Below the pieces are notes generated by a model. That model saw only the letters and a list, made by a program, of their open reading frames with translations. It was not told where the DNA came from and searched no databases. Shown here one piece after another: positions 1-64,000 of a stretch of DNA of 64,000 nucleotides. The stretch covers positions 15,493-79,492 of the forward strand of contig JBBHKE010000653.1 of assembly GCA_037447655.1 (NCBI GenBank), written 5' to 3'. Within the stretch, counting starts at the first letter, position 1; the number at the start of each line of letters is the position of its first letter. The translations under genes were made by a program, and so were the position numbers. The DNA is from Zygnema cylindricum. Taxonomy: Eukaryota; Streptophyta; Zygnematophyceae; Zygnematales; Zygnemataceae.

Positions 1-1788
1 CCTTCCCTTTCTCCTGGTCCCTCTCTGTTCCACTTCCTCTCAATCTTTTTGGGAGAGAGGGAGAGAGAGGGGGAGAGAGGCAGAGAACGTTGTCTGAAAA
101 AGGTCCCCGAAAGGTTTTTTCCCTACAGAACCCCTTTTTTAAACCTGAAAAACTCTATAGATCCCACTTACCCTCACCTCTCTTCCCTCCCTTCTTTTCC
201 GTACCCTCTAGTCCCTTCGAGCCTTGAATCCTGTAAAGGTTTGTTTACTAAATCAACCCAAATTTTTTCCCTTACTCTCCTCCTCCCTTTCCTCCTTTCT
301 TTCCTTCGCCTTCTCCCTCTCCCTCTCCCTCTACCTCTCCTTCCACCTCTCCCTCTACCTCCTCCCTTTGCTTCTGCCTCTTCAGCTCCTTTTTCTAACT
401 CTCCTTCACCTTGTCTCTCCCTGGTCCTCTTTCCCTTCCCTCCCCTTCTCTCTCTTTCCTATTTCTTCCCCCTCTTTCCTATTTCTTCCCTCTCCCTCCG
501 TCTCCCTCCTTCTCCCTCCCTCTCCCCTACCAGTTTTTATAAACAGCCTCATTTGTTTAAGCTTTTATGATTATTATTATTATTTATTATTGTTATTATT
601 CATGGTATCCATGCCATTTGCACAGTATTGATTCTCTTTTTGGCGTTACACTTTCCCATCTACATCCATCTATTAGCGTAGACATTTTTGGAGCTCCCTG
701 AAGTACTATTTTGTCCTTTTCTCATCACATAATCAACCGATTTTCGATCATGATGTCATGAACCGAAGGTGAGACCGTCACCTTTCCACTGGCACTATAA
801 AAAGGAGATCCAACGGTTAAAAATATAGCTATGCCGTTTTTTCGGGCGCTTGATAACGTCTTTGGATTTGATTCAAAATATGGCACTCTTCCCTTTCGGT
901 AGGGACATGACGAGAAAAAATTACATGATTATGCAATAAGAAAAGGACAAAATGGTAGCCGGGTTTAATGTGATGAGGGAATGATAAAAAAAGTACTTTT
1001 GAGAGTCAGGAAAATGTTGACACTAATAGCGATCGGTAATTTGGTTTCTTTGTAGTTTATTTGAGCAGTAACGGTCCGGTTTCGGTATAGAACTAGTTCT
1101 GCTTTTGTCTCTTTTGCACTTTTTTTTTGTGTTTGCTTTTTTCCCCTGAGAAAAGTTTAGGTTATTTTTTGTTGATAATGTCAGTACAGTGTCATTACCG
1201 TAGTTGACCGAACAGTTCTCTCTCCCTTTTCCCTCCCTCTCCCTCTCTCTTTTTCTCTACCTTTCCCTCTCAGAGTTCGTTTCAGAATACTAGTGTTTTT
1301 TTTTTGCACTATACTCTAAGTTATCGATGATGCATGGAAACCAATGCATTTGACCTGATGCAAAGAAGTTCACGTTTTGTGCGTGTATTGGTAGCATAGT
1401 ATACATATAGAAATAGTATTTTTTTCATTTCGGCTTTACGCTTTCTCATCTATTTCTATTAGCTTAGACACTTCTCTCGCTCTCTCTCTCTCTCTCCCTC
1501 TCTCTCCCTCTCTCTCCCCATCTCCCTCTCTCCCTCTCCCTCTCTCTCTCTCCCTCCCTCGCTCTCTCCCTCTCTTCCTCCCCCTCCCCTCGAGCACTTC
1601 GAGTATCATTTCGTCCTTTTCTCATCACACAATCATTCCTTTCTTGATCGTTACAGGCGGGTGTTGTCCTTTTCAGTGACAGTGATAGTGACAGTCACAC
1701 TTGTCACAGGTAAAACAGTTACAGTTTCAGTCGCGCCAATCACGTCAGTCGCACTCGTCACAGTGCCATACGTCAAAGTTAAAAACTG
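1..1788. other. CT-rich 5' flank, no gene recognised
   Basis: Pyrimidine-rich low-complexity DNA (about 250-535 and 1470-1600). Open frames here are translations of CT repeats (Ser/Leu/Pro runs) and are not taken as genes. A segment at about 640-745 recurs at about 1425-1640; the second copy is interrupted by an expanded (CT)n block. Just before the VQ gene, 1655-1780 is rich in CAGTCAC/CAGTGAC words that resemble the first coding stretch of that gene. Confidence 0.6.
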
Positions 1789-4594
1789 ATGCAAGAAAAG
1801 AAGTTTTATCTCTTTTTGTGCTTTTTACTGCAGGCGGGATTCAGCCGTTTCAGTAACAGCGACAGTCACAGTCACAGTCACACGAGTCATGCGAATCACA
1901 GCAGTCATGTGACGGGCGGTCACGGCGACCACAGTCACGCCGGTCACGCCAGGGGGGCGGGGTACATCTTTTCGGAAAGAGCCCTGGCGCTGATAGAGGG
2001 AGTGCCTACCAGGGCTCAGAACCACGCCAAGCCAAGGAGTGGGAGGAGACCGACCAAGAGGGAGAGGACAACGTTAATTAACATAAGCAAAGCGAATTTC
2101 CAGGTGGGAGAGAGGGTGAAGGAGAGGGACGGGAGAGGGAGAGGGAGAGGGTGAGGGAGAAGGGGAGGGAATGGGAGAGGGAGAGGGAGAGGGAGAGGAA
2201 GAGGGAAAGAAAGAGGGAGAGGGAGAGCTTCGTATTCTCTCGCTTCCCCTTTCTGACTGGTTTTAAATCGTTGCTGGTTGGTTGTTTGGTTGGTAATAGA
2301 CACTGGTCCAGGAACTCACTGGATTCCCGACAGGATCTCTACATCAGAAACCTAAAAAGTCCACTCTAAATACGAATTCTCAAATAACCAATCAGGATAA
2401 AAAGGAAAAAAATCGACATGTTTCCGAGGGTTCTCCCTGCAATAGTGACAGTAAAGGCTCTTTTCGACTCCCGTCTCAATCTATGGATAATCCCAGAGGC
2501 TCTCCTTCTCCTACAGAAGTTTTACGGTTAAGGGAAGGTTCTCCGTTTTTCGGAGTGCATGGAACCTCCACGGATAGAGGGAGAGGGGAGGAGGGTGGGG
2601 GAGGAGGTGGAGGTGGAGGAGCGGGAGGAGAAGATTTTTGCAAAGTGGAACCTGATGTAGAGATGACAGGGAATGGAATGACTCATAATATTCCGGCGAA
2701 TAGGAGACTGACAGGTGGTGCCAGTGGAGAGGGACAGGCGTCGGTTCAAGGAGAAAGTTTGTCAGGTCAAAGAGGTGGAGTAGGAGGAGGAGGCGGATTA
2801 CAGGGGGAAGGTTTTGGATTGTCGGATTCCCTAAGAAGGTTTCCTTACAATAATGATGGAAGCGTTTTAGATATGGGAGTGATGAGAAAGGAACAAATTT
2901 TGGATAGAAACCGTGAACCAGTTGCGAATTTAAGACTGGGTTTTGGAGGAGTGTTGACCAATAGTCAACCAGTAATGATGGAAAAGTCGGGAGTGTTAGT
3001 GAGAGAGTCAGCTGGGTCGGACGAAAGTTCGGATTGGGGTTCTCCTCCCAGTTCATGTGAAGACGTTTCCGCTTTCAGTTCCGTAAAAGTCAAAGAAAGT
3101 CAACAGGATCTGGAAGAGGAAGTGACTAGGTCGTCGAACCGTTTCATTCAAAAATTAGAACCGAGGAATTCGAAGAATGAGGAGGAGAAACAGGAGTTCG
3201 GGAGTAAAAGACGAAAGCGAAGCTGGTCGAAAGGAGTTTTTTTGTCTTTTTCTGAGGGATTCGATTTAGAAGAAGGGATTCCTTCGGTGGACGAGTGTGT
3301 TTCGAAAGTTGAAGCTCTCCATAATCAAAGAATGGCCTCCTCCGTTTTACCGCAATCCATGCCTTCCATTCAGCTAGAGCTCAATTCGAGAAAAGACAAA
3401 AATAATTTAGTTAATTTCCCTTTTTCGCCCAAAAGGGAAAACTCAAATTGGAGTCCATATTCGATTCAAAACGTTGAAAAACCAAAAAATAACAAAATCC
3501 AGGATTTGAATTTACAAGTAGCCGAGATTGTCTGCGAGTCTTTACGATCTCCCTCGAATGGAATGATACTTAATGGACTTAATGAAGTACAAAAGGAGAT
3601 GGAATTCAGAAAAGGAGCGGAAATGGAAGGGGAAAAAGGGACACAAAATGGGACAATCTCAGGCCAAACTGGAAACGAGTTCTTTGGAGGAGGAGGAGGA
3701 AGTACCAGCTGGACGAATGAAAATGTGACTCGTGGCGAAGTTTCCGGATCTCGTTTGACCGAATTTGACTCTTTGCAGCCGGGGATGAGGGAAGGAGGAG
3801 GAGGAGGAGGAGGAGGAGGAGGAGGGGGGGGGGGAGGAGGAGAGTCGCAAAGACCTCAGTATTTGTCTCAATTTGCAATGCTGTTGGAGGATTCCGGAAG
3901 GTTCTTATCTCATAAAGGGAAATCCTTACCTCCCTCTCAGCCATCAGGTTTAGGATGCTGGCGGTCACCCACGGCTCGGATTCGAGAAGATATGATTCCT
4001 CACTCTAGTTTGACCGAGTTTGACTCGCGTCAGATTCCGAGATTAAGTTTTTCTGACGGGGGAAGATCGGCCAACGGGATCTTTCCTGCTTCGCCAGGTG
4101 TCCTCTACCAGAGAAAATCTGACAGCTGTCAGGCTCAAGGCGGGATTGTAGGAGGAGGAAGAAGAGGAGGAGGTAACAGCTGGACATTCGAAAACGTGAG
4201 TCATGGCGAGGTTTTCGGATCTCGTTTGACCGAGTTTAACTCTTTGAGGTCGGATACAACGGGTGGAGGAGAAGGAGGAGAGGCTCCGACAAGTTTGGGA
4301 TTAGGTTTGGTGACAGATGGTGAAAGGAGGACAAAAGAGGACACCTGGCAACGTCGAAGGGAAGGATCGGCCAATCAGGATGCGCCAGCTGGCGCTACTT
4401 TGACTCGGGAAACAGAATTCGAGTCGGGATGGGTTGGACGGTCAAATTTGTCTTCTTCTGGAGATTTTCTGTGGCGAATGGAGGGAGAGAAGGAAACAGA
4501 GGTAGGAGGAGGAGGAGGAGAGAGAGGATGGAGAGAGGGAGAGGGAGAGACAGACTTGGACTGTAAACCAAAACTTCTGACGTTGTTCTCGTAG
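1789..4594 (+). CDS. VQ motif-containing protein, unusually long
   Basis: Two exons are supported: 1789-2103 and 2300-4594, with a GT-AG intron 2104-2299. The join is in phase and creates FQTLVQELTG (residues 104-113), a full FxxxVQxLTG motif split by the intron. It is preceded by RPTKRERTTLINISKANF, the basic and Thr-rich lead-in typical of plant VQ proteins. VQ proteins are nuclear cofactors of WRKY factors and MAPK substrates. The predicted protein is about 869 aa, while most family members are under about 300 aa. The N-terminus has a His/Ser-rich stretch (SDSHSHSHTSH). The long C-terminal part has poly-Gly runs and repeats of the core GSRLTEFDSL (near nt 3755, 4010 and 4220). The start is uncertain: an acceptor-like ctgcag ends at 1834, so an upstream exon could replace the ATG at 1789. 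The VQ assignment is good; the specific role is unknown. Confidence 0.8.
3701..4275 (+). repeat. Internal coding repeat in VQ protein
   Basis: Two copies of a ~95-bp coding repeat (about 3701-3800 and 4171-4270) encode SWTNENVTRGEVSGSRLTEF and SWTFENVSHGEVFGSRLTEF, each followed by a Gly-rich stretch. A shorter SSLTEFDS copy lies at about 4003. The GGA/GGG tract at 3790-3845 encodes 15 or more consecutive glycines and is probably length-variable. Confidence 0.75.
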
Positions 4595-5336
4595 CGATTT
4601 ATGGATTTATTTTTTTCTTATATATATGATATGTCTATAAATATTTAAGCTGAAAATGGAGTGATAGGAGTGTAGGGAATAGCGTGTTTTCCTCTCTCTC
4701 TCACTCCCTCCCTCCCTCCCTCCCTCCCTCTCCCTCCCTGTCCCTCCCTCCTCCCTCCCCCTTTTTTTTGCATTCGTGTTTTTTTTTTTTTGTGGTGTTG
4801 GTACATTCTGATTCTTTTATTTTCGCTTTTTCTTTTTTATTTTAATGCTGTATGTTTGATTTTGTACAATCGGTGTAAAGGCGATTCATTTTTATTTTTT
4901 TTCTTCACATATTTTTGAGAATTAGAATTATGCATTTAAAGTCCACTTTTGTCCATTTGTGTATTTTGTCTCCTTTTACACTATTTAGAATGCAACTAGG
5001 CGGGATTTTTTTTTTTATAATTATTTCTTTTTGTTTTCTCTGGGAAGAAAATAACAATATTTAATTTCTTCCCGTTTTAATACAGCATAGAGTTAATTTC
5101 TCATTTTATATTTAGGAAAGTTTTTTTTTAAAAAGGGGTTTTTTGTTATGGGTTTAGTCAGGGTTTTATTTAGGGTTTTTTAAATGGGTATCTTAAGGGG
5201 TTTTTTAAAGAGGTTTTAGGGGATAATTTGCGATCTGTAAATTGACGCTTTTTTAATCCGAAAATATTGGAAACAAAAAATGGGTATTAAAGTTTTTGGA
5301 TTGTTTTTTGGTTTATCTTAAACAAAAGATTTAATG

Positions 5337-5378
<42 letters not shown>

Positions 5379-5798
5379 TGGATTTTTTTTTTTTTTTTTT
5401 TTTTTTGTTCTTTTAAAAAAATGGATGTATCTTTTTTTTTTTTAGTAGAGGAATTAAAGTTATTCAAGGCAATTTTTGAAGTCTTTTTGAAAGATTCTTT
5501 TGGAACTAAAGGAATTACTATTTATTTTTTTATAATCAGAAATGGTGTTGAAATTGCGTCTTTTTTTAAGTTTTCTCTCTCCAAGGAATGTTTCTTTGGG
5601 TTTTGTTTTTGTTTTTGTTTTTCTTGGTTTAATTGCTGTCCCTTTTCTATATATTTTGGTATTTGTCATCGTAATCGTTTTAGGGTTGTCTTTTTTGTGT
5701 ATTTTTTTTTGGTTTTCTATATATTTTTATTTGTTTCTTGTTTTTTTGTCATTGTTGTGTTGAAATTGGTGCAATCCATATCAAATTTTGAATAATAA
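4595..5798. other. 3' flank of VQ gene; low-complexity
   Basis: The VQ 3' UTR and intergenic DNA hold a CT block (about 4690-4760), long T runs (5340-5440) and a TTTAGGG-like stretch (about 5145-5225) resembling degenerate plant telomere sequence. No coding gene is recognised; the open frame at 5334-5795 is poly-Phe from T runs. Confidence 0.6.
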
Positions 5799-5987
5799 GG
5801 GTGAAGTTCCATTAGACGAAAAGTGAGGTTGTTTACAGAAATTCGGACCTCTCCGTACTACGTTTTACCTCTTATTTTGTTTTTATCTGGAAAACAACAT
5901 TACAGAAAATCTTGCCAATATTCTCCAAAAGTCTGGGAGTTAACAATGGCCGTTGGATGGTTTCTCGCGAAGCATTCGCTTCGAAAG

Positions 5988-6037
5988 TTTCTGTAATTGG
6001 TGATGTACCTCGCGAGGTACATCACCAATTACAGAAA
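5988..6037. repeat. Perfect 50-bp palindrome
   Basis: Two 25-bp arms (5988-6012 and 6013-6037) are exact reverse complements with no spacer; the centre is CCTCGCGAGG. It lies inside the 5799-6841 TIR element. Such a sequence could extrude as a cruciform and is usually unstable. Confidence 0.95.
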
Positions 6038-6264
6038 AATTTGAGCCGCGAAACGTTGGATAATGAGCATACGTGTCAAGATGTCAACCAACAGAAATCA
6101 AAAAATTTCGCACACGATATACACATTCAAAAATCCAACAGAAAATACAAACGAAATCTCGTAACGCACTTTTGTCACGCTATTTTTGTAAGCGCCCATT
6201 CGTCACACTATTTCTGGCAGCGCTCATTCGTCACGCGTGAAAACAGGAACCCTAAAAAACATAG

Positions 6265-6562
6265 TTCAAAAGTAGGTGAAAGTAAGCCCATACAATATGC
6301 CTATTGTATGCAAAACATACAATATGACCTTAACACCCACATTGTATTCGGACTTATTCTGACCAATTAAAACGTTCGGACCAAAAATTGGACCAATTAA
6401 AACATTCGGACCAAAAAAATTTTATTTACACCGTCAGATTTAGAAGATCGGACGGTCTCTGATCAAAGTAGTGATCTAAGAAGATCACATGAAAAGCCCA
6501 TAACACAACTTACGATAAAGGCGCCGACCAAAGGCCTACCATAAAAACGCCTACTTTTGAAC
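6265..6562. mobile_element. Nested inverted-repeat element
   Basis: The ends GTTCAAAAGTAGG (6265-6277) and their complement (about 6550-6562) are each bordered by TA, consistent with a TA target duplication (Tc1/mariner-like MITE). It lies wholly inside the larger 5799-6841 element. No coding capacity is seen. Confidence 0.6.
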
Positions 6563-8681
6563 TAAGCTAAAAAACCGAGGTGGTATCTGACAAGGCGTCT
6601 GCGAAGAGTACAAAAGTTGTGTTGCACGATGACCTGGTACCCACGTGCATGGTACGTAAATGAAGATATTTGGTCGGTGTGAAATTTTTTGACGATTTGC
6701 AATATCAAATGCATAGTTACGTGGCACCACTCTTTTTCTAACACGTGCATTACAGACTCTGCGCAATGGAAATTCGTTCAAATTGTCGCATTCTGTAATG
6801 TTGGCCGTACAACTACAGAATATCCTAATGGAACTTCACCCTAATAGTAATAACAGTAATAATAGCATATTTAAAATTACAGATATAATAACAGTTATAA
6901 ATCAATAAAAAAACATGTTATAGTAAACCCTAAATACGTGTTGAATAAAATTATGAAGAGGAAATAACAAAAAAAACGTGTTTTGGATTTTTTTTTTTTT
7001 GTTTTGTTTTTTTTTAAAGTGTATGCAATTGAGAATTCGTGGTGAATAGCTCCTTTTTGTACGACTTTCTTCAAAAAAGTATATTTTTATTTTCTTGTCA
7101 TTCGCTCGAGAAAAAGTTTTTCCATCCAAATGTACTAAAGATTTCCCCGCTCTAATCGTACGAAAGATTGAATTCGTATTTTTCTTTGATAACGACAATT
7201 TTGACTCTTTGTGACTTGTACGGTAAGCAAAAAACCGAAAGTGAAAGTTCAAACTTGACCTTTATCGGAAAAACAACAAAATCGCAGATAACGACAGAAT
7301 CGTAAAGTACAGTACATTACAGTAGGGTGTCGACAGGTGGCGCGATGATGTTAGTTGGAATAGAATCCAGCAGAAGCTGGCAGAAAAAGTACAGTACACG
7401 TCATATCCTTTTCGTACATCATTCTTTCCGTACAAATAAATCAGCCAGTTTGCCAAGTATCGACGTGTGGGACTTAATAATCGACACGATTTGTGGTCGG
7501 TGATCCGTACAGGTTTTGGCTCGTGCCAAATTTGAAATTTCCTGTTCAGTTTGATTTTATTCGATTCTGTCCAGATTGCCTAGACATTTCTCCTGTACGG
7601 ATATTATCCAAGATACGGATTGTCCAGATGTTTGTCATTTTGGAGTACAAAGCTACCAAATACGCCTTCAGAAAACTGTCTTGTCAGATAGCGCTCAAGT
7701 GGCTTTCTGGCGTCCAAAACGACAAACAAGTAAGGCTCCTCCTTTGCTAATGTGGTTAGATTGTCGCTAAGATTTTTGTCTTGTAGGGCTTCTAAGAATG
7801 TCTCATTTTTGTCGTTCTGGATGCTGACGTCACCTGTCGTAGGAGAAGTCTCACTAGACATTTTCTTGACCTCGAGAATAATAATGCGACAAACATATCA
7901 TCTACAATAAGACAAAAAGTACAATGCCGTTATGATCTTGACATTTTTGTGTTTCGTACAAAATTCATCACGGAGTCCTTCACTTCCGATCCGTACATCT
8001 TGTCAGTCTTCTGCTAGCAAGTTTGATAAGGCGCTAAAAACAAAATGGAAAGTTTCAAAAACGTGCCATTTTTCAAACAATTCGAAAAATCAAAAATTAC
8101 AGATTCGGTTACCATTTGTCAAAAGGGTCCAAAATTCAAAATTCAAATCCCGAAAATCTGAAACAGCTCTCCGTACAGGGAAGTCGTTTGTGCTTTTTGC
8201 GCATCTCGTAGTGCCACTTGTCAACGTTTAGGGAGACAAAAAGCATTAAATGACAAGACTCTGGCCGATTGTGCCGTACGAAACGACAAAATGAGTGTGC
8301 CACGTGAAGAATTGTCATAAAATGTCGACTGCACAGCTTATCATTTGATACATTCGGCAAAAAAAGACAGAAGTACAGAAAAGTACATAAAAGTGTACAG
8401 AGCGGAAGAGAACTTAATTATTTTGACTCCCACGTTTCTAACTGTTGCACGTCGTATCGAGTGTCAAAAAGTATCGCGATATTATATTGGATTGTCTTGT
8501 GCCGACTTCAGTCAGAACAGATATCGCGATATAATATCGGTTCGGCCTTTCCAACAAGCTTAAAGTTACATTAATTTGTTTTTTTGCAACGTTGGCACGT
8601 GTTCCACGTTGACACGTGTCTACAACAGAGAAGAAAGTTAGGATCGAACATTTTTAGACTATTCGAACTGTATTATTTTAG

Positions 8682-8789
8682 TCATTTAGCACAAAAAATG
8701 TACGGAACAATAACTGGGAACCGTTGTACCTGGAAACTGTTGTGCAACAGTTTCCAGTTATTGATCCGTACATTATCTGTGCTAAATGA
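8682..8789. repeat. Foldback hairpin
   Basis: The left arm (from TCATTTAGCACA, with TGTACGGA and AATAACTGG) pairs with the right arm (CCAGTTATT, TCCGTACA, TGTGCTAAATGA). A second inner hairpin, GGAAACTGTTG/CAACAGTTTCC, sits at the centre. It could be a short MITE or a hairpin RNA precursor; expression is unknown. Confidence 0.65.
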
Positions 8790-9104
8790 TTACATGTATG
8801 AAAAGTTAAACAGTCACACGTATTTGTTAATTGTTTACTATTTCTTGTTTGGAGAGAGTTTTGAACATAGTCACCGGTAACGGGGAGTTTTTTTTTTTTT
8901 TTTTTTTTTTTATAACTTCGAAAAGTTGGCTAATATTTGGCCCCGACTGCTGATTCGTGCAGAATTGCAAAAATGAGTATGTACGGGTCCAGCCGACAAA
9001 AATAGTTCCCCTGTATTTTCCCTCGTGCTAAACGGTTGCAATCGTACAAAGCGTGAGAAGGAAGTTTCGCATTCGTTGGTCAGGTGTCACTTTGATGTAA
9101 ACGA

Positions 9105-9321
9105 CACCGTGTTTCGCTATTAGTGTTAATATTTTTTTCGCCACTTAAAACATTTATTCTCCGTACACACTTGTCGGATTTTCAATTGAAAACCGCCAAT
9201 CGGAAGCTGAGAATGTTGCCTTTCAATCGCAACCGTCAGATCCAAAATTTGACACGTATGTACGGAGAAAATATGTTTTAAATGGCTAAAATAACATCAA
9301 CGCTAATAGCGTTTCACGGTG
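9105..9321. mobile_element. MITE, CACCGTG-TIR family, copy 1
   Basis: A 217-bp element whose left end, CACCGTGTTTCGCTATTAG followed by TGTTAATA, is the inverse of its right end, CTAATAGCGTTTCACGGTG. Inside are subterminal inverted blocks (CGCCACTTAAAACA... and ...TGTTTTAAATGGC; CTCCGTACAC and TGTACGGAG) and a shared core with CCGCCAATCGGAAGCTGAGAA. There is no coding capacity. Confidence 0.8.
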
Positions 9322-9648
9322 TACTAAACTGTCTCTCGAGGTGGTTGACGCTTCTTAGGATAACCTGGCATGACGTGGCAGTGTATTTATATTCGGGAAA
9401 ACGACAAAATAAAGTACGCTATAAGTTTTAGAATGGCGCATACTGTACTCCATTTTGTACATTTTTTTATAAAGCGCAAGATTTTATCGGTGCAGCGCTT
9501 GTAAATTTGAAATTCTTGAGGAAACGACAAAAAATTACAATCCTTTTGTATTTTTTTTACATAACCTATCCCGCAATTTTAGGGTTTTGTCCCTATTCCG
9601 CCGTCTCTTAACTTAGGATTTCGCCTTTTTGCTGACAACTGTACAGTA

Positions 9649-9873
9649 CACCGTGTATCTCTATTAGTGTTGATATTTTTTCCGCCAATTAAAACATCTT
9701 TTCTGCGTATACACTTGTACAATTTCCAATTTGACACCGCCAATCGCAAGCTGAGAAACTTACCTTTCAATCGCAACCGTCAGATCCAAAATGGGACAAT
9801 TGTGTACGGAGAAAAAATGTTTTAAGAGACGAAAATAACAATAACACTAATAGAGTAATAGCGATACACGGTG
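9649..9873. mobile_element. MITE, CACCGTG-TIR family, copy 2
   Basis: This ~225-bp element has the same architecture and core (CCGCCAATCGCAAGCTGAGAA; TCGCAACCGTCAGATCCAAA) as 9105-9321, with diverged ends CACCGTGTATCTCTATTAG and ...TAGCGATACACGGTG. TA flanks both ends, a possible target duplication. Confidence 0.8.
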
Positions 9874-10369
9874 TACTGTACCGTGAGTAATTGTTATTTT
9901 GACATCGTACTTTATCGTAAAATTCGAATAAATTAAAGTACGAACTGAAAGGTTGAACAATTAAAATATTTTGTTCGTACGCAGTTTTTGTAATGTTGTT
10001 CTGTGGTTTACACGTGTTTCCACGTGGCGTCTTCTACCATACTTCTTCCCTTCCTGTTTCTATTACGAACTTTCTTCCTCCACACGTGCGAGCTGCCACG
10101 TGACGTCATCTCCTTTCTTTACAGGTGAATTGCCACGTGGCACAAGATGTCTGTGCAACATTTTTTTTCTTTCACCAGTACCTATGTTTGTCTTTTCTTT
10201 TTGTTAATTTTTTTTTTTATTATTATTATTGATTTTATTATTGCGATTTTTATTTTGATGATTTTTTGCGGTTAGTATAATTGCTATCATTACTATTTGT
10301 GTCGTTTTTTTTTTTTTTTTTTTTAATTTTTTTTGCCATTTGTCCTTTTTTTTGTTTTTTTTTTGGGCT

Positions 10370-10792
10370 GAAATTGCCCATGGTCTCCTAGTTCTCTTGT
10401 AAACGCCACGTGTCACAATTTGTCCTTTAGTGCCAATGCCATTTTTTGTCTTGAAGTGCCTATGACATATTTTGTCTTTTATAGCCAATGCAATATTTTG
10501 TCATTAAGTGTTCCATCTCATGTTTGGCCATTTAATGCCAATTGTCACATTTTGTCTTTTAGCGCCACATCCCACAGCTTGTCATTCAGTGCCACGTGTC
10601 ACATGTTGCCATTTTGTAAACACACAAAATCACATCTCGCATTTTGTCGTTTTGGCGCCATGTGGCAAATGTTGTCATTTAGTGTCGCATTTCATATTTT
10701 TCCCTTTAGTACCACATGTCATATATGCCAGGTGTCACATATTGACCTGTGACGCCTCGTGTGACATTTTGTCTTGTAGTGCCACGTGGCAG
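10370..10792 (+). repeat. Degenerate ~30-35 bp array ending at the ETFB start codon
   Basis: About eleven diverged copies of a unit like CATTTTGTCTTTTAGTGCCA followed by CGTGTCA run without a break to the ETFB ATG at 10793. Several copies carry the G-box CACGTG or close variants, so the array is the likely 5' UTR/promoter and may supply multiple bZIP/bHLH sites. A related copy lies at the 3' end of ETFB intron 2 (about 12020-12056), right at the acceptor. Confidence 0.75.
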
Positions 10793-14052
<3,260 letters not shown>

Positions 14053-14074
14053 AAAATGGTCACATTTTTTCTCT

Positions 14075-14113
<39 letters not shown>

Positions 14114-14655
14114 TTTTTTTTTTCTTGTTTGGTGTTTTTTTGTACATTTTTTTTGTTGATAAATTTTTTGAGAGTTTAGTTTGTGAGTTCGATTTTTTTA
14201 GTTTTTTTTGTTAGTTGGCTTTTTTTGGGGGGGGGGGGGGAGTGGAGGAGATAGGAGATGTTTTTTTGTTTTTTATAGTTTTTTGTGAATAGTTTTTTTA
14301 TTTTTCTGATTCTTTTTTTCCTTCTGAGGGACAGAACTTGGGTCTTTAGCTGGGCGACAACTTGTTATGTATATTTCTGAAAATAAAAACATTTTTGTTT
14401 TTATATATTGACATATCATTTTCTCGCTACTGTTATTGTTATCTTTCATATATATATATTTATTTTTTATATCTTCGTGGTTTTCCTCCGTTTGTTTTTA
14501 GTAGTATCTTTTGTTATCGTTATCAATTTTGTCATTGTTTTTCTTGTTGTCGTTTTTTGTTTTGCATATTCTTTTTGTTTTTGTTTTTTTCTTTAGGACT
14601 TGGGTCCCGGTTTGGGTTGAAACCAAACCGAATCGAACTAAACTGGTTTCTTGGC

Positions 14656-14724
14656 GGTACGGTACAATACGGTACAGTATGGTTCAATGTGGTACAGTAC
14701 AGTACTATATGGTACGGTACGGTA
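14656..14724. repeat. GGTAC-word simple repeat
   Basis: A degenerate run of GGTACGGTACAATACGGTAC-like pentamers. The GTAC core makes it nearly self-complementary, so it can fold. Confidence 0.8.
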
Positions 14725-15237
14725 GAATTCATCCTTTTGCTAATCCATTCAAAAACAGTCTGCTTCAATTCAGTCTCAAAATGAAGTTCGGGTCGATTTC
14801 AATCCTTTCCAATTCTCTAATTATCCACTTCCAATCGGAAAGTCTGGTAAATCGGTATTTAAGCATTTTCACATTTTCTTTCTTTCTTTCTACATCTCTC
14901 TTCTTTTGAATTAATGAAAGACTGTACAGCAAATTCCCGACAAGTACAACAACAAATATACCGGAAACCGTTTGTCATTATTTTATGTATTTGTTAAGCA
15001 CAGAGTTCATTATGTTTGGACCACCATAATGTCGAGGGTTTAAAGCCTCGATATTACTAGACTGTGCATTATCACTATACCGTGAGTCGTTTTACAGTAA
15101 AGAAAATAATATCAAGGGTTTATATTATTGTTACTAAATTATGATTTAGTACCAAATGACGTCGCTAAATTTACACCATCTAAACAATCAGCGTTAAGAG
15201 AAAAAACAGTTAGAGGTGTTATTAATACTATTAGCAA

Positions 15238-15480
15238 TTCACGGAGAACTGTTAATGTTATTTCCGCCACTTAGATCAACTTATTTCCGTGCACACAAGG
15301 AGAAAGAGAAGGAGAAATCGAAGGAGGAGAAATAAAATTGAAGACAAAGAAGGATACTAATTAACCCGAAACGATCCTTGCCTTCCGATTGGCGGTCTCC
15401 GAATGAAAAGCGGACAAGTGTGCACATAGAAAACTTGGTAAAAATGGAGAAAGAAAAGCATAACACTAATAGCGATAGGT
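15238..15480. mobile_element. Decayed MITE, CACCGTG-TIR family
   Basis: The left part (GTTAATGTTATTTCCGCCAC, then CCGTGCACAC) and right part (GTGTGCACA..., AACACTAATAGCGATAGG) match the order of blocks in 9105-9321. The outer left end is damaged. The internal sequence CGATTGGCGGTCTCCGAA is the inverted core. Confidence 0.45.
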
Positions 15481-15966
15481 CGGTCAAACAGGATTCCTAT
15501 CAATCACATGTGTGGTTTTGACATAACTTTTAACATAACGCTAGGGTATTTTTTAGGGTTCTTAAGAGCAGTACATTGAATAACCAGCAGAAGAAAATCC
15601 TAAATCTGTAGCTCATCAGAATTGGTAAAAACATATATTTTTAGGCGTTTATAAGGTTTTTTATTTCAGGTCTTTTAGGGATTTTGAGGGTTTTTAAACG
15701 CAGTACACTGAATAACGGGGAAAGAAGAGGAGACTCCAAACTCTAGAATACATCAGAAGTCATAGCCTTTTCTCAAACCCTAAAAAACCCTCACAACCCT
15801 GAAAATCCTTATAAACCTTAAAAAACACAAACAAACCCTAAAAAACCTCCCAACAAATTTAATTGTGAACAAAGGTGCCGTCTATTACCCTCATAATGGC
15901 AAGAATCCATCCATTAAAAAGAATTCATTAAAGAGAATCGAATCCATCAAAAAAATATCCATTCTC

Positions 15967-17040
15967 TCATAAGCCTTTCCAGGGATCTTCAACCATGGAT
16001 TTGCTATAGTATAAATCTGGTCTCTCACTTGCACATGCCTCACCGTATCGCCGTGCCTTTGTTCCTCGAAACGAACCAGAATCAGTATCTACTACTCCCA
16101 CTCCCACTGTCTTTCCTTCAATTCTACCTCTTCCTTGCCCTAGCTGCCATTTTTGGCCGTTTGCTCGTTGCTTAGCTTCCACATTATTCCCCGAACTTCC
16201 AGAAAATCCTTGTCCTTGAGTAAATCCTTGACCTTTAGTAAATCCTTGTCCTTGGTGAGTATGTCCTTGTCCATGTTGACTTAATCCTTGTCCTTGTTGA
16301 CTAAATCCTTGTCCTTGCTGACTAAATCCTTGTCCTTGTCCTTGTCCTGGTCCTTGAGAGAATCCTTGCCTTTGAAAACTCTGGTTTTGATACTGAGTTT
16401 GACATGATTCTACGGGAGAGCCATAACTTCTTTGATTGTGGACCGTTGGATGAGACAGCACTCCTTGTTGAGACATATTTTGGACAGGTGGCGCTCCAGG
16501 ATACCATTGGTTTTGGTGTGGAATGGATTGATTTTGGTACTGCATGGAACTTTCTATTCCAGGCTGTCGTTGATTCCATTGGTCGGTTCTTGTGCCCGAA
16601 TTATTATAAGAACCTACAAAAGGAGAACCTAAGGAAGGAGAACCTAAGGAAGAAAAACCTAAGGAAGAAGAACCAAAGGAAGAAGAACCAAAGGAAGAAG
16701 AACTAAAGGAAGAAGAACTAAAGGAAGGATCTATGGAAGCTTGCGGTGTACCTCCCATTCCTGTCCTCCCTCTCCCATTCGAGCGAGTATAACCAGCCAT
16801 TGGATTTGTGTAAAAGTTGAACTTTGGAGATTGAGGATTACTAATCAGTACCTCAGAAGAATTATCATTACTATTGTTATTACTGTTAATGTAAGTATTA
16901 TTATGCGAGTTAATAAAAGAGTTGCTGAAATTAGGAGGTGGAAGCTGTTGTTCTTTCACAAGTAAATCGTCTTTTTGTGAATTTTCCGCCTTAGCACGTA
17001 AAGCTTTCAACCTCGCTTTTCGTGCTTCGGCTTCCTCCAT
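15967..17040 (-). CDS. SICKLE-like protein (low-complexity, plant-type)
   Basis: An intronless 357-codon frame. The N-terminus MEEAEARKARLKALRAKAEN and the near-terminal ASERPDLYYSKSMVEDPWKG match what I recall of the two conserved ends of plant SICKLE proteins, as does the middle motif SPKFNFYTNPMAGYTRSNGR. In Arabidopsis SICKLE is a Pro-rich nuclear protein affecting microRNA production and intron-lariat turnover. The rest is low complexity: an Asn-rich stretch (about 37-62), a Ser-rich repeat of SSSF/GSSS units (about 105-140) and a Gln/Gly repeat GQGFSQQ (about 222-275). The repeats come from tandem DNA units (+ strand about 16200-16350 and 16610-16735) and may vary in length. It is divergent from RAD50 across a ~1.1-kb spacer, and AAACCCTAA (a telo-box, common in plant housekeeping promoters) lies in its 5' flank at about 17067-17080. 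The family call rests on remembered motifs. Confidence 0.65.
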   Translation of the reverse strand: MEEAEARKARLKALRAKAENSQKDDLLVKEQQLPPPNFSNSFINSHNNTYINSNNNSNDNSSEVLISNPQSPKFNFYTNPMAGYTRSNGRGRTGMGGTPQASIDPSFSSSSFSSSSFGSSSFGSSSLGFSSLGSPSLGSPFVGSYNNSGTRTDQWNQRQPGIESSMQYQNQSIPHQNQWYPGAPPVQNMSQQGVLSHPTVHNQRSYGSPVESCQTQYQNQSFQRQGFSQGPGQGQGQGFSQQGQGFSQQGQGLSQHGQGHTHQGQGFTKGQGFTQGQGFSGSSGNNVEAKQRANGQKWQLGQGRGRIEGKTVGVGVVDTDSGSFRGTKARRYGEACASERPDLYYSKSMVEDPWKGL

Positions 17041-17870
17041 TACTGGAAAAACTTCACAATTCTCTTAAAAACCCTAAAAAAGAAACTGGTATGTACGGTA
17101 ATTAATGGTACACAAGCTTTACAAGAAAGAATCTACCTGGATATGATATTAAAAGATCGACAAACTTTAAAATTAAAGCTATGTTTACTCTGTAATAGAT
17201 TTTTAGTTAAACACAAAAGACAGGAAGCTAAGAACGAGTGAGAGAGAAAGAAAAGCAATAGAGCTGCAGAAATCTCTCATAAAAGAAAAGTAGAAAACTT
17301 GTCGGAAGTTTTCGTCTCTTGCGTGAATTCGCATGAAATTTTCGCGCCCTGTTTAACTTGACCGTATCGCGATACGCTATTTGTGAAGAACACCGCGAAT
17401 CGCTATTAGTGTTAATAACTTTTTCGCCGCTTAAAACTTATTTTCTCGTACACTATTGTCCGGTTTTCAATTTTAGACCGTCAATCGGAAGCTGAGAATC
17501 TTGCCTTTCAATCGTGATCGTCAGATCTAAAAACCGACATGTGTATACGGAGTAACGATGTTTAAAGAGACGAAAAAAACATTAACCCTAATAGCGATTC
17601 ACGGTGAAGCGTCCGATTCCTTCCCTACACACAATCGCCAACCATATCGTCCTCATTCCGATACGGTACAAGTATTTGTCTGCAACGCATATGATCTTAC
17701 CATTTTGAGAACAAAATGCGCGGGAAATTTAGTGTGGAGTTCTCTCTCTCAGACTCTCTCCCTCTCTCTCTGCCTCTCTCCCTGTCTCGCTCTGTCTCCC
17801 GGCCGCTGTAACAGTCGAGGATTCCCATCCGCTCGCTCTCTTAGCTTTCTGCAGGAAATTCCTACAGGTA
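17041..17870. promoter_or_regulatory. Shared divergent promoter region SICKLE-like / RAD50
   Basis: This spacer separates the two divergent starts. It holds a telo-box-like AAACCCTAA near the SICKLE-like gene, a palindromic ATCGCGAT (17367-17374), a complete MITE (17391-17606) and a CT-rich block (17740-17800) near RAD50. Promoter function is inferred from position only. Confidence 0.4.
17391..17606. mobile_element. MITE, CACCGTG-TIR family, copy 3
   Basis: A 216-bp element. The ends CACCGCGAATCGCTATTAG and CTAATAGCGATTCACGGTG are near-perfect inverted repeats, and the left end continues TGTTAATAAC. The core CCGTCAATCGGAAGCTGAGA matches the other copies. It sits in the only spacer between the two divergent genes. 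Confidence 0.85.
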
Positions 17871-17946
17871 GTGAGACTCGAATGTACGGCAGATTATAAC
17901 TAAAAACACAGCACTCTCCCTTACCGTAAATCGTACGGTAGACGCC

Positions 17947-17973
17947 ATGTGTACCATCGACAAGATGCTGTAG
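17947..17973 (+). promoter_or_regulatory. uORF 1, copy of the RAD50 N-terminus
   Basis: ATG to TAG encodes MCTIDKML, the same eight residues that begin RAD50 at 18151. If the transcript starts upstream of this point, it is a minimal uORF with the same start context as the real ATG, because both derive from the 102-bp repeat. Confidence 0.6.
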
Positions 17974-18048
17974 TGAGACTCGAATGTACGGCAGATTATA
18001 AATAAAAACACAACACTTTGTCTTACCGTAAATCGTACGGTAGGCGCC

Positions 18049-18075
18049 ATGTGTACCATCGACAAGATGCTGTAG
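18049..18075 (+). promoter_or_regulatory. uORF 2, copy of the RAD50 N-terminus
   Basis: The second MCTIDKML-stop frame lies exactly 102 bp after the first and 102 bp before the RAD50 ATG. It would affect RAD50 translation only if it lies within the mRNA leader, which cannot be told from sequence. Confidence 0.6.
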
Positions 18076-18150
18076 TGAGACTCGAATGTACGGCAGATTA
18101 AAAATAACAACACAACACTCTGTCTTACCGTAAATCGTACGGTAGACGCC

Positions 18151-21100
18151 ATGTGTACCATCGACAAGATGCTGATAAAGGGAATCCGGGCGTTCAGTCC
18201 GGATAATACAGCTGTCATCACTTTCTATCGACCGCTTACACTCATTGTCGGAGCTAATGGAGCAGGAAAAACGGTCAGTAAAACTGAAGCAGTAGAACTG
18301 AAGTAACAAAAATGAATCAGGAAAACTGAAGCAGGCAAATTGAAACAGTAAACTGAAGTAATAACACTGAAGTAATAAAACTGAAGCAGTAAAACTGAAG
18401 CATGAAAACTAGGAGTAGACAAGAATTATGCAGAAATTTGTTGCAGAAATTTGATTTTCTATGGCATCTCCTGGAACAAACAATAAGGAGATATGAAGTA
18501 AGAATGATGTAGGGACTGAACAGGAATTGACGGAAATTGGTGGATTGTAGATTAAATCTTTAAAGAATGGGGCACGAAAGGGGCGTTATTCCCATACTAT
18601 TTAATCTTGAAAGTGACAAAAACTTGAACAACCAAGTTAAATTGCTTGTTGATTGTTTTAAGTTTAATTGTTTGTTTGATTAAATTGCGTTAGCAAGTAT
18701 CACATTTTAACAACAATCATATATTTATTAATAAATGAATCAAAGATACATGAATTGTTCTAGTCTAAAACAAGAAGGAAAAATTAAATAAAGTTTGCGA
18801 GAAATGGAAATCAAATCAGAGAGGAGGAAATTTTAAATGCTTGTGGATAAGTTGTGAAACACGCGCATGGATGAAAATCACATGGATAAGCATGAATTAT
18901 TTAATAAATCAACGCATTCCTGAAAAGTTGTGAAATACGCCAGAATTTGCAAGAACAACGTTTTACATTTTCAAAAAAACTTTAGAAAACATGTAAGTGC
19001 ACAACTGAAGTTGTTTAGCAACTTTACATGCGAACCACGTGTAAATTATTTGCATGGGTAACAAAACTTCTTATGTTGTTTTATTCTTGGTTTGCAGACG
19101 ATCATCGAATGTCTGAAGCATGCTTGCACGGGCGAACTTCCTCCAAATGCGAAATCAGGACACACCTTCATTCATGATCCAAAGGTAGATTATTGTTTTC
19201 TAAACAATTAAACAATAAAAAACAACATAGTTTGTGTTTTTGTCTAGTGGTTTTTTTTTTGTTCTCTAGAGTTGAGTATCACAGACTTTGGGTTGACAAA
19301 ATTCTCATATCCATATTTGAAAAACGGTGATATCAAAATGTTTGCTTCTGTACATATTTTAGGTGGCTGGTGAGACTGAAGTGAAAGACAGATAAAACTA
19401 AGGTTTGAAACAGCTGCTGGAAAAGATGTGAAGATCTGGTATTCCTGTTTTAAAATGCTGATATAAGAATGTGTTTTTTTCCTTAATTTCAGGTTGCTGG
19501 TGAGACGGAAGTGAAAGGACAAATAAAGTTAAGGTTTAAAACAGCTGCTGGAAAAGATGTTGTTTGCATTCGCTCTTTTCAGTTGACACAGAAAGCGTCA
19601 AAAATGGAATACAAGGCCATAGAAAGTGTGCTTCAAACCATCAATTCAAACACCGGGGAGGTGAGTTTTTCAGGGGTCGTAGAGTGGGGCCAAACAGGCC
19701 AGACGGGTCATCGTATGACCCATATTAAATATTTGGGTGCTAAAGTAGGTTTATGATCTGGATGGTTAAAAATTGCCCAATCATCAGTCATGAAATGACC
19801 TGGAGAATTATTTTTTAGTGTTATATGTTGTAAGCTTGACCAAAAGCATTTCACTTCAATTACACATCAATAATGTCATTCTAATAATGTCTTCGATAAA
19901 GTTTGGTATGTTAAATAAGTATATAAATACATAAGATTGACATTTCTTGTCATAACTAGAACAAACAGAATAAAATTTGGTCCATCTGTGATTGCCTAGT
20001 TAAAAGTTGAGTGCGAGAATGTCAAGTTGATGCAATATAAAAGGCTTCAATAGGCTTAGCACAACTATCAACTCAACATTTGTGGATATATCTCACCTTT
20101 GCTTTTTTTTACCATTACATCCGCACTGTTATGTACGGTTATTGAGTATTGCACCATTATTTGCGGTTACTATGGTCAAATATCTGCATGGCTTGAGGTA
20201 CAGATTGTCTTCTTTTTGGAGATTTTTCCACTTACCTCACTTTTGTTTTTTATTGTTTGTTTGTTTGTTTATTTGTACTTGTATTTACTTTGTACACTCG
20301 TCAATTACTTTTTGTAATCCACTCCTTGATATTGCACCGCAAGCATGGTGAGGAGAGGGAGATGGATGGACTGAGTGATATGGAGTATAATGAAGGATCT
20401 AAAGTATGAAAGTGATAGACAAGTATGGAGGTTGTGACTTGTGTATTCATATCATGTTTTTTCGTTTTTTTTTTTTTTTTAATGTTTTTTCAGAAGGTTT
20501 GTCTCAGTTACCGATGTGCTGATATGGACAGAGAAGTACCAGCTCTTATGGGAGTATCCAAAGCGATTCTAGAAAATGTTATTTTTGTTCATCAAGATGA
20601 AGCCAACTGGCCTCTTGCAGAAGGGGCAATTTTGAAGAAAAAGTTTGACGATATATTTTCTGCGACAAGGTGAGTTATAATTTTTATATCATTAGTCAAA
20701 AAAACATCATTAAAAAAGGGGATGGTGAGGGTCAAATTTTAGAAGGTACAGATTGTCTCGTTCCTGCCAAGTTATGAGTTTATGCTGGATAGGGAGAAGA
20801 GAATTTTTGAGATTTTTGGTTTTCTTTTCAGGTACACAAAGGCTTTGGAGGTGATCAAAAAGCTTCACAAAGATCAAGCCCAACTGATTAAGGAGTACAA
20901 ACTAAAAATGGACCATTTGCAAACGTTAAAAGATGCAGCATATAGGGTGAGGACTGCGACTATAATAACTCTAGTAGAGTTAATAACTCTCAATTGGTTG
21001 TAGGTATTATTAGTCCTCAATCATAAAATTGTGTTACAATCGCTCTTTGAATAGATGACCCAAATGAACCGTGTTGTCGGACCACAATTTAATATAGTTA

Positions 21101-24100
21101 ATATTGCTAATAATTCACTAACCCGAATAGTGGTGAAAGGTGTAGCTTCTGATACTGTGACCTCTTTTTGATATTTTTTGTGCTTTTGATGTCGCATAGT
21201 TCAACGTCTGCTTTAATTTTTAAACTCTTAATATTAGCTTCTCTTGCAATTGTAGCGGTTGTTTTAAAATACATTCTTATTTCTATATGCATGGGAACTA
21301 AATTTTTCCCTTATTGCCTTTCCTTGGTTTTATTTCCCTCTTTTCCCCCCCTTTTTTTTTCGAACGCCTGGACAGCTCCAAGAAGGTATCGACGGTGACA
21401 AAGAGAAGGCCAACCATCTTAAATCTCAAATGCGACATTGGGAGGAAAAAGTTATCGATGCCCGGGAAAAGATATCGGAGGCAGAGATTGAATTGAAAAG
21501 GGTTCGTAATCTGCAAGATCAAATTAGAGTGAAGGAGGGACGTCGAGAAGTTTTGGTAAGGCTGAAAACGCAACAATATCGCGATTTGATGGTGGAAAAT
21601 GAGGGTGAGTAATTGAACTTTAACACAAAAAGTTTAACACACAAAACTTAACACACAAAGTTTAACACAAAGGACCAAGAGCAAATGGCAGCTGCGAACT
21701 TTGTTTCCCTATATACCTTGATTGACAACTTGACATGTTGTCAAATGCATTTAAGTCGTTTCGAGATTTTTTTTTCTTAAATAGCAAGCTGTTTGTTGTT
21801 GTAAATGGATCAGAAATAAACATTAATAGACAAATGATCTGTTGTTTATGATGTATTTACACTTGACAGATACGGATGAGGAGCTCTTGGAGTGGCAACA
21901 GAATTTTGAGAGTAGTCTCGGAACATTGAAGATGAATATAGCGAAAACTGAGAGAGATTTGAATGATGTGAAGACTCAAAATTTGGCAGAAAAAGAAAAT
22001 TACAACAAATGCTGTACGGTCAAAGGCAGGCTCCAAGCAGAAGCTGAGGTAACCCTTGTCTTTCATTACTTCTATTAAGAAAAAGTAACAATAATGAAAT
22101 GAATTGAATTGAGTTTTTTGCTTGAGCCTTATAGCAAGCGGTTTATGATGAGTTCAAATGTGTGAGAGTGGTGACAGTAATAGTCAGAATTTGTTGTTTT
22201 TCTTTTTGTTGCCAGACATGTTTTTCTGCCTAGCTATGTGTGATGTTTCGTTTCAAAGTTTTTAAGAAATGAAACTGTTACCTTACAAAATAGATAGGCA
22301 GTATATTGCCAGTTGAAGGCAATATTGATAATTGCAGAAATTAGGAGGGAATTTAGGCTTTTGTTTTCATCAATTAAAGGAATATACTAACATTAGGAAG
22401 TAGTCTCAAATTGTTGAACATTTTAATGTTTGAAAGGGATGAAAGACTTCCACTATATGTTGTTGGCCACTTAACCCAACTTTCATTGCATAGTGAGGAA
22501 ATTGGCGCGTGCGAGATGTACAACCGCGCTTAATTTCTTTACCAGATTGTTTTCTGTGTTTTTTTTCATATTCCTAGGCTCATATGAAGGACAAGAAGGA
22601 ACGAGATCTTTGTTTACAAGGATTATATGCAAAACATAACCTAGGAGAGGTGGGAGACTTGCCTTTGACTCATGACTCGGCCACAAAATGGACCAGGAGA
22701 GCCACCAAACGACTCGAGGAACTTCATCAAAACCTTACCCAGTTGCAGGTAATATATCTTGTCAACCTAAAGATCTGGAAGATATGATTATGATTTTCTC
22801 TTTTTCATTTATCTACCATCATTTTTTATTCAATTTTTATTCATTTTCTTGTGAATTTTTAGTCACTTTTTAGTCAATTTTTACTCATTTTTTCTTTGAG
22901 CACTTATTTTCTCAATTTACTCAGCAGGCTCTCCAACCTAGCCATGCATGCAAAGATAAACGGGGGAGGGGGAGGGGGGGGGGGGGGGGGGGGGGGGGAG
23001 GGGGGGGAGGGAGGGAGGTTTTAAACCATCTTCAACAAGAAAAGAATAAATGCAGGAGCCAGTTCGCTGGTCATCCAAAAATGTAGTGGATTATCGTTAA
23101 GGCTCAAATCTTATAATATGCATATTATTTCCACATTGAGTTTTGCAGTAGTTAAAAGTTAAACAGATTTAAAAGAGAAAAAAACGACAGATCATGCCAT
23201 ATGACAGTGATGGCGTAGAGACTTAGAACGCTTTTACTGTGAATCGTAATAGAGTTAATAACGCTATATATGCGCGGGTATGTATTGGCCTCTGACCATA
23301 AAATAGTGTTAATAGTAAAAAAATTCCCTTGATAGCACTAATTTCATAAGTGGCTGCTTATCGTCCACGACATCTGCAGTTAAATTACAATTGGTAACGC
23401 TAAAATAATTCCCACTCTAGTTACTTTTCTACTAATTATTAATGGTTCAATTGATGTTTTTTCAGTGTCATTGATAAGATCTCTCAGCAACCAAGCTGTT
23501 TGCCAAGTTCGAAAAAGTTGTATGTGTACTGAAAATAAAAATGGCTATCAAAATTAAATCTTTTCAAAAAATTAGAAATGGCTATCAAATTAGAAAACTT
23601 GTCAGAAACTTCATATTTTGAAAAATGGCTATCAAAGTGAGAAATTAAAATCAGATACTTCATGTCATGAGGAATGGCTTTCGGGTTAAACTTTTCAGAA
23701 AAGTGGCTATCAATAATCTTTCTTTCAGAAACTTCACAATGAGAAGTGGCTATTGTAATTTTTCATTCAGAAACCACATATAATGAGACTATCCGGGGTT
23801 CTAGTCTTTTGCAGTCAGCCAACAGGGCAGAGCACCAGAGTTTGACCGGAGCGAGAGAAACTGCCCAAGCAAAGTTGGTTGAGGCAACTGGGCATATCAA
23901 GCTTCTTGTGAACCAGAAAGTAAGACAATCTTCATTTTTTTTTCCTTCTTCTTTTTTTGCTCGGCTCGAAATGAATTTTTTTGTCAACTGCCCAAGAAAA
24001 GCTGGTTGAGGCAACTGAGCATATTAAGCTTCTTGTGAACCAGAAAGTAAGGTAATTTTCATTTATTTGCTTCGCTTCATAATGAAGTTTGTTGTTGATT

Positions 24101-27100
24101 GTGGCTGCCGTGAGGCTGTCGATGGTTTTTTTTGGGTTTAAAGGCAACTGGGCATATGATTTATATGCTTCTTGTGAAGCATCAGCTCAGTTAATTTTCA
24201 TTTATTTTCGCTGCTCAAAGAGGAAATGTTGTTGCTTTTCCTTGTGGTTGTCATGAGACTATCGATGGTTTTTGGGTTTAAAACTTTTTTTCTTAGGCTC
24301 ATAAAACAGTTATTTGTTGGACCAGTTCGCTGTTTTTTAGAAAAGTCGGAACTGCTTCCTTTTTTTTTTTGGAGGAGGATTCAGAAGGATGGTTTGCCGC
24401 TTTTTTTGTGTACTTTGTTTGAGAAGACAAGAATGTAAGTATCTCATTTCCTGTTGAGTTTGGTTTTCTGCAGAAAGATTTGCAGAACGAGGCTCAAGTT
24501 CTTGAGACTGCAGTGGAGTCATTGGCTGTTTCTGAAGCAGATGTGATGAGAGTGGAAGAAACGGAAAAGTCAACGGTGAAGTCTCCTTATCATCATTTCT
24601 TGTAGTTAAATATGACTTGAAGATTTTATAGCCTGTGATTTGTTTTTTTCCATGAGATATTGGTTAACCAAAAGATGAGAAACATAAGCTTGTTCTTAAT
24701 CTTTAGTAGCCATATTTGGTGTTTTTTATTTATTTTGCTGAGGGTAAATGTCTCTTCTCTTTTTCATTTTCCATTATTGTATTTCTCGGGCTTTTTGCCA
24801 TCATGGTGGTGTTTATTTGATAAGAGAGAAGAACTTCACTTATCATTGGTTGACAGAATGTTTTTTGTTTAGATAAGAGAGGACAGCTTGCCATCGGTTG
24901 TTGGGAAAAAATAATGTTGTTTGTTTAAATAAGAGGGCATGGGTTGTTGGGAGAACAGAAGGAGGCAACTGATTCTGTGGCTGTAAAACTTCGAGAAAAG
25001 CAATATGATACACAGATTGATGAAGCGAAGGCAGATTTGTACAAACTGGAACAAAAGATAAAAAATTTACAGCGAGAGAAAGATGGACTTGCTGCCGAGT
25101 CAGGAGAGAGAGTCTCACTTCGAATGAAAAAGGAAGCATTGAATGCAAAAGAAAGCTCGATGAACAAATTGTAAGTTTTATTTTTTATTTTTATTTCTTT
25201 TCCATCTGAAGGTTTATTTATTTTTTGATGATTTCTGTCAGTAGTCTTTTATTCATTTTTTCATTGTTTGGATCTGAGAAATTGTTTTAGCCTTTTTTTG
25301 GTTTCTATATGTACGTTATTGTTATGCATACACTTTCACATCCCGCCGTTTGTTCAAGGACCTTTTTAATACACTTTTTGAGCTCCATCTGTGCAATTGA
25401 TTCACCTGTCAGTGCATGTAAACCATCCAATTATTTTACTTGTCACAAGACCTTGATTTTTTGCTTTTGCTGTGATAGCTTTTTTGTGTATAGGCCAACG
25501 AGGACCGTGGGCCTTTTTTTGCAATTGTTTGTTTTTTAATTAAAGCATGTTCTTTTGATTGATTCACATTGCTACATTTTTATGACCTGATGGGAGTGTT
25601 TTGTCGTTTGGAACCTTCAGGCTAGATGATAATAAAGAGAAGTTAAGGAAGTCGTTGGGAGGAAGGCTACCTGAGAAGAGAACGTTGTTAAAGGGGATTG
25701 AAAAGGTCGTGAGGTGAGCTAAATCCAATATCTCCTCTTCTCAAAAATTGTAGGGTTTTCAGTGGATAGAAATAAACAATAAAAGTTGATATGCTTCAAA
25801 GCAATGCTTAACAAAAAGAAAGAAATGGTCATGCTGACAAAAGCAGAAAACAAAGAATATCGTTGGAAAACAACATAGTTTGAAGATAATCAAAACAAAT
25901 CTGAGAAAAAGTGACACTATGTACAGAGCATAGGCAGTACTCACAAACAAGTTAAGGCTTAGAAAGCAAAAATCGAGCTTTTTAGACTTTCGAAACGCCA
26001 ATGCTCGGAGAATAATGAATATCCTCTACCCAAATGAATGATTTTTTAGTTTTGAAAGAAAGTTAGTCCTACCGCAATCGTACTAGAGGTTGCCTTTGTG
26101 TTCAAGGGTGATTTTTATTTGATAGTATATTGCGTGTGTTGTTTTTTTCTTTATATATCTGGAGCAAATCACGATTGCTAAGTATGAAGTCGTGCTTTTT
26201 GAACATTCTGCAAAAGTTGCGTGCCTCGGCCGTAACTCCGGTTCTTATTGAGAGATAGGTGAAGAAGCTACTAGTTATATCCCTTTGCATTCGGGATGAA
26301 AAATGTAAGACATGTTCAGCTTTTATTCTCTTCACTTATATTCGTAAGTTCTCTTTTGGTGAAATTTGCAGTACAAATAATAATTTATATCAAGACTTGG
26401 ACAGTCAAGCGAAAAAGACAGGACAAGATGTTGCAGCTCTCACTATGCGACTGCAGGACGCTCGAAATGATCTGGCTTTCAAGAAACGGGATCGTGACAG
26501 TATGTGCCAAATCCCTTTCTCAATTGTTCGAAATTTAGGAACATTTTGGGTGTGCTTTTTTTCTTTTCTGCTTTGATTAAAGCAAACAAGAAAAGGAAGT
26601 GAGAACGGAAAGGAAAGAAGAGGGAGGCAGAGAGAGGATGAATAACAAAGAGAGTCGGGAAAGAAGTAACAAACCAGGAAAGCAGAGATAGGGGAGAAGA
26701 GAGGTGAAAAGAGAGAGTAAACTTTCAGCATACAGGAAATACAAGGCGTAGAAGAAGAGTTCTTGTTATGGAGGGATGGCAGGTTATAAATAAATGAAAG
26801 TCAAGCCAATGAAATCTTTGAGTGATGAAGTAGTTTTTACCGGGTTTATTTTTGTCATTTTTGGACAAAGCTTTCACCTATCCTTGGTTTTCTTGCCTTT
26901 AGAAGGCAATTTAGCTATTCATTCACATTAAAACGGATACAAATCCGGTAAGAGTTTTTGTTTTCAATCCATTGTCGAACTCGTTACGGTGACATGTTAT
27001 ACTATTGAAGGCACAAAACGACAAAGCATTCCAGCTTTGCCAACGATTTTATTCATTTGTTATTGTTGTGTTTGTTAATGTTGTGTTTGTTAATGTTGTG

Positions 27101-30100
27101 TTTGTTAATGTTGTGTTTGTACAGCGAAACGACGATTTCTTTCGGATCGACTTTTTGCAACTGTGCAAAAGCAGGTGGAGGCTGACGCATTGGAAGAGCA
27201 GTTAGCATCAGCCACAAAGGCTATGGAAGGAAAGAAAAGGTGATTTTAGTTCCCTCTCCCTCTCCCTCTCCCTCTTGGCAGGAGAGGATGTTGCTTTTCT
27301 AATCGTTTGCAATCTGAAGTCCTTGGAAGGAAAGATAAGTAGGTCAGGTTATGCAAGGGAAATTGCTGTGTTTGGTTCAATTTTCGACCATTTCGTTGGC
27401 TTGATAGTATGGAGGGGAGAGGGATGAGGAAGAAGGAGAGGGAGAGGGGAGGGAGAGAACTAAACTGGAGCATGTTGTTGTGGCAGAGAACATGATATTT
27501 TGGATGGAATGCGTCGCTGTTTCAGTCGCTTTATGGAATTGGCTCAATCGGATCAGGAATGCCCCGTGTGTGAACGCCCGTTTCAAACACCACAAGAGGT
27601 CGATTCGTTTGTGCAGAAGGTCTGTCCCATATTTGAGTTGGTCTCATTTTTTCCCTTTATCCCCCTCTTGCACCTTCTTCTTTTCTTCTTTGGTATTGTT
27701 GGTTATGAGCAAATTTTAAACACCACAGGACGTCGATTTGTTTCTGCAGAAGGTCTGTCACATATTTGAATTGATTTATTTTTTCTCCCTCTTTCCCCCT
27801 TCTGCCCTTTGTTTTTTCTTCTTTCGGTTATCGAGCAAATTCACATGTTGGTTGATCGTGATATTGATATATTAATACATGGATTCATCTAGTTGTGAAA
27901 AAATCGAAAACCCGGTCAATTTGTTTGTATATGGTCCATGCTATTCTAATTTAAGCAACACGATTTACGTTTGACTATTTTATGCAAGGTTATCATATGC
28001 CAGAAACTAAATTTTTTGTGCTTAGAAAATGACGATAAACCATTGGTCTTTTTGCAGCAAAGGATAAAGCAGAGCGAATCAGCCGATAAGCTCCGAATCG
28101 CAGCTTCTCAGCAGTTGGAAATGGAAGCTCGAACCAAAGCTTTGGATCAGTTAAGACCCATTTTTCTTGAATACAACAAACTGGCGAAAGAAGGCATTCC
28201 AGCGGCAGAACGGAACGTTGCAGAAGTCGAGGATTCTCTGCAAAAAGCGACAGAAAATCATGATGATGTGAGGGGTTTCAGAATCTTCGCATCCTCTCCC
28301 TTCTTCCTCTTCCCCCTTCTCCCGTCTTCTCCTCGTTTTGTTGGTTGGTAAAATGGGCTGTCGGTTGAATGGATTTCACGCATACTGTCGTTTATCTTCA
28401 CAGTTGCTATTTTTGCTTATGTGTCTTTTTCACTTTTTGTGATGGTTTTTTTCCCATGTTACGCGGTTCTTGTGAGCTCTTTCTGGATCTCACTCTCACC
28501 CTTATCCAGATTCCTAGTTTCGATACTTTTTTAGAAGGTATTTAAAGATATAATTTATGGATTTTGGTTTAACTTACTTTTTGCCTCTGTCTCCATTTGA
28601 AACCCTTCTTGAAGTCGTATTTTCTTTTTTGTATAGAAATCCGTAGTAGTGCCTAAAAACTTCTGTTAAAAACATTGTATACCATATGTTTTGCAGTTAC
28701 TAGGACTTTTGGGCGAAATGAAAAACGATCATGATGAGGTGAAACGACTGGAATCAATTTCCAAAGAAATTGATAGGCTTTGGAGGGAGACAGAGGCCTT
28801 GCAAAAAGAAGTGGAGGATGGAGAATACAAACTGGACGTTATGTCACAGGGATTAAGAACAATGACAGATGTAAATTCGGAGCTTACAAGCCTTGAAGAG
28901 AAACGGTTAGCATATTTCTTTCTGTTTTTTTTTTTTTTTTTTTTTTATTTTTTTTTTTTTTATTCTTTTTTTTTTTTAATCTCCTTAATTTACGACAGCT
29001 TTTGGTTGTTTTTCCACGCATGAATCTGTAAGCCTGTCTACACTACTGAAATCTCAGGGTGTTGGTTGTTGACCAAGAATTAGACCATTTCGAATTGTGC
29101 AAATCTCGGTCAAATATCGAGAGAGTTTCACCAGACTGCGGATATGCTATGTGAATTATGGGTCAAACAACTACATTATCAGTTTCGTTGAAAGAGGTCT
29201 GTGTGTTTTTGTAGGACAGAATTCCTCTTATTACTTTTCTTTAATTTTTAAATAAGGTCTTAAGGTTGTTGTATCACGATATTTTCTCTGTCATTAAGGT
29301 TTTTGAATGCATAAATTGTTTTTTGACAGGGATGATATGACACGAAAAATTGAAAAACTTCGAGATGAACAACAGTACATGAAAGACGACTTCACATCGT
29401 GGAACATGAGATGGCGAAATGCGAGAGAAGAAAAAATGAATATGGCGAATCGGTTGACTAAACTGAAGGACACGAGAGCAAGTGCGAAAAAGATAACGGA
29501 GCAGCTGAGACATGTGGATATCGACATGCAGGTGAATGAGATACTTGTTTCTCTTGTGTGATAAAAATTATTAATATCAAATCATGTTTTTTTTTTGCTG
29601 TATATCAGGGTCAATACTACACCCTCCATTGCTGTTGGAGTTAATAGTGTTATTTCGGTTGAATGTTTTTTGACTCAAAATCGTAAAATAGCCCTGGTAA
29701 CTCTAACTAGAGGAGCGGATAGCTGGCACGATCTCAGGTTACTCAATAGGTGTGTCATTCTTTTGAAGTTACTTCTACAATTTTGTGAACTTTTTTGTTT
29801 TTTGTTGGAAGTACATGGACAGATTGGTATTTATTTCATGTTCTTAGGTTTGATTGGTACTTCAGTTAGTTGGAAGTTGGAAATTAGGGGTCGAAAGTGG
29901 TCTGAAGTTGTGATTCAAAGAAAGAATTTTTAATTTATGAATTGCATTTAAAGCTGGTTGCAAGAGGGACCCAATGGCGGATAATGGGGGATGTGATTTT
30001 TTATGAAGGGTCGTAACTGGTCTCATGTTTCCAAAAATGAAAATGACAGATGTGGGAGCAGAAATTAGAACCACTTCGGAAAGAAGTAGAGAAGCTTCAA

Positions 30101-33100
30101 AAAGAACAAGAGGCCCAAAACAACCGAGCGGGAAATGAGGAAAATTTACGACATTCAGAAGTGCGAGCATTTGAAAGAGATCTGGATCAATTACGGTCGA
30201 TCAACATAAAAATTGAGCAGTGAGTATCTTTCTCTCCATGAAAGTGGTATTGTGAAAATTGCAATCCAGACTTTTTAATGTGGCTGGCCATGTTTCAGAT
30301 TTGTTGTAGAGGGGCTTTGTGGGCCTTTCGGTTTTCTAGCGTAAATTCATGGGTTTTTGTGTGGTTGTTTTCGTAGTCTGAAACAAAAAGTGAACTGAAA
30401 TTGTGAATTTGCAGTTATATACAGCCCGGAGAAAGAAACTGAATTGAGGAAAGTACTGGAAAAGACAGCTCTTTTCAGATTTCTGGCGTAAATTGATGGA
30501 TTATTGTACCGTTTTTTGGCATTCTGGAACAATAACTTAACTGGAATTGTGAATTAACTTTGCAGTTATATGCAGTCCGGAAAAGAAACTGAATTGAAAA
30601 AAGTACTGGAAAAAATATCTCGTTCGCAATCTGCTCAACAATCATATGAGAAGCAAGAGACGGAGCTCTCAGAAAATCTTTCAAAAGATCAAAAACTTCT
30701 GGAAAGTCAAGCATCAGTAAAACGAAACATCGATGACAACCTTCAATTTCGAAATACGGTCAAAGAGGAGGAAGCCATGGCTGCGGAAATTCAAGCTCTC
30801 CAGGAGCAGATAGTAGGAGGTGGAGACGCAGAAACAGTGGAGAAGGAGATGAAGGCGATGATAAAAAAGCTCCAGGGATGGGAGGCTGAGGTAAGATGGG
30901 AGGGAGAGGATGGGAGGGTGCAGGAGGCTGAGGTAAGATGGGAGGGAGGGGATGGGAGGGGATAGGATGGGATGGGAGGCTGAGGTAAGATGAGAGGGTG
31001 ACGATTGGAGGGCACGGGAGGGGAAGAGGAAGAGAAATAGAGGAGAAAGTTTGGGGAGGGTCAGAAGGGTAGGTTCGAAGAAGGGTGAAGTAAGGAGACA
31101 GAAGAGAAAAGGGAAAAGTGGGAGGTTGTGGAAAGGAGGAAGGGAGAAGGGGAGACCTGGTAAGGGAAGACAGGGAGAAGAGAGAGGAAGGGGAGCTAAG
31201 AGAGGGCAGAGGGAGGAGTGGTAAAAAGAGGGGGACGAAGGGAAAGTGTAAGGGAGGGAAATGGGAGGGTTGTCATGAGAGTGAGAGGACTAATAGAGAG
31301 AAAGGTCTTGGAAGCGGGAAACTGAGGAGAAAGAATGACGAGACAGGTTGTTGAAATTTCAAATAGACAAGCGTATCAATACGTCTCAGATAAATCTGAG
31401 TGATTGAATATGCTTTTACCATTTCAGATATCATCTTTGACCTGCAGATACTCGTTACCAGTTTCGAAGAATTGGATCTCGTTAAATCTCATTTATTTAA
31501 ATGGCTGTGCTTCCTCTTTTTTTTATTTTAATATATGTTTTTGCCAGAAAAATCGAAGCCAAGGCACGATTACGGCATATGAAAGCAACATTAATCGGAA
31601 CAGAGTGGAACTAAAGGCTCCACAATTTAAAGACATAGACAACCGATATCGACATCAGCTGATTCAGCTCAAGGTGAGAATAACAGACCTTGAGTTAAAT
31701 AGTAAAGATAAACAAATTAACGTCAAGAGAACTACTAACGTGGAATATGAGTTAAAAAATAAGGATAGATAATGATGAGGGGTGTAGTTTTTTGTCGATC
31801 ATTACTGGAAGGAAACAAAACTGAGCACATCGGTCGATACCCATTTGCAATCCTGACACATCCATGTAACCGACCACCGTGTTCCGTTCCGACGTCTTTA
31901 ATCACTTCTGTGTTATAAGGTCGAACGCTCGTCACAACAAGGGAGTTCAAAATTATTCGACGTCATGGCTCCGCTAAGATGCTGTCGAACTTTTCCTGAA
32001 GTTCAAGCTTCCATTTAGCTCATTTTGATCTTTCTAATGTTGTACAATCGTACAACAATCTGTAGATCGTACATTTTGATCTGCATCCAAAATATGGTGT
32101 TGCGAAGTGAGTCGATACGCAACACTAAAGTATCCGCGAAAGTTAAATAAACATTAGGACAAAGACAAGCTGAAAGTAGAAATGAGTTAAACAGCGAGGA
32201 TAAATGAACAAACATTAAGAGACAAACAAACGTCAAAAATCAAGTTAAAAAAGAAAAGTAGGGACAAGTAAATTAAATAAATAAATGTTTTAAAAAAGCC
32301 TAATGTAGAAGAGATGTATTCATGAGAGTGTGCCTCATCTGGCCTCGGACCCTTTTTTTTTCCCCGGCAACTGAGGTAGACGTGTTTGTGAGAGAGAGTC
32401 GTGTGAGAGAAAGATGGACATACGGAGTGGGAGGGAGAAGAGAGAGAGGGAAGTGAGGCCGAAGGCTCTAAGTGTTTCGGTGTTTGTCTATTTTCTAGTT
32501 CTAAAAAGCCACTCTAATTGGGGTTAGTACCTTTTGGGAGAATGCAGACGACAGAAATGGCCAACAAGGATCTCGACAAATACTATTCTGCTCTTGATAG
32601 GTACAATTTCATTAATATTTTGTACATTTTATGATTTTTTGGAATCTCGGGAATGAACATGTTGATTAAATGGCACCCAAAAAATGCCAAAACTGCATAT
32701 GTTTTGAAAATTCAATTGGATTCTAAAAATCAATCATGGATTTTGAACATTAATTATGGAATTTAAACATTAATTATGGATTTCAGACGTCCGTAATGGA
32801 TTTTAAACATCAATTGTGGATTTTTAAAATCAATTATGGATTTTCTGACATCATTTTGCAGAGCACTTATGCGGTTCCACTCAATGAAGATGGAGGAGAT
32901 AAATAAAATTATTAAAGAGCTTTGGCAGCAAACCTATCGTGGACAAGATATTGATTTTATTGAAATCCGATCTGATGCCGAAGGAGTCGGGACTCGCTCT
33001 TATAGTTACAGGGTATTTATTCTTAGTCTTTTTCTTCTTCTGTCCTTCTTCTCCTTCTCCTTCTCCTTCTTTTCCTCCTCCTCCTTCTCCTTCTCTCTCT

Positions 33101-35412
33101 CCTTCTCCTTCTCCTTCCCCTTTTTGTTGTCCTCTGTCTCCTTATCCTTGCTTAACTTATTTATCCTTGAAAGTCTTTTGAAAGTCAAAAAGTGGTTGAT
33201 TCGTATCCATTGCCGAGCATGATATAAGAATTCTCTTCCCCTGTTTGTATATTCGATTGTATTTATTTCTATTTCATTCTTGTACAAACCGTAAATTGAT
33301 TCCACAGTCAGTATGCCCTTCTCAGAACCCATTTAGGATTGCCAGAATCATTAGTTTTTAATGGAATTGGTCAGTTTCATGAGTGTATCCAATGATGTAA
33401 ATGGTTATGAAAGGAGCTCGTGAAAGTAAAATTAGTATGAAGTTGTAAAGAAAACCCTAAATGTAAAAACTAATATGAAGTTATTAAAAATCATGTGAAA
33501 GTACATGGGAAATATGCAGGTTGTGATGCGAGCTGGGGATGCCGAGCTCGACATGCGAGGGCGATGTAGTGCCGGCCAAAAGGTAGTTTTGAAAATCACT
33601 ATAAAAAAAAAAAAAAAATCTCTATTTTTTTGTGGGCATCAAGTAGGATATGACCCGTTTTTTTTCAAACTCTTCAAACTGTTCAAATTCTTTTCAGAGC
33701 CGACTTTCAAACTCTCTTAAAATTAGCTCACTTAAAAAACAGGTCTTATCAGTACTTAACCGTTTTTTATGTGATCGGTCATCTCTATTGGCAATTGCAG
33801 GTCCTGGCTTCTCTTATCATTCGATTGGCTCTTGCGGAAACTTTTTGTCTTAATTGTGGAATTCTTGCTTTGGATGAACCAACCACAAATCTTGATTCAC
33901 AAAATGCTGAAAGTTTGGCTGCTGCGTTATTGAGGTATTTGCGGTTTAATCAGTTCCGTATATGAGGTTTAAAAGATATAGGTTATCCTTCATTTTTGTT
34001 TTTTTTTCCAATCCCTGTTGTTTTGCTGGTTTTCTCGTTTCCCCGACTCTTTGATGAAAGCTTTTAAAATCAGTTGGAGTCTGCTGTTAATTGGTCAATC
34101 TGTTGCTGGTTTTTCTAATCTTGTCTTTGAGAATAATTTTTTACACAACTATAGGTTTGGTCCACGCTATTTCCGAACCTATTCCATGTTAGCTTTTACG
34201 CTCATGTTGTGTCAATGCGTCTCGTTCACTGTTCTAAAATTGGAAAAGTGAGGACAAATAAGGTCGTAATGTTTGTTTTTTCCAATTCAAACTTTGTAAA
34301 GCCAAATGTTTAAACTCTCATTTTACTCTGTAAAATTTGAATCAGAAAGCTGTATAACATGTCCTCATTTCAAATTTTAGTAACATGATCCATTTTTCTT
34401 TTTCCTCCAATTCTGAAAAAATTGTGTTTATTTGACCATGATATATAAGCTAAACCTACCTTGACGCATTAGGTTTTCCCTTTTATAATAGAGGTTGGGT
34501 TTCTGGGACTTTTTTACTTTTCGACAGAACAATGGGTGATCGTCATTGTCAGGAGGGTTTTCCCTTGTTTGAATGATTCGGGTTTTTGGGGTTTTGTACT
34601 TTTCGACAGAATAATGGATGATCGTCGTGGGCAGGAGAATTTTCAGCTTATTGTTATCACTCACGATGAGAGATTTGCCCAAATGATTGGACAGCGACAG
34701 CATGCCGAGCGATACTTCCGGATCTCAAAAGACGAACAGTAAGTGACAATAATAAGTGTGAACAATAACTGACAATATTAATAAGTGACGAACAGTAAAT
34801 GATAATAATGAGTGATGAACAGTAAGTGACAATAATAATAAGGGGCGAACAGTAAGTGATAATAATAAGTGACGAGCAGTAAGTGATAGTAGTAAGTTAC
34901 AAACAGTGATAATAATAAGTGACAAGCAGTAAATGACAGTAATAAGTGCAAACAGTTAATGATAATAGTAAGTCACGAAAAGTAAGTGATAATAACAGGT
35001 GAAGAACCGTAAGTGATAATAATAATAAGTGACAAACACTAAATGACAAGAATAGGCGACGAACAGTAAATGATAATAAGTACAATAAAGTGACAATATC
35101 TTTACTTTCACCTTTTTAAGGTTCATAAAGGCAAGTTTATTTCTCTTTGATCGTTTTTTCTCGAATCCTTACAATTACATGGTGTGTATTTTGTTTAAAA
35201 GAACGAACAACAGTAATTGTTTATCATGATTACAACCGAGCAATTTAAACTTCTTTTGTTGTTTCTTTTTTTTCTTGATTCGCATAGGGCCGTTGGATTA
35301 CAGTGTGGATTTTGTCTCATATGACTTGTATATTTGTTTTTTTGCTTTTTCTTTCATTTTTTTTTTTTGCAGCCAACACAGCCGGATTGAAGTCCAAGAT
35401 ATTTACGATTAA
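18151..35412 (+). CDS. RAD50: DNA repair protein RAD50 (SMC-like ATPase)
   Basis: 27 GT-AG exons read in one frame (1,315 aa; plant RAD50 ~1,316): 18151-18273, 19098-19184, 19493-19660, 20494-20669, 20832-20946, 21376-21604, 21870-22048, 22578-22748, 23815-23919, 24474-24575, 24959-25170, 25621-25713, 26372-26499, 27125-27239, 27487-27619, 28058-28267, 28697-28905, 29330-29531, 30050-30219, 30566-30890, 31548-31673, 32548-32600, 32862-33012, 33520-33582, 33801-33934, 34610-34738, 35373-35412. RAD50 with MRE11 and NBS1 binds and tethers broken DNA ends and activates ATM. Seen: Walker A GANGAGKT (residues 34-41, split by intron 1), a long coiled coil, the zinc hook CPVC (exon 15), signature RGRCSAGQK (exon 24), Walker [13 protein letters not shown] (exon 25), the His-loop VITHDERF and C-terminus [21 protein letters not shown] matches plant RAD50 starts, favouring 18151 over the Met at 18169. 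The gene looks intact, yet its introns hold many partial exon copies. Confidence 0.97.
18270..18415 (+). repeat. Array at the RAD50 exon 1 donor
   Basis: A degenerate ~14-bp unit (GCAGTAAAACTGAA) in about ten copies starts immediately at the exon 1 donor (ACG|GTCAGTAAAACTGAAG). Many copies retain CAGTAA, which resembles a 5' splice site. Confidence 0.8.
19363..19432 (+). pseudogene. Decoy copy of RAD50 exon 3 (5' part)
   Basis: After an acceptor-like TTTTAG, about 70 bp repeat the start of exon 3 (GTGGCTGGTGAGACTGAAGT... against GTTGCTGGTGAGACGGAAGT... at 19493), 130 bp upstream of the true exon. A 1-bp difference shifts the frame and gives ...EVKDR-stop, so its use would truncate RAD50. Confidence 0.85.
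21605..21672 (+). repeat. Short array at the RAD50 exon 6 donor
   Basis: About four copies of a 15-18 bp unit (TTTAACACACAAAACT-like) lie within 20-65 bp of the exon 6 donor. Confidence 0.6.
22962..23018 (+). repeat. Near-pure G tract in RAD50 intron 8
   Basis: 57 bp contain almost only G with a few A, including an unbroken run of more than 20 G. The sense RNA could form G-quadruplexes. It is also a likely sequencing or assembly weak point. Confidence 0.95.
23530..23805 (+). repeat. Degenerate array before RAD50 exon 9
   Basis: About six diverged units of 40-60 bp share AAATGGCTATCAAA...CTTTTCAGAAACTT and end next to the exon 9 acceptor at 23814. Several units carry TTTCAG, which resembles a 3' splice site. 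Confidence 0.7.
23990..24200 (+). pseudogene. Partial copies of RAD50 exon 9 in the following intron
   Basis: After the true exon 9 (23815-23919), its 3' half recurs at about 23990-24050 (AAGCTGGTTGAGGCAACTGA...AACCAGAAAGTAAGG, donor kept) and, more decayed, at about 24143-24200. The first copy lacks a clear acceptor. Confidence 0.8.
27064..27121 (+). repeat. 15-bp repeat x4 at the RAD50 exon 14 acceptor
   Basis: Four near-identical units GTTGTGTTTGTTAAT; the last becomes GTTGTGTTTGTACAG and forms the acceptor itself (exon starts 27125). Confidence 0.9.
27588..27853 (+). repeat. 133-bp tandem duplication across the RAD50 exon 15 donor
   Basis: The unit from CACCACAAGAGG (27588, coding, next to the zinc hook) through the donor and early intron recurs from 27721 (CACCACAGGACG...CTGCAGAAGGTCTGTC). 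The second copy keeps the donor but has no acceptor of its own. Confidence 0.85.
30330..30640 (+). repeat. 151-bp tandem duplication across the RAD50 exon 20 acceptor
   Basis: Intron end plus exon start is present twice: a decoy (acceptor at 30413-30414, then TTATATACAGCCCGG...) and the true site (exon from 30566). The decoy reads HYIQPGERN-stop if spliced in from exon 19, because of a small length change. Confidence 0.85.
30875..31000 (+). repeat. Three copies of the RAD50 exon 20 donor
   Basis: GGAGGCTGAGGTAAGATGGG occurs at 30881, 30923 and, with one change, 30975. The first is the true exon end (GAG|GTAAGA at 30890). The downstream copies keep the whole splice-site context and are followed by a long GA-rich stretch (to about 31290). 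Confidence 0.9.
32690..32861 (+). repeat. ~22-bp array before RAD50 exon 23
   Basis: About seven units of ATTAATTATGGATTT(T)AAACATC run up to the exon 23 acceptor (TTTTGCAG, exon starts 32862). Confidence 0.8.
34473..34640 (+). repeat. 84-bp tandem duplication across the RAD50 exon 26 acceptor
   Basis: Intron end TTTTCGACAG plus the first ~30 bp of exon 26 occurs at 34473-34556 and again at 34557-34640. The first copy (decoy exon start 34528) reads [16 protein letters not shown]-stop; the true exon starts at 34610. Confidence 0.85.
34731..35092 (+). repeat. ~27-bp array that multiplies the RAD50 exon 26 donor
   Basis: The end of exon 26, GACGAACA|GTAAGTGACA, is the first of about a dozen units GAACAGTAAGTGATAATAAT(AAGTGAC). 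Many later units keep ACAGTAAGTG, a full 5' splice site. The array runs 350 bp into the last intron. Confidence 0.9.
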
Positions 35413-36009
35413 GTTTCTGGTGTGCTTCTTAGATCGGTTTTGTTTGTAATAAAAAGTGAGTATTATGGTATTGTGTACAAATAGTATTACGGTACTGAGA
35501 TCAGTTTTTTTTTGGAACCAGTATTTTGTTTCTTTTGTTTTTCCCGTTTATATTTTCGAAATAATCGAGGTTTCAATCTTTTCAGCAATTATCTGGTGTA
35601 ATTATTCCGTATAACACAAACACAAGAATAAGCGTACACAGTATAAAAAGTACAAAAACTACAAAAACTACACACGGTACATAAAGCTGGCTGCTATATA
35701 CAATTGTCTGTCTTGCTTTTAGGTTGTGTTCTTAACGTGTTTATCGTATGAATAACATCTATAATATAAATTGTTTTTTATATTTCACCAGTTGTTTTCA
35801 ATACGATTCGGAATCTTGTACCAACAAATAAGAAGGCAATTTTGTCCATTGGTCTACTTTAGTCCGTCCTAACAAGTACGATTGACGCTGATTCTTTCTC
35901 TCAACTTTTGTTGTGGTAATTTACAATCTAAAAAAAGCAGGTTTAAGAAAATAAGTTTATTGATTCTTCACTCCATATTTTTGTTGTGGTGCACTCAATT
36001 TACGATTTT

Positions 36010-37640
36010 TAAAAAGCAACTCCATCTTCCGCGAGCTCCGACACGCCCTTGCTCTCATTGACCAACATTTCCCTTTGTTTGCGCTTTTTATTCCACATCT
36101 ACCTCCTTCCTTTATTCCTTTGGAGACCAATTAAGAAAATGTTGCCACTTTGGACTCAGTTACTGCTTCTTGTCAAGGTGACCTTTAAAACACCTGATAC
36201 CGCTGATACCCCTTTTCTAAGTTCTCTGTTCAAATTGGTGGCTGATGCACATATCATTGGTCCACATATCATTCGTCCGCCAGACCAATTTGTTTTGCCT
36301 TTCGCCATTTTTCTGAGCAACTTCCTAAGATAAGCCTTGAATGTATCGCGTGGTCGCCTGCTGGCTTGCCTTCGGATTTCCCTTTCCCTGCAGGCTTTCG
36401 TGTTTGTAAATCTCAAGAGGGTTTAAGAGTGTTAGGTTCCCCAATTGGCGCCCCTGAATTTGTTCACCAGTTCGTCAACGATGCCCTGTTGGATGACTTT
36501 TCCCACTGTGAGGACCGTTCGAAACATCCAAATTCCCAACTTGCTTTCGCTATCTTAACTCGTTGCTTTGCGCAACGACCCTTATACTTGGCAAGTAATC
36601 TACCTCTCGGTTTCTCTTTCATTTCCTCACTTTCAGATTTTGATAATCGAATCTTTGTGATTTTGCATCCGCTTTTGATCATCCCAAAAGGGCTCTTCAC
36701 TCATCCACAACCTGCCTTACCACTCTCTCGGGGGTATTGGTCAGTGTCCTAAAGCCACCATAGACTCAGCCGCTAACTTGGGTAGTTGGGCTCTGGTGGA
36801 ATCTATCATTAGTCTGAGGTTTGTGGCGGACGACGTCCTGTCTCGGCCCATGTGGTCTTTACCGTCGACGAAGTCTCGTTGTCATTTCAACAATCATTAT
36901 TGGTTACTCATTCGCTTTTACCAACCGAGGCCCATGATACACTACCACCATTCTCTTCCCTCACCACCAACAGTCATTCACTGGTCCAACAACAGTACTC
37001 GCCGCCGACTTCAAGAACCTCGTTGAGACGCGCTTACCGGTGACGTGCGAGCTCGACTTCCCTCTTGTTAGGTGTTGGGGCTTGGCTCGTATCTACTCCA
37101 GTTTTTTGCTTCACTCCGTCTTCTCTTCTCAACATTTTTCTTCCACTCTCCACTTACTTCTCAGTTTGCCACAACCCCTCTTGGGCCAGCATCGTTGCCT
37201 TTGTGGCCAAACTTTCAATGATCAAGGCGTCCATTTAGTCCGGTGTTCACACCGTGGGGAGTGTACAACAACACATGATACTGTTCGAGTTGCAATCACT
37301 TTAGTATGTGGCGATGTACGTTACATAGTGAAACGTGAGATGTCGCACATCCTCCGGCCAAGTTCTCAATGTAGGGGTGTAGGCCGCCCTCGCGTAGATC
37401 TTATGTTTTTGAAGGCATAGAGAGAACACTGGAGGATATATTTCTCACCGACCCCACATGATCCCGTGATTCCACGCGTGCAACATTGATGTACCGGCCT
37501 CTAAAGAATGTGATTACGCCCACCGAGGCCCAGTTGACAACTTCTTACCATTTGCTTTGGAGATATTTAGGATCTTGGACTCTTTCCTCCGAAAAATTTG
37601 TATGTGATCGCGCTCTCTAAACTTTTGCAGTTAGAGGACT
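36010..37640 (+). pseudogene. LINE-like reverse transcriptase remnant (unit 1)
   Basis: Coding traces in several frames: PLWTQLLLLVKVTFKTPDT, EGLRVLGSPIGAPEFVHQFV, AFAILTRCFAQRPLYLA, SWALVESIISLRFVADDV, and a Cys/His segment CLCGQTFNDQGVHLVRC followed by TTHDTVRVAI and GRPRVDLMF. The order matches the C-terminal half of non-LTR-type reverse transcriptase ORFs common in plants and algae. It is 5'-truncated and frameshifted, with no catalytic YADD box, so it is inactive. Confidence 0.7.
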
Positions 37641-38499
37641 TAGTATCTCTTCCCCAACTCTCATGTCAGCTTTTTGCCGCCAACGTGTCTCAGTCGCCCT
37701 TCAACATTCTCGAGGATTGACCCTCAACTGACTGAGCACGGTGATGAATGATGGTCGTGGACTATGAGTTTACCTTCGCGTGGCCCAGTGCACATTGATC
37801 ATATTTGTCGTTCCGACCTCTGGTGTGGATTTGTTTTAGGTTTAGGGTAGACGGCTCATTTTATCCTTTGGAGTCCATAGCGTGCTTTTTAGTGCAATTG
37901 TAGTTTGTTTTTGCTATTTGAATTTGTGTTTCTTGCTTTCAATGTTTTATTCTTAATGCTACTTAAATTTTGTAATGTTGTTAATACTTTTAGGTTTTCC
38001 AGCAGTATCTTTAAACCGAAAATAAAAATCACCGATCGTATTAAAAGATTGTAAACCAGTTGAGTGTATGGGAACAAAGAAGGCAACAATGTTATAAGTG
38101 GAAAACCTCATGCGGACGGAGGCAAACAAAAAAGATAAGCAAGGCAAAAGAATAAAACACACAAAAAAATAACAAGTAAAGCAAAGACACCCAAAGAAAA
38201 AACAAGTACCTTAAAAAGAAAGACCTAACAAAGTTCGAAAACCAAAATGAACCCCAACATAGCTACAAATATACAAAAAGCAACCTCGTAAGTCCCAAAT
38301 CTCGTGGGAGCACATGAGGGTGTTGGCAACATGCTGCTGGTCCATAAATGCATTAGACAATGTAAGGAGGATAGATTATTGCACTTGTTGTAAAACCACA
38401 GATAAACGTTGACAAAAAAAAAAAAGTAAGGACCGAAGCAAGAGGGCTCACAGGTTCCGACGCCCGGACAAGCATTGACCACAAGCACGGAGAAACTCG

Positions 38500-38645
38500 T
38501 CCAAAGCCACACCTAAACGTTCAAGCATCTTGACCGCCGTCGGAATAAAGCCATTCGTATCATTTCGGTGGGCACAATCATGCTCTTTTTTGGTGGCCGC
38601 ATCACGGCTGTCCACTCCAACATGTTGAGCCGCTTAACTAAAGAT
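38500..38645 (-). pseudogene. Inverted nuclease-domain remnant of the LINE-like element (unit 1)
   Basis: The minus strand reads DSRDAATKKEHDCAHRNDTN then GFIPTAVKMLERLGVALDEF, resembling the C-terminal region after the zinc knuckle in the same reverse transcriptase family (alternating charged helix, then F-x-P-x-A). It faces the reverse transcriptase fragment to its left. Confidence 0.5.
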
Positions 38646-39086
38646 TATAGTGTCAATTACACTAACTTTGGAAAAATATTAACTAGTGTACGAAATATGT
38701 CAGTCCGTACTTAAATTTCTCGCTATATTGTATAAACATACAAAAAAGAGTGAAATAATGGCACCGAGACGGGGAAAGTGAGTGGCATTGACATAGAAAG
38801 CGCACTCAGATTTATTGTCCTAATAATAAAGTCGGGGGGAAATCCAACGAGCTTGTTCTCACATGTTCAAACGTCGACTATGTGAATCCACGCTATAGCA
38901 ACTACACTTGTGTATCCAAATTGGTGTTAGATGTGTAAATCAACGTTGATAATTTGTTGGCATTAGCTGAACCCAAAATAGACTTAACCACACCAATTAT
39001 TTTTAGAATAATTTTGTTATTATCAAAACAAAGATGGTTAAACCATCAAAGTACAAAACATGGTTGAAATGAAAAATAGTTCACCA

Positions 39087-39599
39087 CACCGCGAATCACT
39101 ATTAGAGTTAAGAGATAAGTAGTGTAAAAAACAATTTGTGTTGTTAACTCTATTTTGGGTTCAATGGCCCAACGCCAAAAAAGATGAACGCTAATTTATA
39201 CGCCTAATAGTAATTCGGATACACATTCCCATATTGTAACTGTGATAATCTGTGTTCCCATATTCGGTACTTGAACATGTGAGAACAGGTTCTTGCAATT
39301 TTTCCTCGTCTTTATGATTGGGAATTGAATATGAGTGTCCTTTTCCGTGGCGTCGCACTCAATTTTCCGTGTCGACGCCTTTATCTAACACTTATTCTGT
39401 ACATTTCTACGTGATAATGAGCAATTTTATAGCACGTAAACACGTTTCGTACATTGCACTATTTAAAAACTGTTGAAATTAGAGTAATTAACTCTAATGT
39501 AGCAGTACTTGTATTAGCGTAAAAAAATGAATCTATCAATTCTATTTAGGCTCAGAATCAAAATTTGGGGGCGCCGAACACTAATAGCGATTCTCGGTG
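39087..39599. mobile_element. MITE-like element, CACCGTG-TIR family (unit 1)
   Basis: The ends CACCGCGAATCACTATTAGA and ...CTAATAGCGATTCTCGGTG enclose ~513 bp of non-coding DNA. The same element lies at 47031-47544, so it predates the tandem duplication. Confidence 0.6.
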
Positions 39600-41110
39600 T
39601 ACCACTAAAGCTTACCCATGTTAACGTAAGGAAGAATTAGAATTATAAATTATATTTTAAGTTCAAGGGTGCCGAATTACTAAATTAATGTTATCAACAT
39701 TATCGGCGATTGTGTACTGTACGACTTCTTTTGTCGTATTTCAGGAAAATCTGGTTGTAAACATCCGTTGACATGGCAATTGGCAAATTCCCCTCCGTCG
39801 AAATCATAAAAGTTGTGTTTGCTATTTCCGGCGAGCGAGCTGTACTTTAGTTCGCTCTGTCACGTGGTCAACGGGAAAACGATTTGAGCACAGCTGTTTT
39901 TTTTTATTCAAGTGTGAACGCACTGCCAGGATCATATTGATGTCGCATTATTCCGTACGTCAGATGTGTGCACTTTTGTACTTCTTGACACAGATATTTG
40001 TCCGAAAGGTTTGTTTTGCCCCCCTGCCCTTAACTCTAACACAGTGGCACGTGTAAATATCACTTCCCATTCGGCCTCTACGTCGTCTGACGCAGTACAA
40101 AGATGTCAGAGAATATCTTACGGTACAGTACTGTAGTATGTGACAGGAACTATAGCTGTCCCTTCCGGCGTCCAGCGTGGCGTAGGTCAGATAAGCCCGA
40201 CCCGTGACGGACCAGTAAAGCAACATAAAGGACAACAGTAAAGATTCTGTAGATACGGCACCCAATTCCATCTGGGACTTTATTGTTCTAATAGTGTGGA
40301 CAAAATCCTCGTTACAAAGTCGTTTTCGCATTAGATGGCACATTCTCTTTCATATCGGATCAGTACAGGACCTTTTTTGACACGTGCATACGTTTGAGTC
40401 ACAAATTTGTCCTTTAGCAAAAATAGTGTGCAAAATTTAGCTCTAGGTGACACATTTTGTGAAACCACGTTACAGGGGGGGATAAATGCAGAAATGCTAA
40501 TTCCCGGTTTTCTTCTGACCTCGTACGGAACAGAGAGGCTGAATTCATCCTAGTCAGCTTTGGTTATAGAACTCTGATTGGCTGCTTGGCTTGCCTGTTT
40601 CATCAAGTTTTTTATGCAACTTGATTTACCGCCTATCCTTTAAGGCCCTTTGGGCTCTCTATTTTCAGTATTTCTCTTGTTGCAGCATGGAAAGCAATAT
40701 TTTGACGCGTGTCGGTAACAAATGCAGCTTCGGTTTCCAGCATTTTCCACGAATCATAAATGCAGGATTCACACTAGAAATGGATGATGAATGAGATGAG
40801 GAAATGAATGTCCTTTTTATTTGTTTGGACGTGAATCGCCCTTAACGTCATCTCACGTCAACAAAAACGTCGCGATGTGACTCATGTTGCCGTACGATTA
40901 TGCGACGATGACTCAAATCTGTCCGTACCAAACCATCGGTAAGAAGGGGGGAGGACGTTTCGCAAAGTTCCAAAGAAGTTTTAAGTTTACATTTTTTTAC
41001 GTTTAATTTTAGATGATTTTGATTGGCTATTTGATAATGGGTTAGCATTTAAAAAAAAATAGTTATAGTACGGATCATTCATTCGGGATACGACTTCATT
41101 TTTCTTCTAA

Positions 41111-41806
41111 GGGTAAGGTTCCATTAGGGGAAAAATGCCGTTGTCTACTGAAATCCGTACTCTTTCGTACAGTACCGTACCAAAAAAAATAAAATGTCAG
41201 AAAAACAAGCCTACTGAATGATGGATTTGATTCTCCACGTTTATGGGCGTAAACGTGGACCGTCGGATGCATAATCGGATACTCCATCGTCTGACACTTT
41301 CAGTTCGCAACAAGTGACCCGGAGTAGGTCAATTCATAGCGCCTGAACGAATAACATCGTGCCTCGTGGAAAAGTGAAGAAATATCCACGACGGCCGCGC
41401 GACCAGGTTGGTACACGTCGCATATGATATGTGCCTTCAGCCAGGGAGGATGCGAGGCCACCGGAAGACGCAAAAAAATCTTTGACGGAGGATATTATTT
41501 CACGCGATCCACTAACCATTTTGACATTTTCGTACGATTTTACAAATCTTAAGTTTCGTCACCCCTTACAGATTTTATTCAATACGTCGTACGAGTCACT
41601 TTTTACCTTCGCTGGTACGAATACGTGGTCACAATTTGCTGTCAGAGATTCTCTGAAGATTACCAGATCGCAATCTTTTATTGCGTGGCCAAATCAAAGT
41701 GTGCCACGCAAAAACAAATGTCGGTTACTGACCCGACACAATGGAACGGTCGCTTCAGTAAACGAATTTTTGATGTTTACAGAGACCGCCTAATGGAACA
41801 ACGCTC
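41111..41806. mobile_element. Second TIR element of the 5799-6841 family
   Basis: The left end GGGTAAGGTTCCATTAGG and right end CCTAATGGAACAACGCTC match the TIRs of 5799-6841, and the first ~60 bp are also similar. TAA lies on the left and TTA on the right. Unit 2 lacks it; homology resumes exactly at 41807. Confidence 0.65.
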
Positions 41807-42410
41807 TTATTAGTTTTATCCGCTTTGTCCTTTAACATAATTCTGTTACGTCTAGAAGCGTCCGCAGAATATCGTCTCTTGTCCTCTAGCAGCTTACCTG
41901 ACGCGTGCTGATTAAACCACAGTCCGAGCAAAAACGTTACGGTTTACTCTCCGCATACTTATTTACCTCCGCATTTTGCGGATGCGATCCCCACCGTCCA
42001 TTACAATTTTTCCCCGCGATATTTGAATCTAATAGAACACTAAAGTGTTTTTAGCTGTCCTTTGGCTTGCATTATAGTGTCCTTCTGCAGCATACTTTTG
42101 CTAGAGGAAGTCGCAGGGTGAACTTTCAGGGAGACGATCTATAACTTCAAGCCTTCCAGCTAAAGCTCCAAGTTCACCCCCAAACACTGTGCAGAAACAT
42201 ATTTTAAGATTTAGCTGCTGTAGTTTTTTGCTGTGCTGTGGTAAACTTTTTTAAAATATAATTTAAGTACATTTCGTTCATTTCAGAAGGTGAGTTACAG
42301 ATAAGCTGCTGGACTTTTCCTATATTGCAGTTTCTTTTCAAGCAGGTGATCCACTCGTTTGCTCTTTGTTCGTAGAGAATTTGTTTGAAAAACTTTATTT
42401 TATTGCAATT

Positions 42411-42560
42411 TTACACTTTTAAATTACTTACACTTTTACTTTACTTACACTTGCACCTGCACTTGCACTTTTAATTTACTTACACTTTTACTTTGCTTAC
42501 ACTTAAACTTACATTTACACTTTTACTTTACTTACACTTAAGCTTACATTTACACTTCTT
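42411..42560 (+). repeat. (TTACACTT)n-type minisatellite before orphan exon 1
   Basis: Tandem words ACACTTTTACTTTACTT and ACACTTGCACCTGCACTTGC. The same array, with different unit order, lies at 49480-49650 before the functional exon 1. Confidence 0.85.
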
Positions 42561-42641
42561 TTTACTTGTGCTGATTGCTGCCAGGATTTTGAAGCTGTGA
42601 GGTCTCTCTTCTCTTCTATCTCTCTTCACAAAATAATAAGA

Positions 42642-42985
42642 ATGGCTTCCATTGCGTCTCGTCAGCTTCCAGGACTTACAAACAGTGTATTTAAAGGCTC
42701 ATCAGCACCATTCTCAACTTCTACGAAACCTAAAGTAACGGGACAATTGATTTCTCTGCAAAAATCTTCCATTCCGAGAAATTTTTTGAACTTACAAGCC
42801 TCCACAAGTCTCCATTGTTCATTTTTGGATGACCGTTCCCAAGCTTCAAGGAGACTTCAAAAACAAGCTTCGTTGAGCTTGTTAAATGAACAATGCAATG
42901 GAAGGTCAAAAAAGTCTCCAATCACATGCATGGCCGTGTCCGGTGAACTGGAGGGTGGAGCTGGTGAGGAAAAGCCACAGCTTGG
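42642..42985 (+). pseudogene. Orphan copy of translocator exon 1
   Basis: This 344-bp exon with a GT donor is identical, as far as I can read, to 49732-50075 and encodes the same plastid transit peptide ([17 protein letters not shown]...). It has no private downstream exons. It is either a dead duplicate or an alternative first exon that could splice over unit 2 to exon 2 (52517), yielding the same protein from a second promoter. About 1.19 kb around it (42558-43750) is also identical to unit 2. Confidence 0.8.
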
Positions 42986-44289
42986 GTGAGAATATCTTTT
43001 TGACTCCTTTTACCGATCTGCATTGTACTTTAATGCATCTTTTTCTGAACGTTGTACCTCTACACTGCCCATGGCTGTGTGTCAATAACACTAGTTCAAT
43101 TGTGACTTTTTGTTTGCCTAAAATCATTAAGTACTCTTTATAACAATGCTTAAGGAAGTGGTTTTAAATCAGCCACGTCACTCTGCCCTATGTTAGTATT
43201 ATTGATACTAATGTCGTTTTAATACTAATTATTCCTTTACTCTAATAGCGATGGGTAGTGTTGTAAGAGGGACCGTTAGTTTTGAATGAAGACCTGGAGC
43301 TTTGTAGAGCTTCCTGTAGAGAAGTGAGTGAATCTTCTCTATTGGTTACCATTGTCATTAATGTAAATATTTTTCTGGCAGTCAAAAAGGCGTTTAACTT
43401 TGTTGTCAACCGCTGTTTTTTTTTCCTTAGGAGGGCAAGGTATCTGTCTTACCATTCTGTCGTGATGTCGCGATAAAAAATCGGAAAAGTGTGTAGCGGG
43501 CAAAACTATTTGACTGCCTGAAAAATGTTTAACACTAATAGCTATGGGCAGTGTAGCTTAGAAATTTGCAGGTTGCGGAGATGAGTCAAAACTTTCTGCT
43601 CTACCTTTTTTGTTTTGTGTACAATGTTCTTGTTTTTTGGGTTATGTATTTTATTTAGGAGCACTAATTGAAATTAAGGGACTTTTAGCATTAGTTCAAT
43701 TTTCTTTTCTGGTCTGTATTTTGTATGTCATCATATTCTTGGTCAAAAAATAGTATTACGGTACTGAGATCAGTTTTTTTTTGGAAACAGTATTTTGTTT
43801 CTTTTGTTTTTCCTGTTTATATTTTCGAAATAACGGAGGTTTCAATCTTTTCAGCAATTATCTGGTGTAATTATTCCATATAACACAAAAGCAAGAATAA
43901 GCGTACACAGTACAAAAGGTACAAAAACTACAAAAACTACACACGGTACATAAAGCTGGATGCTATATACAACTGTCTATGTCTTGCTTTTAGGTTGTGT
44001 TCTTAACGTGTTTATCGTATGAATAACATCTATAACATAAATTGTTTTTTATATTTCAACAGTAGTTTTCAATACGATTCAGAATCTTGTACCAACAAAT
44101 AAAAAGGCAATTTTGTCCATTGGTCTACTTTAGTCCGTCCTTAAAAATACGATTGGCGCTGATTCTTTCTCTCAACTTTTGTTGTGGTAATTTACAATCT
44201 AAAAAAAACATGTTTAAGAAAATAAGTTTATTGATTCTTCACTCCATATTTTTGTTGTGGTGCACTCAATTTACGATTTTTAAAAAGCA

Positions 44290-45871
44290 ACTCCATCTTC
44301 CGCAAGCTCCGGCACGCCCTTGCTCTTGTTTGCGCTTTTACTCCACATCTACCTCCCTCCTTTATTCCTTTGGAGACCAATTAAGAGATGTTGCCACTTT
44401 GGACTCAGTTACTGTTTCTTGTCAAGGTGACTTTTAAAGCACCTGATACCGCTGATACCCCTTTTCTAAGTTCTCTGTTCAAATCGGTGGCCGATGCACA
44501 TATCATTGGTCCACATATCATTCGTTCGCCAGACCAATTTGTTTTGCCATTCGCCATTTTTCTGAGCAACTTCCTAAGATAAGCCTTGAATGTGTCGCGT
44601 GGTTGCCTGCTGGCTTGCCTTCAGATTTCCCTTTCCCTGCAGGCTTTCGTGTTTGTAAACCTCAAGAGGGTTTAAGAGTGTTAGGTTCCCCAATTGGTGC
44701 TCCTAAATTTGTTCGCTAGTTCGTCAACGATGCCCTATTGAATGACTTTTCCCACTGTGAGGACCTTTCGAAACATCCAAATTCCCAACTTGCTTTCGCT
44801 ATCTTAACTCGTTGCTTTGCGCAACGACCCTTATACTTGGCAAGTAATCTACCTCCCAGTTTCTCTTTCATTTCCTCACTTTCAGATTTTGATAATCGAA
44901 TCTTTGTGATTTTGCATCCGCATTTTACCATCCCAAAAAGCCTCCTCGCTCGTCCACAACCTGCCTTACCAGTCTCTTTCGGGGGTATTGGTCGGTGTCC
45001 TAAAGCCTCTATAGACTCAACTGCTTACTTGGGTAGTTGGGCTCTGGTGGAATCTATCATTAGTTTGAGGTTTGTGGTGGACGACGTCCTGTCTCGGCCA
45101 ATGTGGTCTTTACCGTCGACGAAGGCTCGTTGTCATTTCAACAATCATTATTGGTTAGTCATTCGCTTTTACCAACCAAGGCCCATGATACAGTACCTCC
45201 ATTCTCTTCCCTCACCATCAACAGTCATTCACTTGTCCAACAACAGTATTCGTCGCTGACTTCAAGAATCTCGCTGAGACGCCCTTACGGGTGACGTGCG
45301 AGCTCGACTTCCCTCTTGTTAGGTGATGGGGCTTGGCTCGTATCTAGTCCAATTTTTTGCTTCACTCCGTCTTCTCTTCTCAACCTTTTCCTTCCACTCT
45401 CCACTTACTACTCGGTTTGCCACACCCCTCTTGGGCAAGCATCGTTGCCTTTGTGGCCAATCTTACGATGATCAAGGCATCCATTTGCTCCGGTGTTTAC
45501 ACAGTGGGGAGTGTACAACAACACATGATACAGTTCGAGTTGCAATCACTTTAGTATGTAGCAACGTAGGATACACAATGAAACGTGAGGTGTCGTACAC
45601 CCTCCCGCCAAGTTTTCAATGTAGGGGTGTAGGCCGCCCTCGCGTGGATCTTATGTTTTTGCAAGGCGTAGAGAGAACACTGGAGGATATAGTTTTCACC
45701 GACCCCGCAAGATCTCATGATTCCACGCATGCAGCATTGATGTACCATTCTCTAAAGAACGCGATTACGCCCACCGAGGCCCAGCTGACAACTTCTTGCC
45801 ATTTGCTTTGGAGATATTTAGGATCTTGGACTCTTTCCTCCGAAAAAATTGTATGTGATCGCGCTCTCTAA
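44290..45871 (+). pseudogene. LINE-like reverse transcriptase remnant (unit 2)
   Basis: The duplicate of 36010-37640, somewhat less broken. One frame (44738-45259) runs through AFAILTRCFAQRPLYLASNL and GGIGRCPKASIDSTAYLGSW. Another (45323-45871) carries KHRCLCGQSYDDQGIHLLRC and GRPRVDLMFLQGVERTLED. It lacks the polymerase catalytic region and a single continuous frame. Confidence 0.7.
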
Positions 45872-46429
45872 ACTTTTGAAGTTAGAGGACTTGGTATCCC
45901 TTCCTCAACTCTCATGTCAGCTTTTTACTGCCAACATGTCCCAATTGCCCTTCAACATTCTCGAGGATTGACCCTCAACCGATTGAGCACGGTGGTGATT
46001 AACCATTTTATTCTATGGGAACAAAGAAGGCAACAATGTTATAAGTGGAAAGCCTCATGCGGACGGAGGCAAACAAAAAGATAAGCAAGGCAAAAGCAAT
46101 AAACACACAAAAAAAGAAAAATTAAAGCAAAGACACCAAAAGAAGAAACAAATACCTAAAAAAGAAAGACCTAACAGATTCGAAAACCAGATGAACCCCA
46201 ACATAGCTAAAAAATCTATGAAAAGCAACCTCGTAAGTCCCAAATCCCGTGGGAGCACATAAGGGTGTTCTGCAACATGTTGTCGGTCCATAAATGTAAT
46301 AAACGATGTAAAGAGGATAGATTATTGCACTTGTTGTAAAGCCACAGATAAACGTTGACGATAAAAAGAAGTAATGACCGAAGCAAGAGGGCTCCCAGGT
46401 CCCGACTCTCGGACGAGCATTGACCACAA

Positions 46430-46563
46430 GCACGAAGAAACTCGTCCAAAGCCACACCTAAACGACTAAGCATTTTGACCGCGATCGGAATAAAGCCATT
46501 CGTATCATTTCGGTGGGCATAATCATGCTCTTTTTTCGTTGCCGCGTCACGGCTGTCCACTCC
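46430..46563 (-). pseudogene. Inverted nuclease-domain remnant (unit 2)
   Basis: The minus strand reads MDSRDAATKKEHDYAHRNDT then NGFIPIAVKMLSRLGVALDE, the better-preserved twin of 38500-38645, in an open frame 46216-46560. Confidence 0.5.
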
Positions 46564-47030
46564 AACATGTTGAGCCGCTTGACTAACGATTGTTGTGTCA
46601 ATTACACTAACTTTGGAAAGTTATTAACTAGTGTACGAAATATGCCAGTTAGTACTAAAATTGCTCATTATTTTGTATAAACATACAAAAATGAGTGAAG
46701 TAATGGCATCGAGACGGGGAAAGTGGCGTTGACATTAGAAAGCGCACTCAGATTTGTTGTTCTAGTAATAAAGTCTGGGGGAAATCTAACGAGCTTGTTC
46801 TCACATGTTCAAACGTCGACTATGTGAATCCATGCTATAGCAACTACATTTGTGTATCCAAATTGGTGTTAGGTGTATAAATCAGCGTTGATGATTTGTT
46901 CGCATTAGGCCCCTGAACCCAAAATAGAGTTAATCACACCACTTAGTTTTAGAAGAATTTTTTTATTATCAAAACAACGATGGTTAACATCAAAGTATAA
47001 AACATGATTGAAATGAAAAATTGTTCACCA

Positions 47031-47544
47031 CACCGCAAATCGCTATTAGAGTTAAGAAATAATTAGTGTAAAGAAACTATTTGTGTTATTAACTCTATTT
47101 TTCGTTCAATGGCCTAACGCCAGAAAAAATGAACGCTAATTTATACACCTAATAGTAATTTGGATACACATTCCCATATTGTAACCGCGATAATCTGTGT
47201 TCACATATTCGGTACTTGAACATGTGAAAACGGGTTCTTGCAATTTTTCCTCGTCTTTATGATTGGGAATCGAATATGAGCGCCCTTTTCCGTGGCGTCG
47301 CACTCAATTTCCCGCGTCAACGCCTTTATCTGACACTTATTCTGTACATTTCTACGAGATAATGAGCAATTTTATAGCACGTAAAAACATTTCGTACATT
47401 GCACTATTTAAAAAGTGTTGAAATTAGAGTAACTAATGCTAATGTAGCAGTACTTATATTAGTGTGAAAAAAATAATTTATCCATTCTATTGAGGTTCAG
47501 AATCAGAATTTGGGGGCGCCGAACACTAATAGCGATTCTCGGTG
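47031..47544. mobile_element. MITE-like element, CACCGTG-TIR family (unit 2)
   Basis: The ends CACCGCAAATCGCTATTAGA and ...CTAATAGCGATTCTCGGTG; duplicate of 39087-39599. Confidence 0.6.
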
Positions 47545-49479
47545 TACCACTAAAGCTTACCCATGTTAACGTAAGGAAGAATTATAATTATCAATTCTAT
47601 GTTTAGTTCAAGGTTGCCAAATCACTAAACAAGTGTTATCAATACTATCGGCGATGGTGTACTGTACGACTTCTTTTGTCGTATATTGGAAAACTGGTTG
47701 TAAACATCCGTTGACATGGCAAATTCTTCTCCGTCGAAATCATAAAAGTTGTGTTTGCTATTTCCGGCGAGGGCTCTGTACTTTATTTCGCTCTGACACG
47801 TGGTCAACGGGAAAACGATTTGTCAGTCCTGTGTGAGCACAGCTGTTTTTTTTCTTCTAGTGTGAACGCACTGCCAGAATCATATTCATGTCACCACTAT
47901 TTCGTTCGTCAGATGTGTGCACTTTCGTACTTCTTGACACAGATATTTGTCCGAAAGAATTGTTTTGCCCGCCTGCCCTTGACTCTAACACAGCGGCACG
48001 TGTAAATAATATCACTTCCCATTCGTCCTCTACGTCGTCTGACGCATTACAAAGATGTCAGAGAATATCTTGTGACAGGAACTACAGCTGTCCCTTCCGG
48101 CGTCCAGCGTGGCGTAGGTCCGATAAGCCCGACCCATTGACCCACCAGTAAAGCATCATAAAGGACAACAGTAAAGATTTTTTTAGGTACGGCACCCAGC
48201 CACTTTATGGTTTTAATAGTGTGGACAGAATCCTCGTTACAAAGTCGTTTTCGCATTAGATGGCACATTCTCTTTCATATCAGATCAGTACAACGACCTT
48301 TTTTGACACGTGCATACGTTTGAGTCACAAATTTGTTCTTTAGCTAAAATAGTGTGCAGAATTTAGATCTAAGTGACACATTTTGTGAAACCACGTTACA
48401 GGAGATAAATGCAGAAATGCTGATTCCCGGTTTTCGTCTGTCCTCGTACGGAGCAGAGAGGCTGAAATTCATCCTAGTCAGCTTTGGTTATACAACTCTG
48501 ATTGGTTGCTTGGCTTGCCTGTTTCATGAAGTTTTTTATGCAACTTGATTTACCGCCTTATCCTTTAAGGCTTTGGGCTCTCTATTCCAGTATTTCCCTT
48601 TGTTGCAGCATGAAAAGCAACATTTTGACGCGTGTCGTTAACAAAAGCAGCTTCGGTTTCCAGCATTTTCCAACGAATCATAAAGGGACTTGTTATTAGT
48701 TTTATCCGCTTTGTCCTTTAACATAATTTTGTTACGTCTAGAAGCGTCCGCAGAATATCGTCTCTTGTCCTCTAGCAGCTTACCTGACGCGTGCTGATTA
48801 AACCACAGTCCGAGCAAAAACGTTACGGTTTACTCTCCGCATACTTATTTACCTCCGCATTTTGCGGATGCGATCCCCACCGTCCATTACAATTTTTCCC
48901 CGCGATATTTGAATCTAATAGAACACTAAAGTGTTTTTAGCTGTCCTTTGGCTTGCATTATAGTGTCCTTCTGCAGCATACTTTTGCTAGAGGAAGTCGC
49001 AGGGTGAACTTTCAGGGAGACGATCTATAACTTCAAGCCTTCCAGCTAAAGCTCCAAGTTCACCCCAAACACTGTGCAGAAACATATTTTAAGATTTAGC
49101 TGCTGTAGTTTTCTGCTGTGCTGTTGTAAAATTTAATTTAAGTGCATTTCGTTCATTTCAGAAGGTGAGTTAAAGATAAGCTGCTGGAATTTTCTTGTAT
49201 CGCAGTTTTTTTTCAAGCAGGTGATCCACTCGTTTGCTCTTTGTTTGTAGATAATTTGTTTGAAAAACTTTCTTTTACTGCAATTTATTTTGCAATAGTT
49301 TTGTTTGTTTTGTTTGAAATAGTTTCTTATATTGCAATGTTTTTGCAAACAGGTTATTGATCCATTTGTTTGCTCTTTGTTTGGAGTGCATTGTTTGAAA
49401 AATATTACAGGCTGTGTGCGTAACCCAATGCAATTTTTATCTTGCAAGAGTAGAGTTGCAAATCTTGGGATCTTACACT

Positions 49480-49650
49480 TTTTACTTGCACTTTCACTGA
49501 CACTTGCACTTGTACTTGTACTTGTAGTTCTAATTTACTTACACTTTTACTTTACTTACACTTGCACCTGCACTTGCACTTTTAATTTACTGACACTTTT
49601 ACTTTGCTTACACTTAAACTTACATTTACACTTTTACTTTACTTACACTT
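49480..49650 (+). repeat. (TTACACTT)n-type minisatellite before translocator exon 1
   Basis: ACACTT-based tandem words end about 80 bp before the ATG. This copy has a different length and order from 42411-42560, so the array changed after the duplication while the adjacent exon did not. Confidence 0.85.
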
Positions 49651-49731
49651 TTTACTTGTGCTGATTGCTGCCAGGATTTTGAAGCTGTGAGGTCTCTCTT
49701 CTCTTCTATCTCTCTTCACAAAATAATAAGA

Positions 49732-52700
49732 ATGGCTTCCATTGCGTCTCGTCAGCTTCCAGGACTTACAAACAGTGTATTTAAAGGCTCATCAGCACCA
49801 TTCTCAACTTCTACGAAACCTAAAGTAACGGGACAATTGATTTCTCTGCAAAAATCTTCCATTCCGAGAAATTTTTTGAACTTACAAGCCTCCACAAGTC
49901 TCCATTGTTCATTTTTGGATGACCGTTCCCAAGCTTCAAGGAGACTTCAAAAACAAGCTTCGTTGAGCTTGTTAAATGAACAATGCAATGGAAGGTCAAA
50001 AAAGTCTCCAATCACATGCATGGCCGTGTCCGGTGAACTGGAGGGTGGAGCTGGTGAGGAAAAGCCACAGCTTGGGTGAGAATATCTTTTTGACTCCTTT
50101 TACCGATCTGCATTGTACTTTAATGCATCTTTTTCTGAACGTTGTACCTCTACACTGCCCATGGCTGTGTGTCAATAACACTAGTTCAATTGTGACTTTT
50201 TGTTTGCCTAAAATCATTAAGTACTCTTTATAACAATGCTTAAGGAAGTGGTTTTAAATCAGCCACGTCACTCTGCCCTATGTTAGTATTATTGATACTA
50301 ATGTCGTTTTAATACTAATTATTCCTTTACTCTAATAGCGATGGGTAGTGTTGTAAGAGGGACCGTTAGTTTTGAATGAAGACCTGGAGCTTTGTAGAGC
50401 TTCCTGTAGAGAAGTGAGTGAATCTTCTCTATTGGTTACCATTGTCATTAATGTAAATATTTTTCTGGCAGTCAAAAAGGCGTTTAACTTTGTTGTCAAC
50501 CGCTGTTTTTTTTTCCTTAGGAGGGCAAGGTATCTGTCTTACCATTCTGTCGTGATGTCGCGATAAAAAATCGGAAAAGTGTGTAGCGGGCAAAACTATT
50601 TGACTGCCTGAAAAATGTTTAACACTAATAGCTATGGGCAGTGTAGCTTAGAAATTTGCAGGTTGCGGAGATGAGTCAAAACTTTCTGCTCTACCTTTTT
50701 TGTTTTGTGTACAATGTTCTTGTTTTTTGGGTTATGTATTTTATTTAGGAGCACTAATTGAAATTAAGGGACTTTTAGCATTAGTTCAATTTTCTTTTCT
50801 GGTCTGTATTTTGTATGTCATCATATTCTTGGTCAAAAAATGTTTGGTCTCCAAATAATTGTTAACAATGGAGAAAGAAAACTTGATTTAATTCTTCTTT
50901 TGGTCTGCAAATTATTGTCAACAATGGAGAAATAAAACTGGTTCCGTTTCTTCTTTTGGTCCACAGACTACTGTTTGTATACTGCTCTGTAGAAGAAGCA
51001 ATAACTTTGAGTTCGTAAAAAGGTGTCATAAGATCACATATTCTGCTGCTCAACAGTAAATGTTGTTTGTTTTTTTTCCGGTATATTTTATGCTTATCTA
51101 TTTTATGCTGGTATAGGTTTTGTTGTTATTTTTTACGTCCTTATACTTTTACTCGGTAAAAATCACAAGTTTTCGGCCTTCAATGGCATAAATTCAGCAT
51201 TCAACATTGTTCGACACAGACTTTTCTGTTAAGCTTAGTGTATTTCCTCAGTCTATTTGTTTATAACTGCTGTCAATTACCCTTTTTCACCCCCTTCCCT
51301 CTCCCCTTTTCTGTTTATTACTGTCTGTTAATCACACTTTTTTACCCTCTTCCTTTTTTTTGTTTATTGCCAAGTTTTCTGATGATCTCAGTAGGAGAGG
51401 GCTAAGTGTAAGTTACAGGTTTTTGCGATTTCTACATTTTCTGGTCAGCACTGGAGAGATGAAATGAATTTGATATATATATGCATAAACCTTAGTAAGT
51501 GTATCTATGTCCAGTTAACTTCATCATTCATTTGTATACGCGTATGTTTAGCACTTAGTTCTGAGGCTAAACATTTTAGGGGAAAAGTACTCTTACCGTT
51601 GGGTCCGTTTATTGTGTGAATAGACGTGGGAACGCTTAAACTCAGATGGGAAGAGTTTTTTCAATTTCCCACAATATGCATTATAATGTGTATGTAATTA
51701 ATATATGTTATTGTATGCATATTCGTATTCAATAACGAGGAGATTTCTCAAACTACACTAGCCACCGCTCTTTAGTGTTGATAACACTAATTTGCTCGCG
51801 ACTCTTTTTTGGTTGAAAATCATAAACTATTGTATTAACACTATTCAAGGGAATGGAATACAATTTGCAGCGTCTCCCTACACTTAATTGGTGTACTGTA
51901 ACATCCACCCTGATGAATTGTGGAGCTGTTCAATAATTGTATTTTGGCATTTTAGTTATTGAACTTTTCTAGGCTGACTTTTGCGGGATTTGAACCGCAG
52001 TCCAGTATTTCTGAGAATTCGATCTATGATAGAGGTGATTGGGTTCATTGTGCATAGGACTTGCGCTTGAAGCTTGTCGTCAGTATTTTGCATCAATTTG
52101 TTGGTTTTTTGGTTTTGTGTACTTTTCAAAGTTTATGAACTGTTAGCTTCAAACACTATTAAAGTATTTCAACTAACAATTCATTAGGCTAATCCCGACT
52201 TATTTTCAGTTCATAGGGGTGGATGTTACGGTAGTGCATTCTAAATCTCTAATTATTCCTTTAATAGGGATGGGAATTGTAATGAGGGCATATATACTGC
52301 TTGGAAGACAAATATTATAATAGTTTTTTTGTGATGTAAAAGGGTCAATTTTGGCCAGTTTTGTTGCAATTTGGACATATTATGGTGTTTGAGTTGGAGG
52401 CAGTTGGAGGCATGAAATTTCAAAAGCTTATTCCAAGAAAACTCATTTACTCATTTAAACCATGTTTTCCTATGCAATTACTCAAAAAAATATTTATGGT
52501 TTTTCGGTGGATTCAGGTTTTTGGCCACTGCCCCTACCAAATACGCCACATTGACTACAGGATTCTTCTTCTTCATGTGGTACACTGTCAAATTAACTTT
52601 TTTCACCCCTTGTCCCTCTCCCACTTTTTTTTTGTTAGTCTGTCAAGTACCCTTTCCTCTCTTCCGTTTTTTGTCGTCTGCCAATTACCCTTGTGCACCC

Positions 52701-55700
52701 CTCTTCCCTCTCTCCCTGTCTTAGTTTGTTATTCTGTCAATTACCGTTTTCCACCCCTACTCTCTCTCCCTTTCTTTATTACTACTACTTTGAACCCCAC
52801 TTCCCCTCCCCCCCCTTTTTCTTTATCAGCAGATTTTATGTCTTACATTATATAAACTGGAATGTAGTTGTGGTATCAATTTCAATAGTAAGTTTATCTA
52901 TTGATTTGTTTTTCATTTGTAGATTAACAGAGGAAGGGATGGAGGGAGGGAAGGAGAAAAAGAGGGAGGTAGAGAAAGGGGGGAGGGAAAGAGAGGGCGA
53001 GGGAGAGAGAGGGCGAGGGAGGAAGAGAGGGGAGGGGGGAGGGGGAGGGGGGGGGAGAGCAAGAATCTTATGTTATGTAACAGATATGTGCTTTTTGTTA
53101 GAACATTAATGCTCGTTTTTTTTCTATATACTTGATTTGTTCTTTTTCTATATACTTGTACAATTTTTCATCGACTATACCACCTTCAAAAAGATGTGTT
53201 TTAGCCCAAATGGTCCCCCGCCCTCCCCCCTTCCCGCCTCCCTCTCCTTGTTTAGATATTTTCATTCATCAAGTGCGTTTGGAACATCTTTTGTAGCATC
53301 TTTTTATTTGTTTGTTTTTTTGCTCTAATATTGATGTAGACTTGAATGATGGAATGTATGTAATTGTACAACTGCTGTCGAAATTTAAACTTGAAAATAA
53401 AACGCTTTGGATAAGACTTCTTGAGTGAATCAACGATGAATTATTGAATGGTTTTGTTCACATTTTGAGACGGACTTTGTTTTCTCCTTGAACTATTTGT
53501 GACCTGTTAATAATTATCAATACCAGGAATTGCTGAAACACATTTTCTTGCTTCTTGTGTCTTATTCAAAGAAAATATTAGTTTCTCATATAGACATTGT
53601 TTGAGTTAGAAACAATTAACGTTTGTACTCTGTCTCTTTTTGATGTCTCACATTTGTTGGCGTATCAGCAGCTACAAGAGCAGTGAGGATGTCTTGTTGA
53701 GTTGGCTTTTTGCAGGTACTTTTTGAATGTGATCTTCAACATTTTGAACAAGAAAATTTATAACTACTTTCCTTATCCTTAGTAAGTTACTGTTTGTGGC
53801 ATTCCCCTCTCTCTCCCCCCTCTCTCTCTCTATCTCTCCCTCTCTCTCCCTCTCCTCTCTCTCTCTCTCTTTCCCTTTCTCCCCTCTCTCCCTTTCTATC
53901 TCCCGTCTCTCTCTTCCCCCCTCACTCTCGTCGCCTCTCTCTCTCCTTCTCGCTCTCTATGTCCCCCCTCTCTCAGCATCTGTGCTCCGTCCACCAATAT
54001 ATATATATTTTAGGCTGTTGACTGCTGATCTTGGTTGCTGAGGCTGTGAATTGAACTCCTCTGTACATGTCTGAGAGAATCAATCTGTATTTTTGAGGTA
54101 ATGCTTTTAAAAAAAATTCACCAGGACAACTGCGCCGTGAATCGCTATTAGCGTTAATAACACTAATTCAGTGCTGCTTTTCCTTGCCCTCGGACCACAA
54201 AATACCGTTTAAAATATTTAATTTTTACCTCTAATTCTTTAAGTGGTTCAAAATCGGCCACATCTTTCAGAACTGAATTAGAATAAAAACTCTAAAATAA
54301 GCCCTGCAACTCCCATCCACACATTTTTCCTGCTCTGTCTCTGCAACTCTCAACTACACATTTATCATTCACAGAAATTCTCGGTTTATCACAAAGGCAC
54401 CATCGATCAACCTTTTTTTAAATTATAAGCATAATGTCCACATGGCAATTTTTAATCTCTTGGTATTGTGGCTCAATCTTTTCTCAAAAGTCTCTTTTCA
54501 AACTTCCTATCCTCTCTCCAGTAATCCTCTCTCTAGTGATTCACTCTCTAGTAATCCTCCAGTGTCTCTCCAGTCATCCTCTCTCCATAGTTCTCTCTCT
54601 AGTCATCCTCTCTCCAGTATCCCCTCTCAAGTCATCCTCTCTCCAGTTATCCTCTCTCCAGTTAATCCCTCCCAGTTTAGTACTCAGACTTTGAAAAGTG
54701 CCAATTTTTTCTTCGCAAATCAATAATCTAAATTGATTTCTTTGTTCTTCGCAAATCAATAATCTAAATTGATTTCTTTGCCCAAGCGGCAATGTTTCCA
54801 CATATTGAGGGTTAAAAGGTTGCGACGTTTTATGCAGTTTTGTTTCTGCTATTCATCTTGTTGTTGGAGTTGGATACTGTGCTATTTCCTGGGCATTTGG
54901 GTTACCCAAACGAGCGGTAAACTACTGGTTCATTTTCACTCCACTCATCTTCAATGTAGTTTATGCAGGGACTAAATATGTTTTGTTTGTCACGTATATG
55001 GTTATATATTTTATGTTGCTGTCACATTCGTGTCATGTCGTCATGTGACTTCAGTTGTCATGTGACCGAGATGTTCATTCTATTCGTTGACTGCCACTCA
55101 GTGATGTGTTGCCTAACAGTGATCTCACTTATTTCATTATTTATTTTCTTATTTATTTCTTTCTTTCTTCTTGTAGTCACTAAACTGCACATTTGCTCTG
55201 AAATCAACAATTGTTTCATGTTTAGCCGCCCTCTATAATGCAGTGTGTGATGGATCAGTTCAGATTCTGTCATGGATGCTATATAAACGTTTATGGGATT
55301 TCACAAGAGAAAAGTCTGTCTGGCAGTTTATTGTTTATTTATGGCAGCTGTTCACAAAAAGCTTTTGGAATGCTAAAAAAAGTGATTATCTGAGTTTTCT
55401 CGTTAATTGGAATGACGAAGTATTTAGCTTCTTGGTAGTTGGAATCCTATAAAAACGTGACCAAGTGTTTGAGTTTTCGTGTTATTTGGAAGCCTGAAAG
55501 AAAGTGTAGAAGAATTTGAGTTTTCGTATTATTTGGAATCCTAAAAAAAGTGAGCAAGAATCTAAATTTTCTTGTTATTTGGAATGCTAGAAAAAAGTGA
55601 CCAAGTATTTGAGTTTCCTGTTTTTACAGCCGATCGACAAGGAATTATGGCTCCTTCTTTTGCCCGTGGCAGCCTGTCATGCCCTCGGCCACGTTATGAC

Positions 55701-58700
55701 CAATGTGTCATTTGCTGCCGTTGCAGTCTCATTTACCCACACTATTAAAGGTAGGCCTTTTAGTCTCATTTACCCACAATATTAAAGCTAAGCCTTCTCA
55801 TTCTCATTTACCCAAATTTATTTAAGGGTACGCGCAGTCTCATTTACTCACATTATTGAAGGTAAAGTTTTTCCGTCCCATTATCGTTGAGGTGATGACG
55901 GGATGAAGTTCAATATGGTTTCCAAATACATTCCCCAAGAACGCTTAAAAAAAAAAAAAAATCTGTTACCTCCAAATTGCAGAATAAAATTGTCTTTTTA
56001 AAAAAACATGTCCTTTTGATATAATTTTCCTTAATTGCGAAGGGTAGATACGATCTCCTACCTGACCTTGTAATGTTGTGAGTATGATCTTAGAGCCCCA
56101 TGCTGGTGCTGCTTTCTCTCAAATAATATTTTGTAGAAGTATTATAAGTTGGACTAAATATGACTAAGTCGCAGCAGATAATGAAAGCAGCTACTTTGCT
56201 CATCACTATTAGTGTAATGAAATTGTTATTGTAAATGCGGAATTAAAATGTATAATACTAATATATTCCAGGGAGACGTGGCGACTTAGTGTGATTAACA
56301 CTATTTTGTATTTTTTGTTGAAAAAAGCCGTGACCAAAATACGTCATTAACAGTTGTAGCAATGGGCAGTGTACTTGTGGGATTTGTGATTTTGTTATGC
56401 AAATAATTAATTCTTACGCAGGTGACACAGGCAGAAATATGATGCAATACATTGCCAGATATTCGTACAATTCTCGAGCTTTCAAAATATTTTGGTAGTT
56501 TCATATTTCTAGACACTGAAGCAAAGGGTAAATTTTGCATGCATGAAAATAAGTACAAAAATAAATGTACAAAACACTCAATTACACAATAGGGTGATTG
56601 AGCGATTTTCGTCCTTACTGATCCAGGTCTTTTGTGGTTTTGTGACCTGCGTAGCTCTTGAGCCATTCTTCAGTGCGGCAGCTTCCCAGTTTCTGATGGG
56701 TCAAAGTGTTTCCTTCCCTCTGTGGCTCTCATTGACCCCAGTGGTTCTGGGTAAGTCACAATTATTCCACTTTTTTGCCGATACTCCATGCTGTTAGCGA
56801 GGGTGCTTAAAAATCTTGGCTATTGCACAAATCAACACTGAAATCCTTTTGAGTCCTGATTTACTCTCTATTGACTCCCTCCTCTCCTTCCCCTCATCAT
56901 CTCATCATCATAAATCCTCCTCATCTCCTAAAATAAAATAAATAATCGTAAATAAAATATCAATAAATAAAATAAATTTCATCAGTAAAAATAAATAATC
57001 ATGCTCATAAAATAAAATAAAATAAAATAAATAAAATAAATAAAGTAAATAAATCATCCTAAAATAAATATCGTAAATAAAATGCGTCGTAAAATAAATT
57101 CATCGTAAATAAAATAAAATAATAATGTTCCCCTCCCCCCCCCTTCCCCCCCCCCTCCCCCCCTTCCCTCCATCCATTTCCATTCCATCTCTCCTTCATT
57201 CCTTCCTTCCTCCATTTCCTTCCTTCCTTCCTCCTTCCTCTTTCTTGGTCAGTCACATCGTTGAGGCTGAACATTATTAGGCCATTGCTGGGGCATTATT
57301 GCTTTTTCGGAATATATTTACGTTAGTGTGGGTAAATCATTTATTCGTGGTAAAAAGTGTACAATTTGTACATATTTATGTACACTAACTATTCTTATCC
57401 ACAGTCGCATAACTAAATACCGGTATGTAATTTCCCTATGGCAAATTACTTCATTTGTCCATATGAACACAAGTAGCTTGGGAGCATGAGTTTTTGGGGA
57501 TGCCTTAAAATTCTGCGACTTTTTTGTATTGCATTTGTTGCCTTTATTTATCAGCTTTATTCGAGAACGCTAACGAAAGAGGAAGACAGTAATATGCGTA
57601 TGGATTCTGGTTCTAGAGGGTCTCCCTGATTTCAAGCAAAATTCATGAGAAATGGAAAAAAAATAGGAAATCATTCGAATCACATGTGATCAATTCCCTG
57701 AATGACGTTTTTTATTGCCTGTGTAACATTGCTTTACAGGTGGGCATGGACTCCACCAACGTTTATGCCTACATTTCCATCTTGTCACTTCTATTCTGTA
57801 TTCCTCCTGCTCTCATTGTATGTGACCTCCCCTAAAAACCTTTATTAATCCAAAAAAACTCTTAATAAACTCTGCTATATGTGATTTTCACCCCACCTGT
57901 CCTTGCATTAGGCGAATTAAAATAACTTATGAACTTTATTACCGGACAAAGTAGTTTTAGAGCTTTGCAATTCTCCTTTGTAATATAAAACACTGCCGTG
58001 TTTAGAGTAAAGAATTTTTCAGCGTGGCGTATATATATATTAATGTTATTAATTCTAATTCAATTCCAAATGACGCGGCTGACTCTTAACCGTTAAGAAA
58101 AAAACAATATGTCTTCCATACTATTTTAGATCCAAGGGGTGATCCAAGGGGTGGAATGTCGGGGCATGGCCTTGTGTCATTGATGCAATTAACAATACAT
58201 GGTGTAGATTCTGGTCAAAATTGTAATATTCCTGTGAAAAATGCTTGATGTGAGACACCAATCATCGCTATTCAAATTTACACACATAATTCGGTTGTGT
58301 GATTTTTTCACTCAATATCCTTATGTTAATATCACTTTTTGAAGGAGTTGACAACATGCTTTCGTGTCACCCTGCCATATATCAGTATTATTGGGCTAGT
58401 TTAATCTCAATGCTACTGATTCTTTTATTCTCATATGGCTAAAGCTGTTTTTTCCAAATTAAGGCAGTAATTTGGCGTATTTTTTCTTTTGAATCACAAA
58501 CAAAAATATCAGCGTAAATCAAATTCAACTTCTGGTATAAGATACGTCACTCTGTATTTAAATCTAAATTTTAATTTTAGTTTTTCATAATATTACTTGA
58601 TGCTCCAGTTGCAATAAGTGATGTCCTTTCCATGTTCATGTTCCTTTCTTCTCTTCTTTTCTTTTCCTTTCCTCTCCTGTCCACCCTTTCCTTTTTTCCC

Positions 58701-60708
58701 CTTCTCTTTTGTTTTGTTCTCTTCCCCTTCCCTTCCTTCCTTTCCTTTCCTTTCTGTTCCTTTTTCTCTTATCCCGTATTTTTGTTGTTCTTTAAACTCT
58801 TTGTGCCGTACTGCAGATTGAAGGCCCTGCTTTAGTCCAATACGGCTTCAAAGATGCCATTGCAAAAGTGGGATTGACCAAGTTTCTTACCGACCTCTTT
58901 TGGGTTGGAATGTTTTATCACCTCTACAATCAGGTAACTCCACTGTTAATCGCTACTTGTGTTAAGGAATATATAGCATTGGGTTTATTTTAAAGTTGTT
59001 GTTTCTAATTTAGGACTGGGCGATGTGGACAATTTTCAACCGCTTATTGAATTAGCATGAAGAATTAAACAATGAGTATTATTAACGCTGTTTATGTTTG
59101 AGGCGCAAAATCCTGCACCAAATTAGTGTTATTTTTGCTAATAACAATTCAGTGTACATTTCTCATAGCACCCAGTTTTGTTTTCTCCCGTTAATGCATT
59201 TGTATCTCCTAGTCCTCATGAGAATGTTATTTCTTCAGATGGTTCCTTCCATGGCCACTCCCGACATTTGGTTTGGTAGTGGGGCTGTCTTGGAGTTTCG
59301 ACCCTTATGAAAAATAGGTGTTGCATATGGGGACTTATTGATTGTGCTTGTTATTGCTTTAGTAGTTTTCACTGTATGTCGATTTCTTAAAATTTATTTT
59401 GTGAAAATTGCCATTTTGACGCTTTTAAATGAGTTGTTTTCTAGAAGTCCCCATTTTGACGTTTTGAGATAAGTTCTCCTTTAAATGCTGCCCATTTTGA
59501 CGTTTTGAAACGACTTGTTTTCTGAGAGTTTTGACGTTTTTCTGCAGTTGGCGACAAACACTTTGGAACGAGTTTCTCCCCTCACACATGCGGTTGGAAA
59601 TGTTCTAAAACGTGTATTCGTTATCGGTTTCTCCATTATTGTTTTCGGTACTTACCATATCCCCACCAAACCATATCAATGCATAAGTTATTAAAAAATC
59701 TACAAGCATTCTTTTGTGGGTCTCGTTTTTGCTTAAACGAGATGCAAACCATATTCTTTTTCACCCATATGATTACGCTGGCCCCACTATTTATGTTTAA
59801 CATTTTATTTTTTCCACGTTACTATCCTGTGAATTGAGGACCTTTTCCACACTTTCCAGTTTACCTGCATCTATATTCTTGCATACACGACCCTTGCTTC
59901 TGTTGTTATTATTAATGATATTGCGTTTACACCACTTTCAATTTTTTTGTGTATCTTTTATTAATTTATCATTAACTTATCATTGTTGATAGTGTGTTAG
60001 CACCACCTTATGATTGTGTTTAATGGGAGCATTGAACATCAAACTAAGCATGTGACTTCGTTGGTATGAACTAAACATGTGACATCGTTTGTATCAGTAA
60101 CGTTGTTGGTATCAACGGAACATCGCTGGTATTAACTAAACATGTGATATTGTTGGTACCAACTAAACACGTGACAATGTTGTTATCAATTAATATGTGA
60201 CATTTGTTGGTATTAACTAAACTTGAAATCTGTGACATTGTTGGTATTTAGGAAACAAAATTTCGACGCAAACTGGTATTGGAACCATGATCGCTATTGG
60301 TGGTGTGGCGCTCTACTCCTATCTCAAAGCTCTCGAAGAAGAAAAGGTGAGTTTCTTCTGCAATTTTGGAACCTTGACAGAAAATATTGCAGTCATCTAT
60401 GATCAGGAAGATTGTTCAAATGTATGGGAAAACAACAGAAACACTTTATGGGGTTATCCAATGCTAAACGTTTATTATACTGTATAATATGCATAATGGG
60501 ATAACCACATATAGCGTTTCCAATTTTTGTCACGCATTTGAACTGTTGTCACAAACTATTCCATTGTTTGGTTGGTAAATGTAGTGGTTGTCGTGATTGT
60601 TGTTGTTATTTTTCCTCATTTTATTGTTTTTATTTTTTTGTGGTATTACCGATGTTCAATTTCACTTTCACTTCTTTTCTTTTGCAGAAAAAGAAAAAGG
60701 CAGTATAA
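49732..60708 (+). CDS. TPT: Plastid triose-phosphate/phosphate translocator (one exon not found)
   Basis: Exons found: 49732-50075, 52517-52579, 53716-53781, 54838-54916, 55630-55750, 56655-56750, 57740-57817, 58817-58933, 59548-59647, 60252-60346 and 60688-60708. The protein exchanges stromal triose phosphate for cytosolic phosphate across the inner chloroplast envelope. Exon 1 is a Ser/Thr/Arg-rich transit peptide. Then come [200 protein letters not shown] and a Lys-rich tail. The ~38-residue segment with FNWxGF and FTYRSIYSKKAM, expected between 56750 and 57740, is absent, and joining the flanking exons breaks the frame. The start is the ATG at 49732. GLPKRA with [10 protein letters not shown] favours TPT over the PPT or GPT paralogues. 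Confidence 0.93.
52580..52800 (+). repeat. Array at the translocator exon 2 donor
   Basis: About four diverged ~50-bp units, CTGTCAATTACCCTTTTTCA then CCCCTTCCCTCTCCC, start at the exon 2 donor (TG|GTACACTGTCAAATTAAC). Two more units lie upstream in intron 1 (about 51270-51350). Confidence 0.7.
54509..54782 (+). repeat. Two short tandem arrays in translocator intron 3
   Basis: First, about ten degenerate copies of TCATCCTCTCTCCAG (54509-54670), each with a CAG. Then a perfect 36-bp unit starting CTTCGCAAATCAATAATC, present twice (54711-54746 and 54747-54782). Exon 4 follows at 54838. Confidence 0.85.
55355..55629 (+). repeat. ~55-bp array ending at the translocator exon 5 acceptor
   Basis: About five units TTTGAGTTTTCGTGTTATTT then GGAATCCTAAAAAAAGTGA run to the acceptor (TTTTTACAG, exon from 55630). 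Confidence 0.8.
55731..55870 (+). repeat. ~40-bp repeat x4 across the translocator exon 5 donor
   Basis: The exon end CTCATTTACCCACACTATTA|AAG and donor GGTAGGCC recur at about 55774, 55811 and 55845 as CTCATTTACCCACAATATTA, CTCATTTACCCAAATTTATT and CTCATTTACTCACATTATTG. The last is followed by AAGGTAAAG, a good alternative donor. Confidence 0.85.
56880..57240. repeat. AAATA/AAATAA repeat and C-rich tract where an exon is missing
   Basis: A run of AAATAAAATAAA-like units (56930-57125) is followed by a C-rich then TTCC-rich block (57126-57240). It occupies much of the 989-bp interval that should contain the missing translocator exon. Confidence 0.85.
59404..59547 (+). repeat. ~45-bp array ending at the translocator exon 10 acceptor
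   Basis: Four units with CCCATTTTGACGTTTTGA and AGTTGTTTTCT-like spacers; the last copy, GAGAGTTTTGACGTTTTTCT then GCAG, forms the acceptor (59548 onward is coding). Confidence 0.8.
60030..60251 (+). repeat. ~30-bp array ending at the translocator exon 11 acceptor
   Basis: About seven units ACTAAACATGTGACATTGTT then GGTATCA; the last reads GTGACATTGTTGGTATTTAG and forms the acceptor of the exon starting at 60252. Confidence 0.85.
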
Positions 60709-63042
60709 GTCCGGTAAAAGTTATTTTGGTAAGCTGTAATTCAGCAAGTTAAAAACCCTAAAAGTCCAGAAGATTTATGAAAAGTTTTAAGACGAAAGGA
60801 AACGAAGGGGATGGAATGAAATTATATATGGTGATTACCGGACACGATTACATTGTAGCAAATACTATGACTTGGAATTACAAGTCTCGAATAAAAGAGA
60901 GTTAACATGAGAGAGGGAGAGAGAGGAAGAGTTCAAAGTTTTCAGTAACAAGAGTTTAGGATTGTTGAGAAACAGGTATGGTTTCGTGATGGACAGTCGA
61001 TTTTTCCTCCTGTTTAGATAGAGCATATATTTAGGTGCGAGCTAGAGCGTACGCCACTTTTTAAAAATGTGTGTCATTTAGGATTGTGTTATATTTTTAC
61101 ATGCAAAACTTGAAGGGTTATCCAGTTCGACAGGTCCTTAGGTTCAAGATGAAATATGGAAAACCCTAAGCTTCTGAATACTACTTTTTTTAGCTTGCAA
61201 CAAGTAAAATATCAATTCTCCACAATCCTTCCTGTCCTTCACTTTCTCTTCCCTTTTTTTTTTATACCTTCAGATTTTGAAGTTGACTGGACCTAAGAAT
61301 GTCGACATATTAACGGAAACATGATGTGTTCACTCTTTGTTGCATTCGTTCAGTTATGTGTTCCTTTTTCCCATATGATTTACGAGAGGCTCATCAGGAT
61401 CACATTTTCTTTCCTTGGGAAAAACCATTTCCATGATCATTCGCCCTGTTATTATATTCATTATTTTTTCAGTAACAATCATCATAATTTTGTTTTTTCC
61501 TTCTCCATTGTCTTGGAGTTCTCTTGGCACCTCCAACATCATTATCATTATTTTTTTGTCATCATCGTCATCATCACCATCATCATGATCACATCATCAT
61601 TATCATTATCATCATCGTCATCATGATGATGATCACACCTTCATTACCATCATCATCGTCAAAACCACCGCATCATCATCAAAGGGAAAAGAGTCGTGAT
61701 TAATCTCAAAAACACGAACTCAAACAATGACATGCTGGTTATCAAAGAACTAACAAATAAAAACACACTGACAAATTTCTAGACCTGCAAATCTAGATTC
61801 AAGAGCCCTCCTGATACTATAAGGTAATTCACCAGCAATTTCTATGATGGATTGGGGTCCAGACAAAAACCACATGCGCTTGCACAGTTACACACACACC
61901 CACAGGCACACTGGTACACAAGAGGTACAAACTGAACACCATTTCCAGGTTTGAGAATGCATGGCGTTTACATGTAATGAATAAGATATAAATCTTCACA
62001 AGGACGTAGCTTTCCCACCTTCCCAAGGGTTATAAAAGTTTTTTTATAAGTCTATTTCATCTGTATGAGATGAGGCACACCACAATCCGACATTTCCCTG
62101 TTCAACAAGAATCGCGGTATTTTCGTTTCTTTTTCACCCTCTATCACATTCTTCTCCACCTTTTTCTAGTGTCTATGCACAATGCATCCGCGGAAGAGCG
62201 GGAGAGAGGGGGCGTGAGGACGGAGAGAAAAATAGAGAGGAGATGATTAACATTTAGCCAACAAAACAATAGAACTACAAAGCTACAGTATATCAACACA
62301 TTGCAACGGATTTTCTTTTTTGCACACTTTGCCACTTGTTAGATTACCGGGAGAGGGAACGCCACATTCTAAAAGCAAAAAAAAAAAAAAAAAAGGAAAA
62401 AAATACATCAAAATGAAAAGCTTAATCGCCACCATGATCAGCTAAAAAGGCAGGCAACTGAAAATAAATAATAGGACAGTTCTTGGATGCACACCCTCTA
62501 GGATATTACCCGAGGTAAACCTTTGTAAGAATTTATACCCTTTTTTTTTTCTTTTTCTTTCCTACTTTTACACGCAGCTTTGTCATAAAAACCCTATTAC
62601 CAGTCTACGATGATAACCACCATACTAAATCCATACTACAAAATAGAGTCTAAGTGAGGAAAAACAAGCTACCTGAAAAACTGAGATACGGTCTCTAACA
62701 TAACCATTAACCAAGCAACGGTTTCCATGGTTCACAAAGTTTTAAGGGTTTAAACCCTAAAACTATAAAATCCTATAAACCCATAACCACCTCTTTATAT
62801 CCAAAAGAGTATGGCAGAATTCTCTATTTTTAGCCTGTTAAGTTCAATTTTTCTTTTTTTTCGAAGAATTTTCAAGTGAGAAACACTTTAATAATGTCTA
62901 AGATAAAAACCACTGCCAAAAAGAAAACTTCCCACCTATCTTTCTGCCCAATATCTGCCTCAGTATTTCATTGCAGTTTTTCAGTTTTGCAGTTTTCGTA
63001 GTCTATAACAGATTTTAAACCTTCGTCATTCATTGCCTTTTT
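60709..63042. other. Convergent intergenic region
   Basis: Shared 3' flank of the translocator (+) and pyruvate kinase (-). It contains (ATC/ATG)n repeats (61537-61690), an A run (about 62378-62395) and GGGTTTAAACCCTAA (62748-62760). No gene is recognised. Confidence 0.6.
61537..61690. repeat. (ATC)n/(ATG)n trinucleotide repeat
   Basis: Runs of CATCATCAT with a GATGATGAT stretch in the opposite sense at about 61620-61635, so the repeat is partly self-complementary. Confidence 0.85.
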
Positions 63043-63785
63043 TTAATCTTCGTAGTCGATAATTTTGACAACCGCGGAGTCTCCCAACTTCTGACAGATG
63101 ACAATGCGATCATGAGCTCTGATAAGACCGGCGGCCTTTCCGTGATCTAAAGCGACCTTCAAAATAGACTCATTCGCCGATAGATTCGCTTCAACCTGTT
63201 GGAAAAAAAAAAAACAGAAAAAGAGAAATGGATCGGAAGAGCGGAAAGATACCAGGAAGGGGAAATGGTTCAAAAACGGAAATGAGAGAAACAGAAACCA
63301 AACAGAAAAAATGAAACTGGTAAGCTATGAGTAAAGGTCTTCCTGAAATTCCAAGAAAATTCCCAGGTTATTTGAGGTTTTAAAAATAAAGAGCTCAGCA
63401 TGAAAAAAATTGAAAACAATATATATAGTTTCACCGTACTATTCACAGTACGACACGCAATATACTCGAAAAATCCATTTAGACATTTAGTACGGGGTTA
63501 CCATTAAAAGTGTTTCCAACTGTTTATCACACTTGAACTATGGTTCAAAGACATGAGTAATATCCAATCTTGCTCATAAAAAGATTCAGATAGATGGCTT
63601 TTGAAGAGCTTTACAAGAAACCAGAGAACACCAAAGAAAGGATGTTGGTCAAGAATTTTCAAACACTTCCTAGGAATTTAAAATAGGAGCTAGGTAGGGT
63701 TAATTAGGTTTTTATTGGCAATTACCGATTGTCGAGGATCCGCGAGCATCGGAAAAAGCCCTCGCATTAAGAGGCATTGCCTTGC
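63043..63785 (-). CDS. Pyruvate kinase, plant cytosolic type (3' end only)
   Basis: Two exons on the minus strand: 63785-63726 and 63195-63043, GT-AG, phase 0, stop at 63043-63045. They encode [20 protein letters not shown] and [50 protein letters not shown]. This matches the C-terminal domain of the plant cytosolic pyruvate kinase subgroup that ends VVVCQKVGDASVVKI-(E/D)-x-E-D in Arabidopsis, as I recall it. The enzyme converts phosphoenolpyruvate and ADP to pyruvate and ATP, the last step of glycolysis. The 20-codon penultimate exon is followed upstream by an unassigned intron. The catalytic barrel, with its Mg2+ and K+ sites, must lie beyond the right edge; I could not recognise another exon in 63786-64000. 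Confidence 0.88.
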
Positions 63786-64000
63786 CTGCATTTGACAAAA
63801 AAAATCAGGCCGGAAAATTGAAGATCTTCTCAAATGGAACCTATTAAAATCACAAAATTAATAACTTCTTAAAAAAACTAATAAAAACCACAACGTCGGG
63901 ATGTTACACTTTCAGCCAGAAAAATGAAAAGGCACTTAGGACACTAACAGCGCCCTATCCTCATACGAGAAGGTAAAACCAAAGTAACTAGTTAATATAC

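Follow-up and report, generated by a model that had tools for sequence, protein, structure and literature searches.

Introduction

Tandem arrays that lie within introns are known as intronic minisatellites, and the 14-57-bp arrays of the algal locus described here resemble them in probably growing by slippage, but differ in that some units contain an exon edge and a donor. According to the available text of PMC2812944, human segmental-duplication genes carry internal tandem repeats at exon-intron boundaries, where they are kept or spliced out, and also within exons; these repeats vary between recent paralogues, form novel introns and often give alternative transcripts. In the potato RdRp gene, a tandem duplication across an intron-exon boundary made a new intron (PMC4974935, available part), and tandem genomic duplication counts among the accepted ways in which introns are gained (PMC3443670, available part). 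Under the model of Rogers (1989), as described in the available part of PMC4974935, a duplicated exonic AGGT becomes the new intron.

The window analysed here, the whole stretch of 64,000 nucleotides, is most likely nuclear DNA of a zygnematophyte alga. It resembles the human case, as far as PMC2812944 describes it in the text available, in having tandem repeats that lie across exon-intron boundaries: a repeat physically overlaps the boundary at 8 of 78 splice junctions, and at none in 20 shuffled rounds. Unlike the human repeats in that account, the algal copies lie next to splice sites that are in use, and the analysis identified no new intron. The potato duplication likewise spans an intron-exon boundary; that gene, in the part of PMC4974935 available, gained a new intron, whereas the algal spare copy appears absorbed into an existing one. 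The intron-gain model, as set out in the available parts of PMC4974935 and PMC3443670, is alike in that duplication generates extra splice sites, but the duplicated exonic AGGT that the first of these sources needs as a new intron was not seen in the window; in a comparison that covered the positions of the copies and the RAD50 protein, the copies lie within introns and none adds to the coding sequence of RAD50. Literature searches covered tandem duplication, the gain of introns, exon-intron boundaries, duplicated splice sites and the genomes of zygnematophytes; among the papers listed, none reported a comparable junction bias. The view of the original prediction that no named system matches is too strong in the light of the human boundary repeats and the potato duplication, at least as the available parts of PMC2812944 and PMC4974935 present them. 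The process at work in the window is a known one, here at unusually high density; what seems new is this density, together with the decoy sites and the part of the junction excess that is left over.

Genes in the window

Three gene models, those of ETFB, RAD50 and a chloroplast triose-phosphate translocator (TPT), were drawn up manually, with open frames and GT-AG boundaries as guides:

10793-14052 (+), ETFB gene, five exons (10793-10861, 11250-11576, 12057-12137, 12939-13033, 13827-14052), open frame with GT-AG boundaries
18151-35412 (+), RAD50, 27 exons and 26 introns, product of 1315 aa
49732-60346 (+), TPT, 10 exons located

The ETFB product is approximately 60% identical to plant and algal ETFB; its gene precedes position 17871, where the range given for the original prediction began. 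The RAD50 protein is identical to its best database match, P0001 (likewise 1315 aa), at 1178/1315 positions with zero gaps. In a midpoint-rooted tree of 22 RAD50 proteins, the window protein adjoins P0001, the nearest to both being a pair made up of a Closterium protein and one further protein (support 0.997), and P0003 is sister to the window/P0001/Closterium group. The locus name of P0003 carries 'SM', and we take the genome that encodes P0003 and P0242 to be Spirogloea. Judging by locus names, ETFB (P0242) and RAD50 (P0003) lie about 3 kb apart on one scaffold there, ETFB on the strand opposite to RAD50; in the window both are on the same strand (10793-35412).

RAD50 devotes 13,314 bp to introns versus 3,948 bp to exons, and tandem arrays occupy 1,868 of the intron bases. 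The 3' end of TPT, past 60346, was not located, and a conserved TPT exon (approximately 37 aa in relatives) was not found in 56750-57740 among the matches listed in tblastn with four relatives; this may reflect an assembly gap, loss or a very diverged exon. At the window edge, open frames at 63043-63857 on the minus strand resemble the C-terminal part of pyruvate kinase and presumably belong to a further gene.

Tandem copies at start codons and splice junctions

Tandem copies accompany two of the three start codons (ETFB and RAD50), and the array upstream of TPT ends approximately 70 nt 5' of its ATG. The arrays and duplications at start codons and at RAD50 junctions are as follows:

10405-10794 (+), 27-bp degenerate array ending on the ETFB start codon (ATG 10793), in two TRF blocks (10405-10617 and 10631-10794)
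17868-18174 (+), 102-bp unit in three copies over the RAD50 5' leader, the ATG and 24 nt of coding sequence (eight codons)
18276-18454 (+), RAD50 donor 1, 14-bp array from the third base of intron 1 (TRF 2-3-5 scoring draws its start at 18256)
19321-19560 (+), RAD50 acceptor 3, 130-131-bp duplication across the junction (copies 19321-19429 and 19452-19560)
21616-21671 (+), RAD50 donor 6, 14-bp array 11 nt past the donor
23859-24282 (+), RAD50 donor 9, 127-bp duplication across the junction and a further decayed copy at lag 266
27056-27120 (+), RAD50 acceptor 14, 15-bp array ending 4 nt before exon 14
27581-27828 (+), RAD50 donor 15, 133-bp duplication across the junction, 39 nt of exon copied
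30326-30624 (+), RAD50 acceptor 20, 147-151-bp duplication across the junction, 59 nt of exon copied
30874-31269 (+), RAD50 donor 20 (GGAGGCTGAG/GTAAGATG), three copies with lags of 42 and 94, then a decayed GA-rich array
32703-32856 (+), RAD50 acceptor 23, 20-bp array ending 5 nt before exon 23
34472-34644 (+), RAD50 acceptor 26, 82-84-bp duplication across the junction, 35 nt of exon copied
34731-35098 (+), RAD50 donor 26, 27/57-bp array across the junction, its unit holding GACGAACA/GTAAGTGA; five further junction copies aligned

The two upstream copies of the RAD50 start (17947-18150) each encode a short uORF that mimics the real N-terminus and then stops, which could affect translation.

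Arrays at the TPT junctions, and two that lie away from junctions, are these:

52591-52829 (+), TPT donor 2, array of 94-bp period beginning 11 nt past the donor
55413-55625 (+), TPT acceptor 5, 93/47-bp array ending 4 nt before exon 5
55717-55882 (+), TPT donor 5, 37-bp array across the junction that includes 34 nt of exon, its aligned copy reading CT instead of GT
59411-59527 (+), 40-bp array ending 20 nt before the TPT exon at 59548, taken as exon 10 of the original prediction
60038-60230 (+), 27-bp array ending 21 nt before the TPT exon at 60252, taken as its exon 11
54509-54676 and 54705-54780 (+), two arrays away from junctions

Further arrays away from junctions lie at 11836-11965, 23532-23682, 50843-50974, 51061-51150 and 53083-53158. 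Seven of the 20 intron arrays are found elsewhere than at junctions, and the original prediction had already pointed to 54509-54782 as such a place, where two arrays are indeed present within 54509-54780. Tandem units in the window range from approximately 14 bp to 8.3 kb, the largest belonging to a direct duplication:

35479-50841 (+), large direct tandem duplication running from the 3' flank of RAD50 to within TPT intron 1 (copies 35479-43751, 8.3 kb, and 43748-50841, 7.1 kb)

Its two copies have AAAT (4 bp) in common at the join; identity is 89-98% in the long BLAST pieces and 100% in the final 1.2 kb. The duplication contains a second TPT exon 1 at 42642, identical at 344/344 positions and with the same donor. 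Selection on both copies of this exon was considered and rejected because all differences in the right-hand 1.3-kb piece of the duplication are confined to 49530-49651, the other 1.2 kb being identical throughout.

Of 18 junctions named as carrying an array or a copy, 17 proved to be spanned by one or to have one within 25 nt (TRF, local alignment). At the remaining one, RAD50 acceptor 9, no array was found at the junction, the TRF array ending 132 nt short; RAD50 donor 9 (127-bp lag), a strong case, was absent from that list. The repeats do not sit 'exactly' on the junctions, as had been stated: the eight exon-containing copies cross them by 8-68 nt, and the remaining splice-site arrays of the list leave a gap of 2-21 nt. 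The splice site itself was considered as the last unit of the arrays that stop short, and this was rejected, the extension of the unit through the site being mostly no better than at 38 other introns; the closest cases were the TPT acceptor at 60252 (3/38 controls as good) and TPT donor 2 (5/38). The units had also been described as unrelated between loci and as the product of a local process rather than one repeat family, and self-BLAST (1e-8, dust on, matches of at least 40 nt) bears this out, with units private to each locus and no two different arrays joined outside the large duplication. The related unit at several loci that would mark a transposon-like or introner element was not found by blastn (1e-8, at least 40 nt), the copies of the large duplication aside. 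As a whole, the observation largely holds and is partly confirmed, and the interpretation put on it is partly supported.

Proposed local duplication followed by a selection filter

Local alignment of each junction against its own intron revealed the exon-containing copies at RAD50 acceptors 3, 20 and 26, RAD50 donors 9, 15, 20 and 26, and TPT donor 5, whereas base-shuffled introns gave zero in the 20 rounds. An ungapped lag scan marked the identical set of 8/78 junctions, seven of them in RAD50.

We propose, with a probability of roughly 0.62, that these junction copies are explained by frequent local tandem duplication followed by a selection filter. Local tandem duplication would be frequent in the genome of this alga. 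A duplication within an exon would break the protein unless its length were a multiple of three, and one within an intron would be neutral. A duplication straddling a donor, an acceptor or a start codon would be nearly neutral at any length, because the copy beside the intact exon would still supply a working site and the same mRNA. The spare copy would remain in the intron (or in the leader) and later decay, and some spare copies would expand into arrays by slippage. What we infer here is neutrality, the order in which the events took place and growth by slippage; the protein suggests that splicing uses the site nearest the exon. None of the copies contributes to the coding sequence of RAD50, since the 1315-aa product aligns with P0001 without gaps.

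Several observations accord with this filter model. The nearest copies lie 130, 127, 133, 151, 42, 82, 56 and 37 nt from the used site, and 42 is the only multiple of three, so unit length is free at the boundaries (7/8 lags are non-multiples) and, in coding sequence, keeps to multiples of three (arrays of 15, 15 and 21 bp). The coding arrays are two strong ones in a 365-aa open frame, a putative gene (16204-16375, period 21, and 16608-16727, period 15), and one of period 15 in an ETFB exon; weak TRF matches with periods 13, 19 and 21 (score 50-62), in or at the edge of RAD50 exons, were taken as chance. The crossing units include 8-68 nt of exon, equivalent to 29-92% of the unit, which is consistent with random placement (KS p=0.21, n=8; the eight exonic shares were entered manually from the edges given by TRF and BLAST). 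Tandem duplication is at work outside junctions too, and the two copies of the large one share 4 bp at their join. The filter model would thereby explain the existence of boundary-crossing copies and why they are seldom in frame. If splicing lets such duplications survive, introns can lengthen from their edges, and strong, apparently unused splice sites can accumulate beside the used ones. At eight junctions in the window, splice sites that compete naturally are available for study, and RNA could show directly which are used.

Excess of arrays at junctions

The filter model falls short in number. Arrays were called with TRF (match 2, mismatch 3, indel 5, score at least 80, period at least 9, entropy at least 1.5), and in the null each was free to slide in its own intron and into an exon by less than one unit. 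Thirteen of the 20 intron arrays lay on or within 25 nt of a junction, versus 5.9 expected (p=0.0002); placement is therefore not uniform over the tolerated positions, and the claim that arrays occur at junctions more often than uniform placement would give stands for this window. Other cut-offs gave p=0.007 (5 nt), p=0.015 (10 nt) and p=0.005 (50 nt), and sliding only the intronic parts within introns lowered the expectation to 2.9. RAD50 alone had 8/9 junction arrays versus 4.2 expected (p=0.005), and TPT alone 5/10 versus 1.5 (p=0.008). Among the arrays that do not enter an exon, 6/13 were near one, versus 1.5 expected (p=0.0009). When the gene structure was shifted along the gene, 8 to 17 matches were observed versus 2.2 to 6.3 expected over six settings (p<0.0002 to 0.0034); in this test ETFB showed no junction excess, and TPT alone under stricter TRF scoring was not significant (p=0.055 to 0.15). 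Stricter scoring with the own-intron null retained the excess (p=0.002 to 0.026).

The crossing class taken alone showed no excess under stricter TRF scoring (4 observed vs 2.1 to 3.3 expected), and 6 to 10 versus 2.9 to 4.9 under looser scoring (p=0.003 to 0.064). Judged by unit length, 9/22 duplications crossed a junction versus 3.2 expected (p=0.001), in a list assembled by hand from TRF and BLAST that includes two BLAST-only events; RAD50 contributed 8/11 versus 2.4, and TPT 1/10 versus 0.77 (p=0.56). The entropy filter removed the array at RAD50 acceptor 14 (27056-27120) from the counts, though it favours the finding, and the array at RAD50 donor 1 (18256) is a doubtful crossing case, without which the count is 12/19 (p=0.0006). 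All these p-values are optimistic, because the hypothesis was raised on the same single window.

Over the 20 nt at either end of the introns, repeat coverage compared with rotation showed no junction peak (9 vs 7.97, p=0.41), the per-base coverage at junctions being similar to that of the nearby intron. We think that this per-base test is low in power, as each array fills much of its intron; the lack of a peak is evidence against sharp anchoring. The junction excess over the filter model is significant in the window and only partly explained, approximately 6 of 20 arrays being predicted at junctions and 13 seen. A constrained exon copy may keep a pair recognisable for longer and so account for part of the remainder. 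Compared informally, the TRF percent match looks alike for crossing (56-81), near (65-83) and interior (63-97) arrays, so that there is no obvious role for constrained copies staying detectable longer. The rest of the excess is either small-sample luck or a real bias.

Alternative explanations

Such a bias might lie in the duplication mechanism itself, directed to exon-intron boundaries, for example by difficulties in replication or transcription at changes of base composition or by R-loops at the boundary, and hidden by splicing. The junction odds, approximately sevenfold those of uniform placement (13/20; the compatible range has its lower end between 2 and 3 and its upper end near 20), the presence of the excess in both RAD50 and TPT, and the proximity to exons of arrays that lie outside them all argue for it. 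We nevertheless consider it unlikely, given a single window with 20 arrays that also raised the hypothesis, exonic breakpoints spread over 8-68 nt with no coverage peak at the junctions, units that are unrelated between arrays, and the loss of significance for TPT alone under stricter TRF scoring. It is doubtful that duplication is targeted to boundaries and start codons in this algal lineage, with about sevenfold odds over tolerated random placement. Were it so, introns would grow from their edges, and about one in ten splice junctions would have its splice site duplicated nearby, the additional copy often being a strong decoy; a confirmed boundary excess would point to an unknown duplication bias.

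Selection might instead preserve the copies, either as reserve splice sites or because unproductive alternative splicing at them reduces expression; the original prediction had named selection for junction-anchored duplications as a possibility. Each copy was scored against 39 real sites of its kind, and several decoys score like real sites. At RAD50 donor 20 both copies are identical to the used site, as is the copy at donor 15; at acceptor 20 the decoy scores 11.0 versus 7.8 for the used acceptor, and at acceptor 26 the copy scores 7.9 versus 6.9. The donor 9 copy scores 7.9 versus 7.3 for the used site, a second copy there having CT, and at donor 26 one of five copies is identical to the used site and four score lower. 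On the other hand, the acceptor 3 copy (2.0 vs 8.1) ranks with the lowest-scoring real acceptors, and at TPT donor 5 the GT of the copy is gone. Identity of the junction copies across the aligned junction is 82-97% (mean 561/630), and GT or AG is kept in 12/14 aligned copies, even though an alignment was required to include the junction. That identity alone predicts approximately 11 of 14, so the decoys show no sign of selection, and conservation of the decoy sites was rejected on this count. With 7 of the 8 nearest copies also out of frame, selection for the copies appears quite improbable.

That the pattern is chance and selective reading, or an assembly artefact, is in our judgement more improbable still. 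The hypothesis is post hoc, the rotation test is not significant, and the 100% identical 1.2-kb end of the large duplication could be an assembly effect; but the junction copies, at the identities given above, and the arrays, with TRF matches of 56-97, are mostly too diverged for assembly duplicates, shuffles give zero junction copies, and several nulls agree. Least credible is the idea that introns were once gained by tandem duplication and left the boundary-crossing duplications behind: their type matches the potato gene as the available part of PMC4974935 describes it, but the absence of an identified new intron and the position of the copies within introns, beside modelled exon edges, speak weakly against it.

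Other repeats in the window

An ETFB intron contains a 272-bp AT-dinucleotide array (12520-12791), the longest period-2 array among the matches listed, with TC and GA tracts nearby. A dispersed element of approximately 230 bp is present in three copies that are about 80% identical (9096-9325, 9638-9884 and 17382-17606). Each copy matches its own reverse complement at approximately 70%, and the element looks like a small inverted-repeat transposon.
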